Source: Candidatus Thorarchaeota archaeon (GTDB lineage: Archaea > Asgardarchaeota > Thorarchaeia > Thorarchaeales > Thorarchaeaceae). From it: a stretch of 52,334 bases of DNA. The notes under the pieces are model-generated. The model saw nothing but the letters and a program-made list of their open reading frames with translations. It ran no database searches and had not been told where the DNA came from. Location of the stretch: positions 1 to 52,334 of the forward strand of contig JAEOUG010000058.1 in the NCBI GenBank assembly GCA_016839445.1, given 5' to 3'. Below are positions 1-52,334 of the stretch, one piece after another (within the stretch, counting starts at the first letter, position 1; every line of letters starts with the position of its first letter). The position numbers were made by a program, and so were the translations under genes.

Positions 1-546
1 CTCGACCCAAGGCTCGGCAAGTACTACCTCTCCTTCTGCAGTTCATGTAGGAGGACCCTGATTGTGAAGGATGGTGATGAGCCTCCTTCCTTTGATGACG
101 AGAATGTCTACATTCACGTAACTAGTCCCCGGGAGCGGATACAGCTAATCTCGGCAATCCAGAGGCGGGATGTTAAGTGTCCTGCAGACGGCAAGCTTCT
201 TCGACTTGGCGTGAGAGACCGTGCAGCCGCTCTCGGCGGGGAGCTGTCACATTCTCCGTCCCACAGGCCTCCATACCTTCGGACCGCCCCGCTGTTGGAT
301 ATGATCGCGTCTTCGATAGGTGTCAAGTCCACATCATCTAGGAGCGTTCGTTCGCTCTACCTGAAGATTGTGGACTCGATTGGCCCGGAAACTCATGTCC
401 TGACTGAGGCTCCAATTGGGAGTATCCGTTCAATGGATTCGAGGGTCGCTCAGATGGTTGATGCCTACAGAAGCGGAACAGCCAAGTACGTGTCAGGGGG
501 TGGTGGTAGGTACGGACGTCTTCTGCCGCCTTGGGAGAGTGAATGA
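1..546 (+). CDS. Endonuclease Q (EndoQ/PHP family), C-terminal part
   Basis: The reading frame is open from the first base, so the gene begins outside the window; 181 residues are visible. EndoQ is a PHP-domain nuclease that cuts DNA 5' of deaminated bases (uracil, hypoxanthine) in archaea and some bacteria. The PHP catalytic part is missing here. What is seen is the C-terminal zinc-binding region (C13xxC16, then C60-P-A-D, as I recall it in the family), a PPYLRTAPL segment, a GVKS segment, and the glycine-rich ending GGGGRYG that is typical of this family. The next gene starts inside its last codons (GTG at 539), so the two are probably co-transcribed. Family assignment is by recalled motifs. 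Confidence 0.75.
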   Translation, partial: LDPRLGKYYLSFCSSCRRTLIVKDGDEPPSFDDENVYIHVTSPRERIQLISAIQRRDVKCPADGKLLRLGVRDRAAALGGELSHSPSHRPPYLRTAPLLDMIASSIGVKSTSSRSVRSLYLKIVDSIGPETHVLTEAPIGSIRSMDSRVAQMVDAYRSGTAKYVSGGGGRYGRLLPPWESE

Positions 547-856
547 GCTGACGGTAGTCCGAGGAGTCATCAGAGAGGTTGGTAAGAGCAGGACAACTCG
601 AGTCAGTGCACAGAGGTGGTACGGCACAACTGACATCGTTGTCCAAGATACGAGCACCATGAAGACCTATCTCGTGAAGGTCTCCGCCACAACGATGGAC
701 CGCCAGCGTTTTCTTCCGCGTGTTGGGATGAAGGTCATCCTACACGGTTTCGTTGAGGATGCCGAATTCGGCCTGACCGATTACGTGGTGACGCGGGTCA
801 GCAAGATCAAGCACGAAGGTGACGGAATAAAGGAGATTCACAGGTTCGACGATTAG
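539..856 (+). CDS. Small protein, possible OB-fold nucleic-acid-binding
   Basis: 105 residues. I place the start at GTG 539, which overlaps the EndoQ stop by a few bases and has a GGGAG just before it; upstream codons in this frame only read through EndoQ. The chain alternates short beta-like segments (VVRGVIREVG, TDIVVQD, YLVKVSA, MKVILHGFV, DYVVTRVSKIK) with few helices, which fits an OB-fold barrel. I do not recognise a named family. Coupling to EndoQ makes a single-strand DNA or repair-accessory role possible, but that is inference. It ends two bases before a convergent gene. Confidence 0.6.
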   Translation: MNELTVVRGVIREVGKSRTTRVSAQRWYGTTDIVVQDTSTMKTYLVKVSATTMDRQRFLPRVGMKVILHGFVEDAEFGLTDYVVTRVSKIKHEGDGIKEIHRFDD

Positions 857-857
857 G

Positions 858-1154
858 TCACTTCGGCCTAATTATGAACGCAGGCGCAATAATCCACTCC
901 GACTTGCATTTCGGGCATCTTCCGGGTGGCTTTGCAGTCTTCCTCATGTTGAAGACGTGGAGGCACTTCCCACAGCTCGCTGGCCTCACGAGTAGCTGCA
1001 TATTCCTGCTCTTGACTGATCTGGAAATGTGATCTAGGTCTTCGTAGATTATGCTCCTACTACGAACATCAAGCATCTGACACAGGTCTTCTGCGGTGAC
1101 AGCGTCATCCGTGTTCTCCAGAATCTCTACAATCCTTTCGCGTCTTGTAGGCAT
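858..1154 (-). CDS. HTH regulator fused to a zinc ribbon (COG3357-like)
   Basis: 98 residues starting at ATG 1154 (MPTRRERIVEIL). Residues 1-60 look like a winged helix-turn-helix (RERIVEILENTDDAVTAEDLCQML followed by a second helix with YEDLDHI), and residues 65-98 carry a zinc ribbon with C-x2-C and C-x2-C pairs (CGKC, CPKC). This matches the short archaeal family of predicted transcriptional regulators with an HTH and a Zn ribbon, whose usual size is close to 95 residues. A longer version from 1226 is possible but adds an unconserved-looking tail. It faces the preceding gene, with the stop codons two bases apart. Confidence 0.75.
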   Translation of the reverse strand: MPTRRERIVEILENTDDAVTAEDLCQMLDVRSRSIIYEDLDHISRSVKSRNMQLLVRPASCGKCLHVFNMRKTAKPPGRCPKCKSEWIIAPAFIIRPK

Positions 1155-1281
1155 ATGGTCAGAATGGTGTGTGGAGTCAATACTCTTTCGATACACCCCG
1201 TACACGAAATAGAACGGGCTGTGCAAAACGTAGAGTCATATCATTAGTGTGCCATGTCTACTACAGATGGTGTGAACATCA

Positions 1282-1998
1282 ATGAAGTCCTTTGATACAG
1301 GAATCTCTCGCAAGGCTGCGGCATCTGTTCTGGTCGCATGCCTGATAACCGTCGGTGTGTTCACTGCTGCAATCTACTTGCCAGGAATGAACGGTGGTCC
1401 TGGACCCACGAATCCCTCTGGCAGCCTCGGCACCAGAGTCGCAACCTACCTGAGTTCCAGGGCCGATGACGTGGAGTTCTATTGGATGTGCAACTGCACC
1501 CTAGTGAACGTTGACTTAACGCAGTTCTACGATTCTCAACACTCGGGCGCCTTTGTTGATGGTGTCTATGTCAACCGTAGTGGCTCTGATCACGAGATTG
1601 TGGTCCTCTTTTCGCCATATAACGTCGCACCTGTTGGAAGAGGGGACATCTCCGTGTCTGCGTGGACGACGATTACAGCCGCCATCATCGACAACGGAAT
1701 TGCACAGATGGATGATATTGAAGGAGCCCCTCCGGACGAAGCACCGTCCGCTTTTCCACTGAACATCTACTTCTCCATTTTCTTCGATGACGACACGTGT
1801 TTCCTTGCAGGCTTCTCGAGTGAGGACGGCTACTTCTGGATGCACAATGGTACGTGGACTGGAGGCTTCACTGAATCTGGCCATCCTGATGTCACTAGCT
1901 GGAGTCTGACTCCCATCTGGCTGGTTGAAGGAGGTCACATGGCAACGGCCATCTCCCAGCTCTACACGGCAGTCACATCGACAGTATCCTATCCATAG
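1282..1998 (+). CDS. Secreted or membrane-anchored protein of unknown function
   Basis: 238 residues. The N-terminus has basic residues and one hydrophobic segment (about residues 12-32, AAASVLVACLITVGVFTAAIY), then a Gly/Pro-rich linker (MNGGPGPTNPSG), so it is probably a signal anchor with the rest outside the cell. The outer part is acidic and aromatic with N-glycosylation sequons (NCT, NRS, NGT). I recognise no family. It is followed by a clear hairpin terminator. Confidence 0.7.
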   Translation: MKSFDTGISRKAAASVLVACLITVGVFTAAIYLPGMNGGPGPTNPSGSLGTRVATYLSSRADDVEFYWMCNCTLVNVDLTQFYDSQHSGAFVDGVYVNRSGSDHEIVVLFSPYNVAPVGRGDISVSAWTTITAAIIDNGIAQMDDIEGAPPDEAPSAFPLNIYFSIFFDDDTCFLAGFSSEDGYFWMHNGTWTGGFTESGHPDVTSWSLTPIWLVEGGHMATAISQLYTAVTSTVSYP

Positions 1999-2002
1999 GT
2001 CA

Positions 2003-2030
2003 GGTGGGCTTGCGCCCACCCTCTTTCTTT
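2003..2030 (+). terminator. Hairpin terminator after the secreted protein gene
   Basis: A perfect 7-bp stem (GGTGGGC / GCCCACC) with loop TTGC is followed by a pyrimidine-rich tract CTCTTTCTTT. It lies 4 bases after the stop codon at 1998. Archaeal termination relies mainly on the T-rich tract; the hairpin adds support. Confidence 0.65.
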
Positions 2031-2037
2031 AATCCGA

Positions 2038-2574
2038 GTGCGGCTATTGGTAGGAGGGTATTCTAGGCAGGGTGATAGAGCGTTGGCAGATGAGCTAGAT
2101 GTGGCAACTATCGACAAGCTCCTGAAGGGTCGTACAATGAGTGTGTACGCCTTGCTTGTTTCACAGGGGGCTCTGGGTGTGAGAGAGGTTCAACGCACGT
2201 TGGGGTTCTCAAGTCCGAGTCTGGCTCTTCACCATCTCACCAAGCTCTTGGATCTTGAACTCGTCAGCAAGGATGAACACGGAGTCTATGAGGTGTCCCG
2301 TACAATACGTGTGGGGTCCCTGTCGCTCTTCGTCAAGCTTGGTTCAAGACTTCTTCCACGGTTTCTGTTCTTGGTGACCTTTGTAGCCGCCATGGTGCTG
2401 GTGTATCTGGCAGCCTTTGCCTCGTGGCCGCCAACAGGCTCTGACGTGATGTTCCTCGCACTGAGCGCGACTACGGTCCTTTTAATTCTCATCGAGAGCC
2501 GTAGACTGTGGCTCCTGACGCCCTTCTTACAGCAACTCGATACGCTCCTCGGTGTAACCGAGCGACAGCTATAG
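2038..2574 (+). CDS. Membrane-bound winged-helix regulator
   Basis: 178 residues from GTG 2038; an in-frame TTG at 2083 with GGTGAT before it is an alternative start. Residues about 20-95 form an ArsR-like winged helix (MSVYALLVSQGALGVREVQ, then SPSLALHHLTKLLDLELV as recognition helix and wing). Two hydrophobic segments follow (about 104-126, FLFLVTFVAAMVLVYLAAF, and 135-155, VMFLALSATTVLLILI). It would hold a DNA-binding domain at the inner membrane face. Such membrane-tethered HTH proteins are common in Asgard and other archaea. Target unknown. Confidence 0.75.
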   Translation: MRLLVGGYSRQGDRALADELDVATIDKLLKGRTMSVYALLVSQGALGVREVQRTLGFSSPSLALHHLTKLLDLELVSKDEHGVYEVSRTIRVGSLSLFVKLGSRLLPRFLFLVTFVAAMVLVYLAAFASWPPTGSDVMFLALSATTVLLILIESRRLWLLTPFLQQLDTLLGVTERQL

Positions 2575-2631
2575 GTTGAAAAGACGCTCCTGTTAGTAGT
2601 AAGAGAGCAAGACGGCCCCAGAGTTGAAGGA

Positions 2632-3894
2632 ATGCATCAGACAAAGCTAGAGCCAACGCCGCCGCAGGCAAGAGAGGCATCCTACGATGAAAGAGTGTGC
2701 TCCAGATGCATGGGCTTCAGAGCTCTGTGTGGTGTAAGCCCGTGTCCGATAGTGATGCGTGCCAAGGCTCTTGCTCGCATTGAGGATGCTGTCCAGGGAA
2801 TGGATCTATCCGGATCATCTCCTCCCTCTGTCTTCGTTGGTGAACATGGATATCCAAAGGTGCTTGCTGGGCCACTAGTCCCTCCGGTAAGGTCGTCTGA
2901 GGCTGAGCTAATGGAACGGCCTGACCAATGGCTGAATATCTCGATTGACGAGATTCTCGCGCTCCGCTTCAGTCTTGTCCGGACCAAGAAGTGGATCCCT
3001 GTTGAATCTGCGTCGGCGCCAGGCAAGGAGTTGCACGAAACGCAGACGCTCGCGCTCTCTGACTCACCCTTGGCATCTGAGGCAACTCTGCTCAAGAGGC
3101 CCACCTTCACCACGGTCTTTTCTGACAGGACACTTCCAATCGGTCCTTCTGCTCCGCTTCGGACATTCCATCTGGAAGACAACCCTCACGTTCCCAAGGT
3201 TGTAGACAAGGTCACCTCTGACACAGACTTGAGGGCCACATCAGGTGTTGTTGACCTCTTCAGGGAAGGCGTGCGTCAAGAACACATCACGCGTCTTCTC
3301 TCGGTAGGCGTCCTCGGACTTGAGAGAAAGCGGAGGCTTGTTCCCACCAAATGGAGTATAACCGCAATCGACGATATCATGGGGAAGGAACTCCATCGAG
3401 AAGTCCTGAGGTATCCTTGGATCAACAACTATCTCGTGAGCATTGACAAGGCTCTGGGAAACACGGTCGCATTCCTCTTCCTGCCCAGCGGCTGGCAGTT
3501 CGAGGCCTTGGAATCATGGCTAGGCGGATTCGAGCCTCCCATTATCTCCGACCACGAACTAGGGCGAGGTCGGAAGAACTACGCTCGCAGCGTTGCTGGC
3601 GCCTACTACGCGACTCGCCTCCCTGCTCTTCAATACCTCACAAGTATCAGAAGACAGGCTGGGCTCATAGTGTTCATGGAGACCGACCCTCAGAGATGGG
3701 TTCCTCTGGGGGTCTGGAGATTCAGGGAAATCGCGAAGCGAGCGCTGTCGGGCTCTGTGTTAAGCTTCTCAACACTAGACGAGGCGACCGCGGAGATTGG
3801 CAGACATCTCAGAGTCCCGATTGGCCGATGGCTTGGAAGAAGCAGGATCTACGCTGAGTTCCAGAGTCAGACCAAACTGACCGATTTCTTCTAG
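2632..3894 (+). CDS. nreA: DNA repair protein NreA
   Basis: 420 residues, ATG start preceded by GAAGG. NreA is an archaeal repair protein that works with PCNA in the response to DNA damage such as mitomycin C. An N-terminal four-cysteine zinc site is visible (C23, C26, C33, C38), followed by the two Nre domains (N-terminal to about residue 210, C-terminal to about 400). The last eight residues, QTKLTDFF (413-420), are a textbook PCNA-interacting peptide (QxxLxxFF). The length is typical. It stands alone, downstream of a membrane HTH gene and upstream of a secreted protein gene. Confidence 0.93.
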   Translation: MHQTKLEPTPPQAREASYDERVCSRCMGFRALCGVSPCPIVMRAKALARIEDAVQGMDLSGSSPPSVFVGEHGYPKVLAGPLVPPVRSSEAELMERPDQWLNISIDEILALRFSLVRTKKWIPVESASAPGKELHETQTLALSDSPLASEATLLKRPTFTTVFSDRTLPIGPSAPLRTFHLEDNPHVPKVVDKVTSDTDLRATSGVVDLFREGVRQEHITRLLSVGVLGLERKRRLVPTKWSITAIDDIMGKELHREVLRYPWINNYLVSIDKALGNTVAFLFLPSGWQFEALESWLGGFEPPIISDHELGRGRKNYARSVAGAYYATRLPALQYLTSIRRQAGLIVFMETDPQRWVPLGVWRFREIAKRALSGSVLSFSTLDEATAEIGRHLRVPIGRWLGRSRIYAEFQSQTKLTDFF

Positions 3895-3920
3895 GCTGAA
3901 TGTATCTATCGTACATTGGC

Positions 3921-3928
3921 TTTAATAG
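3921..3928 (+). promoter_or_regulatory. TATA box for the 3961 gene
   Basis: TTTAATAG lies 31 bases before GTG 3952 and 40 before ATG 3961. This spacing fits an archaeal promoter giving a very short or absent leader. Confidence 0.5.
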
Positions 3929-3951
3929 CATAGACTAAGAGCTATTCTGGT

Positions 3952-5301
3952 GTGGTAGAAATGCACGCCAACATAACCAAGGGAGTCACCCTATGGGTGC
4001 TCCTTCTAATTGCTATGCCCTTCGTTCTCCTCCCGACTGCCAGCGCCTGGTCTGCCGGCGACGAAGCCGCCATCTTCGGGCACACCTTCGAGGAGGAGTA
4101 CTGGACAAACGACTCGCTGTACGTTGAAGGCGCGAATGGGAACGGCAGCCTGACTGCCTCTTTCGTTCACGTGGGCGACTTCGAGGCGTTCCTGATTGCA
4201 TTCAATGAATTCAACATGACTGACGGAAATCAGTCCATAACTCCCTATCAGCTGTTTGGGATGCACTACATCACTCCCGGGAATCAGGAGGTCTTCATCG
4301 GCGCTGTCTTCGCTTTCCTCCTAGTGCACAACGAGACCTTTGGGTCGAATCAGCTTCCAGATGTCGGGAATGATCCCTCTTGGTACATCTTACCAGTGTC
4401 CTCTGACGACACGTGGCCTGAGTACGTACCTTCCGTTGAGCCTATTCCGGCCACAAAGATGGGCGACAACCACTACCGATTTGGGATGCAGTACCACAAC
4501 CTCACATGCAGGATTGTGGATGCAAACGATCCAGGTATGTTCTTGGCCACACTCGTGACTCCAGCGATGCAGCTTGTCATTAGCGAACTGAAGATCGAGT
4601 ACGACATCACAATCGATAATGCCGGAGAGGTACACGCCGAGACCTTGTACACCATCGGGCAGGTCAAAGAGCTCATGCTCGGAACCGTTGAGTATCCACC
4701 TTCTGAGATCATTGTTGACAGTATGGAGATATCGGCTGTTCACTTCCTGACCGTCTTCACCTCACAGTATTCGGTTGTGGGAACCACCAGCGGAAACACG
4801 ATCCAGTCTCCGACTCAGACCACCCCCCTTGATGAGGACGTCTCGATTCAGGTGGGTAGCCGTGGCGAGAGAGCCTTTGATATTGGCTTCGGGCGGCAGT
4901 ATGCGCTATTCAATGAGACGAGCGACAGCTACGTGGCTACTGGTCTAACGGCTCTGAACACACTTCTGGCCGTCAGACTTACCGATCTCATTCTTGTGCT
5001 CTGGCAGGCCCCGTTGTCGGCATTCCTCTTCGCCCATATGGCGTACGGCCTCTCTTCTCAGATTCGAAATGACTACGCTACTGTTGGCGATATGGCACTC
5101 AATGCCACGACCGCATTCGCTACCAAGAGTTGGTGGTACGCTGTGACCTTCCCATCATGGAATGGTCTTCGAGTTGAGCAAGACCCGGTCTACGTTGCCT
5201 ACACCAACATCGGGATGGTAGGTCCAAACAACTTCATAGTGTTTGGCCTGATCATTGTTGGTGCGTTGGCCGTCGTCTATGTCGGAGCCCGTCGAAGATA
5301 G
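3952..5301 (+). CDS. Secreted surface protein with C-terminal membrane anchor
   Basis: 449 residues from GTG 3952, or 446 from ATG 3961. There is a clear signal peptide (VTLWVLLLIAMPFVLLPTASA, about residues 12-33). A long extracellular part follows, rich in Asn, Thr and aromatic residues and with many sequons (NDS, NGS, NMT, NQS, NET, NLT, NAT). One C-terminal membrane helix (FIVFGLIIVGALAVVYVG) precedes the basic end ARRR, so the bulk faces outward. I recognise no enzymatic motif or family. It is followed by a strong terminator and then by a TadC-like gene with its own promoter. Confidence 0.75.
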   Translation: MVEMHANITKGVTLWVLLLIAMPFVLLPTASAWSAGDEAAIFGHTFEEEYWTNDSLYVEGANGNGSLTASFVHVGDFEAFLIAFNEFNMTDGNQSITPYQLFGMHYITPGNQEVFIGAVFAFLLVHNETFGSNQLPDVGNDPSWYILPVSSDDTWPEYVPSVEPIPATKMGDNHYRFGMQYHNLTCRIVDANDPGMFLATLVTPAMQLVISELKIEYDITIDNAGEVHAETLYTIGQVKELMLGTVEYPPSEIIVDSMEISAVHFLTVFTSQYSVVGTTSGNTIQSPTQTTPLDEDVSIQVGSRGERAFDIGFGRQYALFNETSDSYVATGLTALNTLLAVRLTDLILVLWQAPLSAFLFAHMAYGLSSQIRNDYATVGDMALNATTAFATKSWWYAVTFPSWNGLRVEQDPVYVAYTNIGMVGPNNFIVFGLIIVGALAVVYVGARRR

Positions 5302-5314
5302 AAGAATCCTCGAG

Positions 5315-5347
5315 CCAGGGGTACTCCCCTGGTTCCCTCTCTCTTTT
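5315..5347 (+). terminator. Hairpin terminator
   Basis: A perfect 7-bp stem (CCAGGGG / CCCCTGG) with loop TACT is followed by a T/C-rich tract. It begins 13 bases after the stop of the upstream gene. Confidence 0.65.
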
Positions 5348-5370
5348 CATCATCAGTGTTCATCGGGGAA

Positions 5371-5378
5371 TTTAAGAG
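5371..5378 (+). promoter_or_regulatory. TATA box for the TadC-like gene
   Basis: TTTAAGAG is placed 25 bases before GTG 5396, the spacing expected when transcription starts at the start codon (leaderless). It is the main reason for choosing that start. Confidence 0.6.
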
Positions 5379-5395
5379 AGCACTCGCAGAACCTC

Positions 5396-6940
5396 GTGTC
5401 GAGGACTGCTTCAGTGATCTACGAGAGATTATGTCGCCTTGGAGAGCGGGTTCCGCCATTCAACAGACTCGGAGGCCGAAACCAAGACACGGAGCTTCGT
5501 AGAGCGGCCAGGTTCCTATCACCGATGATGAGTCTCACAGTGACTGGAGTGGTCTCTGCGGCCTATCTCACCGGGTTGCTCTCGTTTGTCTTCGTCTTTA
5601 TTGCCCTCGTCCTCTTCCAGATTTCCGCCCTGATAGCTTTGCCCTTGGCAGCGATGTTCTCTGTAGTGGCCTACTATTTCGTCATCAACTACCCCGTGTC
5701 GGTCATGAACGGCTATCGGCTGAGCCTCTCAGAAGAAGCAGACATCGTCTACGAGCAGTTCATTCTTGTCTTCCAGTCTGGCGGCACGATTTTCGATGCT
5801 ATTGAGATGGTGGCCCAGTCTGACCACCCCCTCCTGTCAAAGGCCTTTCAGGACATCATCGAGAAAGTGAATCAAGGTGTACCGCCGGAGGAGTCATTGT
5901 CAGAGTTCGCGAGGAACCAGCCATCCGATGATCTTCGAAGGTACTTCACTGCCATTCTCTCAGCGATGGAGAAGAGAACAGATCTACTCGAATCACTATC
6001 AGGAGAGTCCTTCGAGGCCGATATGACACTAAGGCAAAAGAACCTAGAATTGGAGAGTCGGCTGCTTGTCGTGGCTGCACTTGCGACCTACATTCCAATT
6101 GTCTTCACTCTGGGAATATCCCTTGGCGGTCACGCGACCAATCCAGTCATTCTCCTCATTGTCCCTCTGTTCATTGGACTGACCGCCGGGATGAGCCGGC
6201 GATTCACAGGTCAATTCTCCACCTATTTCGACCGTCCACGAGACCCCTCCGTTATTGGACCAACGCAACGAGAGATTCGAGAGGAATACGATGAGTTCCT
6301 CAATTTCCTTATGCTTCTTGGAGAGCACTTGACTAGGGGCGACACGCTGGAAGTGTCACTCGCTGAGGTGCAGGACGAACTCGAACCTCAATCCAAGCGG
6401 CTTGTCGAAATAGCAGTGCGCGGGATATACCAAGAGCAGACCAGCTCGAGTGAGGCAATGGGGAAGGCTGCAGACGCTGCACTAGGTCGGAGAGTTTCCA
6501 GTATGCTTCGAATGGTCTCGCTGATGTGCGAAACTTCGGCCACTCAGGCTGGTGAACGCTTATCGAAGATTACATCAAGACTGGTCAAGCGCTCCGCTGT
6601 GGCGAAGGAGAGAGACTCCATCATTGCAGCGCAGAGGATGAAGGTGTATCTCCTAACTCTCACTAGTGCGGCTGTCCTGGGCATGCTGGCTTCGCTTGCT
6701 CCTTTCCTTTTCATCGGGTCTCTACTCTCGGGTGACTTCTCCCTCGCTGGCGGCTTGTTGACTTTGTCGGAGATTACACCACTCCTCCTCTCGCTGGCTA
6801 TAACGACCTTCTCTACCGGATACCTTAACACACGGATGGTCGGCGGGTCGCGGCCGACATTGATTGCTCTTATATGCCTCCTGCTGTTCTGGATTGCCTT
6901 CACCCTGTCCTCTGGTCTGATGGGTCTGAGTCTAGTGTAG
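5396..6940 (+). CDS. TadC/FlaJ-like type II/IV secretion membrane protein
   Basis: 514 residues from GTG 5396; longer starts would overlap the previous gene and its terminator. The protein holds two T2SF (type II secretion F) cytoplasmic helical domains, about residues 95-200 (VYEQFILVFQSGG...) and 300-400 (EFLNFLMLLGEHL...). They are interleaved with three groups of membrane helices, the last at the C-terminus. This is the layout of archaeal FlaJ/TadC platform proteins of archaella and pili. No TadA/FlaI ATPase, pilin or prepilin peptidase is in the window, so it is an orphan and its partner must lie elsewhere. Confidence 0.8.
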   Translation: MSRTASVIYERLCRLGERVPPFNRLGGRNQDTELRRAARFLSPMMSLTVTGVVSAAYLTGLLSFVFVFIALVLFQISALIALPLAAMFSVVAYYFVINYPVSVMNGYRLSLSEEADIVYEQFILVFQSGGTIFDAIEMVAQSDHPLLSKAFQDIIEKVNQGVPPEESLSEFARNQPSDDLRRYFTAILSAMEKRTDLLESLSGESFEADMTLRQKNLELESRLLVVAALATYIPIVFTLGISLGGHATNPVILLIVPLFIGLTAGMSRRFTGQFSTYFDRPRDPSVIGPTQREIREEYDEFLNFLMLLGEHLTRGDTLEVSLAEVQDELEPQSKRLVEIAVRGIYQEQTSSSEAMGKAADAALGRRVSSMLRMVSLMCETSATQAGERLSKITSRLVKRSAVAKERDSIIAAQRMKVYLLTLTSAAVLGMLASLAPFLFIGSLLSGDFSLAGGLLTLSEITPLLLSLAITTFSTGYLNTRMVGGSRPTLIALICLLLFWIAFTLSSGLMGLSLV

Positions 6941-6995
6941 GATACTTTATTTGCGGCCATGCTGAGCTGATGGACAGTAAGCACGAGGTGAAACC

Positions 6996-7643
6996 ATGCT
7001 ACAAATTCCGATCTTGGACTGGAGCCTCGGTGACTTGATGCTGTTCTTCCAGAACGACTGGAATCTTGCGTGGGTGCTCATCCTATCGGGAGGGCTGACG
7101 GCCATATGGCTGTTGGAGAACATAACCGACCCCATCCCTCTTCTGGGCACCATCTTTGACGGCCTAGTCGCCATTGGTACCTTTCTGGGTTTCTTTGTAG
7201 GGATTCTAGATTTGTTTGTGGGCTACGTTGTCTACTCTGTTGCCCCTGAGGCGATTTGGGTTTCTATCGCATTGATAGTCATGGGATTCTCGCTTGTTAT
7301 GCGAGTCCTGACCAAGTTCCCGCTTGCATTCCTCTTCGCCCTGGCAATTGCCGTATTCGGCGCCGCTACAATCTACGGAGTCCTTGAGCCATACACAACC
7401 CTTCCTGGGATAGGGACCTACATCGAGATGGCAATATCAGTGAAGGGCCTACTGGTCATTGGGTTCGTGATCTTCTGTGTCGTCTACCTTCTGGGTGGAC
7501 TTCTCATCAAGCTCATTGAGCTGGTCGGTAAGGTCTTCGCGTCAACCCCAGTGAGTATAATCATCGGACTTGCCGCTATTGCCATCGGCGTGATTGTACT
7601 CGTCAATCCTGCCATCCTAAGTCTGGCGTGGCCCCCACCATAG
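6996..7643 (+). CDS. Multi-pass membrane protein, unknown function
   Basis: 215 residues, ATG start with a good ribosome site (GAGGTGA). About six hydrophobic segments cover nearly the whole chain, for example WVLILSGGLTAIWLL, FLGFFVGILDLFVG, IWVSIALIVMGFSLV, FLFALAIAVFGAATI, LLVIGFVIFCVVYLL and SIIIGLAAIAIGVIVLV. Charged residues are few and no catalytic or transport motif is recognised. It lies 55 bases downstream of the TadC-like gene and may share its transcript. A hairpin with a T-run follows at once. Confidence 0.7.
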   Translation: MLQIPILDWSLGDLMLFFQNDWNLAWVLILSGGLTAIWLLENITDPIPLLGTIFDGLVAIGTFLGFFVGILDLFVGYVVYSVAPEAIWVSIALIVMGFSLVMRVLTKFPLAFLFALAIAVFGAATIYGVLEPYTTLPGIGTYIEMAISVKGLLVIGFVIFCVVYLLGGLLIKLIELVGKVFASTPVSIIIGLAAIAIGVIVLVNPAILSLAWPPP

Positions 7644-7648
7644 AATCT

Positions 7649-7679
7649 GAGGGGCTACATGCCCCTCTCGCGCTTTTTC
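7649..7679 (+). terminator. Hairpin terminator between convergent genes
   Basis: A perfect 7-bp stem (GAGGGGC / GCCCCTC) with loop TACAT is followed by TTTTT. It sits between the stop codons of two convergent genes. Confidence 0.65.
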
Positions 7680-7943
7680 TCACTGTGCTGGCTTGCGAAT
7701 CTCGCGGTAGTAGAGGAATCTGAGATCTCGATCCGAGTAGAACTTCGCGGCCGCATCAATCGTCTTCTTGGCCTTCACAATACCATCAAACCACTCGGTC
7801 ACGTAGAGCGTCTTCTTGCTCTGAGTCTCGACATCTGTCTTCTCGAATCCCTCTGGGTATTCCCAACCCTCCGGGAGCATCAGTGCTACCCTGATCTGCT
7901 TGACCCCGTCCTTCGACTCCAGCCATAATTCACAGTGTGTCAT
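7680..7943 (-). CDS. Small conserved-looking protein, unknown function
   Basis: 87 residues from ATG 7943 (MTHCELWLESKDG). The longer version from 8024 adds a Gln/Ser-rich stretch that does not look coding. The chain shows beta segments (CELWLES, QIRVALML, KKTLYVTEWF), a helix (DGIVKAKKTIDAAAKFY) and the end FLYYREIRKPAQ. I do not recognise the family. A TATA-like CTTAACCA on the minus strand near 7970-7977 is at a fitting distance. Confidence 0.6.
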   Translation of the reverse strand: MTHCELWLESKDGVKQIRVALMLPEGWEYPEGFEKTDVETQSKKTLYVTEWFDGIVKAKKTIDAAAKFYSDRDLRFLYYREIRKPAQ

Positions 7944-8112
7944 TGAAACCAAGTGGCTCGGGGGTCTGGCAGTGGTTAAGGTTTGCTCTGACGCATTCTC
8001 TTGCCTGTGTTGCGAATTTCCCAAAGGGTTCTTATAGTAGGTCTGCTTGTGTTCTACTCAGAGTAACTAGCGCCGAATACTCGCTATTCTGTGCTAGCAA
8101 GTATGGATACGG

Positions 8113-8673
8113 ATGTGTTTGAGCTTGTCAGGAAGTGCGGACGACGACAAGAAGAAGATCATCAGTGTGACAATGAGCCAGAGTCTGGTCAGCAGGATTG
8201 ATGACCTAGTCACTCAACGAGTAGGTAGGTCTCGAGCACAACTCATTGAGGATGCTGTGAGATGGTTCTTGGACTTCACTGTTCACAAGTGGGGTGAGAG
8301 GGGGATCTATGTAAATGAGTCAAGGACGGTTCTTGAGTCTGAAACGCTGTCCTCGCTCTTCTTCTCCAAGCTGACCTCAAAGGATCAGAACGAGCTTGGC
8401 GAGACCGCCGGGAAGTCCTCTCCGATTGCGGATGTTGTGAAGCTGTTCTATGACGCTGACCCTAAGCAACGCAAGAACTGGACGCTGGTCCTGAGATTGC
8501 TGCAGGAGAATGGCTGGGGTGCTATAGATTTGAGGGATGACTTGATAGTCATCGGAAGTCCCTTCTACCCTCCCCACTTCCTTCGTGGCTACCTCTCAGG
8601 TCTTCTGGGAACGAAACTAGACCTAGAAGAAACGAATGTCAAGGAAAACGTAGCCCTGCGAATTCAGAAGTAG
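8113..8673 (+). CDS. Ribbon-helix-helix (CopG-like) regulator
   Basis: 186 residues from ATG 8113. Residues about 15-55 match a ribbon-helix-helix fold: a strand (KIISVTMSQ), helix SLVSRIDDLVTQR, a turn, and helix SRAQLIEDAVRWFL. The remaining 130 residues are of unknown fold and could be an effector or oligomerisation domain. It is probably a DNA-binding repressor, with the target unknown. The next gene converges with it 25 bases downstream. Confidence 0.75.
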   Translation: MCLSLSGSADDDKKKIISVTMSQSLVSRIDDLVTQRVGRSRAQLIEDAVRWFLDFTVHKWGERGIYVNESRTVLESETLSSLFFSKLTSKDQNELGETAGKSSPIADVVKLFYDADPKQRKNWTLVLRLLQENGWGAIDLRDDLIVIGSPFYPPHFLRGYLSGLLGTKLDLEETNVKENVALRIQK

Positions 8674-8697
8674 TAGAGAATGGTCTGGTGCTACTTA

Positions 8698-9129
8698 CTA
8701 CCAGTCCTTCCCTATCTCAAGTATCTCGAATTCGCTCTCAAAGAGACCTGGGATACGTTCGATTGTCCGCTTGATGTCGGCCTCTTTGCTCTTGATGTCA
8801 TCCGCAGAGAAGTAGACCTCGTAGATACACCGATTGTTGATGTCCTCATAGCAGAAGCCAGTCGTGAAGAGAACCTTCAGATCGTGCTGCTTGAAGAGCT
8901 CTGTCATTGTCTGCATGAGTGCTGGATTAACCTTCTCGACCTCCAGCCTTACTCTAGCACCGCCCTCTCTCTTCATTGGAATGAGGCGTATCTCCCCAGT
9001 CTTCTCGAAATAGATCACCATGGCGGCTTTGGTGTTGGCCAGCTCTTTGTTGGTGTAGAATTCATCGGGTAGTTGTATCTCCCGCTTCTTGTGAACGTCT
9101 GCAATCATTCCCTTCGTGAGTCCAGCCAC
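8698..9129 (-). CDS. Probable regulator: AbrB-like N-terminus with ACT-like C-terminus
   Basis: 143 residues from GTG 9129; ATG 9108 (MIADVHKKREIQLP) is an alternative. Residues 8-52 resemble a SpoVT/AbrB swapped-hairpin unit (VHKKREIQLPDEF, then a strand ending GEIRLIPM). Residues about 65-143 show the beta-alpha-beta pattern of an ACT-like domain (LMQTMTELFKQHDLKVLFTTG, then YEVYFSADD and EADIKRTIERIPG). If right, it would be a ligand-responsive DNA-binding protein. I am moderately sure of the N-terminal reading and less sure of the ACT reading. Confidence 0.55.
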   Translation of the reverse strand: MAGLTKGMIADVHKKREIQLPDEFYTNKELANTKAAMVIYFEKTGEIRLIPMKREGGARVRLEVEKVNPALMQTMTELFKQHDLKVLFTTGFCYEDINNRCIYEVYFSADDIKSKEADIKRTIERIPGLFESEFEILEIGKDW

Positions 9130-9310
9130 GAGTATCGCCTCTCTCTGAATCAGCCTGACCTTGGGTCATAAGGCTATTTGTATCTTCTCACAATCTACTA
9201 TTAGGCGTTTCTGGCAGGTTGTTTCGCATTGGCATCGGCCTGTGACATGCAGAAACTCATAAATCGTGTCAGGGTGTGGCATGTTCTCCGTAATTCGGAG
9301 GAACTAGATA

Positions 9311-9433
9311 ATGGCCAAAGAAGGAGCAACCTATGTGTGCGACATCTGTCAGCAAGTCGTTGTAGTGAAGAAATCTGGCGCTGGTACCCTTGTGTGCTGT
9401 GGTCAGCCAATGCGTCTATACAAGGGTGATTGA
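9311..9433 (+). CDS. Desulforedoxin-like iron protein (40 residues)
   Basis: A complete 40-residue gene from ATG 9311 to TGA 9433. It carries Y-x-C-x-x-C (YVCDIC) and later a C-C-G (VCCGQPM), the Fe(SCys)4 site of desulforedoxin and of the N-terminal domain of desulfoferrodoxin. The ending GQPMRLY is also typical. It would carry electrons in oxygen or superoxide defence in an anaerobe. It stands alone, without a desulfoferrodoxin catalytic domain next to it. The size equals the family norm (36-40 residues). Confidence 0.85.
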   Translation: MAKEGATYVCDICQQVVVVKKSGAGTLVCCGQPMRLYKGD

Positions 9434-9467
9434 AGTCAGACAGTGTCCGACTTGACACTTGACAATG

Positions 9468-9475
9468 TTTATATT
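9468..9475 (+). promoter_or_regulatory. TATA box for rpoH
   Basis: TTTATATT lies 43 bases before TTG 9511. A start of transcription near 9498 would leave a short leader that contains the GGGG before the start codon. Confidence 0.55.
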
Positions 9476-9510
9476 GGCTCTGCAAGGGCGGTGTAAATCG
9501 ACAGGGGTTT

Positions 9511-10071
9511 TTGACATTGTCTGAGATTCCAGATATCGTACACAAGACAAGAGCGCTTCTCGCACTAAGGGGCTTCAAGACAGAAGACCTTCTCGAATAT
9601 GAGGAACGCTACGTCATGCTTCCCTCTCGTGAAACCGACAAGGGCCTCGTGAGGTATGTTGTCTGGGTTCTCAAGGAAGAGAAGGTTGTTGGGGTCGCGA
9701 TCGTACGTGATCTTGCCAAGGAGATGGAGGAGCACGAAGCCACGAGAGGGATGCTCGTCGGTGGCTCCAGATTCACACCCGCAGCCACGAAGTTCGCTAA
9801 GGCCGCAAAGATTGAGCTAGTTGAGGGTCATTACTCCTCTTTTGACCTGTTTGAGCACGAACTTGTGCCGACCCACGTTATAGCTGAAGAGGCTGAGATA
9901 CAGCGCGTGCTTGAACACTACAAGATCAAGAAGACACAGCTACCTAGGATCTACAGCAGCGACCCAGCTGCAAGAGTACTTGGGGCGCGACCTGGCCAGG
10001 TTCTCAGAATACAGCGTGAGAGCCCAACAGCTGGATTGACCTACTACTACAGATTCGTGGTGGATGGCTAG
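9511..10071 (+). CDS. rpoH: RNA polymerase subunit H/Rpb5, with eukaryote-like N-terminal jaw domain
   Basis: 186 residues from TTG 9511, with AGGGG upstream; TTG 9517 is also possible. Residues 113-186 are the classic archaeal RpoH domain (HELVPTHVI, KKTQLPRIYSSDPAARVLG, PGQVLRIQRESPTAG, YYYRFVV). Most archaeal RpoH proteins consist of only these 75-85 residues. Here about 112 residues precede them and end in GMLVGGSRFTPAATKFAKA, which resembles the end of the N-terminal jaw domain of eukaryotic Rpb5 (nuclease-like fold). The subunit assembles at the downstream DNA jaw of RNA polymerase. The gene is not next to rpoB, its usual neighbour. Confidence 0.9.
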   Translation: MTLSEIPDIVHKTRALLALRGFKTEDLLEYEERYVMLPSRETDKGLVRYVVWVLKEEKVVGVAIVRDLAKEMEEHEATRGMLVGGSRFTPAATKFAKAAKIELVEGHYSSFDLFEHELVPTHVIAEEAEIQRVLEHYKIKKTQLPRIYSSDPAARVLGARPGQVLRIQRESPTAGLTYYYRFVVDG

Positions 10072-10836
10072 TTAGAAGATCACTAACCCGAAGCTCATTC
10101 CTGCGACGAGCATGATTGCACAGGACGCAAACGGGAGCAGTATGTTGTCTGTTCCTTTTGGACTCACTAGTTCTACGAGAGTGGCGCTGAACGCTCCAAT
10201 TAGCGCCAGAAAGACAATGTCCGTCAACGCTACTCCAAGAAGGGGCTGTGGCGGGCTCAATAGACCGAACCACCAGAATGCAATCAGCGCTCCCAAGAAT
10301 CCAAACACAAACAGACCAATGCAGCCGTGCAGACTTCTCTTTGAACCAAAGATGTTGCGGCAATAGTTGGATCCATATTTCATTCCGATTGGTGCGCTCA
10401 TTCCGTCTCCAAGCATCATGATGTGAATAGCTGCTGCCGGGATGAAGTACAGATTGGCGTAGCCCGTGAAGGTGAAGAGGCCTGTCAGGATTGTGATTGA
10501 AACAGCATACCAGAACGGGCCTCTAACACTTCCGTGCTCGAGATCCTCCGGTCTCGCCATGGCTGCGAAGAAGCGCCCGAACCGTTCAGTGTTTGTCAGC
10601 CCCAGCATTATAACAAAGGTCAAAGCGACGAGTGTCGCCACCCAAGGATGCGCGTAGTAGGGCACGGTCCAGATTGCGGCTCCAGCAAAGAGATGAACTA
10701 TCTTCCTAGTGAAGTCGGAGCCGAAGTTCATCTTCCTTCTTCCAAGGTCTGCTACCGCAAGCACAATCACGGCGTATACCAAGGCTATGAAATAGACAAA
10801 GATGTCCCATAGATTGATGGAAAGGTCGACCTGCAT
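10072..10836 (-). CDS. Dolichol/phytol-kinase-like CTP-dependent membrane protein (SEC59 family)
   Basis: 254 residues from ATG 10836, with a GGAGAG upstream; a TTG start at 10869 is less likely. There are six to seven membrane helices. The family signature is visible: RKIVHLFAGA near the first loop, then LGDGMSAPIGMKYG with the acidic residue that binds CTP/Mg, followed by GSKRSLHGCIGLFVFG (the KSxEGS-like motif). The family phosphorylates polyprenols or transfers CMP to lipids. Near glycan genes, a polyprenol-kinase role in making lipid carriers is attractive, but the substrate is not shown by the sequence. The stop codon abuts that of rpoH. Confidence 0.78.
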   Translation of the reverse strand: MQVDLSINLWDIFVYFIALVYAVIVLAVADLGRRKMNFGSDFTRKIVHLFAGAAIWTVPYYAHPWVATLVALTFVIMLGLTNTERFGRFFAAMARPEDLEHGSVRGPFWYAVSITILTGLFTFTGYANLYFIPAAAIHIMMLGDGMSAPIGMKYGSNYCRNIFGSKRSLHGCIGLFVFGFLGALIAFWWFGLLSPPQPLLGVALTDIVFLALIGAFSATLVELVSPKGTDNILLPFASCAIMLVAGMSFGLVIF

Positions 10837-10895
10837 TCCGGCTTCTCTCCGAGCAAAGGTCGAAATCAAACGACGGGATATATGTATCGGCAGAG

Positions 10896-11723
10896 TCAGT
10901 AGGCATCAACCAAGGATGCTTGAATACCCGTCACTTCCTCAAGCTTCCTTATGGCCTCCTCAACCTTCTCTCTGAGATGCTGAGCGTTGTTTCCTCGCGC
11001 CGATATCCACACACGGAGGGTCCATGCGGTTCCATAGGTCTTCGGCATTGACTTGATGTAGACCTCTGGGCATTCTCTCATCACAGTGTCAATGGCAGGC
11101 GCAAAGGTTGACTCGTCGTTTGTGCCGAATTCCACAACGGTCTCGTAGTACTTCTGGCTTATTCGCTCTTTCAACCAAGGAAGAACGGACTCCTCGAAGA
11201 TGAACATCAATTCACTCGGGACGCCGGGGAGGCAAAAGACAGTCGTCCCTTCCAGGTCGATTCTAACACCAGGAGCACCTCCCACTGAGTTATTCAGGGC
11301 AGTACTACCTTCCGGCAAGACTGCCATCTTCCTGCGGCTCTCAGTTATCTCAGGAGTCGACACAATCCCCTTTGCGTGAAGGGCCTTGTACTGCTTCTCA
11401 ACAATCTCCATGGCTTCTTCATCTAGACGTAGCTCTTTTCCGAGAGCCAGAGCCACGGCCTTGAGTGTCATGTCATCATGTGTTGGACCTAGTCCCCCCG
11501 TTGTGATGACGACATCACAGTTGTCGCAGGCGAACCGCAATGCCTTCCCAATCTCTTCCAGATCATCCCTCACAGACACAAGCATCCTCATCTCCAGACC
11601 CAGAGCAGTCAGCCTGATCTCCATCCAATTGGAGTTCGTGTCCAAGACGATTCCATCTAGCACCTCGTTCCCTATCACTACAAAGCCTGCGCTCTTCGGC
11701 GAATGAATGTCACTCTTTGGCAT
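10896..11723 (-). CDS. CinA-like molybdopterin-binding domain protein
   Basis: 275 residues. The N-terminal 170 residues match the MoCF/CinA fold: GNEVLDGIVLDTNSNW, VRDDLEEIGKALRFA, and the phosphate-binding VVITTGGLGPTHDDMT. Later GAPGVRI and VFCLPGVPSEL are typical of CinA-like proteins. In bacteria such proteins belong to ADP-ribose pyrophosphatase/NMN deamidase (CinA). The separate C-terminal deamidase domain is absent, as in archaeal members. It is the second gene of a leftward run, 2 bases after the HD gene. Confidence 0.85.
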   Translation of the reverse strand: MPKSDIHSPKSAGFVVIGNEVLDGIVLDTNSNWMEIRLTALGLEMRMLVSVRDDLEEIGKALRFACDNCDVVITTGGLGPTHDDMTLKAVALALGKELRLDEEAMEIVEKQYKALHAKGIVSTPEITESRRKMAVLPEGSTALNNSVGGAPGVRIDLEGTTVFCLPGVPSELMFIFEESVLPWLKERISQKYYETVVEFGTNDESTFAPAIDTVMRECPEVYIKSMPKTYGTAWTLRVWISARGNNAQHLREKVEEAIRKLEEVTGIQASLVDAY

Positions 11724-11725
11724 TT

Positions 11726-12379
11726 CTAGACACCTGCTCCTCCAATCTCTGTGTTGAGTGCTTCCGCAATGTGCCGAAGCGTGTCAAGCCGTGAAGCCGC
11801 CATCTTCTTCGCTCTCTCGGTAACCATGGACGCGGCGATGCGTTCTGCGAGCGGCAGGAAGGTGGCCATGTCCTCTGAGAGTGAGCGCAATGTCTTGCCC
11901 GGAGTAATCACAACTGTGTTCAATATGTAGTGAATGAAGCCCGTCATACCGAGCTTGACCAGCTTGTCAGCTTCCCAGACAATCTGTGCTTCGATAGGTT
12001 CAAGCTTCTTGTCGAGTGTCAGTCCCGCATGTCGTCGCACTACATCACAGATCCTTTCGACTTGCTCGCTATCTACTTCCATCTCTGACAAGATTGTGAA
12101 GGCAAGTTCTGCGCTTGCTTCTGCATGTTTCTTGACCCCGCCAATTCCAGGTTTGGCCGCGTCATGAAGCCAAGCTGCTGCCTCCACTGTGGCAGGTTCT
12201 GCCGCTGTCCCCTCCGTGAGTGCTGCAGCCACCTTCACAACTTCCTTCACGTGGTCATAGCGATAGTTGTAGATTGGCGGGCCTCTCGTTGAGACCGCCT
12301 TCGTCCAGTCTTCAGTGGCTGCTTTCTCTGTGGTTGACTTGACGAACTGCCGAATCTCGGCGAGCATTCTTTCATCCAT
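11726..12379 (-). CDS. HD-domain phosphohydrolase
   Basis: 217 residues. It has the metal-binding pattern of the HD superfamily: H in YRYDHVKEV, the HD pair in AAAWLHDAAKP, H in KKHAEASAE, H in RRHAGLT, and the final D in WEADKLVKLG. Such proteins hydrolyse phosphomonoesters or phosphodiesters of nucleotides. The exact substrate cannot be read from the sequence. It lies in a tight leftward cluster with CinA-like and TatD genes, which suggests nucleotide housekeeping or damage control. Confidence 0.82.
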   Translation of the reverse strand: MDERMLAEIRQFVKSTTEKAATEDWTKAVSTRGPPIYNYRYDHVKEVVKVAAALTEGTAAEPATVEAAAWLHDAAKPGIGGVKKHAEASAELAFTILSEMEVDSEQVERICDVVRRHAGLTLDKKLEPIEAQIVWEADKLVKLGMTGFIHYILNTVVITPGKTLRSLSEDMATFLPLAERIAASMVTERAKKMAASRLDTLRHIAEALNTEIGGAGV

Positions 12380-12424
12380 GAGCGTTACCTCCGAAACGAG
12401 GATTGGAGCAACTTATCAATCATA

Positions 12425-13189
12425 TCACCCTTGACGCAATCTGCTGTACAGCCTCATCGTGTTCTCGAGCACAATCTCTCTGAGTTCCTCCGGATTGCGA
12501 CCTAGGATAGTTGCAGTCTCTTCGAGCGCGACGTTGACGTTCGAGGGCGTATTACGCTTGCTCTTCTCTGGACCGAGTACGGGACTATCAGTTTCAATGA
12601 GCAGGTGCTCGATATGGATTGCCTTAGCTAGCTTCTTCTTCTGCTGCGAGCGGACAATCGACGTGGGGATGGAGAAGTAGTAATCGTGGTCCTCTGAGGC
12701 CGTTCTCGCAAGACTCGCCTTACCATCAAACGCGTGAAGATGTACCGCCTTTGCGTCACAATCATAGAGGACCTGCAGTGCACGTCTTCCCGCCGAGCGA
12801 GAGTGGACCTGCAGGGGTAAGTCGACTTGAGCTGCGAGGCCGATGAATCTTCTGAAGGATTCCTCTTGGAGCTCCCGAGCTGCGTGGTCTCGTAGGTAAT
12901 AGTGGTCCAATCCTACCTCGCCCACCGCAACGAGCTTCTCCGAGTTCATATGGATCCAAGAGAGAGCAGACTCCGTCTCTTGGTAGAGCATTGGATCAAG
13001 TCCAACCGAGGCATGGACGTTTGGGAACTCTGCGGCGAGGTCGAGGCACTCCTGCCATTCAGAAGGCGTGATGGCTGAACAGATCATTTCTACCCCACTA
13101 CTGGTGGCCGCTGTGATGACTTCGAGTCTGTCTGATTGAAACTCCGTGCTTGTGAGATGACAGTGTGTATCGATGTACAATGTCTTCAC
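12425..13189 (-). CDS. tatD: TatD-family metal-dependent DNase
   Basis: 254 residues from GTG 13189. The TIM-barrel metal-hydrolase signature is complete: DTHCHL at the N-terminus, AVGEVGLDHYY in the middle, PLQVHSR, VHLHAFDG, and LLIETDSPVLGP near the end. TatD enzymes are 3'-5' exonucleases or DNases that process DNA ends. The length is typical (about 255-265). It lies 12 bases downstream of the phosphatase gene, in the same leftward operon. Confidence 0.9.
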   Translation of the reverse strand: MKTLYIDTHCHLTSTEFQSDRLEVITAATSSGVEMICSAITPSEWQECLDLAAEFPNVHASVGLDPMLYQETESALSWIHMNSEKLVAVGEVGLDHYYLRDHAARELQEESFRRFIGLAAQVDLPLQVHSRSAGRRALQVLYDCDAKAVHLHAFDGKASLARTASEDHDYYFSIPTSIVRSQQKKKLAKAIHIEHLLIETDSPVLGPEKSKRNTPSNVNVALEETATILGRNPEELREIVLENTMRLYSRLRQG

Positions 13190-13200
13190 GTCATTCTCAC

Positions 13201-14061
13201 CTAGATCTCGCTAGTGTCGATTCCAGTCTTTTCGAGGGTTCCGAAGAACTCCTCCTTTGTGCCCGGGTCTGAGAATGCGAGAAACCATGGAACTCTTGGA
13301 AACCCTCTGTCGAACTCAACCTCTGCGCCTGTTATGGTTGAGCAGACTCCTCCCCTCTCCTCTAGGATTACCTGGGGTATCCCGAAGTCGTGGGGACTGG
13401 CCATCTTGTACAAGAGAACTCTCGCCCGTCCTTCCGCAACTGCAATCATGCTGTGATGGGCGCTCATGATATCAAGAGGCTCAAGGCCCATTCGCTCCAC
13501 AACAGGCAGAAGGGGCTCGGCACGTTTCTGTACGAAGTGCGGACCGGCGTTTTGCGGTAGAACAAGTGGGTTACCCAGTCCATCTTCTACTGACACACCA
13601 TGACCACGTTTCGCAGAATACAGTCGGTCGAGGGCGGGGAAGTAGACTGCGCTCGAGATGAATCGCCTTTCACTAGAGAACGCCGCGCCGATTGCGAAGT
13701 CATCTCTATCCCGTGTGTATGCAAGCGTACCATCCAAGGGGTCAAGATGGAAGCACAGAGCATCCTTCTCATCAGAGAACAGGCGGACCCTGGGCGTGTT
13801 CTCCTCCGCATTGACGGAAACTTCTGGGAAGCTTAGGTGGAGTATCTCAAGGCACACTTCCTGCACCAAGTCGTCAACGACTGTATGGGCCGTTGAACTC
13901 TCCCTCACCTGATCCGGCGGGAGGTCTGATGCCTTTGGTTGATTCTGGACCTTTCCTCTGTGGGAATTCAGAATCATTCCGCCTGTCAGTACTATTGTCT
14001 TGAGGACGTCGAGGTCTCTGGAATCTTGGTCCATGAATAGCATCTCCGGCTCAACTGGCAT
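13201..14061 (-). CDS. Inositol-monophosphatase-superfamily phosphatase (CysQ/IMPase-like)
   Basis: 286 residues. Metal-binding motifs are in order: NAEENTP (the GEE-like motif), DPLDGTLAYT (DPxDGT), and a late GVCSTITGAEVEF segment. The superfamily includes inositol monophosphatase, archaeal FBPase and 3'(2'),5'-bisphosphate nucleotidase (CysQ). CysQ removes PAP, the inhibitory by-product of sulfotransferases. Three sulfotransferase genes lie 2.5-6.5 kb away, so a PAP phosphatase role is plausible, but IMPase/FBPase activity cannot be excluded. The N-terminus is longer than in the smallest members. Confidence 0.8.
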   Translation of the reverse strand: MPVEPEMLFMDQDSRDLDVLKTIVLTGGMILNSHRGKVQNQPKASDLPPDQVRESSTAHTVVDDLVQEVCLEILHLSFPEVSVNAEENTPRVRLFSDEKDALCFHLDPLDGTLAYTRDRDDFAIGAAFSSERRFISSAVYFPALDRLYSAKRGHGVSVEDGLGNPLVLPQNAGPHFVQKRAEPLLPVVERMGLEPLDIMSAHHSMIAVAEGRARVLLYKMASPHDFGIPQVILEERGGVCSTITGAEVEFDRGFPRVPWFLAFSDPGTKEEFFGTLEKTGIDTSEI

Positions 14062-14190
14062 GACATCGCCAAAATGATGTTATCGGTTTGAGCTTGGCAC
14101 ACCCCGAAAGCCTTAATTGTGGACCAACGAAGGCGCGCCAATACTCCGATATGCTGACTTGCCTAATCGACTGGGGGCTGTGCTCGTCTA

Positions 14191-14952
14191 TTGATTGAGA
14201 TTCTCGTTGTGCTGATTGTGTTGGCATTCATTACGGAGTACTTCACTGCCACACTAGGAATGGGTTACGGCACAATGCTAGCACCCGTTCTCTTGATGAT
14301 TGGCTATGAGCCCGCAGTACTTGTCCCAGTTGTCTTGGTCAGCCAATTCCTTGCGGGACTCGTGTCTGGCAGCTTCCACCATCGGTTCCGCAATATGGAT
14401 CTAATAAACGAGCCTCACGAACGCGCTGCATTCGAGATTTTCTCACTCACGGGCGTGGTGGGTGTTCTGATTGCTGTACTCACTAGCATTGCTCTTCCCG
14501 TCTGGTTCGTCGAACTCTACATCGCCTCTGTGGTTGTACTGATGGGCGCTGTCATCTTGGCGAATGGAAGGACCAGCGAAGCCTTCTCGAATCGGAAACT
14601 CGGCGTCCTAGGTCTCTTCGGCGCCTTCAACAAGGGTATCTCCGGCGGCGGATACGGTCCTATCGTAACAGGCGGGCAGATTATCAGCGGTATCAAACCG
14701 CGCGCGGCAATCGCGATAACCTCCATTGTCGAGGCTGTCATGTGTGCGGTTGGATTCGTCGTGTATCTGATGATTTCTCAGTCCATTGATTTACTTCTGA
14801 CCCTGGGAATCATCATAGGCGCAGTGTTGGCCGCTCCCTTTTCAGCACTCACTACGGCAAAGGTGTCGCAGGAGCGGCTCAAGAAGGCGATCGCAGTCGC
14901 CACAATCGCGCTGGGCATTGTCACTGCTCTGTGGGTTCTCACTGCTGCATAG
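14191..14952 (+). CDS. TauE/SafE-family membrane permease
   Basis: 253 residues from TTG 14191; an in-frame stop at 14164 rules out longer starts. There are seven to eight membrane helices. The N-terminal repeat contains TLGMGYGTMLAPVLLMIGY and the C-terminal repeat contains GISGGGYGPIVTGGQII, the two matching G-rich motifs of the TauE/SafE (sulfite/sulfoacetate exporter-like) family. Substrates in the family are sulfur or organic anions. It stands beside the phosphatase that may be CysQ and upstream of the sulfotransferases, so a role in sulfur-anion transport is a fair guess. Confidence 0.85.
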   Translation: MIEILVVLIVLAFITEYFTATLGMGYGTMLAPVLLMIGYEPAVLVPVVLVSQFLAGLVSGSFHHRFRNMDLINEPHERAAFEIFSLTGVVGVLIAVLTSIALPVWFVELYIASVVVLMGAVILANGRTSEAFSNRKLGVLGLFGAFNKGISGGGYGPIVTGGQIISGIKPRAAIAITSIVEAVMCAVGFVVYLMISQSIDLLLTLGIIIGAVLAAPFSALTTAKVSQERLKKAIAVATIALGIVTALWVLTAA

Positions 14953-14969
14953 GCATGTGGTGTGCAGGA

Positions 14970-15482
14970 CTACGTCTCTTCTTCTTTTGAGTCAGTTACA
15001 AAGGGGTGGTTTCTGAAGTAGTCCTTCCTCAGCTCGATAGCTTCCTCAATATCCTGGCGTCGCTCTGGTCGCATTCGCTGGATTTGCGAGTAGTACTCCT
15101 TAGTTTCTTCGATCTCTTTAGTGTCTAATCCGTGTTGCAGAGATAATTGCTCCAGCGCATCTAGCATTGTTGAGTAGATTGGAAACCAGAAAATGTGGTC
15201 CTTTGGGCTTGGCACATACATGTAGGGATTCCGTTCCTGAGTCACCTCTTGGGAGGCGGCCCACATCACTAGCACTCTGTCGTAGATGTACCCCATGATG
15301 AGGAAGACGAACAGGATCAGACCCGCGAATGCAAGAGGCCCGAGTGCACCCATGTTGAAGAAGAAGGGAACATACCCCACATAGAGACCTGCGAGAACCA
15401 TGACACCATAGAAGAGACCCCAGATTCCTCTAATCTGCAAGATTCTCCATTGCTGTTTCATAAGCCACTTTCTTATTCTCAA
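14970..15482 (-). CDS. Membrane protein with one copy of a two-helix module
   Basis: 170 residues from TTG 15482; the start overlaps the upstream stop in TTGA. It opens with KWLMKQQWRILQIRGIWG, has two membrane helices (YGVMVLAGLYVGYVPFF and LAFAGLILFVFLIMGYI), then YD, RNPYMYVP, and a cytoplasmic tail with MRPERRQDIEEAIELR and RNHPF. The same pattern occurs twice in the neighbouring 351-residue protein. I do not recognise a family with a known function. The pair is surely co-translated. Confidence 0.72.
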   Translation of the reverse strand: MRIRKWLMKQQWRILQIRGIWGLFYGVMVLAGLYVGYVPFFFNMGALGPLAFAGLILFVFLIMGYIYDRVLVMWAASQEVTQERNPYMYVPSPKDHIFWFPIYSTMLDALEQLSLQHGLDTKEIEETKEYYSQIQRMRPERRQDIEEAIELRKDYFRNHPFVTDSKEEET

Positions 15483-16534
15483 TTCAATCGTGCCTCCTCA
15501 GTTGTTACTCTGAACGTATCTCCGAACTCACGGCGCAACTCTCTTGCTCTCTTCATGTCCCCATCCTGAGCGACATCGAGACTGAAGTACTCCTGGAGGA
15601 ATTCCATAATCTTGTCAACCTTCGACGTGTCTAGCCCATCCCTTTCGAGCAGTTGCCTCAAGATGGTGAACATGGTGTAGTAGAATGGCATGAAGAGCGT
15701 ATACAGACTTGGCTCGGCTAGGTAGCTGTACGGGTTCCGCTCGATTCTGACAGTGGTGTCGACAGACCAGATGTACAGCTTTCTGTCGTAGAACCATCCA
15801 ACCGCTGTTATCATGAAGAGAATCGGGATAGTCACGATGAAGATGCCAAGGATGAGATATGCTACTGGCACCATCCCGTCCGTGACTACATCTGGGAACA
15901 GGAACACTACATAGACTCCAGCAATGACCAGAGAGTCCTGCGCCATTCCTGTGAGTTCCTGCACCCAGTTAAGCCGCAGGGTCTGGGTCTCGAATCCGAG
16001 CATGGCTCTTGATCGAAGGCCGACCTTTCCGCTCTCAGGGTCCCCGGTAGGATTGAACGGATGGTTTCTCATGTATTCCTCCCCAAGACTCTGCGCTGCG
16101 TTGATGTCATCCTTCTCAGGTCTGAATGTGTAGTTCTTGGCTAGGTACTTCTCCAGCTCTCCTAGCGACTTGTCGTCTATTCCAAGCTTCCTGAACAGAC
16201 TGTGGAAACTAGAGATGGCAATGTAGAGAACTGGGTATTCGAGAGCGTACGCCTTGTAGTTGGGAACGCATCTATACGGGTTCCTGTCAATATTCACCTG
16301 GAGCTTTGCTCTCCACATCCTTGCCTTCTCATCGTACAGCCAACCGATACCCATGAAGATGAGAATCAGTACACCGCCGAGAAGTACGGCGCCGAGGAAG
16401 CCCAGGTCCGCCAGAATGGGGATTTCCTCGTAGTAGACCCTGCCAAGTGCGAGCATTCCCATCCCGAGACTCATCCATGCTCGAATGGTGCCCATCCGCC
16501 AGTACTGCTTCATAATCCACTTGGCTATGCTCAA
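15479..16534 (-). CDS. Membrane protein with two copies of the same two-helix module
   Basis: 351 residues from TTG 16534. The start is supported by the paralogue downstream, which begins with the same pattern (KWxMKQxWR...IR). Copy 1 covers about residues 1-165 and copy 2 about 185-345. Each copy has two membrane helices, then WxYD, RNPY and a helical cytoplasmic domain with a conserved Gly-Ile/Leu-Asp; copy 1 ends in RNHPF like the neighbour. With that neighbour the locus has three copies. The function is unknown. Order and overlap suggest that the products form one complex. Confidence 0.72.
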   Translation of the reverse strand: MSIAKWIMKQYWRMGTIRAWMSLGMGMLALGRVYYEEIPILADLGFLGAVLLGGVLILIFMGIGWLYDEKARMWRAKLQVNIDRNPYRCVPNYKAYALEYPVLYIAISSFHSLFRKLGIDDKSLGELEKYLAKNYTFRPEKDDINAAQSLGEEYMRNHPFNPTGDPESGKVGLRSRAMLGFETQTLRLNWVQELTGMAQDSLVIAGVYVVFLFPDVVTDGMVPVAYLILGIFIVTIPILFMITAVGWFYDRKLYIWSVDTTVRIERNPYSYLAEPSLYTLFMPFYYTMFTILRQLLERDGLDTSKVDKIMEFLQEYFSLDVAQDGDMKRARELRREFGDTFRVTTEEARLN

Positions 16535-16641
16535 ACTCGTTTCGCTCCGGGCGTCTGCCTCACCGATTGCTGACGTTGTTTTAAACTCTGTGCACTGTCA
16601 AGACACTATCGTTGGTTTGAGAGATGTACGCCCACTATTTC

Positions 16642-17619
16642 CTAGTGATAGTAGGGTATCATCCTGTTCAAGATGTAGCCCTTGGGCCTCTCCCCAGAAA
16701 CGGGCCAGAGGAACTCCCTATCGGGCTTCATTGGCTTGTACTTGAACTCCTTGAGGATGAACGGGAAGAGCCTATTGACAAGATGCACTTCAAGATGTGT
16801 GATTTCCTTCTTCCAGAGGTGCAGATTCTTCGCAGATATGCCTGAGAACTTCAGTCCCCTGCTGCTATTGCCTTCCCATGCCTCTCCCATTGTCGTGGGC
16901 TGGAGTACGGATTCGTCAAATGGAATCTCAACCACCTTGCACATCCTCCGGACTGTTTCTTCTGGTTTGGTTAACAGGTCTTCGTACCGGATTACGAGGT
17001 AGTCTTCGCCCAGAATCTCTCTGTTGTGATGTAGCCTGTAGTAGCTATTCTCCAATGACCTGAGCGCATTGCCAAGGAACGGGTAGGGGCGCCCATCTAT
17101 CCTCATGTATCTCCTGATGGAGACCAGGTTGGAATAGGGGTTTCTGAGAACATGGAGGAACTTCGCGTCTGGAAACATCGACTTGAGATGCAGAGCGAAC
17201 TCAGTGTGCTCCACGGACTTCTCCACGAACCGCAGGTTGCCTGGCATGTCTTCTCTGGTCAGTGCCGAATACGATGCCTCAACGTAGTGAAGCAGTAACT
17301 CGCGCATCGATTCAGCGGGCTCTGCCATCACGTTTCTGAACCGATCAATGTCAAGTTTGCCGCGCAGGTCAGAGTCACCCATTCTCCCTCCCATTGTGTT
17401 CACTCGATGTGCATAGTCAGTGTATGCGTCCCTGATTTCTTGCAGGTCGAGTCGAGGAGGTCTCGCCTTGCGAAGCCTGTAGTCCACCCACTCACTTGCG
17501 TACTGGAAGATGTGCATCTCAAATGGAACAACGTAAAGGCCCGGACTTCCATCCAGAAGGTTCCTGACCAGACTCGTTCCTGATTTGTGCGGGCCAAGAA
17601 TGAAGATTGGAGCTTTCAT
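16642..17619 (-). CDS. Sulfotransferase
   Basis: 325 residues. The 5'-phosphosulfate loop is at the N-terminus (FILGPHKSGTSLVRNLL) and the 3'-phosphate motif later (FLHVLRNPYSNLVSIRRY). These define PAPS-dependent sulfotransferases of the Sulfotransfer_1/3 type. The enzyme would move sulfate from PAPS onto a sugar or other acceptor. No signal peptide is seen, so it should act in the cytoplasm. It is the first of three different sulfotransferases in 4 kb, mixed with glycosyltransferases and a C5-epimerase-like gene. Confidence 0.88.
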   Translation of the reverse strand: MKAPIFILGPHKSGTSLVRNLLDGSPGLYVVPFEMHIFQYASEWVDYRLRKARPPRLDLQEIRDAYTDYAHRVNTMGGRMGDSDLRGKLDIDRFRNVMAEPAESMRELLLHYVEASYSALTREDMPGNLRFVEKSVEHTEFALHLKSMFPDAKFLHVLRNPYSNLVSIRRYMRIDGRPYPFLGNALRSLENSYYRLHHNREILGEDYLVIRYEDLLTKPEETVRRMCKVVEIPFDESVLQPTTMGEAWEGNSSRGLKFSGISAKNLHLWKKEITHLEVHLVNRLFPFILKEFKYKPMKPDREFLWPVSGERPKGYILNRMIPYYH

Positions 17620-17700
17620 GATGTCATTGCCACCACGGAGGAATGACTACGCGTGTGGCTCAATTGATGGGTGCTATAAAGCCTTCTGACACATGTGGTC

Positions 17701-18513
17701 CTATTCCACAGATGGCGGCTCATACCCGTATTTGTGGATGATGAACTCCTCCGCCCTCCGTACAAGATCGATGGTGTCTGAGTCGTAGTAGTGGCTTACG
17801 CTATGCCGCTCTGATCTGTTCACCTTCTTCCTCGAGCCCTCTCTGATTGTGCTCTTCATCTCATCGGTCAGTTCGTGACCCGACTTCTCCATTGCCTCGA
17901 TGAGGTCCTCTTCGAGAGACTCAACTCTCACCAAGAGGTCGATAAGGCAGTGCTCTTCATCGTACTCCTGCAGTTTCTGCAGACTATGAATGCCGGTGAA
18001 CACGTCGTCATCGAAGAAGTCTTTCAGGAACAACTTGCAGTAACGATACGTCATGAACCCAGCGAATCCACTTGTCGCTGACTCATGATACCGCTCTCCA
18101 AGGTCTCTGTGATGTCTTGGGTCCATCACCATTCGGAGCCATTTCCGAAACTTGGAGGCATCCATAGAGTCCCCATACACAGAGCTCCATTCTCCAACGG
18201 GCTTTCTGAGCTCGTGCATGCCGTGGCTAATCGCTCCTTTCCCTATTCTCCTCAGTCCTAGCCCGGTCGACTTCTTCGTGAGTCTGTCATAGAGCCCTCC
18301 CTTATCGTTGCTCCCGTACGCCCAGAGCGATACATACCAGTCCCAAGGGTTCCTGATGCTACCCATAATCATCTTCTCTGAGGAGTAATCGGTGAGCCAG
18401 CTGTGTTTTGGCTTCACCTGTCTTCCTCCCACCGTCTTGTCAAGGAGTTGAGCTATGTGTGTGCAAGCTGACTTCTGAAGTTGAAGGAAGATTATCCTGT
18501 CCGTTTCAAACAC
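17701..18513 (-). CDS. Sulfotransferase (Sulfotransfer_2-like)
   Basis: 270 residues from GTG 18513. It begins with IIFLQLQKSACTHIAQLL, a 5'-phosphosulfate loop of the carbohydrate-sulfotransferase type, and continues with MIMGSIRNPWDWYVSLW, the 3'-phosphate motif. It belongs to the branch related to heparan 2-O- and chondroitin/HNK-1 sulfotransferases, though I cannot place it finely. The C-terminal third is helical and charged. It follows the glycosyltransferase gene by 12 bases on the same strand. Confidence 0.8.
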   Translation of the reverse strand: MFETDRIIFLQLQKSACTHIAQLLDKTVGGRQVKPKHSWLTDYSSEKMIMGSIRNPWDWYVSLWAYGSNDKGGLYDRLTKKSTGLGLRRIGKGAISHGMHELRKPVGEWSSVYGDSMDASKFRKWLRMVMDPRHHRDLGERYHESATSGFAGFMTYRYCKLFLKDFFDDDVFTGIHSLQKLQEYDEEHCLIDLLVRVESLEEDLIEAMEKSGHELTDEMKSTIREGSRKKVNRSERHSVSHYYDSDTIDLVRRAEEFIIHKYGYEPPSVE

Positions 18514-18525
18514 GCATATCCACCT

Positions 18526-19464
18526 TCAGGCATCATCTTTCTCGAAGAGCTTCAGCATCTTCTCCCCCGTTCTCTCAGCGGTATAGCCGTCGAGGATCGT
18601 CTGTCGAAGGTCCTTCTTCAACTGCATCTTCTCCTCGGCGTTCTTCTGTTTGAACTCCTCAATGAGGTCGATGAGTTCGGAATCGTACCTGTAAGTGAGT
18701 TCCTCGGGGACAAACTCAAGGATGCAGGGGATTCTATGTACGAACGGAATGAGCCCCGACAGCATTGCCTCGGCGATGGCAACTCCGAATGATTCATCGA
18801 GCGCATGATGGATGTAGTATTCCATCTCCCATTGCCACTCGGGGAAGGAAACGTTGGGTTCCAGTACATGGCTCAACCCGTACTCCTTCGCCCTCTCCAC
18901 GATTATTCGCTCCTCGGCGGAGTAGCCTCCTATGTGAAGCTGGTAGTCGCGAAGAGCGAGCATGAGGGAGTAGATCCGCTTTCTGGGAGTTGGGAGTGAC
19001 CACGTGCATATCTTGCCAGAACTACTCGGATGGAACGGCCACTTCTCAGCGTTGACCCCCGGCGGAATGACTTCTATGGGTACAGACTTAGGCACGAACT
19101 CCCTGAGTAGCTCCCCGTAGTGCGTGGAGACCGCGATGACTGCCTTCACATTATCCCAGTCCACGCCTTTGAAAATCGGCGGATGATCCAGCTCCGTTCT
19201 GTGAATCCTCATGTAGATTGGCTTCGTGGAGTTGTGACTGACCTTGTGTCCCAACTCGTCGAGGAAATCTACAAAGACGACATCGGCCCATTTGGAGAGG
19301 GACCGTATCTTCCTCCCTATTGTTGCGAACCATCTTCCCTTGCTGACCATGGACCCGAAGTTGAACGAGCTACTCCGCGGTGGAGACACGATTCGAGTGT
19401 CAAAAGGCTCTGTCCACTTCAGGAACGTTGTGTTCCCAGTGAATACTGCAAGTTTCTTCGTCAT
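18526..19464 (-). CDS. Glycosyltransferase, GT4-like
   Basis: 312 residues from ATG 19464 (MTKKLAVFTGNTTFLKW). Longer starts run into the divergent sulfotransferase gene and lie upstream of the likely TATA box. The C-terminal Rossmann half carries the GT4 nucleotide-sugar motif (DESFGVAIAEAMLSGLIPFV, with the E-x7-E acid pair), and VIPPGVN ends the N-terminal half. It would transfer a sugar from an NDP- or GDP-donor. It is probably co-transcribed with the sulfotransferase gene just downstream, which suggests that one adds the sugar and the other sulfates it. Confidence 0.82.
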   Translation of the reverse strand: MTKKLAVFTGNTTFLKWTEPFDTRIVSPPRSSSFNFGSMVSKGRWFATIGRKIRSLSKWADVVFVDFLDELGHKVSHNSTKPIYMRIHRTELDHPPIFKGVDWDNVKAVIAVSTHYGELLREFVPKSVPIEVIPPGVNAEKWPFHPSSSGKICTWSLPTPRKRIYSLMLALRDYQLHIGGYSAEERIIVERAKEYGLSHVLEPNVSFPEWQWEMEYYIHHALDESFGVAIAEAMLSGLIPFVHRIPCILEFVPEELTYRYDSELIDLIEEFKQKNAEEKMQLKKDLRQTILDGYTAERTGEKMLKLFEKDDA

Positions 19465-19497
19465 CGCCAGTACCCTGCCCACAGATGATGTGGTTTC

Positions 19498-19507
19498 TTT
19501 ATACTTT
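19498..19507 (-). promoter_or_regulatory. TATA box for the leftward glycosyltransferase gene
   Basis: AAAGTATAAA on the minus strand, about 35 bases before ATG 19464. It supports the shorter start of that gene. Confidence 0.5.
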
Positions 19508-19542
19508 ATCATCTCTTCGCAGAGAGGCTGCGGCGAGAGAAG

Positions 19543-19550
19543 CTTTAACA
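19543..19550 (+). promoter_or_regulatory. TATA box for the rightward sulfotransferase gene
   Basis: CTTTAACA lies 32-39 bases before ATG 19582, in the divergent promoter region shared with the leftward glycosyltransferase gene. Confidence 0.45.
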
Positions 19551-19581
19551 ACAGGGAGTTTCGCCACCGCATGAGGCCAAA

Positions 19582-20481
19582 ATGCTCAACGAGATCTTGT
19601 TTCCGAGGCGGTTCACGAAGACCACTGGGTTCTGGGCTCGTACTCTCCGGAGGATATCCAAGTATGGTTTCGTGAGGAGAGGACTGCTGGCTGTTGTCTC
19701 GTTGGCGGGAGGATTTAGGAATCGAGGCAGGTACGCGCAGGTTCAGCGTTACTGCATGTTTGTGGGCTACCCAAGAAGCGGCCATAGCCTCGTAGGGTCA
19801 TTTGTTGATGCCCATCCGAATGCAGTGATCTCACATGAACTCGATGCTCTCGATTTTGTGGAGAGAGGCTATGGAAGGAATAGGCTCTTCTACTTGATCA
19901 CTAGGAATTCCTACGAGTTCGGGAAAGTCGGAAGGTCATGGACAGGCTATTCCTACGATGTGAAGGGCCAATGGCAGGGAGGATACAACGAAGTCCTGAC
20001 TGTCCTTGGTGACAAGAAGGGCGGGATGAGTTCACGACGCCTCGAAAGCGATCCCGAGCTATTGGAGTCGCTGCATAGCATGACGGGCGTGCCAATCCAG
20101 ATCATCCATGTAGTAAGAAATCCCTTTGATAACATCAGCACGATATCTAACCGAAACAAGATTCCATTGGAGGAGGCCATCGAGTTCTACTTCTCTCTGT
20201 GTGACACCAACAAGGCTGTGAAGGCGAAGTCAGACGATGCACACTTCCTTGAGTTCAGGTTGGAGGAGCTCGTCGAGAAGCCTCGCGAGATTGTCCAGCG
20301 AATCTGTGGTTTCTTGGAACTTGAGGCAGACTCCGGCTACCTCTCAGCCTGCGAGGCACTCCTCTTCGAAAAGCCTCGGAGAACAAGAGACTCGGTACAG
20401 TGGGACCGAAGCCTGATAGAGCTGGTACTCGTTCGGGCAAAGGAATACGACTTCCTGGAAGGGTACGACTTCGAGAACTGA
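19582..20481 (+). CDS. Sulfotransferase
   Basis: 299 residues. The 5'-phosphosulfate loop is MFVGYPRSGHSLVGSF (about residues 59-74) and the 3'-phosphate motif is IIHVVRNPFDNISTIS. A basic, partly hydrophobic region of about 55 residues precedes the loop (LLAVVSLAGGF) and may tether it to the membrane. It differs in sequence from the other two sulfotransferases nearby, so the three probably modify different positions. It is followed 54 bases later by the C5-epimerase-like gene, which has its own TATA box. Confidence 0.87.
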   Translation: MLNEILFPRRFTKTTGFWARTLRRISKYGFVRRGLLAVVSLAGGFRNRGRYAQVQRYCMFVGYPRSGHSLVGSFVDAHPNAVISHELDALDFVERGYGRNRLFYLITRNSYEFGKVGRSWTGYSYDVKGQWQGGYNEVLTVLGDKKGGMSSRRLESDPELLESLHSMTGVPIQIIHVVRNPFDNISTISNRNKIPLEEAIEFYFSLCDTNKAVKAKSDDAHFLEFRLEELVEKPREIVQRICGFLELEADSGYLSACEALLFEKPRRTRDSVQWDRSLIELVLVRAKEYDFLEGYDFEN

Positions 20482-20495
20482 AGGAGCAACGAAAC

Positions 20496-20503
20496 GTATT
20501 TAT
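20496..20503 (+). promoter_or_regulatory. TATA box for the C5-epimerase-like gene
   Basis: GTATTTAT lies 33-40 bases before ATG 20536, giving a leader of about ten bases. Confidence 0.5.
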
Positions 20504-20535
20504 CGCCCCCACTGGCCTGACCGCGTCGAACCAAG

Positions 20536-21648
20536 ATGGCCGGGCCCGTTTCTAGTTCTTCCCTATTCGGACACGTCCGGAAGCTCTTCTCTCATATCAG
20601 AAAACGTCTGCCCATCTACTTCGTACTGATGGTGGTCATCTTCGGAGTTCTGTTCGTCTTCCGCGACGAGATCTACGACAATCTCATTGAGCGACACGAA
20701 GCCGAGAATGCCGTCTCTTTTACACCGGAAGGGATTCCAATCACCGACTATGGGTGGAAACAGGGTAGATATGTTGGGCCAGTGATTAGTCCCCTCCATG
20801 TCGGCAACTGGGCCCAGACTTACTACAATCAGAGTCTGTACGGTAACACCACTGCCGGCGTATACTTCAACAACACAATCCAGTGGTTCCTGGATAATCG
20901 AGTGACAAATGAGATTGATGATGGCGGTGGTCCTGTCAACGTCAGTCACTGGATCTACAACTATGCAATCTATGACATGCCGGCTGGCTGGCGGTCCGCA
21001 ATGGCGGATGCTGAGATTCTTCATGCCCTTGCTCTTGCGTACGACTTGTACGAGAACCCCCTCGTGCTTCAGGTCTGTGACGAGGTCCTCAATGGCTTTG
21101 AGATTTCTCAGGACCTGGGAGGGAATGTCCTCGATCTCAGTGACGGGGGTGCATGGTATCCTGAGGTCATAGTCCCTGCATCACTCGACCCGACCTATCC
21201 TCACAGAAGGATTCTCAATGGGTTCCTCTTTGCTGTGGAGGACCTCTACGCAACCTATGAGCTACTGAACGAGACACGCGTCCTGACACTGTTCAATCTT
21301 GGCGTCACATCGGCTCTGGAACACATGGATTTGTACGAGTCCCCAAGGAATTGGACCTACTACCAGCTTGACCCAGAGAAGCTAGCATCTGTTCACTATC
21401 ACGGAGTCCACATACGACTCACTCAGAGCCTCTACCAGATCACAAACGACAGCACGTTCTTGGAATACAGTCAGCGCTGGGCTGGATGGACTCAGTATCC
21501 AGAGGATCCTTGGTGGGTTCTTACGCCTCGTCTGATGCTGGAAATCCAATTCGGGTTGCTCTTCATGGGTATCGCGGCGTTAGCCATCTTGGGACTTGAC
21601 CTTCTCCAGATGCACATTAGAGACCGTCTTCGTAGGAACCGCGTCTGA
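20536..21648 (+). CDS. D-glucuronyl C5-epimerase-like membrane protein
   Basis: 370 residues. Membrane helices are at about 25-42 (IYFVLMVVIFGVLFVF) and about 334-356 (FGLLFMGIAALAILGLDLL), with basic residues flanking both (HIRKR before, RDRLRRNR after), so the middle should face outward. The middle holds seven sequons (NQS, NTT, NNT, NVS, NET, NWT, NDS). Its signature segments are PAGWRSAMADAEILHALALAY, GGAWYPEV and RRILNGFLFAVEDLYATY. They match the C-terminal domain of heparan sulfate D-glucuronyl C5-epimerase (WxSAMAQ, GGxWYEE, VLNGFxFSLxGLYD). The enzyme turns D-glucuronate into L-iduronate in a polymer. The assignment is by recalled motifs. Confidence 0.78.
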   Translation: MAGPVSSSSLFGHVRKLFSHIRKRLPIYFVLMVVIFGVLFVFRDEIYDNLIERHEAENAVSFTPEGIPITDYGWKQGRYVGPVISPLHVGNWAQTYYNQSLYGNTTAGVYFNNTIQWFLDNRVTNEIDDGGGPVNVSHWIYNYAIYDMPAGWRSAMADAEILHALALAYDLYENPLVLQVCDEVLNGFEISQDLGGNVLDLSDGGAWYPEVIVPASLDPTYPHRRILNGFLFAVEDLYATYELLNETRVLTLFNLGVTSALEHMDLYESPRNWTYYQLDPEKLASVHYHGVHIRLTQSLYQITNDSTFLEYSQRWAGWTQYPEDPWWVLTPRLMLEIQFGLLFMGIAALAILGLDLLQMHIRDRLRRNRV

Positions 21649-21659
21649 GCTGTCTGGAC

Positions 21660-22658
21660 TCACTCTGCGGGTTTGGAGAACCTGTAGATGCCCCGTATCT
21701 TGCCTTCGTTCCTCTCCCACACATAGTTCTCTCTAGCATGAGCCATTATTTCAGCTGAGTCTTGCTCAGGAAGATCTGAAAGGACTTGAGGAAGGTCCTC
21801 GTACGAGTCAAACTCGTGTACATATGGGTCCGCCTTGAACGGCTCTTTGAGCGTAGATGTCAGTAAGACTTGGAGCCCTGCATTCAGGTACTCGTAGTTC
21901 TTGTTGGGGTCGCAGTACCTGTGGAAGGGATGAGGTCTCCACGGAGTGAGCCCGATTCTGTATTCTGTCAGGCCAATCATCATCTCCGGGTGAGGTACAC
22001 CTGATATGATGTTGAAGTCTACTGCATCTTTCAGACCTGTCATATCGCGGTGTGGAGTGAACTTGTCGAACTTGAAGTCACTACCAACGTAGACTAGGCC
22101 CTTCCTCCCCTCCGGGTCTGGCAGGTCGATGACCTCTGATGTTAGCGGGAAGTTGCCTGTGACCTCCACATGTTTCGATCTCTGCCTGTGCTCCGCCGCT
22201 ATGTTCTCGCTCACTGTCAGAACTGGGTATCTCTCCAGCAGGTGTTGCTCCCAACTCGGTGTCACTCTGACGAGTGGCTTGCCAGATATCCTCCTCACCA
22301 GACTTCTGTTTGAGAAGCGGAAGTCCTGCTTGCTCCAGTATTCGTGGTCGTCATAGACCACAGGGTATTCGGTCTCAAGCATCATGGCTGCGGCAATGAC
22401 ATTGTTGGCATGGACGATGTCCGGGTTGATTTCGTCTATGGCTTTGAGCCATCGCTTCTTGAAGCGCGGATCCAGTACCACGCGAAAGTGGTTTACAACG
22501 GGAATGTGATAGGTGGCAGAGAAGGCTCCGTAGTCTTGTCGGCTTGTAGGATGGCCACCCAGGAATAGCAGTTCGTGTCCTTCATTCTTCATGACGAGAG
22601 CTGTCTTCTCGATTCTTGCATCTGGGAGCCCTCCGTGAGAAGTGTGAAGAATCCTCAT
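21660..22658 (-). CDS. Glycosyltransferase, GT4-like
   Basis: 332 residues. It opens with MRILHTSHGGLPDARIEKTA and has the N-terminal Rossmann signs INPDIVHANNVIAAAM and YPVVYDDHEYWS. The second half has GLVYVGSDF and a donor-site region (YRIGLTPWRPHPFHRYCDPNKNY) of the kind found in surface-polysaccharide GT4 enzymes. The stop faces the C5-epimerase-like gene 11 bases away. It lies 14 bases downstream of the first wecB and is in the same transcript. Confidence 0.8.
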   Translation of the reverse strand: MRILHTSHGGLPDARIEKTALVMKNEGHELLFLGGHPTSRQDYGAFSATYHIPVVNHFRVVLDPRFKKRWLKAIDEINPDIVHANNVIAAAMMLETEYPVVYDDHEYWSKQDFRFSNRSLVRRISGKPLVRVTPSWEQHLLERYPVLTVSENIAAEHRQRSKHVEVTGNFPLTSEVIDLPDPEGRKGLVYVGSDFKFDKFTPHRDMTGLKDAVDFNIISGVPHPEMMIGLTEYRIGLTPWRPHPFHRYCDPNKNYEYLNAGLQVLLTSTLKEPFKADPYVHEFDSYEDLPQVLSDLPEQDSAEIMAHARENYVWERNEGKIRGIYRFSKPAE

Positions 22659-22672
22659 GTCCTGTCCTCTCG

Positions 22673-23779
22673 CTATTCGACCATCATCGACCTCTTGGTC
22701 TGTATCTCTCCTGAGGAGAGTATCTCTGCTATTCTCTCTGCTGCTCTGCCATCACCGTAGACCGAGGCATCATTGTTGGTCTTCAGTCCCCACATCTTCA
22801 GGGCCTTAGTCGATACATCCTCTGCCGTGGGGAGTGCGAGAATGTTTGCTCCTGCCTCTATGGTCTCGACCCACTCGGTGTTGTCCCTGATTGTGACGCA
22901 AGGCGTGTTCAGGAGATATGCCTCCTTTTGGAGACCTCCCGAGTCCGTTATGAGAAGGTCCGATTTGCTCACAAGAGCCATCATTGTTGTGTAGGGCACA
23001 GGGTCAACGACCTCGAGATTCTTGGGAATCTGGATTCCTGTTTCCTCCAGTCTCTTCTTGGTTCGGGGGTGCATCGGGAAGACTATCTTGCGAGAAACCG
23101 TAGCTAGCCCCTTCATGATTCCTGTCAGACGATCAGGAATGTCTACGTTCTCCCTTCGGTGAAGGGTGAGTACTGCAAAGGAACCCTCGGATATCCCTAC
23201 TTTCTTCATCTCTTCTTCTTGGTATGATGAGTTGCTGAATATCGGCAGGCGGTTCTGGAGGATGTCATACATCGTGTCGCCAGTGAGGAATACTGAGCCG
23301 ATGACATTCTCCTTCTCCAGATTCTCCACTGCGATTTTCGTAGGGGCGAAGAGACCTGTTGCACCGTGGTCGACAAGCCTTCTGTTGATCTCTTCCTGCA
23401 TGTACATATCATAGCTACGAAGCCCCGATTCGAGATGACATGTCGGAATGTCCATCTTGAAGCCAGCCAGGGCGGCGCCGAGGGCGGAGTTGGTGTCACC
23501 CGGGACTACGAGGTAGTCAGGCCTCTCTCTCTCGAGTTCTCTCTCCAATCTTGATATGACCTCGTATGTCTGATACGCACTTGTTCCACTGCCCACCTCA
23601 AGGTTGCAGTCAGGCTTAGGAATCTCGAGCTCCTCGATGAACTGTGCAGCCAACTGGAAGTCGTAGTGTTGCCCAGTATGGATGAACCGCGTTGTCACGC
23701 CTCCCTCTTGAAGAGCCAGCAGCAGTGGCGCCGACTTGATTATTTGCGGCCGTGTGCCAGTTACGAGCGTGACAATCAT
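22673..23779 (-). CDS. wecB: UDP-N-acetylglucosamine 2-epimerase (non-hydrolysing), copy 1
   Basis: 368 residues, normal length. It converts UDP-GlcNAc to UDP-ManNAc in the cytoplasm, a precursor of ManNAc or ManNAc-uronate in surface polymers. Motifs: TGTRPQIIKSAPL at the N-terminus, FIHTGQHYD, VPGDTNSALGAA, CHLESGLRSYD, EEINRRLVDH, LTLHRRENVD, FPMHPRT, ITDSGGLQKEA and NTEWVET. The usual HxEAGLR reads HLESGLR here. A second copy lies 1.3 kb away on the other strand. Confidence 0.93.
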   Translation of the reverse strand: MIVTLVTGTRPQIIKSAPLLLALQEGGVTTRFIHTGQHYDFQLAAQFIEELEIPKPDCNLEVGSGTSAYQTYEVISRLERELERERPDYLVVPGDTNSALGAALAGFKMDIPTCHLESGLRSYDMYMQEEINRRLVDHGATGLFAPTKIAVENLEKENVIGSVFLTGDTMYDILQNRLPIFSNSSYQEEEMKKVGISEGSFAVLTLHRRENVDIPDRLTGIMKGLATVSRKIVFPMHPRTKKRLEETGIQIPKNLEVVDPVPYTTMMALVSKSDLLITDSGGLQKEAYLLNTPCVTIRDNTEWVETIEAGANILALPTAEDVSTKALKMWGLKTNNDASVYGDGRAAERIAEILSSGEIQTKRSMMVE

Positions 23780-23924
23780 TTTCCGCAGCCCACCAGAAGA
23801 CGAAGAGATACAGGGTTTGTGATGAGTCCCCTTGGCTTAACTATTGAACGTTATGGTAGAAGGGGAATGCATAAGAACAGGACCAGCGGAAGTGGCACTC
23901 ACCATCACACGGAAACAGGTCCGC

Positions 23925-23930
23925 GGAGGA
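23925..23930 (+). promoter_or_regulatory. Shine-Dalgarno site that decides the 23936 start
   Basis: GGAGGA is followed after five bases by TTG 23936 and after eight by TTG 23939. It is the strongest ribosome site in this gene's 5' region. Confidence 0.5.
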
Positions 23931-23935
23931 ACCAC

Positions 23936-24991
23936 TTGTTGGTCAAGAAACGAGTTCTCCTCATAGGCACAGAACCCGAACGGATGATTCGACTGCAGAG
24001 AGTCCTCCAGAGCATGCGGAAGCTCGGCATCGATGTCCGTGTGCTTGAACCTGTTACGAAACCCCGCGGGAGACCCCGGATACTCAAGGGAATGATTCGC
24101 TATCTGACTATTACCTTCCAGATTCTCCTTGCTAGAGCAGACATCTACCACTTCTTCAACGTCCCTGACAACGTTGGCCTTCCGCTCACACTAAAGCGAG
24201 GCACACTGGTCTACGACGTTCGTGCTCCATGGGCTGCCGTCCTCCGTGAGACCTTCGGTAAGTCACCGCTCATCTTCTTGGCGAAGTTCATTGAGAGGTT
24301 CATGACCAGGAAGGCCGACCATGTTGTCTGTGTCAATCGGATGTTGGCTGAGAGGGCAGTGACATGGGGCGCCAGGTCTGTCAGGGTCATCCCGAACTAC
24401 CCGTCCGAGGACTTCGGCCCCACTCGTGACCGAGCCGAGACCAGGAAAGAGCTTGGCATTGATGACTCCTCAGTAGTGCTGTATCTCGGGAAGCTCTCAA
24501 AGGTTGAGGGTGTCGACCTGCTGATGGAGGTGATTCGATCGGCTACCCGACTGACGCCCAAGGTGAAGTTCCTCGTTGTTGGTGCAGGACCGCAGGAGAG
24601 TCAATTCAAGCGGTTCGTAGAGAGAGAAGGTCTAGAAGGCAGAGTAGTCATGACAGGATGGATTCCCCACGAAGAGGTTGCGAATCTCATTCAAGCGGCA
24701 GACCTGTGCTTGCTCCCTCGCCCCTGGGACAGCTGCTCTCCCTTCATTGGGCCTGAGTCCATCTGGAAGGCAGGTGAGTATCTCTCGCTAGGGAAACCCG
24801 TGCTGGCTCCTAGGATGGGGGGTTTTGCGACTGCGCCTTTTCCCGTGATAGCAGTTGACCCGTCCGAGATGGCACAAGCAGTTGCTGAGTTCTTCAGGAG
24901 GCCCGCCACTGGGTCAGTCCAACCACATCCACGATGGCCAGAGAGCCACAGGAGACTTGAACGTCTCTACAGGAGTCTTGGTGCTCTTTAG
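23936..24991 (+). CDS. Glycosyltransferase, GT4 family
   Basis: 351 residues from TTG 23936, chosen for its ribosome site and because KKRVLLIGTEPERM is the natural N-terminus of this fold. ATG 23867, with AGGGG before it, is an alternative adding 23 polar residues; a still longer frame would overlap wecB. The second domain shows VVLYLGKLSKVEGVDLL, FLVVGAGPQESQ, VVMTGWIPHEEVANLIQAAD, the donor site (SCSPFIGPESIWKAGEYLSLGKPVLAP) and a typical C-terminal helix. It would transfer a sugar from a nucleotide donor. A second wecB follows 77 bases later. Confidence 0.85.
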   Translation: MLVKKRVLLIGTEPERMIRLQRVLQSMRKLGIDVRVLEPVTKPRGRPRILKGMIRYLTITFQILLARADIYHFFNVPDNVGLPLTLKRGTLVYDVRAPWAAVLRETFGKSPLIFLAKFIERFMTRKADHVVCVNRMLAERAVTWGARSVRVIPNYPSEDFGPTRDRAETRKELGIDDSSVVLYLGKLSKVEGVDLLMEVIRSATRLTPKVKFLVVGAGPQESQFKRFVEREGLEGRVVMTGWIPHEEVANLIQAADLCLLPRPWDSCSPFIGPESIWKAGEYLSLGKPVLAPRMGGFATAPFPVIAVDPSEMAQAVAEFFRRPATGSVQPHPRWPESHRRLERLYRSLGAL

Positions 24992-25054
24992 GAGGTCCTC
25001 CCATCAATCGAAACGTTATAATGTCAAGTGGACCGTGAAGGCGACTTGAGCGCC

Positions 25055-25061
25055 AAGGAGG
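25055..25061 (+). promoter_or_regulatory. Shine-Dalgarno site for wecB copy 2
   Basis: AAGGAGG is followed after seven bases by TTG 25069. This strong site supports the unusual TTG start. Confidence 0.6.
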
Positions 25062-25068
25062 CTCCATC

Positions 25069-26193
25069 TTGTTCGTTACACTCGTGACTGGAACACGACC
25101 ACAGATTGTCAAGTCAGCTCCCGTTCTGCGTGCCTTGGAGGCGGCTGGCATAGAGTGTGAGTTCATTCACACAGGCCAGCACTATGACTACGAGCTGGCA
25201 GGAGCATTTGTGGACGAGTTTGAGCTTCAGAAGCCTCATGATCTGGAGGTAGGCCCCGGTGATTACTGCTTCCAGGTGTATGGCATAATGGAGCGCCTCT
25301 CAGGTCACCTTGAGAAGCGGAGGCCCGACTACCTCATCATTCCCGGTGACACAACATCTGCCTTGGGCGCCGCCATGGTGGGCTTCAAAATGGAGATTCC
25401 GGTCTGCCACCTAGAAGCCGGCCTCAGGAGATACGACTATACCTATCAAGAAGAAATGAATCGGCGTCTGATAGATCATGGGTCCTCGGGTCTCTTCGCG
25501 CCCACGGTAACTGCTGTTGAGAACCTGAAACTTGAAGACGTGCTGGGAAAGGTGTATCTCATAGGAGACACGATGTACGACATTCTGAAGCACAGGCTGC
25601 CAAGGTACTCTGATAGGGCCTTCCTAGATCATGTGCTTGAGAAGATAGGAGTTGATGTCGACGAATATGCCCTTCTTACTCTCCACCGAAGAGAGAACGT
25701 AGACTCGGAGTCTCTTCTCTCGACCATTGTATCAGCAATAAACAGGCTCGACTTCCAGATTGTATTCCCAATACATCCACGCACTCGGAAACAGCTCGAG
25801 CAGTTCTCTCTGGAATTCGATTCGTCGCATGTCCACTTGGTCGACCCCCAACCGTACGACGAGTTCATGAGCCTGGTGGCCTCATCGAGGCTTGTCATCA
25901 GTGACTCAGGAGGCGTCCAGAAGGAGTGCTATCTTCTTAATGTCCCGCTCGTGTCCCTCCATCAACGAACCGAGTGGGTAGAAACCTTCGATGCGGGGGC
26001 GAACCTCCTGACTCCAATTGCAGAAGACAGAATCGTCGAGAGCTGCAACTCAATGTACGGCAAGAGACTAACCAACGACCCGTCCGTCTATGGCGATGGC
26101 AAGGCCGCTGAGAAGATCCCCGAGATTCTGAGATCTGGTGAAATCAGGATTCCAACAGATAGAACACGCAAGCCCTTCGCTGACTACTTCTGA
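25069..26193 (+). CDS. wecB: UDP-N-acetylglucosamine 2-epimerase (non-hydrolysing), copy 2
   Basis: 374 residues from TTG 25069. Same reaction as copy 1 (UDP-GlcNAc to UDP-ManNAc). Motifs: TGTRPQIVKSAPV, FIHTGQHYDYELA, IPGDTTSALGAAM, CHLEAGLRRYD, EEMNRRLIDH, LTLHRRENVD, FPIHPRT, ISDSGGVQKE and RTEWVET. Copy 2 keeps the canonical EAGLR. The two copies are similar but clearly diverged, so they are an old duplication or were acquired separately; they may have different partners or substrates. The stop codon faces the acyltransferase gene. Confidence 0.93.
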   Translation: MFVTLVTGTRPQIVKSAPVLRALEAAGIECEFIHTGQHYDYELAGAFVDEFELQKPHDLEVGPGDYCFQVYGIMERLSGHLEKRRPDYLIIPGDTTSALGAAMVGFKMEIPVCHLEAGLRRYDYTYQEEMNRRLIDHGSSGLFAPTVTAVENLKLEDVLGKVYLIGDTMYDILKHRLPRYSDRAFLDHVLEKIGVDVDEYALLTLHRRENVDSESLLSTIVSAINRLDFQIVFPIHPRTRKQLEQFSLEFDSSHVHLVDPQPYDEFMSLVASSRLVISDSGGVQKECYLLNVPLVSLHQRTEWVETFDAGANLLTPIAEDRIVESCNSMYGKRLTNDPSVYGDGKAAEKIPEILRSGEIRIPTDRTRKPFADYF

Positions 26194-26197
26194 GAAC

Positions 26198-26995
26198 TCA
26201 GTCCCAGGGCCTGTATTGCTCGCCATCGTTGTAGAACCGAAACCGGACTCCGTGTCTTCGGAGCAGGTCCTTCACCCGGTCCGTTTCCTCAGACGCAGGC
26301 CCCTCAATCTTCCTTCTCGGAAGGTCGAAGCTGGTCTTGCCCAAGGTGACCTGTGTGGCCTCCTCGTCCCTGCCTACACTGATACCGTAGAACTCTGCCT
26401 CTTTGATGATCTTGTCAACGACTGCCCGCTTCTCCTCGGCACTAACCTTGCGAGGATACGCGTTCTCCTTGAGTATCTTGACTGGTATACCCCCTGCCAG
26501 GCAGCCTGAGGGTAGGTCTCTGTTCACAAGAGACATGGCAGCAACGACCACGTTATCGCCGATTGTGACATTCGGATTGACTATTGCATATGGCAGCCAC
26601 ACATTGGAGCCAATCCTGACAGGTCCCTCTTGATATGGGAATCCATCGTATTCCGAGGGGTATGCGCCGTGCGTGAACACCTTTCCTTCCATGCCTATGC
26701 CCACTTCGTGTCCAATCTCCACATCGTGCGCAGTATTGACCATCGATCCCTTACCAAGATGCAGGAAGTCACCGGTTCTCAGGGAACCCATCTCACTCCG
26801 CCCACCACCAATGAGGACTCCTGTGGTAATCCATGCCTCTCGGCCAATCTCGATGTCACGGCCCCCTATGACGACGTTCTCACCGATCTTTGAGAAATCA
26901 CCAATCTTGATGTTCTTCGCGAGGAGTCGTGCTGACGGATGAATCACGACATCCCTGCCGAGTTCGATGTCATTCTCAGGCAAGTTTTGACACAC
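26198..26995 (-). CDS. Left-handed beta-helix (hexapeptide repeat) acyltransferase
   Basis: 265 residues from GTG 26995, which lies one base after the stop of the deacetylase frame; 27058 is an alternative start giving 286 residues. Residues about 5-190 are built of hexapeptide repeats (for example IELGRDVVI, IKIGDFSKI, VVIGGRDIEI, VEIGHEVGI, VRIGSNVWL, VTIGDNVVV). They end in DLPSGCLAGGIPVKILKEN, the usual cap of O- and N-acetyltransferases acting on sugars. The remaining 75 residues are charged and helical, with unknown purpose. It would transfer an acetyl or other acyl group to a nucleotide sugar or glycan. Confidence 0.88.
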   Translation of the reverse strand: MCQNLPENDIELGRDVVIHPSARLLAKNIKIGDFSKIGENVVIGGRDIEIGREAWITTGVLIGGGRSEMGSLRTGDFLHLGKGSMVNTAHDVEIGHEVGIGMEGKVFTHGAYPSEYDGFPYQEGPVRIGSNVWLPYAIVNPNVTIGDNVVVAAMSLVNRDLPSGCLAGGIPVKILKENAYPRKVSAEEKRAVVDKIIKEAEFYGISVGRDEEATQVTLGKTSFDLPRRKIEGPASEETDRVKDLLRRHGVRFRFYNDGEQYRPWD

Positions 26996-26996
26996 C

Positions 26997-27662
26997 TCAC
27001 TTGGGTGGCTTGTTGAATGAGCAGACAACCCCCCTGTGCTGGGCGAAGGCTTCTGCATAAGCGGCTCCGCAGTGGTGACCTTGGTATCCCATCACCGACT
27101 TCACTGCGTTGATCGTGAAGTATCCACGGCGTTCGACTTGGGACTTGTACAGACCGAGCATCTCGATCTTCTAGTTAACCTGCTCTTCCGTCAGAGGAAC
27201 GTACACCTCGGGAGTGAACCCAGGGCTATTCCCTGCAATCTCGTACGATAGCACTGACACGTCTGTCTTCATGAATGCCCTGAAGGTCTCCTCTGCGACA
27301 ACTCTGTGGTCCTGATGGAGATCGCCCACCCATGTTGTCAGGACAAGGTCGTAGTCTTCGTCACGTCGAAGACCATAGATGGTCTCCAGAATCTCCTGTC
27401 TTCTAGCGGGGAAGTCGCGAACTGGAAGCTCGTAGATTGTCAGGTCCTTGATGCCCATGTGTTTCGCCGCGGCCTCGCATTCCTTTCGGAGAATGTCGAT
27501 TGGGTGTTTGCTTGTGTCTACGCTCTTCCTACAGTCGCTGAAGACAACTGACCTCACATTGGCGCCGCTCTCGACTAGCAGTCGGACTGTCGCTCCTGCT
27601 CCCACTTCCATGTCATCTGTGTGGGCAGAGAGCACAAGCACGTTGTCAACATTCCATATCAT
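26997..27662 (-). CDS. PIG-L/LmbE de-N-acetylase, interrupted by an in-frame TAG
   Basis: The frame from ATG 27662 gives 163 residues up to TAG at 27171-27173. Past that codon the same frame continues for 57 residues to TGA at 26997-26999. Motifs before the stop: VLSAHTDDMEVGAGAT (the AHxDD zinc site) and GDLHQDHRVVAEE (the second zinc site). After the stop come LGLYKSQVERRGY and CGAAYAEAFAQ, which are the normal end of the family. The full frame of 221 residues plus stop is the usual length, and the next gene starts one base after it. Family members remove N-acetyl from GlcNAc units. It is a nonsense mutation, a sequence error or readthrough. Confidence 0.8.
27171..27173 (-). other. In-frame amber codon inside the deacetylase gene
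   Basis: TAG between EEQVN and KIEMLGLY of the PIG-L/LmbE frame. TAG also ends many genes of this window, so general recoding is unlikely. Confidence 0.7.
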
Positions 27663-27729
27663 CTGAAAGGACTCCTCTACACTGAAGACTGCTCTAGTCG
27701 AAGCCTGTCATCAAAATAGCGCTTCCGGT

Positions 27730-29307
27730 CTATATCAGCCCCGCCTTCTGGGCGAACTTCCGATATCCCTTCATCAAGAGCTTGACTATGTTCCTTCTGA
27801 GAACGAACTTGATCCATTGCTCTTCTGTAGGTTCCTTGAAGAAGAGGCCGAACTGAGCGGCATAGTCATCCTCTGAGTCGAATGTGGTCAGCTTCTGGAC
27901 TGCGCCTGGAGAGAAGATGAGTTCGACGTCTGGGTTCTCAGCTCTGACTGGCCTCACCTCAATCTCATCTTTGCCGACAACTTCTACGTGGAACCTCTGC
28001 CCCTCCACTTCATAATCAATAACAGCCTCTTTCTTGAGGCCCTCGAAGATCAGCGGGTGCGCCGAGAGGTACTGCATGAACTGCTTCTTCAATTCGCTCT
28101 CTGCTGCTTCTCTCTTCTTCTTTCCCTTCTGAGCATAGGGGAGTAGGAACGTTGGTAGGTCCAGAACTGGCAACTTGCTGCCGATGTGCTTGGCACCGTC
28201 TTCGAGACCTCTGTGACAGAAGGGACACGCAGTGACAAGTATCTCTGCTCCTGTTTCTTCGGCTTCGACGATGCGATTTCCTGCTACTTCATTCGCAAGG
28301 TCACCGAAGCTTCCTTTCACTCCTCCTCCAGACCCACAGCAGTGCGCGTACCTCTTGTTCGTTTCCATTTCAACAAGAGTGACATTGTCAACTGCTTCAA
28401 TGACTCTCCTGGGCGCTTCGTAGACCTCTGCGTGTCGCCCCAGGTGACAAGGGTCGTGGTACGTCACGGTGAGCTTCTTCGGTGCGGCAAAGGTCGCCTT
28501 GCCGTCCTGTACTAGTCTGTCAAGGTACTCGGTGATGTGGAGCACCTCGAAGTCGTACTTGAGATTGCGCTGTGGTACGTCAATCTTCCAGGTCCTGAAA
28601 CATCCCGCGCACGCAGTGACCAGAGTTCGAACGCCTGCCTTATTCAGAGCATCGATATTCTTTGTGGTTATCTCATCAAAGATCTTCTCGCGTCCGAGTC
28701 GAAGCAGAACGCTTCCACAGCACTCTTCGTCGGGAATGATTGTGAAGTCCACGCCCATCTTGTCCAGAAGTTCCACCGTGGTTCGAGCTATCTCCTTCTC
28801 CCTGTACGAAGATGTGCAGCCTACGAAGTATGCCACTGGGGCCTGTTCTGGCCACTCATGCTCTCCAAACAGAGCGAGTCTCTTGTCACGTGGCTCCTTG
28901 TAGGGGTTTCCGTCTGCCTTGATTGAATCCTCGATGACCGAGTGCTTCTCAAGGTCATATCCCGCCTCAACGAGGTCTCTCCGAAGGGCTTCCATCATTT
29001 CTGGAAGGCGGATTCCCTCTGCGGTTGCAGTACACGTTTCCTGGCAGTTCTTGCACGTTGTACAAGTGAACGCCCAGTCAGCAATTGCCTTGTCAATGGG
29101 GAGCTTTCCCTCAAGCAGGTCATTCATGATCATGACTCTGCCTCTGGAGGCGTACGCCTCGAAGCCGAGTACGTTCTTTATCGCGCACGGGAGGAATACA
29201 TCACGATCCGAGGCAACAGTCTTGTCTGCGAGCGAGCAGTCTCCACATCGAGCGCATAGCCACAGGTCTTCAAGATACTTGGATAGATGTTTGAACTCGG
29301 CGACCAT
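27730..29307 (-). CDS. GlcF/HdrD-like iron-sulfur oxidoreductase with C-terminal SCP2-like domain
   Basis: 525 residues. The N-terminal ferredoxin region has CARCGDC and CTTCKNCQETC for two [4Fe-4S] clusters. Two CCG domains follow: FVGCTSSYR, EECCGSVLLRLG and TACAGC; then YHDPCHLGRHAEVYE, HCCGSGGGVKG and TACPFC. This is the build of heterodisulfide reductase D and of the Fe-S subunit of glycolate/lactate oxidase. Residues about 425-525 form an extra domain (FHVEVVGKDEIEVRPV, then DVELIFSPGAVQKL) resembling SCP2 sterol-carrier folds. The start overlaps the end of the FAD subunit (GAGTGAATG), with GGAGG before it. It passes electrons from the FAD subunit onwards. Confidence 0.87.
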   Translation of the reverse strand: MVAEFKHLSKYLEDLWLCARCGDCSLADKTVASDRDVFLPCAIKNVLGFEAYASRGRVMIMNDLLEGKLPIDKAIADWAFTCTTCKNCQETCTATAEGIRLPEMMEALRRDLVEAGYDLEKHSVIEDSIKADGNPYKEPRDKRLALFGEHEWPEQAPVAYFVGCTSSYREKEIARTTVELLDKMGVDFTIIPDEECCGSVLLRLGREKIFDEITTKNIDALNKAGVRTLVTACAGCFRTWKIDVPQRNLKYDFEVLHITEYLDRLVQDGKATFAAPKKLTVTYHDPCHLGRHAEVYEAPRRVIEAVDNVTLVEMETNKRYAHCCGSGGGVKGSFGDLANEVAGNRIVEAEETGAEILVTACPFCHRGLEDGAKHIGSKLPVLDLPTFLLPYAQKGKKKREAAESELKKQFMQYLSAHPLIFEGLKKEAVIDYEVEGQRFHVEVVGKDEIEVRPVRAENPDVELIFSPGAVQKLTTFDSEDDYAAQFGLFFKEPTEEQWIKFVLRRNIVKLLMKGYRKFAQKAGLI

Positions 29308-30744
29308 TCACTCACCTCCTGTGAAGACCCCCGGGGTGAAGATATCGCTGGGGTCGATTGCTCGCTTAATCGTCCAGTACAGGTCCAAGAACCGCGGGTT
29401 CGCCTTGGCTACAGCCCGCTTCTCCCAGAGTAGGCCTGACCAGTATGGGCATGCACCCGTATCCATGTGTGCGTCGAGCATTTCATTCCATGCCTTGAGA
29501 CCCAACTCCATCTTGTCCCTTGTCGGCACGAAGATTGTGATCCAGCCTGTGGCATAGGCCCGGTCTGATCCCAGGCAACTGGCTATCCACTTGATGCCGT
29601 TGTCCAGCAGCTTGTACTTCTTGAAGATGGCCCACATTCGTTTCATGATCTCAGGTATGGAAGGAATCGGTCTGAGGTGACAGGTGTTCAGCCAAAAGCC
29701 GTTGTTGTATAATGGTTGAACCAGATTGAACATCTCGGACCAGTGCATCTGCGATGCGAAGTTGCCGAGGTCTTTCCCACCGTGTTTGAAGGCAACTTCA
29801 CGAATTATCTCCATCTTCCTGTTTGCGAGTTCCTGGTCCACTTCCTGGACGATGGATGCGAACATGGAGTTGATCTCCTTGTGCTTGTCAAGGAAGCCGG
29901 GGAAGAACGTGTCCGTTGATTGCCGGTCGGCAAGGAGGTTGAGTTCCTCTGTGAACCCGAGCTTCTGGACTTCAAGAAATGCTGCCGTTGCATCTTCAAG
30001 TGTCTTGAATCCGAAGTCCCCGTAGGCGTAGAATTCGGCCTTTGGATAGATCTTGAGTGTGACCTTGGTCTTTACTCCGAGGGACCCGTGGTCTCCAAGG
30101 AAGATCCCTGTCAGGTCGAGGAATGTGGAATAGCGTCCAAAGATCTTGGCGTCTGGATTCCATCCAGTACCAGTCTTCACGACTTCTCCGCTTGGCAAGA
30201 CTACCTCAAGAGACACCACTCCCTCAGTGGATGGCCCGTACTTGGATGCAGCATAGCCAATGCTATTGATACTCACAGAGCCTCCCACAGTCCCCACATT
30301 TCCTCCATAGGGGCCTCTGAAACCAAGTTTGTATCCAGCTTCGTCGAGTCTGTGGATAAGCTCTGCCCATCTGAGACCCGCTTCAACCGTGACGGTCATC
30401 ACGTCTTCATCGATGCGGATGATACGATCCATCTTGACCATGTCAATCATGACTGCGTGGGGGATTCTTGGGAGACATGCCCCACAGATGCCGTTTCTTC
30501 CTCCGGCTGGCATGATAGGTGTCTTTGTCTTGGCACAGAGGCGAACAATGTCTTGCACTTGCTCCACGCTGCTCGGCATCACGACAATCCCGGGCCTCTC
30601 AGCCTCGAGATGACAGGCATCTTTGCTGTAGGACGAGATAATCACAGGATTGTCGTTGACATGTGCCTCTCCTACGATCTTAACCAGTTCCTCATAGAGG
30701 GGATGTGTTCTGCTAGCCTTGACGATGGCCATGGTCCGCACCAT
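29308..30744 (-). CDS. FAD-linked oxidase subunit (GlcD-like, lactate/glycolate dehydrogenase type)
   Basis: 478 residues from ATG 30744; ATG 30732 (MAIVKASRTHP) is also possible. The PCMH-type FAD domain is clear: IVVMPSSVEQVQDIVRLC, TPIMPAGGRNGICGACLP, VTVEAGLRWAELIHRLDEAGY, GGNVGTVGGSVSINSIG and EVVLPSGEVVKTGTGWN. The second half is the FAD-oxidase C domain, and the FTPG ending is typical. It oxidises a 2-hydroxyacid, giving electrons to the Fe-S/CCG protein encoded directly downstream. The substrate is not evident. This two-gene unit is unlike the glycan genes on both sides. Confidence 0.87.
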   Translation of the reverse strand: MVRTMAIVKASRTHPLYEELVKIVGEAHVNDNPVIISSYSKDACHLEAERPGIVVMPSSVEQVQDIVRLCAKTKTPIMPAGGRNGICGACLPRIPHAVMIDMVKMDRIIRIDEDVMTVTVEAGLRWAELIHRLDEAGYKLGFRGPYGGNVGTVGGSVSINSIGYAASKYGPSTEGVVSLEVVLPSGEVVKTGTGWNPDAKIFGRYSTFLDLTGIFLGDHGSLGVKTKVTLKIYPKAEFYAYGDFGFKTLEDATAAFLEVQKLGFTEELNLLADRQSTDTFFPGFLDKHKEINSMFASIVQEVDQELANRKMEIIREVAFKHGGKDLGNFASQMHWSEMFNLVQPLYNNGFWLNTCHLRPIPSIPEIMKRMWAIFKKYKLLDNGIKWIASCLGSDRAYATGWITIFVPTRDKMELGLKAWNEMLDAHMDTGACPYWSGLLWEKRAVAKANPRFLDLYWTIKRAIDPSDIFTPGVFTGGE

Positions 30745-30834
30745 CTCCTATCCGGATAGCACCCGTATAAGTAATCAGCGATTCTGGACTGTTTTTCGTC
30801 ATCAGCTTCGGGGGGTAATATGACTAGATGTGCA

Positions 30835-31287
30835 TCACTGCATGGTCTCCTGGAGGACTTCTCGGAAGTCGAGCGATAGCGGCTCAAACCTCACGAAGTC
30901 TATCGACCTTGCTCTGCTTATGCAGTCGGGCAGTTCTTCGAGACTCTTGCACCATATCAGGTGCTTTCCTCTCTCCATCTTCTTGACGAGTTCCCATTCA
31001 TGCCCGCCTGTGATATCGGGATTCTGTATGGCTATGAGACGTCGACCTCTGGTGACGTTCTCCATTATGGTTCCCGCGCCGCAGTTGCTGATAATGACAT
31101 CTGCCTTCTGGAAGTACTCCTCTAGACTTGGGAGGAATCTGAAGCTCTCAATCTTGCGAGGTCTGTACTTGCCTGCCCCTATCTGTGCAACCACGTCATC
31201 AGTAATCGTTCCGTTCTCCGCCAGCTGGTCCATCTTCAGGATGAGTGAGTCGTGAGGGAGTGAAGTGCCGACAGTGATGAAGATCAA
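30835..31287 (-). CDS. Alg13-like glycosyltransferase subunit
   Basis: 150 residues from TTG 31287, overlapping the upstream stop in TTGA. It matches the C-terminal donor-binding half of GT28 enzymes: MIFITVGTSLPHDSLI at the start and ADVIISNCGAGTIMENVTRGRRLIAI for the UDP-sugar site. Alg13 (or bacterial PssE) pairs with Alg14 (PssD) to add GlcNAc from UDP-GlcNAc to a lipid-linked sugar at the cytoplasmic side of the membrane. The Alg14-like partner is the gene directly upstream. Confidence 0.85.
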   Translation of the reverse strand: MIFITVGTSLPHDSLILKMDQLAENGTITDDVVAQIGAGKYRPRKIESFRFLPSLEEYFQKADVIISNCGAGTIMENVTRGRRLIAIQNPDITGGHEWELVKKMERGKHLIWCKSLEELPDCISRARSIDFVRFEPLSLDFREVLQETMQ

Positions 31288-31760
31288 ACTATCATCCCCC
31301 TGTACTCCACTCCTGGATATCTATTCGCAAGTTCGGGCCAGCTGCTTAGCCACAAGTCTGTCTTCCCAATGAGGAGCCTACCTGCGATGGAAGGGTAGTA
31401 TACTCTACTCGGGCTCTCTATGTAGATTGTCTTGATACCAAACAGACGAGCCATTAGGAATGGTGGGAGAGTCAGCCCTGATCCTGTGCTGACCAACACA
31501 TCAGGCCGCACAATGAAAAAGAGCACCAAGCTATGAAGGAAAAGAAAGAGTGTCCTGAAGATGGACATGATTCTGCTGTCCTTGGCTCGGAAACGGGGGG
31601 AGATGACACTGTAGTATTTGCTCCCGACCTTCTCTTTCGTCACGTCTGACTCAAAGGGCACCATGAAGTACTTCTCAGCCTCGATTTGACTACTGAGCTT
31701 CAGACCTCTTGATGTGTGACCTCCTGAGCCTAGAACGAAGAGAACTCGCAAGCTACTCAT
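31284..31760 (-). CDS. Alg14-like membrane-anchoring glycosyltransferase subunit
   Basis: 158 residues. It opens with LRVLFVLGSGGHTSRGLKL, the GxGGHT acceptor-side motif of Alg14/PssD. Then come a hydrophobic segment (TLFLFLHSLVLFFIVRPDVLVSTGSG) and TIYIESPSRVYYPSIAGRLL. It recruits the Alg13-like subunit to the membrane and presents the lipid-linked acceptor. The two genes overlap by four bases. In eukaryotes this pair makes the second step of N-glycan assembly; here it may build the archaeal N-glycan or a surface glycan. Confidence 0.85.
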   Translation of the reverse strand: MSSLRVLFVLGSGGHTSRGLKLSSQIEAEKYFMVPFESDVTKEKVGSKYYSVISPRFRAKDSRIMSIFRTLFLFLHSLVLFFIVRPDVLVSTGSGLTLPPFLMARLFGIKTIYIESPSRVYYPSIAGRLLIGKTDLWLSSWPELANRYPGVEYRGMIV

Positions 31761-32038
31761 TACCTCTGGTTTCCTGACGGTTCGCCTCGCATATCACGCT
31801 TTTGATTTCTTCCTCCCCGAGCTGCCCTGCTATTCCCGTCTCCATTTGGCGCCAAACGGCTTTCACATGCTCTGCTGGGTGCTCAAGGGGCTCCGGATTT
31901 CATACCCAGATGGCTACTCAGATATTATCGACGTAATACCTAGACATTCTCCACATTTGATGATTAGTTTATTAGAGACCGGGACATCTCTCCACAGGAA
32001 GTTGAGGTCTGTTGTATTCAGACCCTACACTACGCGAG

Positions 32039-32815
32039 ATGAGAATCTTGAGCTCAAGTACCAAACTTATACCCTCCAGAATCGAGCCCACTGGACCCTT
32101 TCTATCCATTCGTCTGTTCCGACTCGAGGGCATGACCTATTCGGCTGACAAGCTGGCGAAGCTGTTGGCGGGGATCAAGTATGAACCTACAAACAGTAAG
32201 GACGCAACCCAAGGCTTTGCAGATGCTGTGGTGAGTGGCCGAGCTGTGGTCTGTGAGTTTATCGCTGGATTCAGAGTTCCCATCTATACCTACAAGGAAG
32301 GCGCGAGGTCCTCCTCGTACTACGTTTCTGAGGATCGGGCCACCATCGTGATCAAGCTGTCCCGGAACACTATCGAGGTCCGAGGATCCGAAAGAATCGC
32401 TCGGAGGTTCCGCAGAGTCCTGCAGGACGAAACAGGGGCTACCATGGAGCACCTATCGTTCAGTGCAGAAGCTGCAAGGGAGCTCTACGATTCGCTTGCT
32501 ATCCCCGATGCAACAAGGAAGCCCCGGATTGATTACATCCTGATCACAGGTATTGACGATCCTCGCCTTGCCATCGAGCAAGCAGAATTCAAGGGAACGG
32601 ACATCCATGGCGACAAGAACATACCAACGTGGACTCGCAGCTACAAGGGTCACATCAGCAGGTTTGGAGGAGTACTCCACTACTCATCCGGCTCTCAGCT
32701 GAAGACCAACATCAACACTGAAGTCGGATCCCTCTCAATCTATGCGACGGGAGAAGGGATTCTCGACAAAGACATACGTTGGATTGTCCGGCTGATAGAA
32801 GACAGTGCAAAATGA
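32039..32815 (+). CDS. Conserved-looking protein of unknown function
   Basis: 258 residues from ATG 32039; TTG 32012 adds nine residues, and ATG 32130 (MTYSADKLAKLL) would give a shorter protein. The chain alternates beta strands and helices: AVVCEFIAGFRVPIYTY, ATIVIKLSRNTIEVRG and IDYILITGIDDPRLAIEQAEFKG, ending in IRWIVRLIEDSAK. No membrane segment or metal site stands out. I do not recognise the family. The 278 bases before it hold no convincing gene, only a 12-bp palindrome TTTGGCGCCAAA at 31845-31856 and a TATA-like TTTATTAG near 31969. Confidence 0.6.
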   Translation: MRILSSSTKLIPSRIEPTGPFLSIRLFRLEGMTYSADKLAKLLAGIKYEPTNSKDATQGFADAVVSGRAVVCEFIAGFRVPIYTYKEGARSSSYYVSEDRATIVIKLSRNTIEVRGSERIARRFRRVLQDETGATMEHLSFSAEAARELYDSLAIPDATRKPRIDYILITGIDDPRLAIEQAEFKGTDIHGDKNIPTWTRSYKGHISRFGGVLHYSSGSQLKTNINTEVGSLSIYATGEGILDKDIRWIVRLIEDSAK

Positions 32816-32824
32816 GGAATCGGT

Positions 32825-32838
32825 GGACCTTCGGGTCC
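32825..32838 (+). terminator. UUCG hairpin after the 32039 gene
   Basis: A 5-bp stem GGACC / GGTCC is closed by the stable loop TTCG, 10 bases after the stop codon. It is followed by mixed sequence with short T runs. It may act as a terminator between convergent genes. Confidence 0.35.
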
Positions 32839-32869
32839 TCCGGTTCACGTATTTCTCCTGAGACCCCTG

Positions 32870-33166
32870 CTACATCCAGTCAGCGGGCTCTCTCTTGATG
32901 GACACGATTGTCCGAGTGTTGTCTATGTACCACCGAGTCTTGTCTCTGAATACGGGCCAGAACTCAAAGAAGCTTTGCGGGTCTTCAGTTTCGATGAGCA
33001 GGAATCCATTCCACTCTGATCCCCAGGCGTGTTTGTAGTCGCCTACGATTGTCAGTTGCTCTGGCCAGCTCTCCTTGGCGAACCCACCCCAGAACTCCTT
33101 TGCTTCCCCTGCTTGCTCAGGGGTCATCAAGTGGAACTTGTAAAAGACGAGAAACGCGTACGTCAT
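32870..33166 (-). CDS. Small alpha/beta protein (DUF3303-like)
   Basis: 98 residues from ATG 33166 (MTYAFLVFYKFH). Strand and helix order (TYAFLVFYKF, helix with EQAGEAKEFWGGF, LTIVGDYKHA, GFLLIETEDPQSFFEFWPVF, RTIVSIKRE) fits a dimeric ferredoxin-like barrel of the DUF3303 kind, which I suggest with caution. No catalytic residues are evident. It shares a divergent promoter with the nuclease gene at 33240, where an inverted repeat lies. Confidence 0.6.
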   Translation of the reverse strand: MTYAFLVFYKFHLMTPEQAGEAKEFWGGFAKESWPEQLTIVGDYKHAWGSEWNGFLLIETEDPQSFFEFWPVFRDKTRWYIDNTRTIVSIKREPADWM

Positions 33167-33200
33167 TTTCCCATCACGGGCTCTAGGAGGAGGTCGGTGG

Positions 33201-33208
33201 ATTAAAAA
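33201..33208. promoter_or_regulatory. AT-rich promoter core shared by divergent genes
   Basis: ATTAAAAA on the plus strand (TTTTTAAT on the minus) is about 32-39 bases from each start (33166 leftward, 33240 rightward). It can serve as TATA box for both genes. Confidence 0.5.
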
Positions 33209-33221
33209 CGTTCGGAACGTT
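33207..33221. promoter_or_regulatory. Perfect inverted repeat, candidate operator
   Basis: AACGTTC-G-GAACGTT: 7-bp arms with a one-base centre. It touches the TATA box and lies between the two divergent starts. This is the form and place of a repressor site for a dimeric regulator. Confidence 0.5.
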
Positions 33222-33239
33222 GCTCCCTCCAGAAGGTCC

Positions 33240-33962
33240 ATGCCCGACGAGATTCTGCGACGTGAGTTCAAGCATGGGAAGACGGCCTACGGGTTCCAAT
33301 GGAACGTCACTCATCACAATAGTCTAGGCATCGACTCGGGAGACCTTGCGTCTCTGCACGCTCATCTCATCACAATTCATAGAGGTCAGGTGCCTGAAGA
33401 GCCCTTCAGCAATCCTGTTTTCACGAGAGCATCCAGGTTGAAGCTGGATCTCGAGAGCAGAGCCTCTAAGACCGCACTGCGATTGCGTTTGGAGAAGGCT
33501 GGCTCAATCCTATCCAGTGGGGAAGACGATCTTGTCCTGAACATCCGGCAGTACCATAGAGACATAGGCGACGATACATTCAGCGCTGACCATAACATAC
33601 TGTCAGAGTTCATAATGAAGGACCCACAGGCCATCGCTATCGAGGTTCCTGTCTGGTCTGAAGGCTATGGCATCACTGGACACATTGATGTGATTCGCTT
33701 CGTCGATGGATGCATACAGGTGTCTGATTACAAACCCGGTCCGCTTGAGACTGTGAGAAGGCGGTTCATGGACTCTGTACCGCAGGTGGCGGCCTATGGC
33801 GAGCTGCTGGCCCTCCATCTCGCTGGAACTCTCCATTCTGCCTTGGAGTCGCCTCTCCTGCCAGATGTCAAATGCGCTATTTTCGACACTCACGCCTCTT
33901 GGCACTTCGATGCGAAGCTCTTCGTTCAGTTGCGGTCAATGGGCGTCATCAGTGACATCTAA
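33240..33962 (+). CDS. PD-(D/E)XK nuclease-superfamily protein (Cas4/RecB-like)
   Basis: 240 residues. The core is at about 135-200: AIEVPVWSEGYGITGHIDVIRF (the E and the GHID aspartate), then CIQVSDYKPG (the D-x-K pair) and the helix SVPQVAAYGELLALHLAG with the QxxxY of RecB/Cas4 nucleases. I do not see the four cysteines of Cas4. It would cut or trim DNA ends. No CRISPR array or cas gene is nearby, so a repair role or an unknown defence role is likelier. Its stop overlaps the convergent transglutaminase gene by four bases. Confidence 0.82.
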   Translation: MPDEILRREFKHGKTAYGFQWNVTHHNSLGIDSGDLASLHAHLITIHRGQVPEEPFSNPVFTRASRLKLDLESRASKTALRLRLEKAGSILSSGEDDLVLNIRQYHRDIGDDTFSADHNILSEFIMKDPQAIAIEVPVWSEGYGITGHIDVIRFVDGCIQVSDYKPGPLETVRRRFMDSVPQVAAYGELLALHLAGTLHSALESPLLPDVKCAIFDTHASWHFDAKLFVQLRSMGVISDI

Positions 33963-34843
33963 TCGAGGCCATTCTTCAGAACAGACATTTTCACCGTCTC
34001 ATCAACTGACGGAGCTTGGGACGCAATGCCACTCCACTTGAGCTGAATCGTTGGCCGCTCAGATATCAGGCCCTCTCTAATCCTTGAGAAGTAGTTCTCG
34101 CTCAGTGTTCCGAAATTGCCGAGGGCTGGATCGACTGGTATCCATCCCTTTCCCTCAAGGAACACCTCACACCATGCATGTGGTTCTGGCTCATCGAGCC
34201 CTCTGTAGACATGGCCTACAACCCTCCGAGCAGGTATTCTCACGGCCCGCATGAGGGCGATGAACAAGTCTGCATGCTCATCACAGTCCCCTTCCTTCTC
34301 CCGCAGAACTCTAGCCGCTCCGATTCTCTCGTCCAGATGTGTTTTCAACTTGACCGATTCTCTCACCATTTCAAACACAAGGCGGGCATATGACTCGTCA
34401 TCACCTGTACGCTCCGCAGCACGCTGTGATAGTTCCTGTATCTTGTCATCCTCAATCTCCCAATACTTCTGCAAAGCACAGTACATGCCCCTGTTTCTGG
34501 AGACTAGCTGCTCAGGCGTCGTCTGAGGCTCCATGAGCCAGTCTCGAGTTATTGTATCTATTCTCAGAATGACCGTGGGTGAGAAGCTCTCTCCTGGATT
34601 GAGATCTGGGACTTTGATTTGCGCAATCATGTTCCTCTCGGCTTTCTCAGCCACTCGGGCTGGAGGGAACACATCGATAGCCTCTACGAACTGATTTTCC
34701 ATGTCAGTGAAGAGATGCCACACCATGGTGCCATTCTGTATCTTGGATGTTCCTCTGTTGTGGACATCTGCCTGCATCTCTATTCGTAGTCGCACGTGAA
34801 GTCCTCTGAAGTGTGAATCGATTGGAGCTTTCTGCGAATACAT
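33959..34843 (-). CDS. Transglutaminase-like cysteine protease-fold protein
   Basis: 294 residues. The catalytic triad is visible: Cys in EGDCDEHADLFIALMRAVRIPARRV, His in EPHAWCEVFL, and Asp in GWIPVDPAL. About 160 residues precede the core and resemble the beta-sandwich with YxxxxRIEM found before archaeal transglutaminase domains. No signal peptide is evident, so it may act in the cytoplasm. In microbes such proteins act mostly as proteases or amidases. Substrate unknown. Confidence 0.85.
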   Translation of the reverse strand: MYSQKAPIDSHFRGLHVRLRIEMQADVHNRGTSKIQNGTMVWHLFTDMENQFVEAIDVFPPARVAEKAERNMIAQIKVPDLNPGESFSPTVILRIDTITRDWLMEPQTTPEQLVSRNRGMYCALQKYWEIEDDKIQELSQRAAERTGDDESYARLVFEMVRESVKLKTHLDERIGAARVLREKEGDCDEHADLFIALMRAVRIPARRVVGHVYRGLDEPEPHAWCEVFLEGKGWIPVDPALGNFGTLSENYFSRIREGLISERPTIQLKWSGIASQAPSVDETVKMSVLKNGLD

Positions 34844-34904
34844 TTATCTATTGTCTGGCCCTCTTAGCCATTGCCCGTCGGGACACACGAAAGGGGTTCT
34901 TCGC

Positions 34905-36368
34905 ATGGCTAAACGTTCTGACAGAGATTCCGGCCCTCCTGAGGAGGACACTGGTCATGGTGAGAAGGGTGTTGTTGACTCTCTCCTTACTGAGCTTGGT
35001 GTCGATGACGAAATGAGACAGGAGCTAATTGACTCAGGTCGAATGTCAAGCGACGTCATGAGGGTCGAGTCTGCGGATCAGGTCCGACGGAGGATGGATC
35101 TGGACAAGAGCGCAGAACGACTACGGGACAGCCTCTCGCTTCTGGAACGAAATATCCTGACAATGGATGCCGCTATTGACCGTATTGAGAGAGACTTAGT
35201 TCCGGTCGTCCTCTCTTTTCTAGTGAGTCTGAAAGGCAGCCTCGTCAATATGAAAGGGGATATCATCACCAAGAGCAAGAGGAAGGCCAAGACGAACCTA
35301 CAGGCAACCTATCTAGAGAATGACGTCAGGCCTGTTGTTGAAGCGGAATTTCATCGGGTTGAGGACTCTCTTACTGCGGGCATGTCCACGCCCATTCTCG
35401 AGAAGATGAGAGACATCACCGAGGGTCTGAAGGAGTCACTTAAGCTATCTCTTCAGGAGCTTGCTACGCTGAAGGGAAGTGTAGATGACTTCGCTCAGCG
35501 ATCAGGCACTGAAGTGGAGTTCCTATCCAAGGAGCTGGGAATGAAGCCAAAGGTGGTAGTCCCGAAGGAAGTTGAGGAGAAAGTCCGCATACTGGAGAAC
35601 AAGATTGAGGAGCTCACGAATCAGCTGAGTCTTTCTGAGAAGAAGCTTCAGACGCGCGAGAACGAGGTAGAAGACCTCAGGAGAGATCTTGCCTCTGTGC
35701 GAGTGCGGAATGAGGACCTTGAGGAGGACCTCCGAAAACTGAGTGCTAGCCCCAAGGTTGACCAAGAGCAGCTGATTGAGCTACGCAACGCGGTCAAGTC
35801 TCTCGAAGCAAGCCGACAGGTGTTGGAGGGCAAGCTGAAGGAGTCTCAGGATGCCGCGGATGCATCAGAGAAGAAGGCCAAGGGCTACCTAGATACAATC
35901 TCCAAGAAGGACCTTCAAGTTGGAGATCTGCAGACAAACGTTCGCCAGCTCCAAGAACAGATTGCCAAGAACAAGGAGCGGATGGCCGAAATGGACGAGA
36001 TACGGGCTCGGCTACGATCCTATGAATCCGGGGACAAGATGCGTGAGCTCGAACGAGTGAAGTCTGAACTTGAGCGTGCCACGGCGAATCTGTCACGGAT
36101 GACTGAAGATTTCACCGAATCGAAAGCCAAGCTGCAACATGCTGAGGAAACGCTTGAAGGCTATATGTCTCTCATGGATAGTACAGAGAAGACTAAGGCG
36201 TTCCTCATGGTTGAAGAACATGGTGAGATGGCAATTCGGGAGATTGCACGGTCTCTGGGAGTTGCTCCTGCCATTGTCATGAAGTGGGCTGAGGAGTTTC
36301 AGAGTCTGGGAATCGCATGGGTCGTGGATGGGACCACTCTTGTGCACAGGGATGCTAAGAAGGCCTAG
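34905..36368 (+). CDS. Long coiled-coil protein with C-terminal winged helix
   Basis: 487 residues from ATG 34905, with AAGGGG before it. The N-terminus is polar and disordered. Residues about 60-130 and 215-415 are heptad-rich coiled coil (for example VEEKVRILENKIEELTNQ and LRELERVKSELER-like repeats). The last 60 residues look like a winged helix (MAIREIARSLGVAPAIVMKWAEEFQSLGIAWVV). It could be an SMC-like scaffold or a DNA-binding cytoskeletal adaptor. A smaller protein of the same build is at 42934-43614. No ATPase motif is present. Confidence 0.75.
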   Translation: MAKRSDRDSGPPEEDTGHGEKGVVDSLLTELGVDDEMRQELIDSGRMSSDVMRVESADQVRRRMDLDKSAERLRDSLSLLERNILTMDAAIDRIERDLVPVVLSFLVSLKGSLVNMKGDIITKSKRKAKTNLQATYLENDVRPVVEAEFHRVEDSLTAGMSTPILEKMRDITEGLKESLKLSLQELATLKGSVDDFAQRSGTEVEFLSKELGMKPKVVVPKEVEEKVRILENKIEELTNQLSLSEKKLQTRENEVEDLRRDLASVRVRNEDLEEDLRKLSASPKVDQEQLIELRNAVKSLEASRQVLEGKLKESQDAADASEKKAKGYLDTISKKDLQVGDLQTNVRQLQEQIAKNKERMAEMDEIRARLRSYESGDKMRELERVKSELERATANLSRMTEDFTESKAKLQHAEETLEGYMSLMDSTEKTKAFLMVEEHGEMAIREIARSLGVAPAIVMKWAEEFQSLGIAWVVDGTTLVHRDAKKA

Positions 36369-36796
36369 CTCTTAGGTTGAACTCTGCTCAGGAACTGGAC
36401 AACTTCAAGGACACCATCTATTCTCACAGCATCAGTGTAGAGTGCTTCGATCTCAGAGATTGTCTTGTGCTCGTTATTGAGATATGACTTTACTGCCGGA
36501 CGCAGAACTCCTTCCAAGTAAGAGGAGCGAAAGCGCGAGAGTGCATCAACCAGGTTGCCATCGAGCTGGCCCGACTCCACAGCGCTCTTCACATCGTCCA
36601 GACAATCAACATCAACACCACTGCTGTCTATGTTCAATGTCTGCCGTGCCAGTCTAATGCATTCGTCAGCAGCCTTTGGATAGTCCTCAACAGCCAGGAA
36701 CTTGGTCTTCGCACATTTGTCGAAGAATGGCCTACTACGGTCTGTGACTGTGTCGAATAGACCTCCCAATTTCTCAAGTTCCTCTGGAGCTGGCAT
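36365..36796 (-). CDS. Small helical protein, unknown function
   Basis: 143 residues from ATG 36796 (MPAPEELEKLGGL). Earlier starts at 36814, 36826 or GTG 36847 would place the start next to or before the TATA-like GTTAAAAG (minus strand, about 36828-36835). The chain is helical with several acidic segments and CIRLARQTLNI, LSRFRSSYLEGVLRPAVKSYLN and RIDGVLEVVQFLSR. I recognise no family. Its stop overlaps the end of the convergent coiled-coil gene by four bases. Confidence 0.6.
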   Translation of the reverse strand: MPAPEELEKLGGLFDTVTDRSRPFFDKCAKTKFLAVEDYPKAADECIRLARQTLNIDSSGVDVDCLDDVKSAVESGQLDGNLVDALSRFRSSYLEGVLRPAVKSYLNNEHKTISEIEALYTDAVRIDGVLEVVQFLSRVQPKS

Positions 36797-36908
36797 ATAG
36801 GGGACCGCAGGCATACTTGCCCCCATCGCTTTTAACGGTGACGACACTTGCCGGGACGCTAATCATCGCTCACCAAAACAGGCATAAGAAGTCGGCCAGA
36901 ACCTGATT

Positions 36909-37955
36909 GTGATGAGAGAGGCGGCTCTATACTCCAACCTCAAGGAAGGAGTCCGATGTGATCTGTGTGCGCGACGATGCGTTATCCATGAAGGTGAGAC
37001 CGGATTCTGCCGTGTACGTACCGTAAGAGATGGGAAGCTCTACACCAGAGTCTATGGCCTCATTGATGGTATGGCCGCAGACCCCATTGAGAAGAAGCCA
37101 CTCTTCCACTTCGCACCTGGAAGTCATGCATTCTCGATAAGCACATCATCATGCAACTTCCGTTGTCAGTTCTGCCTGAACTACCACTCTGCGCACAGAG
37201 AGACCCCAATCGGTCGCTTCCATTCTCCTGAAGAGATTGTGGCTTTGGCAGAGGCGAATGGCTGCTCGGGGATGACCTACACTTACACCGAGCCCACGGT
37301 CTTCATAGAGCTGGCCCACGACACAGCCGAAATAGCCCACAACAAGGGCATGTTCAACACCTTCGTCACAAATGGCTACATGACCAAGGAAGCCATTGAT
37401 TACATGACGCCTTTCCTCGACGCAGCGTCTGTGAACTTCAAAGGCAGTGGAAACAAGAGATTCTACGAGAAGTACATGTCTGTGCCCAAGGTAGAACCGA
37501 TTTTCACGGGCATGGACTACATGCATGAGAAGGGTGTTCTGATTGAGATAACGAACCTCATCATCCCAGAGATTGGTGACTCGCTAGAGGATACGAAGTA
37601 CCTTGCTGAGTGGACTGTGGAGCATCTTGGTGAGCGAACGCCGTTCCATCTGACGGCCTTCTCTCCCACATACAAAATCACCCATCTTCCACGTACTCCC
37701 CCTGCAATGCTTGAAGCGCACATCAAGGCAGCAAAAGAAGCAGGACTGGTCTTCGTCTATTCAGGCAACATCGCGGGACATGACTATGAAAACACCTACT
37801 GCCCCGAGTGTGGAGCGAAGGCTGTTGAACGCTACTCTGTATTCCTCAAGAGCAACAACCTCAATGAGAATGGTAGGTGTCCAAAGTGCGATGCTGACCT
37901 CAACATGAAGGGCGTGAAGTGGATGCGCCGAGGAAGGGGAGTAATGCGCCTGTGA
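36909..37955 (+). CDS. amrS: AmmeMemoRadiSam system radical SAM enzyme
   Basis: 348 residues; GTG 36909 or ATG 36912 as start. An N-terminal four-Cys segment (CDLCARRCVIHEGETGFC) precedes the radical SAM site STSSCNFRCQFCLNYH (CxxxCxxC). Further motifs are MTYTYTEPTVF, NTFVTNGYMTKEAI, VNFKGSG and HLTAFSPTYK. A C-terminal zinc ribbon follows (CPECG ... CPKCD). The family forms the AmmeMemoRadiSam system with MEMO and AMMECR1 proteins, which are not in this window. The reaction is not firmly known. The next gene starts one base after its stop. Confidence 0.9.
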   Translation: MMREAALYSNLKEGVRCDLCARRCVIHEGETGFCRVRTVRDGKLYTRVYGLIDGMAADPIEKKPLFHFAPGSHAFSISTSSCNFRCQFCLNYHSAHRETPIGRFHSPEEIVALAEANGCSGMTYTYTEPTVFIELAHDTAEIAHNKGMFNTFVTNGYMTKEAIDYMTPFLDAASVNFKGSGNKRFYEKYMSVPKVEPIFTGMDYMHEKGVLIEITNLIIPEIGDSLEDTKYLAEWTVEHLGERTPFHLTAFSPTYKITHLPRTPPAMLEAHIKAAKEAGLVFVYSGNIAGHDYENTYCPECGAKAVERYSVFLKSNNLNENGRCPKCDADLNMKGVKWMRRGRGVMRL

Positions 37956-37956
37956 G

Positions 37957-38859
37957 GTGACACAAGTGTTAGTTGCTGATGTCACCTGGCGGCAGAAGAA
38001 TGGCACGTCCTACGAGTCCGGCCTTACTGTCTGGCCGGAGGGGAGCGGCTCTCCCGCATTCCTACGTATGTCGAAGGGCAAGGAGCTTGAGTGGGTTTTC
38101 CGAGGGCCTCGTCTTTGCGTTGGGTCGCACGACAACGCTGGAAGGATGATAAGATGTCCTGAGGACTCTGTAATCCTCAGGTCCGGCACACGCTGTGGAC
38201 CTTGCGCTGCAATGGACATTGCAGATCCGTGCATTCGCTGTGACGGCAGGAGCTGCAGAGCACCTGAGGGACGACGTATCCAGTGTGAGTCCACTGACTA
38301 CGTGGTCTATCTTGTGGTTTTCAATGACAGCACTCTGAAAGTCGGAGTCTCTACAAAGAAACGGGTCCTCACGCGATGGGTTGAACAGGGAGCAGACTTC
38401 GGAGGCGTCCTGCAAGATATTGAGGGCGGTCGCAAGGCACGACTCGCAGAACATCGTCTGGCGCGTCGGAAGGGGATATTCAAACAGGTCCATAGTAGTC
38501 GAAAGATACGAAGCCTGCCCCTCAGTCTGGAACTGGAGCAAGCTCAGGCTCTGGCCGATGAGTTCCTCTCCTCCCTGGATGATCCGTTCATCGGAATCGA
38601 AACGGAATTGGAGAGTCTAGGTAAGCACTACATGCTTCCGCCATTGGAGCGCCCTCCAAGTCCATGGAAGAAACGCTCTGAGCCTGTTGACAAGAGGCCT
38701 CTTACCGGAGAAGTCGTGGGAATGAAAGGACCAATCCTCATCACGTCCATAGGCTCTGCCTTGACTGCCACAGATATGAAACAGGTCGTGGGCTACTCCA
38801 TTGACCGGGATTCCGATATTACTGTGATAACACAGACCGGCCTTGCTGATTTCTTCTAG
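37957..38859 (+). CDS. DUF2797 GIY-YIG-like protein with C-terminal PIP box
   Basis: 300 residues from GTG 37957. A zinc site (C80xxC83 and C92xxC95) is followed by a GIY-YIG-like core: YVVYLVVF (115-122), LKVGVS (127-132), TRWVEQGAD with R140, and E165. This is the DUF2797 arrangement, in which a GIY-YIG nuclease fold has been noted. The last eight residues, QTGLADFF (293-300), form a PCNA-interacting peptide almost equal to that of NreA in this window. I infer a PCNA-recruited nuclease or DNA-processing protein. It follows amrS directly. Confidence 0.78.
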   Translation: MTQVLVADVTWRQKNGTSYESGLTVWPEGSGSPAFLRMSKGKELEWVFRGPRLCVGSHDNAGRMIRCPEDSVILRSGTRCGPCAAMDIADPCIRCDGRSCRAPEGRRIQCESTDYVVYLVVFNDSTLKVGVSTKKRVLTRWVEQGADFGGVLQDIEGGRKARLAEHRLARRKGIFKQVHSSRKIRSLPLSLELEQAQALADEFLSSLDDPFIGIETELESLGKHYMLPPLERPPSPWKKRSEPVDKRPLTGEVVGMKGPILITSIGSALTATDMKQVVGYSIDRDSDITVITQTGLADFF

Positions 38860-38863
38860 CAAG

Positions 38864-38870
38864 TCTTTTA
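38864..38870 (+). promoter_or_regulatory. TATA box for the longin-like gene pair
   Basis: TCTTTTA lies 26-32 bases before ATG 38896, matching a leaderless start. Confidence 0.45.
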
Positions 38871-38895
38871 GGGTGACAAACATCTCAGGATTTCG

Positions 38896-39765
38896 ATGAC
38901 ATCGGCCGGGGAACAGAAGGCATTGGTCAGATATCTCTCGCTCGTCCGGAAGGAGGGCGGAGAGCCCATAGTGGGTATTCCCTACCGCGAGATGTCTGTC
39001 GACCCCGACCTTGTGGCAAGCTTCGTTCTGGCAGTCATCATTTTCGAGAACAGGCAACTGAAGACGTTCACCAAGGAAGGCTACACTGTAGTTATCGAAG
39101 AGGGTGACCATGTTGTTGGGCTCCTCATTGTCGACAAGATTGAGGATGACAGCCCGTATCGCTACAATCTCAAGAAGATCATTACGAGGTTCGAGAGCCA
39201 GTATGAGGCTCAGCTCATCGCCTGGAAGGGAGACATACGCCCGTTTCGTGAGTTCGCACTGGAGATCCTCTCAGTATACCCATACAGGAACTTCAGCCTC
39301 AAGATGATTCCAAGGCTTGTGAGCAAGTCCGAGGCCACCCCCGACCATCAGGCCTCCATTCCCTGGAGTGTGGGTGAGACCGACAGAAAGATGCAGATTG
39401 TTCTCGGGTATATCAATGGGAAGAGAACCATAGAGAATATCCTCGAGCAGTCCGAAATCGATGACTCTGAGATCATCGCGATTCTGTCCATGCTTGACCG
39501 GTACAACTGGATCACGCTATCCCGACCATTGCATGACGGATCTGTCTTGGTCAAGATTATGGACCCTCCTCTCTTCTTGAAGGGTGTCTACGGAGACCAA
39601 CTTACAGTCCTCGTGGAACTGTGTGACGGGTCTCGCACGGTGTCACAGCTCTGTGACCTGCTACCCTTCAATCTGGAGGCTGTCAAGACAGTCGCCCGCA
39701 ATCTGATTGACGGTGGAGTGCTGGGTTTCAAGGAGAGAGACCCTGAGGAGATGGAGGAGTACTAG
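38896..39765 (+). CDS. Longin-like domain protein with winged-helix repeats, copy 1
   Basis: 289 residues. Residues 8-140 have the strand/helix order of longin/roadblock-type regulators: VRYLSLVRKEGGEPIVGIPY, the helix VDPDLVASFVLAVIIFEN, the hairpin YTVVIEEGDHVVGLLIVDK, and the helix LKKIITRFESQYEAQLIAWKGD. Residues about 165-285 hold two winged-helix-like units (RTIENILEQSEIDDSEIIAILSML, and RTVSQLCDLLPFNLEAVKTVARNL). Asgard archaea use longin and roadblock proteins with small GTPases. Its paralogue follows after two bases. No GTPase is in the window. Confidence 0.68.
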   Translation: MTSAGEQKALVRYLSLVRKEGGEPIVGIPYREMSVDPDLVASFVLAVIIFENRQLKTFTKEGYTVVIEEGDHVVGLLIVDKIEDDSPYRYNLKKIITRFESQYEAQLIAWKGDIRPFREFALEILSVYPYRNFSLKMIPRLVSKSEATPDHQASIPWSVGETDRKMQIVLGYINGKRTIENILEQSEIDDSEIIAILSMLDRYNWITLSRPLHDGSVLVKIMDPPLFLKGVYGDQLTVLVELCDGSRTVSQLCDLLPFNLEAVKTVARNLIDGGVLGFKERDPEEMEEY

Positions 39766-39767
39766 GA

Positions 39768-40595
39768 ATGGCTCTAGATGTTTCCAGGGTTCGCTACATC
39801 TCACTGATCCGTCTAGAGGGTGGAGAGTCCGTCCTCAACATCCCCTACGCAGAGCTCACCGTGGATCCTGACCTGATTGCTGGCTTCGTCACTGCTGTCA
39901 TTATCTTCGCCAACACACCAATCAGGACCATCAGAAAGGCGGCATATGACATTCTGATTGAAGTTGGCAGCTCGGTTCTAGTTCTCCTAGTCGTGGACCC
40001 TGTGCCTGAGGAAGGGCCGTATCGTGAGAAGCTGAGGAGAATCCTCACTGCTGTTGAGAGCAAGCACGGAGATCGTTTGAAGCACTTCGAAGGGGATGTA
40101 AGGAGATTTCGAGAGTTCGCCCTTAGTATCATCAGAGAGTTTCCTTTCGGTTCCGTGGACTTGGATCTCGTTCCTGTCAAGAATAACAAAGGCGTCAAGA
40201 TCCCATTCCGTGTAGGCGAAGTCGATCAGCAGCTTGAGCTGCTTGAATCCTTCATCAGCGGCAAGAGGACCGTGGCCGAGATAATGGACCTGATGAATCT
40301 CACCGACAAGGATGTCCTTGCGCTCATCTCAATCCTCGCAAGATATGGATGGGTCGACTTCAAGCGCCGTCTGACCGATGAGGACATCCTGATGAAGGCC
40401 GAGTGTCCTGAGGTGAAACTGAAGCAGCTCAAGGCACAATACGGCGAGGCTGTTGACGTTCTACTCAAGAAGTTCGATGGCACTTCAAGGATTCAGGATG
40501 TTTCAGGCTCGTTGCCCTTCGACAAGAATGCCCTGTGGTTTCTCATCAACAAGCTAGTAGAGCTCGGGTGTCTCGAGAGGAAGTCAAGCGCTTAG
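39768..40595 (+). CDS. Longin-like domain protein with winged-helix repeats, copy 2
   Basis: 275 residues. It is collinear with the preceding protein: VRYISLIRLEGGESVLNIPY, VDPDLIAGFVTAVIIFAN, YDILIEVGSSVLVLLVVD and LRRILTAVESKHGDRLKHFEGD, then RTVAEIMDLMNLTDKDVLALISIL and SRIQDVSGSLPFDKNALWFLINKL. The duplication is tandem, and the sequences have diverged, which suggests a heterodimer. The stop overlaps the convergent NifB-like gene by four bases. Confidence 0.68.
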   Translation: MALDVSRVRYISLIRLEGGESVLNIPYAELTVDPDLIAGFVTAVIIFANTPIRTIRKAAYDILIEVGSSVLVLLVVDPVPEEGPYREKLRRILTAVESKHGDRLKHFEGDVRRFREFALSIIREFPFGSVDLDLVPVKNNKGVKIPFRVGEVDQQLELLESFISGKRTVAEIMDLMNLTDKDVLALISILARYGWVDFKRRLTDEDILMKAECPEVKLKQLKAQYGEAVDVLLKKFDGTSRIQDVSGSLPFDKNALWFLINKLVELGCLERKSSA

Positions 40596-41422
40596 AGTAT
40601 CCTATCATTTCCTGGGATTCCAACCACATCGCTGCGGCACTGCTTGCAGTGAGTGAACTGAGCGATGTGCGCGGAGCCTCCTGATCTTGCCACTCTGAGC
40701 TCGGCGCTGGTCGGAGGTCTCAGAAACGCCATCTTGTCACTAGGCACAAGAGGAACGATGTTTTGCAGGGCAGCTCCTGCCTCTGCAATGCGCACTGAGA
40801 TCTCGGCCATCTCATGGCTGTTGACAGATGGTATTAGAATGGTGTTCACTTTCACTGCAAATCCTGCCTCTGCAGCCAATCTGATTCCCTCCAGCTGGAG
40901 ACTAATGACTCTCTCCCCCATTTCCTCTCCTGAGGCTCTCTTCCCATTGATGATAGCCCACTCGTATATTGAAGCCGCCGTGTGTGGTCTTGCTGCGCTC
41001 ATCGAGACTGAGATGGTGTCAATCCCCAGTTCCTTGAGCTTTTCAAGCGACTCGGGAAGCAGAGTGCCATTCGTGCTTAGGCAGAGCTTCAGCCACTCGT
41101 GTTTCCTGTGAATCTCACTAAGAAGAGCGAAGGTCTCCGAGTTCGCCAGTGGCTCGCCTGGCCCTGACACTGCAACTATCTTCAGCCTGTCTGTGGCCTC
41201 CAACTCCCTTTCCAGCACATACAGAGCATTGGCCACAGACATCACATTGGATGCGAATCCAGGCTTAGAGCTGTGACAGGCTGAACCAATACTATGGTCA
41301 CAGAACGCACACTTCACGTTGCAGAATGGTGCAACTGGCAGATGAATCCTTGACCAGAGTTCCTCACGTGATATAGAGTAGCAAGGATGGTGATTGAATG
41401 GATAGTCTAATGGCGATTCCAT
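40592..41422 (-). CDS. NifB-like radical SAM enzyme
   Basis: 276 residues. It starts with NHHPCYSISREELWSRIHLPVAPFCNVKCAFCDHS, which holds the HPC cysteine (C14) and the radical SAM cluster C34, C38, C41. It ends in FTHCKQCRSDVVGIPGND, the CxxC plus R-x-D-x-x-G end of NifB. AVSGPGEPLAN and LCLSTNGTLLPE are also typical. NifB builds the 8Fe-9S-carbide precursor of nitrogenase cofactor. No nif gene is in the window, so it may serve another metallocofactor. The length fits the short archaeal NifB without NafY domain. Confidence 0.82.
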   Translation of the reverse strand: MESPLDYPFNHHPCYSISREELWSRIHLPVAPFCNVKCAFCDHSIGSACHSSKPGFASNVMSVANALYVLERELEATDRLKIVAVSGPGEPLANSETFALLSEIHRKHEWLKLCLSTNGTLLPESLEKLKELGIDTISVSMSAARPHTAASIYEWAIINGKRASGEEMGERVISLQLEGIRLAAEAGFAVKVNTILIPSVNSHEMAEISVRIAEAGAALQNIVPLVPSDKMAFLRPPTSAELRVARSGGSAHIAQFTHCKQCRSDVVGIPGNDRIL

Positions 41423-41437
41423 CGTGGCCGCAACTAC

Positions 41438-41821
41438 TCAGTACAGGATCTTTCTTGCTTCCCTTGCAGTCCTCTTGGCGTCGGTGAAAATGAGGCCAAG
41501 CTTCGCATTTTCGGGCGCGGTGACTGTAAGGATGTAGTCTTGGGAGATTGAGATCACAAGTGTGGTACCTAGGTCTCCAGTGATTATGATTGAGCGTAGC
41601 TCGCCCTGCTTCAGCTCCTTCACAGTCTGTTCACCGGCGGAATGGATGCTGGCAACCAGAGCGGCCACTGATACTTCCTCTGTTCCCGCGTGAAAGTGAC
41701 TGACCAAGGGTAGACCTTCGACTGAGAAGATGGCGGCACCAAGGATTGGCGACTTGTTTGCCAGAGACTTCAGCAGCTCCCTCATGTGTTCCTGCAGTTT
41801 GATTGCGCTCGGGTCCTCCAA
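41438..41821 (-). CDS. Roadblock/LC7 domain protein
   Basis: 127 residues from TTG 41821. The fold pattern is clear: a first helix (MRELLKSLANKSP), then ILGAAIFSVEGLPLVSHF, the helix VSVAALVASIHSAGEQTVKEL, and strands RSIIITGDLGTTLVISISQDYILTVTA, ending in LGLIFTDAKRTAREARKIL. These proteins (MglB, Robl, LAMTOR) dimerise and regulate small Ras-like GTPases. It lies 842 bases from the longin-like pair on the opposite strand, with the NifB-like gene between. Confidence 0.88.
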   Translation of the reverse strand: MEDPSAIKLQEHMRELLKSLANKSPILGAAIFSVEGLPLVSHFHAGTEEVSVAALVASIHSAGEQTVKELKQGELRSIIITGDLGTTLVISISQDYILTVTAPENAKLGLIFTDAKRTAREARKILY

Positions 41822-41900
41822 GACTTCAGCCTCGCATCTTCTCTCTTCTCTGTTCGGCCTATATGGCTTAGGGAAGCTACAGATAAAGCTTGGCAGTGTT

Positions 41901-42905
41901 CTACTCGATGAGCCTCACTGATGTCACTGTATCACTGTGGAGGCTCGTCGCTGGGGTCTTCATAACCCTCAGGACATCGTCTGCACGTTCATCAAGACCT
42001 GCATCCTTCAGTAGGCCTATGAGCTCGAATCCTGAAGTGATGATGACGCCCTTGACAGGGTTCCCCTTCTTCATTGAGTCAAGGAGCTCCTCTGCCGTCC
42101 ATAGCTTGCAGCTCAAGTTGAGGTCTTTGTGTTTCTCGAGGTGACTAATCCCCTTTCGAGCTATGCCCCGGTTCTCCCTCTGCTCGTTTGTGTACGCCTT
42201 CCGTTTGTACACCTTCTTGAGGCGTTCTACTCCTTCCTTCACAAGCTGCTTGGAGTGGATTTGACCCTCGTAAGCAGGGCGCACTGTCTTCGTCGTCGTC
42301 GTCACGAGCCAGGCAGTGCCCCACACGTTCTTGTACCGCATGGCCTTCAAGAGCTCTGACTCACTCAGGAGTGTCAGCGCACGGTATCCCTTGTATTCCA
42401 CCGATATTGTCCAATTCGGATCCTTGTGCTCGACGACAAGATCTGGCGTCAAGCCCTCGCCCGTTTGTGGCACGCTCGTTTCCACGTCCGGGAAGAGCTT
42501 CAGTATGAGGGCCAAGAATGCCTCATGGAACAAGTTGTGCCTGAGGTTTCTCGCTTCCTGGGGGTGACGTAGTCCAGCCTGCCTGTAGAGAACTGGCATT
42601 TCCACTGTCTGGCCTGTCCTCTGGCGTATCTCGCTCTTAGTTGTGAGCCGTCCTCTGGCGTGATTCCTGGTCACGAGCCTGATAGCTGCTTCAGTGCCTA
42701 TGAGCTCGTACACAATCCTGCCCAGGTCCTTGTTACTCAGGCTGCTGTCTTCCTGGATGCGCCTTTGGGCCTCGTCGTATGCCCAATCTATTACCTCTTG
42801 GGCGTCTGGGCCCAGAAGGTCGGTTATCGACTTCAGTTTCTCACCCAAGGTGTACTTCCTGATGTGCTTTCGTAGTTCTGTTCCTGTGTTTACTCGTCGG
42901 GACAA
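41901..42905 (-). CDS. PD-(D/E)XK nuclease-like protein
   Basis: 334 residues from TTG 42905. The likely catalytic core is at about 150-190: LTPDLVVEHKDPNWTISVEYKGY, with D in TPDLVV and E-x-K in VEYKG. The segment NLFHEAFLALILKLFPDVETSVPQ before it resembles the first helix and strand of restriction-type nucleases. A helical N-terminal half precedes this, and a charged region follows. Substrate and partners are unknown; no methylase is adjacent. Function could be restriction, repair or an archaeal housekeeping nuclease. Confidence 0.65.
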   Translation of the reverse strand: MSRRVNTGTELRKHIRKYTLGEKLKSITDLLGPDAQEVIDWAYDEAQRRIQEDSSLSNKDLGRIVYELIGTEAAIRLVTRNHARGRLTTKSEIRQRTGQTVEMPVLYRQAGLRHPQEARNLRHNLFHEAFLALILKLFPDVETSVPQTGEGLTPDLVVEHKDPNWTISVEYKGYRALTLLSESELLKAMRYKNVWGTAWLVTTTTKTVRPAYEGQIHSKQLVKEGVERLKKVYKRKAYTNEQRENRGIARKGISHLEKHKDLNLSCKLWTAEELLDSMKKGNPVKGVIITSGFELIGLLKDAGLDERADDVLRVMKTPATSLHSDTVTSVRLIE

Positions 42906-42933
42906 ATCTATCTCACTCTTTCTTGTCTGGGGA

Positions 42934-43614
42934 CTAGCCTGATCTTCGCACGATGTCCTTGATCAGGTTCACCTCTTGGCTGTCCTCGTCATAGCTTACG
43001 AGGTCTGCATTGGCGAGGTCGTGTACTGCTTTAAGTACTACCGCAGGTTGGATGCCAGTACTCGAGGCGATGTTGCTGCGAGGGATGGCGGACTTGACAT
43101 CATGCAGTGTGTAGAGTATCCGCGCATGGGGCTTGCCATAGAACACGGTCTCTATCAGAGTGATGTAGATGGCCAAGAGATCACTCACATCGACCTTCTC
43201 TTCAAGTGCCTCTTTCTCTGCAGAGGCCTCCCGATAGAGCTCCGAGACCCGGTTGAGCTGCGCGTTGATTTCATCCATCTCTCTGCGCAGTTCATCTCGC
43301 TCTCTTCGCAGTTCGTCAACGGCTGCATCCTTCGACGATTCGGCATCTGACAGCTGTGACTTGAGCTGGTCGAGTTCCTCGGTGGCTTCCTTGAGCTTGT
43401 TAGTGCTCTTGTCTGCCTTTGCCTTCGCCTTGTCGAGTTCGGCAGTCAGTTCCTTGACCTTCTCTTCTAGAGCCCACGCCTTTTCCTCAGCTTCCCTTCT
43501 TGTAGTCCTGATTTCTTCGCTCTCATTTGTCAGCTTCTCGAACTCGTCGAGAACATCAGTGAGCGAGCTTTTGATTTCATCAAGCTGGTTCAGCATCTTC
43601 TCCCTTTCGGTCAT
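42934..43614 (-). CDS. Coiled-coil protein with C-terminal winged helix
   Basis: 226 residues. Residues about 1-145 are one long coiled coil rich in E, K and L (for example VKELTAELDKAKAKADK and LRRERDELRREMDEINAQ). The C-terminal 80 residues form a winged-helix-like unit (KPHARILYTLHDVKSAIPRSNIASSTGIQPAVVLKAVHDLANADLVSY). The build repeats that of the 487-residue protein at 34905. It lies just downstream of the topoisomerase VI operon on the same strand (38 bases), so it may be co-expressed with it. Confidence 0.75.
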   Translation of the reverse strand: MTEREKMLNQLDEIKSSLTDVLDEFEKLTNESEEIRTTRREAEEKAWALEEKVKELTAELDKAKAKADKSTNKLKEATEELDQLKSQLSDAESSKDAAVDELRRERDELRREMDEINAQLNRVSELYREASAEKEALEEKVDVSDLLAIYITLIETVFYGKPHARILYTLHDVKSAIPRSNIASSTGIQPAVVLKAVHDLANADLVSYDEDSQEVNLIKDIVRRSG

Positions 43615-43651
43615 GAAGAAACTCCTCGCCTGTCCAGAAGAAAGACGTGCT

Positions 43652-44779
43652 TTATATGAGTTTCACATCGAACTGCGAAGACTTATCTCTCAGGTACCTC
43701 GAGTAGAGGTCCTTCAGCTCTTTGAGTGGAAGGCCATATGCCTTGAAGGATTCAAGCTCACCCTTCCTCTTGTTCTTCAACATGGCCTCATTCTGCTTCC
43801 GAAGTTCCTCATCTTCTCTAATCGCAGGAATGTTGCGGTTCTGCTGCGCGCATCGAATATCTGATTTCGTCATCTTCTCAAGTGAGTGTTCAACTCCCTG
43901 CAAGATGCCACGCTTGCTCCAGAAGTCACTTGGTGTTAGGCCCACAAGCTTCGCTTCTGGGGTGGCAAGGCCTTGGATGTTCGCAAGTTCGATGGAATTC
44001 GATTTGATTGTTGAGAAGATCCTCAATGACCATGGGGACATGTCTACGAGAACTAGAACGGGTAGGCCCGCATCAGCAAGCCTCCGTATCCAAGCCCTCA
44101 TGTTTCGACCCGGCTGACCGAACAGTGACCCAACACCAATTCGTATGTCTTCTGGAAGTCCGAGTTCAATCAGGTTTCGAGCCATCGCCTCCTTCTCGAC
44201 AAATACGGCGGCATCGATGTTGATCTCATGGATTTTCACATCGAAGGGTCTTGACGAAATGAACCAGCCATACTCCCCAGAACTCGTGCAGTTGATCTTC
44301 TTCCCTGATAGGTCAGAAAGCGTGATGTCACCGTAGAATGTTCCCTTGGGCGAGCTTACAACTCCTAGCTCCTCACGTGGGATGGATGCCGATTCACTCC
44401 TCAGTATACGCTCACATAGGTTGATCATGCGGTTGGTCTCGGTTTGGTCCGAAACTTGCAGCACTTCCTGTACATGTTTCACCTTGTGCATGTAGTAGAA
44501 GTCCCTAAGGCTCATTGACATGCCTGCCTGTAGGTGTTCTTTGAACTTGGTCAGGCCGTAGATGAGTCCTGCAATGGTCTTTGCGCTCTCCACCTTCCTT
44601 CCGTCAATGAACGATGCACTGCTATCGACTGAAGCGTACTTCCCCTCGTCAGTATATCTGACGTTCTTCTTGGAAGAACCATAGTAGCCAATCTCGGGGA
44701 ACATACCATCCTCAAGTGTTTCTGCCAGGGTTTCAAGCACATTGTCGATGAGTCCTACGACCTCGGGTGCATGGCTCAC
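43652..44779 (-). CDS. top6A: DNA topoisomerase VI subunit A (Spo11-like), with altered Toprim motif
   Basis: 375 residues from GTG 44779, overlapping the stop of subunit B. The catalytic tyrosine region is intact (SLRDFYYMHKV, R92, Y95, Y96). The Toprim domain has the acid E195 (AAVFVEKEAMA) and the segment GQPGRNMRAW, but the metal motif reads VLVDMSPWSLRIFSTIK. D246 is kept and the second acid of D-x-D is S248 (the family has DxDPxG). Subunit A cuts both DNA strands; the Toprim acids bind Mg. The C-terminal RxLxxKSxxFDVKLI region is present. Length is normal. Confidence 0.9.
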   Translation of the reverse strand: MSHAPEVVGLIDNVLETLAETLEDGMFPEIGYYGSSKKNVRYTDEGKYASVDSSASFIDGRKVESAKTIAGLIYGLTKFKEHLQAGMSMSLRDFYYMHKVKHVQEVLQVSDQTETNRMINLCERILRSESASIPREELGVVSSPKGTFYGDITLSDLSGKKINCTSSGEYGWFISSRPFDVKIHEINIDAAVFVEKEAMARNLIELGLPEDIRIGVGSLFGQPGRNMRAWIRRLADAGLPVLVLVDMSPWSLRIFSTIKSNSIELANIQGLATPEAKLVGLTPSDFWSKRGILQGVEHSLEKMTKSDIRCAQQNRNIPAIREDEELRKQNEAMLKNKRKGELESFKAYGLPLKELKDLYSRYLRDKSSQFDVKLI

Positions 44780-46317
44780 TGCTCGTCCCCTCCATTGAAG
44801 ATTGGCAGATCATCGAGCGAAACATTGCGTCCTATGGCTGAAGATAGAGTATCTGCCATGAACTCATAGTATGCGATCATCTTGCTCCGACGTCTCCTGT
44901 CTCGTGTAACGCGTTCTCTCCTCCTGAGCTTCTTCTTCAGTTCTCTTAGGCAGTCCTTGATGCCCAAATCCACTTCTCTTCGAACCGAGTCGACGTCAGC
45001 AATGTATTCCTTGCCCACGGTCTTGTAGGGGATCTTCGTTGAGCATATGTGAACTATGAACGCCAGTGGGTCCTCCTGGCGGAGTCCGTAGTGTTTCAGG
45101 TTGAGGGACTTCACAACCTTGTGTGACACATCCGAGCCCTCATCGTATAGCAGAGGGATTCGATTGGCAAACCGATAGAGCTTGGTGCCTTGCTCCAGTT
45201 TGCCTCCAAATGCTACACCTGTTTCAACAATAAACGGATGACCTTCATGCACGCTTGGAGACCTCTGCCTGAAGACTGCATAGTCAGGTTCAAGTCTTCT
45301 AACACCCGCTTCAAGAATCTCAACACCGGCCGGTGACAGGGACTTGGGTGATGGCGGGAGGAATCTCTCGTATGTGCTCATGGCATTCATCAGAGCGACG
45401 AGTGCTCCCTGCCCCACTTCAGAGGGTTCAGCCTCAGGGTCGAGTCCTGCATAGCTGAGGAATTCGGTCGCTATCGTTTCTCCTACTCTCTGGAACGAGT
45501 TTACGAGGAAGGACTTCAGTGATTTCGAACGTGAGCTGGATAGCATCCTTTTCAGCATCTCTGTGTCGATTCCTCGGGGATGGGGGGGCATCTCCTCCGG
45601 TCGTTCCAGTGCCATGTTCACCAGTCGGTCAAAGCGCACCAGCTCGTCATCCGGAGTTTCAAACATCAATGATGCATTTGGCAGAATGAGTGAAGTCTGT
45701 GTGAAGTAATCCATGATTCGCTTCTTGCTCCTGATCCAGTCTCCCTCCAGAGCAAACGAGACCATTGTCCCTGATTCTTCACGTGCCTTGGATATTGTGT
45801 TGCTTTCGACTATATCCGGGGCGTTGTTCTCAATATCCAATCGCATGAGGACTCTGTGGCCTACCTCTGACCCCCGTCGCCCAGTGACGACCTCGATCGG
45901 TTCTTGTGTAGTGACTTGACCGTAGAGGAGCGCCAGGCTACCACCCAGACCGAATGTCCCTCTACTCTGCCGCTGCGTGAACTTCGTGCCTGTTAGCATC
46001 TTCCCTATGAGGACAGGGATTGAGTCCTTCTCCATTCCGCTTCCATTGTCCTTGACAGTCAGCCTGTAGATCTGAGGCCCGGCAGAGAGAATCCCACTCT
46101 CTTCATCAGGCTCATTCTCAGCACTGAGCAGCACTGTCACCTCCGGAGGCACAAGCGCATCTTCACAGGCATCTAGGCTGTTTTCCACCATCTCTCGGAT
46201 GGATACGTACAATGAGCGAGCAGGATTATCGAATCCAGCGATTGTCCGATTCCTGTAGAACCATGCGGAAACAGAGAGCTCCACAATGTCCGACGTTTGT
46301 GTCTTTGGCGTCAGCAA
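44776..46317 (-). CDS. top6B: DNA topoisomerase VI subunit B
   Basis: 513 residues from TTG 46317. The GHKL ATPase motifs are intact: REMVENSLDACEDA, LTVKDNGSGM, and SRGTFGLGGSLALLYGQVTTQEP. The transducer domain follows, with LKHYGLRQEDPLAFIVHICSTKIPYKTVGKEYI. The short C-terminus (RRERVTRDRRRRSKMIAYYEF, then IGRNVSLDDLP) resembles the family. ATP binding closes the gate formed with subunit A to pass DNA and relax supercoils. The genes overlap by four bases. Confidence 0.93.
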   Translation of the reverse strand: MLTPKTQTSDIVELSVSAWFYRNRTIAGFDNPARSLYVSIREMVENSLDACEDALVPPEVTVLLSAENEPDEESGILSAGPQIYRLTVKDNGSGMEKDSIPVLIGKMLTGTKFTQRQSRGTFGLGGSLALLYGQVTTQEPIEVVTGRRGSEVGHRVLMRLDIENNAPDIVESNTISKAREESGTMVSFALEGDWIRSKKRIMDYFTQTSLILPNASLMFETPDDELVRFDRLVNMALERPEEMPPHPRGIDTEMLKRMLSSSRSKSLKSFLVNSFQRVGETIATEFLSYAGLDPEAEPSEVGQGALVALMNAMSTYERFLPPSPKSLSPAGVEILEAGVRRLEPDYAVFRQRSPSVHEGHPFIVETGVAFGGKLEQGTKLYRFANRIPLLYDEGSDVSHKVVKSLNLKHYGLRQEDPLAFIVHICSTKIPYKTVGKEYIADVDSVRREVDLGIKDCLRELKKKLRRRERVTRDRRRRSKMIAYYEFMADTLSSAIGRNVSLDDLPIFNGGDEQ

Positions 46318-46400
46318 TCAAATCGACCCCCGGGAGTTCATGGAGGTCTCTGTATTGTGCTGCTATGAAGCGTGGTATTATACGTGCAACATGAAACCGG

Positions 46401-47273
46401 TCACGGAATCAGAGGCATCACGAAGTATGCTACTATCAGCATGGAGATGAGGCCGATTAGCATGAGTAGCCATACTCTGTCGCTCCAAGCTCTGACCGTT
46501 GCACCATCGAAGGGCTGGAATGGGATCATGTTGAAGAGGCCAATGAACGCGTTGACCTCGATGCCATAGGTCAGAAGGAGCATTACCCCGCCCGGGACTA
46601 CCCCCCAAGAGACGGACAAGAGGAGCGCGGTCGAGAGCATGACAAGAGCCATGATGAAGTTCGAGAGGGGCCCTGCGAGGTTTGACTTTCCATCTTCTTC
46701 TATCGTTCTTCCCCCGCTTGTGTAGACTACTCCAGTCCCGAAGATTGGGATTGAGAACAGAATAGCCATTGCCGAGAGGAAGTATCCCGTCTGCAGCATC
46801 CTGAACTCCGACCACATTCCATAGCGTTGCGCTACGAACTTGTGCGCCAGCTCATGAACCATGAAAGTGCTCACGAAGATGGTGACTATTCCGAGTATGA
46901 TCCAAGCTTGGCCGGTCGGAATGAAGTACGCCAGGATGAGGTTGATAGCTCCAAAGATGCCGTTCGGTCTTCCAAGAAGTGCCAGGCCTACTAGAGCGAC
47001 CAGCATTGTGGCAATGGTGAGGTCTCTTATCTCTGTCCGAGAGAACCTCTTCCGTCGGCGCGCAGGCTCTCTACGCTTCCGTGGAATCGTCCTGGTCTGG
47101 TTGTTGTCTGTCGAAAGAGAGTCGCCTATCTTCCGCCGAGCGTCCTGCTTGACTCGATGCAGTTCTGCACATCCGTGGCTCTCTGGAAGCCTGTGCTCTG
47201 AACAGAATAGCCCATTACAGTAGGGACACTTGAAGCAGAGATCTTCCTTCCCACAGAGAGAGCACATTGTCAT
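46401..47273 (-). CDS. Site-2-type M50 zinc metalloprotease with AN1 zinc finger
   Basis: 290 residues. Residues 4-35 form an AN1-type finger (C4, C7, C13, C16, C19, C24, H27, H33, C35). A basic linker is followed by several membrane helices. The protease motif HELAHK has H140, E141 and H144; the third ligand motif NMIPFQPFDGATV is near residue 255. Site-2 proteases cut membrane-bound regulators inside the membrane. AN1 fingers often bind ubiquitin-like or protein-quality partners, so a link to the Hsp20-Cdc48 unit beside it is attractive but inferred. Confidence 0.9.
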   Translation of the reverse strand: MTMCSLCGKEDLCFKCPYCNGLFCSEHRLPESHGCAELHRVKQDARRKIGDSLSTDNNQTRTIPRKRREPARRRKRFSRTEIRDLTIATMLVALVGLALLGRPNGIFGAINLILAYFIPTGQAWIILGIVTIFVSTFMVHELAHKFVAQRYGMWSEFRMLQTGYFLSAMAILFSIPIFGTGVVYTSGGRTIEEDGKSNLAGPLSNFIMALVMLSTALLLSVSWGVVPGGVMLLLTYGIEVNAFIGLFNMIPFQPFDGATVRAWSDRVWLLMLIGLISMLIVAYFVMPLIP

Positions 47274-47384
47274 ACACTACACGCTCGAGATTCCATCCTT
47301 GCCCCCCAAATCTGTGGTTATATTGGTATTCTTTGTGGCCGCAGATTCAGGTCACACTCGCGCTCCTGCCGCTGCTTCACAAAT

Positions 47385-47393
47385 CTTAAATAC
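47385..47393 (+). promoter_or_regulatory. TATA box of the Hsp20-Cdc48 operon
   Basis: CTTAAATAC. Transcription would start near 47415, inside the inverted repeat that follows. Confidence 0.6.
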
Positions 47394-47403
47394 TAATGGA
47401 CCA

Positions 47404-47431
47404 GTTGGTATCTTAGGTAGAACATACCAAC
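47404..47431 (+). promoter_or_regulatory. Inverted repeat over the start of transcription, candidate heat-shock operator
   Basis: GTTGGTAT at 47404-47411 and ATACCAAC at 47424-47431 are perfect arms separated by 12 bases. They surround the expected start point, where a repressor would block RNA polymerase, as archaeal Phr-like heat-shock regulators do. Confidence 0.55.
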
Positions 47432-47450
47432 CGTACAGAAAGGAGCCCCA

Positions 47451-47933
47451 ATGGTGACTCATAGGGCGGCCAAGGCCGCCCGGGGCTTCACTGGAGGTAA
47501 TTCTGTAGACATGATTGATGATGACTTTGAGTCAGTGTTCCGTAGGATGGTCGAGCACTTCATGGGATCCATGGGGATACCAGATGGAAACGTGGAAGTG
47601 AGGACTTGGTCCAACAGATTCCCCAAAGCTGGCAACCCGACTGACACTGCCCCTCATGAGGTTGGCCCTGAAGTCGAGGAGATCGACCTAGGCGATGAAT
47701 ACATGATTCTAGTGGACACAAGAAGCGAGAGCCGGCCCTCCGTTGTCATTGAGGATGGTCAGGTACGGGTTGAACTAGACTCAGCCTTCGAACCACTGAG
47801 TGTTCCACTTGCGTTTGACGTTGACATTTCCAGTTCTTCTGCCTCCTTCCAGAACGGCATTCTAGAGGTTCTGTTGAGGAAGGCCGCAGACGACTATGAT
47901 GGCGAATCAGAAGGCGTTCTTCAGATAGAATAG
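47451..47933 (+). CDS. hsp20: Hsp20-like small heat-shock protein
   Basis: 160 residues from ATG 47451, with AAGGAG before it. The alpha-crystallin domain is at about 78-150: EEIDLGDEYMILVDTRSE, a middle strand pair, and the closing AFDVDISSSSASFQNGILEVLLRKA (the NGxLEV motif). The N-terminal arm includes a helix with FESVFRRMVEHFMGSM. Small heat-shock proteins hold unfolding proteins in the cytoplasm. It precedes cdc48 by 15 bases in the same operon, a known archaeal pairing. Confidence 0.85.
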   Translation: MVTHRAAKAARGFTGGNSVDMIDDDFESVFRRMVEHFMGSMGIPDGNVEVRTWSNRFPKAGNPTDTAPHEVGPEVEEIDLGDEYMILVDTRSESRPSVVIEDGQVRVELDSAFEPLSVPLAFDVDISSSSASFQNGILEVLLRKAADDYDGESEGVLQIE

Positions 47934-47948
47934 AAGGAAGAGAGTTAG

Positions 47949-50138
47949 ATGAGTGAAGAAGTAGTGCGAATGAAAGTAGCGGCTGCCATGCCGAAGGATC
48001 AAGGCCGCGGGATCGTGCGTCTCAACTCAGATGTAAGGCAGCATTTGGGTATAAGATCCGGCGATTTCGTGCTCCTCAAGGGAAGCAAGGAGACTGTGGC
48101 TGTGTGTTGGCCAAGCCTGAAGGAGGACGAAGTCCTTGACATGGTACGTATGGACGGGCTCATCCGGAACAATGCGGGAGCAAGACTCGGAGAAATGGTT
48201 GAGGTCTCCAAGGTCACAGTACCAGAGGCCGCAAGGATAACAATCGCTCCAAGTCAGCCCGTGCGCTTCCAGCAGGGATTCGAGAACTACATCAAGCAGC
48301 AGTTGCTGAACAAGCCTATCACTCGAGGTGACGTGATTCTCATTACATCGATCGGCCAAGGGCTGCAATTCATGGCTACTAGGGTCACTCCGTCAAAGCA
48401 TGTTCGCGTTACTGCCTCCACCCAGATCGAGGTTCTCACACAGCCAGCCAAGCCAGAGGAGATCACAGTTCCTGATGTGACCTACGAGGACATTGGAGGT
48501 CTCAACAAGGAGATTCAGAAGATCAGAGAGATGGTTGAACTGCCAATGAAATCTCCTGAGCTGTTCAAGCGTCTTGGAATATCGCCCCCGAAGGGCGTGC
48601 TCCTGATGGGTCCTCCGGGAACTGGAAAGACCCTCATAGCGAAGGCCGTTGCGAACGAGTCTGGAGCAAACTTCACGACAATCAATGGTCCTGAGATTAT
48701 GTCGAAGTTCTACGGTGAATCAGAGCAGAAGCTCCGTCAGACATTCGAGGATGCAGAGAAGAACGCTCCATCTATCATTTTCATTGATGAACTGGACAGC
48801 ATCGCTCCCAAGAGGGCAGAAGTGACGGGTGAAGTTGAACGTAGAGTTGTTGCTCAGCTCTTGGCACTGATGGACGGTCTTGCAGGTCGTGGTCAGGTCA
48901 TTGTCATAGGAGCCACGAATAGACCTGATGACATTGACGAGGCTCTCCGCCGGCCAGGCCGTTTCGATCGAGAGATCACTATCGGCGTACCTGACAAGCA
49001 GGGCCGACTGGAGATACTCCAGATTCACACAAGAGCCATGCCCCTCGAAGAGGGACTTGAACTGGAGCGGCTCGCTGCGGTGACCCATGGCTTCGTGGGT
49101 GCTGACCTTTCTGCACTGGCTCGGGAGGCTGCCATGCACGCCCTCAGAAGAGCGCTCCCACACGTGGATCCTGAAACAGGTGACATTCCTGCAGATGTTC
49201 TTCACGAGCTCTATGTGACTCAGGCAGACTTTGACCTGGCTCTCTCGGAGATATCGCCATCTGCTCTCAGAGAGGTTCTTGTTGAGAAGCCGAATGTGCG
49301 ATGGGATGACGTAGGAGGACTGGCCAAGGTCAAGATGCAGCTACGAGAGGCAGTTGAGGCTCCTCTGAAGCATCCGGACGTGTTCGAGGAGATGGGAATC
49401 AGAGCACCAAAAGGAGTTTTGCTCTTCGGGCCTCCGGGCACTGGGAAGACTCTCTTGGCCAAAGCTGTCGCAACCGAGAGTGAGGCGAACTTCATCTCGG
49501 TTAGAGGTCCAGAGATCTTCAACAAGTATGTTGGAGAGTCTGAGAAGGCAGTCCGGGAGATCTTCAAGAAGGCGAGACAGACTGCTCCATGCGTGCTCTT
49601 CTTCGACGAGATAGACGCCATAATGACGGCCCGTGGACAGAGGGACGACACAGGAGTGAGCCAGAGGATTGTGAATCAATTCCTGGCAGAGATGGACGGC
49701 ATGCAGGCACTGCAGGGTGTTCTGGTGATTGGCGCCACCAATCGTGCCGACATTGTTGATCCGGCAGTACTGAGGCCCGGTAGGTTTGATTCTGTTGTGT
49801 TCGTGCCACCTCCTGATGTTGAAGCTCGACACGAGATTCTCGCTGTACACACCAAGAACATGCCGCAAAGCAAAGACGTCGATCTGCAGAAGCTCGCAGA
49901 GTTGACAGAGGGCTATTCTGGCGCAGACATAGAAGGTCTGTGCCGAGAAGCTGCAATGGCAGCAGTTCGTGATGACTGGAAGGCAAAGCCTGTGTCAATG
50001 TCTCACTTCAAGGCGGCGATGGAAGAGATCCGACCTAGCATCTCAGAGCAGGATCTGAAGAGGTACCAAGGCCAGGCAGAGCAAGTGAAGCGGCGGCAAC
50101 CCGGCAAGGACAAGGATGTCCTTCCAGGTTACCTCTAG
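47949..50138 (+). CDS. cdc48: Cdc48/p97 AAA+ ATPase
   Basis: 729 residues, normal for archaeal Cdc48 (VCP/VAT). The N-domain is at about 1-185 (double-psi barrel, with [17 protein letters not shown]). D1 has Walker A GPPGTGKT near residue 221 and Walker [16 protein letters not shown]2 has Walker A near residue 494 and [14 protein letters not shown]. Arginine-finger regions ([10 protein letters not shown] and [10 protein letters not shown]) are present. It unfolds proteins for turnover. The C-terminus ends in PGYL, without a HbYX proteasome tail. It is co-transcribed with the Hsp20 gene. Confidence 0.97.
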
Positions 50139-50202
50139 TCGGGCGATGTGTCACCATATCGCCCCTTCATTCACTATCTTGAGCAGCAATCATCGAATAG
50201 GG

Positions 50203-50210
50203 CTTTAAGG
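50203..50210 (+). promoter_or_regulatory. TATA box for the alpha-mannosidase gene
   Basis: CTTTAAGG lies 44-51 bases before ATG 50254; the start of transcription would be near 50230. Confidence 0.45.
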
Positions 50211-50217
50211 GGCAGAG

Positions 50218-50229
50218 CTGCACGTGCAG
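50218..50229. promoter_or_regulatory. 12-bp perfect palindrome near the mannosidase start site
   Basis: CTGCACGTGCAG lies between the TATA box and the expected start point, a place fitting a repressor-binding site. Confidence 0.4.
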
Positions 50230-50253
50230 ACACTGGTACCCCGAAGTGGTTGA

Positions 50254-52334
50254 ATGACTGAACGCTGGATAGTCAACATCTGCCCCTTTCTGCACTTTGA
50301 CAACTCACGAACGCAGAACTATGAACACAACATCAGCATTGCCTCCTGGAACGTCAAGAGTGTTCTTGACTATCTGGACGTTCATGAGACTCACAAGTTC
50401 TGCCTCGATCAGACAACACTCCTGGAGGGCTTCAAGCGGCTCTTCCCGAACTACTGGGACACGCTTCATCAGCGAGTTCTGGAAGGGAGGATTGAGATTG
50501 TAGGTGGAACATACGTTATGCCGGACTTTGTCTTGCCAGATGGAGAGTCCATCGTCAGACAGTTCGTTCTTGGCGCGAAGTCCACCCGCACAGAGCTTGG
50601 TGTTGTGCCAAAGACTGGTTGGGCCCCAGATAGTGCGGGCCACTGTGCCCAACTCCCGCAAATCCTTCGGCTATGCGGCATCGACTCATACTACTTCTGG
50701 AGAGGTATGCCCCACGCGGCGCCAACGGAGTTCGTCTGGAAAGGACCTGACGGCAGTGCTGTGAACGCCGTCTGGCTATCTGGTGGCTTTGAGAGTGCTG
50801 CATGGTTGTCAGAGAACACCAGAGAGGCATTCTCTAACCTCTTTGACATTGTTAACGCAACCGGACACCTGGCAGCCTCCCCTAATCTTTTCATACCGGT
50901 TGGAGGAGAGCTAGTGCCTCCACTCCCCCACCTGAACGACGTTGTGGAGAAGTGGAATGAGACCTTCGGCGACATGCGTCTGCATATAGTGACTGCTGGT
51001 GAGTTCGCCAGCAAGATCAAGAACGTGCAGGCATCACTTCCAGTCATCTCGGGTCCTCTGGTTTCAGGGCGATTCTCTGGTATGAGAACCGGCGGCCTCA
51101 GTTCTCGCACAATGCTAAAGCTCAACAACAGGAAGCTCGAGTCTCTGCTCTACCTCTGTGAGCTATACGTGTGTCAGAGTGGAAACGGAAGCAAGAGCCC
51201 TGATCTTGAGAGCCTGTGGCGGATTCTCCTGTTCAATCAGGACCACAACATCATCCGGGGAACGCTGGCTGATGAGCCCTATCTACTTGCACTGCGAAGA
51301 TATGGACAGGCCATCGAGCAGGCAGAGGAGCTTCTTGAGAACTCCTTGCTTTCACTGTCCTCCAAGATTAGGAACGATTCTCATGGCAACTCGTTCGTAG
51401 TATTCAATCCCGTGCCTTGGGTTAGAAACGACCTTGTGACGGCGGTTGTAGATACGAGTGGGCATGAAGCCGAGTGGTTTCTTGTTCTTGACCATGCGGG
51501 CAATGAGGCGCCCTATCAGATTGTGAGTCCTCCGGAATCGAAGCCTGTAGAAATCATCGTGCTTGCTAGAGATATACCGAGTCTCGGGCATAGAGTCTAC
51601 AGAGTGGTCGAGTCAGAGAAGCCGCCGAGCTTTGAAACCACGCTGAAGGTAGGGAAGTCATGGGCTGAGTCTGACGAGTATCTCGTTGAGCTCGACGATT
51701 TCAGTGGCGCAGTCAAGAGGATCTTCGACAAGAAGAACAATGCGGATGTTCTCAACGGGATGGCGAACTATCTCACGGCTGAACGTGATGTCGGAGATCT
51801 CTACCGCTTCTCAGAGCCGCAATTCTCAGGTGAGATGACTGACATGTCCTCTCTAAGGACCTCAGGCCAAGTCAAGATCACTGAGACTGGCCCTCTCCGT
51901 TGTGTATTTCAGGTAACAAGCGAGTTTGACGGGACGCCCAGGACCGACAGAATCACGGTCTATGAGGGCCTCCACAGAATAGACTTCGATCTAGACATCG
52001 ACTTCAACTCCCGAAACACTCGCCTTCGGTTGAACTTCCCCCTCCCAATCTTCGTTGACAGCGTACACGTTGGGGCGCAGTTTGGGTCTGAGGCCCGGCT
52101 TGCCAATCCTCCTGCAACGGAAATGGTAGATGGCTATGACCCAGTATTCGCTGCCCTCGATTGGGTAGACTGTACGGGACCTGAGCTTGGAGTAATGCTT
52201 TCAGCGCCAGGACTCCATGAGTTCGGATTCCAGGACGGCAACCTCTCAGCCACAATCCTGAGGAGTGTGGAGTACCTTTCACATGGACTGGATGACGACA
52301 TTCTGGAAACTCGAACTGCACGAGACACGGGGCC
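50254..52334 (+). CDS. Alpha-mannosidase, glycoside hydrolase family 38 (runs off the end)
   Basis: The frame from ATG 50254 is open to the end of the window: 693 complete codons. It starts MTERWIVNICPFLHFDNSRT with zinc ligands H14 and D16, then GGTYVMPDFVLPDGESIVRQF. The nucleophile segment is GWAPDSAGHCAQLPQIL with D126. The middle domain shows SFVVFNPVPWVRND, and the late part carries ILRSVEYLSHG. The family removes alpha-mannose from glycans, with zinc. GH38 enzymes usually have 850-1050 residues, so perhaps 150-350 are missing. No signal peptide is seen, so it probably acts inside the cell on glycan fragments. Confidence 0.9.
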   Translation, partial: MTERWIVNICPFLHFDNSRTQNYEHNISIASWNVKSVLDYLDVHETHKFCLDQTTLLEGFKRLFPNYWDTLHQRVLEGRIEIVGGTYVMPDFVLPDGESIVRQFVLGAKSTRTELGVVPKTGWAPDSAGHCAQLPQILRLCGIDSYYFWRGMPHAAPTEFVWKGPDGSAVNAVWLSGGFESAAWLSENTREAFSNLFDIVNATGHLAASPNLFIPVGGELVPPLPHLNDVVEKWNETFGDMRLHIVTAGEFASKIKNVQASLPVISGPLVSGRFSGMRTGGLSSRTMLKLNNRKLESLLYLCELYVCQSGNGSKSPDLESLWRILLFNQDHNIIRGTLADEPYLLALRRYGQAIEQAEELLENSLLSLSSKIRNDSHGNSFVVFNPVPWVRNDLVTAVVDTSGHEAEWFLVLDHAGNEAPYQIVSPPESKPVEIIVLARDIPSLGHRVYRVVESEKPPSFETTLKVGKSWAESDEYLVELDDFSGAVKRIFDKKNNADVLNGMANYLTAERDVGDLYRFSEPQFSGEMTDMSSLRTSGQVKITETGPLRCVFQVTSEFDGTPRTDRITVYEGLHRIDFDLDIDFNSRNTRLRLNFPLPIFVDSVHVGAQFGSEARLANPPATEMVDGYDPVFAALDWVDCTGPELGVMLSAPGLHEFGFQDGNLSATILRSVEYLSHGLDDDILETRTARDTG

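Follow-up and report, generated by a model that had tools for sequence, protein, structure and literature searches.

The window analysed here, 52,334 nucleotides of a Candidatus Thorarchaeota contig, carries a glycan island of variable gene content at a fixed chromosomal position (Table 1), and this island encodes a bona fide member of the GLCE family, a relative of the animal heparan-sulfate epimerase. We put at about even the chance that the island specifies a sulfated amino-uronate surface glycan that is C5-epimerised after export, with sulfation and epimerisation being modular. The source genome (G000) is a MAG of 2.9 Mb and ~90% completeness; family membership, the PAPS operon, co-occurrence, the dehydrogenase motif and synteny were computed. 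Both flanks of the island consist of conserved genes that are syntenic in several other Thorarchaeota, and base composition is uniform along the whole window. Contamination of the contig was rejected on these two grounds, which also indicate that the grouping of the island genes exceeds chance. The Alg13/Alg14-like pair marks the island border, an STT3 is present, and an Rfam search of the window returned no matches.

Table 1. Genes of the glycan island and its border, with revised gene models and supporting matches.
Feature	Position	Strand	Evidence
Inositol-phosphatase family, probable PAP phosphatase (CysQ role)	13201..14061	-	PF00459 1.4e-21
TauE/SafE permease, probable sulfate/sulfite permease	14191..14952	+	PF01925 1e-22
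memB, island-associated membrane protein	14970..15482	-	no Pfam match; homologs in G019, G021, G219 islands
memA, membrane protein related to memB	15479..16534	-	no Pfam match
PAPS-type sulfotransferase 1	16642..17619	-	Sulfotransfer_3 PF13469 4.9e-29
Probable sulfotransferase 2, weak	17701..18513	-	PF03567 E=0.02, below cut-off
GT4-like glycosyltransferase, revised start	18526..19464	-	PF13439 sub-threshold; 50% homolog in G018 island
PAPS-type sulfotransferase 3	19582..20481	+	PF13469 1.7e-8, PF00685 6e-8
GLCE-family C5-epimerase, two TM helices	20536..21648	+	C5-epim_C PF06662 1e-33
GT4, constant epimerase neighbour	21660..22658	-	PF13439 6.8e-8
WecB-type UDP-GlcNAc 2-epimerase 1	22673..23779	-	Epimerase_2 2e-97; TIGR00236 291 bits, cut-off 210
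GT4 glycosyltransferase, start approximate	23939..24991	+	PF00534 2.2e-17; 56% homolog in G019 island
WecB-type UDP-GlcNAc 2-epimerase 2	25069..26193	+	Epimerase_2 4e-85; TIGR00236 268 bits, cut-off 210
Hexapeptide acyltransferase	26198..27058	-	PF00132 3.2e-13; 67% homolog in G021 island
PIG-L deacetylase frame with in-frame TAG	26997..27662	-	PF02585 4.5e-17
Alg13/PssE-like GT subunit, island border	30835..31287	-	NF041548 110 bits, cut-off 120
Alg14/PssD-like GT subunit, island border	31284..31760	-	PF08660 2.1e-19; NF041549 107 bits, cut-off 110

The epimerase matched PF06662 over its catalytic domain with 116.9 bits against a cut-off of 23.3, its best PDB matches were GLCE structures (6hzz, 1.3e-8), and the top Foldseek matches were again GLCE (TM-scores 0.37-0.41), in agreement with the C5-epimerase-like membrane protein proposed in the first-pass annotation. 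Its active site, on which that proposal partly hung, is retained at four of five catalytic positions (the equivalents of E499, N510, Y560 and Y578), which are shared with animal GLCE and invariant in all six Thorarchaeal epimerases. At the position equivalent to Tyr500, G000 (Val211), G012 and G018 have Val, and the Tyr is kept in G019, G219, G220 and Priestia; activity of the source-genome enzyme is therefore not certain. Compared with animal GLCE, the Thorarchaeal match is limited to the helical catalytic domain, there is a second, C-terminal TM helix, and the genomic context indicates an amino-uronate rather than GlcA. Both predicted helices carry basic tails, which would place the epimerase domain, spanning roughly residues 45-335, outside the cell; the sulfotransferases have no predicted TM helix.

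The usual neighbours of the Thorarchaeal epimerases are a GT4, a WecB and a HexNAc dehydrogenase. Homologs of the GT4 at 21660..22658 lie near six of six, WecB accompanies the epimerase in G000, G012, G018 and G019, and a dehydrogenase with the GVGGHC motif does so in G019 and G219. A similar set is found on a Priestia megaterium plasmid (NZ_CP151784), where a C5-epim_C protein, 27% identical to the Thorarchaeal epimerase, occurs with WecB, a GVGGHC dehydrogenase, PIG-L, DegT and GTs; this bacterial, putative polysaccharide locus has no annotated sulfotransferase. A contig scan with the epimerase alignment returned Thorarchaeota only, its peptide patterns being family-specific and of little bearing on other groups.

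We next consider sulfation. On another contig of the source genome (C26), adjacent genes for ATP sulfurylase (sopT, 383 bits) and APS kinase (apsK, 231 bits), both above their NCBIfam cut-offs, stand in a row with a sulfotransferase. The proposed PAP phosphatase and TauE permease have homologs inside the PAPS operons of relatives, at 50-56% identity for the former (G035 and G032) and 50-53% for the latter (loci L086 and L089; 32% in L062), and these roles are probable judging from gene context and family, with CysQ the top NCBIfam model for the phosphatase at a score far under its cut-off. Of at least 41 genomes in the family, 10 carry APS kinase, and these are precisely the ones with Sulfotransfer_3; across the 228 genomes of the phylum, APS kinase is found in 93 and Sulfotransfer_3 in 86, with 60 shared (Fisher 4e-12, relatedness uncorrected). 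A sulfated product of the source-genome genes is thus well supported. Of the three sulfotransferases claimed at first pass, those at 16642 and 19582 exceed their Pfam cut-offs and are solid, and sulfotransferase 1 has a 49% identical homolog in G035. The candidate at 17701 is weak: it has homologs in sulfation loci (45% in G065, 39% in G035), its PDB search gave a single chance match and no sulfotransferase, and its AlphaFold model is uninformative (pLDDT 43).

Among the remaining assignments, the two UDP-GlcNAc 2-epimerases, the sugar acyltransferase and the Alg13/Alg14-like genes were each borne out by family matches, the NCBIfam scores of the last falling just below their cut-offs. Two of three proposed GT4 enzymes (21660 and 23666) lie above the Pfam cut-off and the third (18526) below it. 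For this third gene the most likely start is 19464 (312 aa), as opposed to the earlier call of 18526-19785, and it therefore does not overlap the opposite-strand sulfotransferase 3. The GT4 called at 23666-24991 most likely starts near 23940, and the hexapeptide transferase downstream of 27058. Homologs of memA occur in G019, G021 and G219, and in G035, where they adjoin sulfotransferases. The PIG-L de-N-acetylase was recovered as a family match, but an in-frame TAG at 27173-27171 breaks the coding sequence at a position for which homologs have Lys, and the frame continues beyond it to 26997. Pyrrolysine as the cause was rejected, PylS scoring under its cut-off (19 vs 178 bits); the likelier causes are a nonsense mutation and an error in the assembly.

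The identity of the uronate bears directly on the heparan comparison. The single full nucleotide-sugar dehydrogenase found in the source genome, on contig C28 at L033:10212-11555, is of the HexNAc type and has 3g79 and 4r16 as best PDB matches. It carries a GVGGHC motif, by which UDP-ManNAc dehydrogenases cannot be told apart from those acting on UDP-GlcNAc or UDP-GalNAc. It scored 369 bits with the archaeal UDP-ManNAc dehydrogenase model (NF040825) versus 206 bits with the AglM UDP-Glc dehydrogenase; the former is the best of the specific equivalogs, below the 750-bit equivalog cut-off, and with the motif it places the enzyme nearest the UDP-ManNAc dehydrogenases, unassigned. By these sequence criteria, the uronic acid of the island looks like N-acetylmannosaminuronic acid and not glucuronic acid.

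The first-pass annotation had read the island as a glycosaminoglycan-like system, in which GlcA would be incorporated, GlcNAc de-N-acetylated, the chain sulfated and GlcA converted to IdoA. The presence of a GLCE-family epimerase, PAPS sulfotransferases and PIG-L within one island speaks for such a pathway, as do the weak similarity of the genes at 30835-31760 to the glucuronosyltransferase WelK (NCBIfam PssDE/WelK) and the GGSC-type dehydrogenases of two relatives, G014 from the same genus and G018, which also has the epimerase. Of the two capacities it presupposes, PAPS synthesis is encoded, whereas UDP-glucose dehydrogenase was not found in the source genome and, at its completeness, could be missing from the data. 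PIG-L, which is not an NDST, is interrupted, and sulfotransferase 1 does not appear to be of an HS type (NDST, 2OST, 6OST or 3OST), with no heparan enzyme among its PDB matches at E<=1. The expected epimerase-sulfotransferase link likewise failed to appear in relatives, as only two of six epimerase genomes carry sulfation genes (Fisher p=0.62, relatedness uncorrected) and G018, G019, G219 and G220 have the epimerase without them. We conclude that sulfation and epimerisation are separate modules within one island, whose likeness to heparan is piecewise; with a probable ManNAcA-type uronate, this makes a heparan-like pathway improbable.

Two further readings retain sulfation and dispense with part of the scheme. 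The product could be a sulfated N-glycan or surface polysaccharide without C5 inversion, the epimerase homolog being inactive or otherwise employed, as the Val at the Tyr500 position in three genomes and the sporadic distribution of the gene (six of 228 genomes) would allow; we regard this as unlikely given an intact gene, a GT4 neighbour retained across genera and the invariance of the other catalytic residues. Alternatively, the sulfotransferases might act on a lipid, protein tyrosine or secondary metabolite and their co-location be incidental. The best PDB matches of sulfotransferase 1, CurM/OLS polyketide and protein-tyrosine sulfotransferases (TPST), point in this direction, as does the sulfotransferase of the PAPS operon on another contig. 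Against this, sulfotransferases lie among sugar genes in G021, G022 and G035, and in G065 one adjoins a HexNAc dehydrogenase and a flippase-like gene, and we give a non-glycan target little credence.

For the sulfated amino-uronate glycan that we favour, the substrate, the order of steps and the final attachment, to protein as an N-glycan or to another surface polymer, are our interpretation. The product would be a lipid-linked glycan with an N-acetylhexosaminuronate among its sugars. WecB would provide UDP-ManNAc, which the UDP-HexNAc-type dehydrogenase encoded on another contig would convert to UDP-ManNAcA, and GT4 enzymes would assemble the chain in the cytosol. There, PAPS-dependent sulfotransferases would sulfate it, with PAPS supplied through the permease, ATP sulfurylase and APS kinase, and PAP removed by the PAP phosphatase. 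After export, the membrane-anchored GLCE-family enzyme would act on the uronate at the outer face and invert its C5, our preferred guess being ManNAcA to L-GulNAcA. C5 inversion of ManNAcA has been proposed as the source of L-GulNAcA in a Vibrio exopolysaccharide (PMC3901696), which shares this chemistry only, is not sulfated and has no identified epimerase. That the Asgard enzyme, acting on a PAPS-sulfated surface glycan after its export, converts ManNAcA to L-gulosaminuronate is a tentative proposal that we hold as possible and rather doubtful; no GLCE/C5-epim_C member with demonstrated amino-uronate activity was found in this analysis.

The closest archaeal parallel is the sulfated IdoA N-glycan of Halobacterium salinarum, which also combines a C5-inverted uronate with sulfate. 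Its Agl32 lacks the GLCE catalytic residues and has a fold nearest the AGE superfamily, and its sulfotransferases VNG1056C and VNG1057C belong to the alkaline-phosphatase/sulfatase superfamily rather than to the PAPS P-loop enzymes (PMC13308652, PMC11980604). In contrast, the island epimerase falls in the GLCE family and two of the island's sulfotransferases in PF13469. In the open-access literature searched, which most subscription journals lie outside, neither PAPS-dependent sulfation nor GLCE-family epimerases are described for Asgard archaea.

If the proposed ManNAcA inversion is true, archaea would have arrived at sulfated glycans with a C5-inverted uronate by a second route whose enzymes are independent of the first, and the heparan epimerase family would gain a new class of substrate. 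The phylum-wide counts of Sulfotransfer_3 and APS kinase suggest that sulfated molecules may be common in these archaea related to eukaryotes. The island also bears on the origin of the animal uronate epimerase family, because bacterial relatives sit in a similar WecB/dehydrogenase setting, and it makes the substrate question testable with a few expressed enzymes.

The window corresponds to contig C18 of a 2.91 Mb MAG, G000 (89.8% complete, 6.5% contamination). Its epimerase is a member of the GLCE family according to Pfam (1e-33), a sequence search of the PDB (6hzz, 1.3e-8), and Foldseek, in which a structure model (pLDDT 76) retrieved GLCE chains at ~1e-6, with TM-scores of only 0.37–0.41 for a model that included the TM helices. 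We compared the GLCE catalytic residues E499, Y500, N510, Y560, and Y578 (PMC13308652) and found equivalents of all but Y500 retained in 6/6 Thorarchaeal epimerases; Val takes the place of Y500 in three of them (G000, G012, and G018), and the other three (G019, G219, and G220) have Tyr there. These six genomes, all from family f1, gave the strong C5-epim_C matches among the 228 phylum genomes searched, and that in G131 was weak and partial. The named relatives of the G000 epimerase are all Candidatus Thorarchaeota, bearing out the Asgard placement of the first-pass annotation. Two hydrophobic segments (residues 24–42 and 339–357) carry basic tails, which by the positive-inside rule suggests an outward-facing catalytic domain.

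Pfam confirmed most of the genes listed in the first pass, except for one sulfotransferase and one GT4, and the PIG-L gene is interrupted in frame (see table). No PylS scored above cut-off in the G000 genome. Some gene starts in the window should be revised.

Features of the glycan island and related loci (bare coordinates refer to the window)
Coordinates	Feature	Remark
~7680-13189	Left border	Conserved genes, including TatD
13201-14061	IMPase	Putative PAP phosphatase
14191-14952	TauE	Permease
14970-16534	memB, memA	Two related membrane proteins, no Pfam match
16642-17619	Sulfotransferase 1	
17701-18513	Putative middle sulfotransferase	Pfam score under cut-off
18526-19785	GT4	Pfam score under cut-off
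19582-20481	Sulfotransferase 3	
20536-21648	C5-epimerase	
21660-22658	GT4	
27173-27171	In-frame TAG in PIG-L	Lys at this position in homologs
27730-30744	Right border	Conserved; CCG and FAD proteins
30835-31760	Split Alg13/Alg14-like pair	Also right border
L061:2530-3443	DDE-transposase pieces	Adjoin G035 sulfotransferase genes
L007:13174-14151	DDE transposase	Inside G018 island
L062 (G065:C70:4001-16303)	Compact sulfation locus, 12 kb	Another Asgard family

The island occupies a fixed place in the chromosome and varies in its glycan genes. G018 and G019 share both borders with different sugar genes in between, and the right border also adjoins other glycan genes in G021, G022, G008, G001, and G011. 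Cargo at equivalent loci includes flippases, DegT aminotransferases, ATP-grasp, CDP-glycerol-type transferase, WbqC, and nucleotide-sugar dehydrogenases. A GT4 related to the one adjoining the epimerase lies close to it in all six epimerase genomes, WecB within the islands of G000, G012, G018, and G019, HexNAc-type dehydrogenases within the G019 and G219 loci, and PIG-L within those of G000, G019, and G219; because several contigs are short, absences near some epimerases mean little. Similarly, a Priestia megaterium plasmid combines C5-epim_C, WecB, a GVGGHC dehydrogenase, and PIG-L inside ~16 kb.

The memA/memB proteins accompany the glycan islands of G019, G021, and G219, and one of them also occurs in G035. 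The Alg13/Alg14-like pair, scoring slightly below the NCBIfam PssE/PssD cut-offs, occupies the same position in G018 and G022. The DDE transposases in G035 and G018 are possible agents of island shuffling.

Genes for sulfate activation lie on another G000 contig (C26), where ATP sulfurylase, APS kinase, and an additional Sulfotransfer_3 gene are consecutive, a set shared with G012, G010, and G003. In G035 and G032, TauE and IMPase genes, whose products are 50–56% identical to those of the window, cluster with ATP sulfurylase and APS kinase, which supports the earlier guesses of a permease and a PAP phosphatase. Within f1, APS kinase matches at E ≤ 1e-20 came from 10 of at least 41 genomes, and Sulfotransfer_3 matches at E ≤ 1e-6 from precisely those 10. 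Phylum-wide, the counts are 93/228 and 86/228, respectively; G068 carries nine sulfotransferases, the most of any genome. The G065 locus encodes a fused ATP sulfurylase-APS kinase, an IMPase-like protein, a TauE permease, a HexNAc dehydrogenase, a flippase-like membrane protein, and two sulfotransferase-like proteins, one homologous to the middle sulfotransferase. Our search of the open-access literature returned no paper linking Asgard or Thorarchaeota to sulfotransferases in the sense of PAPS-dependent sulfation.

The single full dehydrogenase of G000 carries PGAGVGGHC, whereas dehydrogenases from other Asgard genomes carry G[FWY]GGSC; WecC, Cap5O, and other HexNAc dehydrogenases have the GGHC form, and UDP-glucose/GDP-mannose dehydrogenases the GGSC form. 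Among the genes retrieved for the genus, only G014 had one of the GGSC type. In NCBIfam, the G000 enzyme scored 369 bits as archaeal UDP-ManNAc dehydrogenase (below the cut-off of 750) versus 206–214 as UDP-glucose dehydrogenase. Together with the two WecB genes of the island, this dehydrogenase type makes ManNAcA the leading candidate uronate.

The glycosaminoglycan-like reading initially proposed is not supported, and none of these results places the island in the heparan system. Epimerase and sulfation genes are not associated (2/6 epimerase genomes sulfate; Fisher p = 0.62), and sulfotransferase 1 is closest in the PDB to CurM/OLS and tyrosine sulfotransferases. The order of steps would also differ: in heparan synthesis both sulfation and epimerization take place within the Golgi lumen, whereas the predicted topology would place Thorarchaeal sulfation in the cytosol first and epimerization outside the cell thereafter. 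C5 inversion of ManNAcA would yield L-GulNAcA, as proposed for a Vibrio polysaccharide (PMC3901696). For its sulfated IdoA N-glycan, Halobacterium salinarum uses Agl32 and sulfatase-like sulfotransferases; Agl32 lacks the GLCE residues, in contrast to the Thorarchaeal epimerase, which keeps four of them. Since Thorarchaeal Alg13 is reported near eukaryotic Alg13 (PMC8993221) and G000 encodes STT3, an N-glycan is a plausible but unproven destination of the product. The island may work like a pathway for a sulfated, C5-inverted uronate glycan.

Follow-up and report, generated by a model that had tools for sequence, protein, structure and literature searches.

The window, a stretch of 52,334 nucleotides of Thorarchaeal DNA, carries an intact open reading frame with an ATG start whose product belongs to the C5-epimerase family PF06662 (C5-epim_C), and the gene is surrounded by others for sulfotransferases, glycosyltransferases, WecB and a PIG-L-type N-deacetylase (Table 1). 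Two of the listed gene starts in this cluster overlap a neighbour. The glycosyltransferase at 23666..24991 overlaps wecB, so its true start probably lies later. Similarly, a glycosyltransferase frame at 18526-19785 overlaps the sulfotransferase 19582-20481 on the opposite strand; since its homologue at locus L013 begins with MKKLAVF, translation probably starts some 108 residues downstream of the listed position.

Table 1. The epimerase gene, its predicted parts and its neighbours in the window (residue numbers refer to the epimerase).
Feature	Position	Strand	Basis
Membrane-anchored C5-epimerase (PF06662) gene, 370 aa	20536..21648	+	Pfam, PDB sequence and fold matches
N-terminal membrane helix, residues 24-42, N-terminus predicted inside	20605..20661	+	Hydropathy, positive-inside rule
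Catalytic domain predicted to be exposed, residues 57-322	20704..21501	+	VIA-align to GLCE 185-613; seven sequons
E210 (= GLCE Glu499) and V211 (= GLCE Tyr500, substituted)	21163..21168	+	Alignment, profile alignment
N228 (= GLCE Asn510)	21217..21219	+	Alignment, profile alignment
Y276 (= GLCE Tyr560)	21361..21363	+	Alignment, profile alignment; pLDDT ~50
Y288 (= GLCE Tyr578, general base)	21397..21399	+	Alignment, profile alignment; role from PMC12834895
C-terminal membrane helix, residues 339-357, then basic tail predicted inside	21550..21606	+	Hydropathy, positive-inside rule
Sulfotransferase (Sulfotransfer_3), no export signal	16642..17619	-	Pfam, hydropathy
Possible sulfotransferase (Sulfotransfer_2, below cut-off, E 0.02), no export signal	17701..18513	-	Pfam, hydropathy
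Sulfotransferase (Sulfotransfer_3/1), 54 bp upstream of epimerase, same strand, no export signal	19582..20481	+	Pfam, hydropathy
GT4-type glycosyltransferase, convergent with epimerase	21660..22658	-	Pfam; homologue near epimerase in five related loci
WecB, UDP-GlcNAc 2-epimerase, over NCBIfam cut-off	22673..23779	-	Homologues in L013, L014
Glycosyltransferase	23666..24991	+	Homologues beside epimerase in L016, L017
Second WecB	25069..26193	+	Domain match
PIG-L-type N-deacetylase	27171..27662	-	Homologues near epimerase in L015, L017

The gene is found in 6 of the 227 genomes of the Asgard phylum, all from one family and recorded as Candidatus Thorarchaeota. An alignment scan of the genome contigs recovered five Thorarchaeal loci besides the window, and a single-sequence scan of the contigs recovered no relatives. 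Contamination is ruled out because six Thorarchaeal assemblies share the gene and some of its neighbours: a homologue of the GT4-type glycosyltransferase lies near the epimerase at all six loci, and WecB, PIG-L and other glycosyltransferases recur at some of them. Weak PF06662 matches in G002, G006, G011, G020 and G021 (20-25 bits) were set aside because they cover only a short stretch of about 50 profile positions; four of these five lack the membrane helices described below. Two further resemblances between loci were seen. Mutually homologous membrane proteins of no recognised family lie near the epimerase in the window (14970-16534) and at L015 (298-1914), and the same gene pair, with alike N-terminal sequences, flanks the glycan cluster in two genera (window 27730-30744; L017 12050-15079), its first member being a cysteine-rich Fe-S oxidoreductase.

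The PF06662 match spans residues 142-316 (E 1e-33; 116.9 bits against a Pfam cut-off of 23.3) and covers positions 12-187 of the 188 in the profile. The segments WRSAMADA, GGAWYPE and LNGFLFAVEDLY, in which the initial annotation had recognised animal heparan C5-epimerase (GLCE), all lie inside this match and align to human GLCE. No NCBIfam model matched the protein. In a PDB sequence search GLCE gave the only significant matches, and a six-sequence profile searched against the PDB matched GLCE at E 2.9e-15. The AlphaFold model, built from six sequences and with a mean pLDDT of 77, has human and zebrafish GLCE as its top Foldseek matches in the PDB, and structural alignment to GLCE with VIA-align yields a Z score of 24.5 and an rmsd of 2.8 over 236 residues. 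In fact, the best five PDB entries by structure are all GLCE (Z 24.0-24.5), while the next fold family, D-mannose isomerase, reaches 15.4. A better match to a different (alpha/alpha)6 barrel family was looked for and is ruled out, as all other folds lie about 9 Z units below GLCE. The window protein is a genuine member of the GLCE family, as had been proposed. The aligned residues of the model correspond to 236 residues within the GLCE chain region given in Table 1. In GLCE, the beta-hairpin and beta-sandwich domains are used in dimerisation; the window protein does not have the length for both in full, so that some part of them is probably missing.

In human GLCE, E499, Y500, N510, Y560 and Y578 are listed as catalytic (PMC13308652), with Y578 acting as the base and E499 as the acid (PMC12834895). 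Both in an alignment and in a profile alignment they correspond to E210, V211, N228, Y276 and Y288 of the window protein, although the local confidence of the model around Y276 is low (pLDDT ~50). Four of the five are therefore kept, the acid/base pair among them, and Tyr500 is replaced by valine; two of the three catalytic tyrosines in the domain persist, so that the complete loss of tyrosines that would have spoken against the family is not seen. The equivalents of E499, N510, Y560 and Y578 are invariant in all six Thorarchaeal proteins. At the Tyr500 position, valine is present in the window protein and in L018 and L020, together a single clade of the tree, and tyrosine in L019, L021 and L022; valine also occurs in one distant archaeal homologue, L046. 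Consequently, the activity of the window/L018/L020 clade may be altered or lost. Since the profile match and the fold stand, the substitution bears on activity and not on kinship.

The protein has two hydrophobic helices, with Kyte-Doolittle values of 2.46 (residues 24-42) and 2.31 (residues 339-357). Four lysine or arginine residues precede the first helix and five follow the second, and the flanks turned towards the middle domain are acidic. Under the positive-inside rule this charge pattern predicts that the two termini lie inside and residues 43-338 outside the cell. Between the helices there are seven sequons (residues 98, 104, 112, 135, 245, 272 and 304), where shuffled sequences would give 2.0 (p about 0.001), whereas the predicted cytoplasmic neighbours (n=8) have 0 or 1 each. 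The five Thorarchaeal relatives likewise carry 5-8 sequons against 1.5-3.1 by chance. The genome encodes one STT3 oligosaccharyltransferase, on contig C183 outside the window, so the sequons can be used. Both helices and their basic tails are present in all five Thorarchaeal proteins that are readable at both ends; in L021 the start is cut off and the second helix is visible. The helix at each end and the sequons between them, both noted at the outset, are thus borne out by hydropathy and shuffling, and the outward topology with two anchors is well supported by the helices, the charge of their flanks and the sequon excess.

On the other hand, outward placement is not in itself special. PF06662 was found in 27 further genomes outside the phylum, among 392 relatives including other archaea, and the archaeal proteins with a readable N-terminus mostly have a signal peptide or a single N-terminal anchor, which makes export the common archaeal arrangement. 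A C-terminal helix of the Thorarchaeal kind was not seen among the archaeal proteins of this 27-genome sample, and the second anchor looks like a Thorarchaeal addition. In a small tree the Thorarchaeal proteins form a long-stemmed clade with full support, and the animal GLCE sequences cluster with bacterial ones (94/86; only two bacterial rows), so that the tree did not recover an ancestor common to the Thorarchaeal and animal proteins that excludes the bacterial and other archaeal proteins. A Thorarchaeal gene as the direct ancestor of animal GLCE runs against this tree, in which bacterial sampling is thin.

Several other PF06662 proteins have features of their own. L045 (archaeal genome G228, outside the phylum) joins the PF06662 domain to two pseudomurein-binding repeats (PF09373) and has an in-frame TAG stop, which suggests a C5-epimerase relative that may work on or near pseudomurein. 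In L029 the domain follows a polysaccharide-deacetylase-like domain, and L031 looks alike; in L037 and L040 it is C-terminal in longer proteins with a multi-helix membrane part. In L033 (G310), L035 (G290), L036 (G366) and L038 (G348), histidine replaces the acid Glu499 (YLHY against Y.EY elsewhere), and the equivalents of Tyr578 and Asn510 are retained.

The sugar-nucleotide genes bear on the substrate. A single full nucleotide-sugar dehydrogenase, L053 on contig C28, exceeds the Pfam cut-off in the window genome, and it scores 369 bits to the UDP-ManNAc dehydrogenase model against 206-214 to UDP-glucose dehydrogenases, all below the equivalog cut-offs. Its best PDB matches are the NDP-GalNAcA (352 bits) and UDP-ManNAcA (288 bits) enzymes, compared with 158 bits for UDP-glucose dehydrogenase. 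In G218 and G019 the dehydrogenases encoded near the epimerase also belong to this UDP-ManNAc/GalNAc-like kind, and G018 additionally carries a UDP-glucose-type enzyme. No UDP-glucose dehydrogenase was recognised in the window genome, which is about 90% complete, so that one could be missing. Together with the two wecB genes near the epimerase, the dehydrogenase makes an N-acetylhexosaminuronic acid likelier than GlcA, and the target is probably of this class; a heparan-like GlcA substrate finds no support in these genes.

Taken together, the evidence makes it fairly likely that the window protein is a GLCE-family hexuronate C5-epimerase, held to the membrane by two helices with its domain outside, that inverts a uronic acid in a surface glycan, most likely an N-acetylhexosaminuronic acid. 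We infer catalytic activity, action after export and the substrate from this evidence. The catalytic domain would sit outside the cell, clamped to the membrane by its two terminal helices, and would most likely invert C5 on a uronic acid already within a surface glycan or a flipped lipid-linked glycan. In this reaction the C5 proton would be taken up by Y288, and E210 would supply a new one from the opposite face, with N228 and Y276 placed in the active site. The adjacent glycosyltransferases would probably build the glycan from the products of WecB and the dehydrogenase; with ManNAcA as an example of the substrate, the C5-epimer would be L-GulNAcA.

A heparan-like pathway, in which cytoplasmic PAPS-dependent sulfotransferases would act first and the epimerase would then convert GlcA to IdoA outside in the sulfated glycan, is unlikely. 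The three window sulfotransferases do lack an export signal, as had been stated: their maximum hydropathy is 0.63-1.14 and they have no membrane helix. One of them precedes the epimerase on the same strand and another is nearby; ATP sulfurylase, APS kinase and a further sulfotransferase are clustered on contig C26, outside the window; a PIG-L deacetylase lies near the epimerase, whose catalytic set is GLCE-like; and sulfated IdoA is known in an archaeal N-glycan, that of Halobacterium (PMC11980604). However, the stretches around the epimerase at the other five loci, which differ in length (3.8-19.9 kb), contain no homologue of the three sulfotransferases, and a genome-wide search for the Sulfotransfer_3 family found none in the carrier genomes G018 and G019, which are 96-97% complete. 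This wider comparison gives no support to a common glycan for sulfotransferases and epimerase, and a shared role would at best be specific to the window genome. PIG-L is far from specific to such a role, and the window genome has no recognised UDP-glucose dehydrogenase. Sulfation inside followed by epimerisation outside is a possible order. A scheme that combines cytoplasmic sulfation of a glycan with its export and, only afterwards, inversion of its N-acetylhexosaminuronic acid (ManNAcA to L-GulNAcA, for instance) by the membrane-clamped GLCE relative is likewise improbable. PDB sequence searches with ORFs 17701 and 19582 brought no useful match, and a literature search found no paper on Thorarchaeota and glycosaminoglycan or on Asgard archaeal N-glycosylation and sulfotransferases.

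Two other readings concern what the outward domain does. In a narrower form of the preferred explanation, the substrate would be a dolichol-linked or N-linked oligosaccharide, as it is for Halobacterium Agl32, but epimerised on the outer face after flipping. This is a tentative possibility: the genome has its STT3 enzyme, archaeal N-glycans are built on dolichol phosphate and two anchors would keep the domain near the membrane surface, but STT3 is encoded away from the window, and Halobacterium Agl32 works before export with a different active site (PMC13308652). An unlikely reading is that of a weakened or repurposed member, in which valine at the Tyr500 position, shared by one clade and the distant L046, removes or changes the activity and the protein binds surface glycan or carries out another uronate reaction. 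Against it, the acid, base, Asn510 and Tyr560 equivalents are invariant in all six proteins, which a loss of catalysis would not lead one to expect.

Among known prokaryotes, Asgard archaea stand nearest to eukaryotes, and to our knowledge almost nothing is known of the glycans on their surface. The presence of a GLCE-family enzyme that keeps almost all of the animal active site suggests that they may epimerise uronates at the polymer level by GLCE chemistry, which would contrast with Agl32, the only archaeal case to have been characterised. With an amino-sugar acid as substrate, GLCE-family chemistry would be wider than GlcA/IdoA; we know of no report of N-acetylhexosaminuronic acid as a substrate class of this family. 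Were the cytoplasmic sulfotransferases to act on this glycan, its sulfation would come before epimerisation, which is not the order in the Golgi, and the two steps would be split across the membrane; Thorarchaea would then differ from the Golgi and Halobacterium alike. With its one small catalytic domain, the protein could also be convenient for enzyme tests.

Among known systems, Halobacterium Agl32 resembles the window protein as an archaeal uronate C5-epimerase in glycan assembly. It is without the GLCE catalytic residues, is closer in fold to cellobiose 2-epimerase and works on lipid-linked glycan ahead of export (PMC13308652), whereas the window protein has the GLCE residues and a topology predicted to be outward; the Halobacterium sulfotransferases comprise one membrane-associated and one soluble protein (PMC11980604). 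The bacterial GLCE-like proteins (Bermanella RED65_08024, known from the literature, and the Priestia and Deinococcus plasmid genes) share the domain, but those of Priestia and Deinococcus group with animal GLCE and not with Thorarchaea, and the Priestia protein has no membrane helix at its start. The Priestia megaterium plasmid gene (L055) has wecB, an aminotransferase and glycosyltransferases for neighbours, a setting similar to that in Thorarchaea. The archaeal PF06662 proteins, with Methanocaldococcus jannaschii as the control, have the same domain, mostly the same catalytic residues and are mostly exported; those outside the phylum differ in their fusions, and most keep Tyr500. Animal GLCE (PDB 6HZZ, 4PW2) shares with the window protein the helical catalytic fold (at the Z score of 24.5 given above), the E499, N510, Y560 and Y578 equivalents and an N-terminal type II anchor that places the domain on the non-cytoplasmic side, as predicted here. 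The two differ in that identity in the catalytic domain is only about 25% and in that the window protein has an extra C-terminal membrane helix, valine at Tyr500 and no room for the full beta domains.
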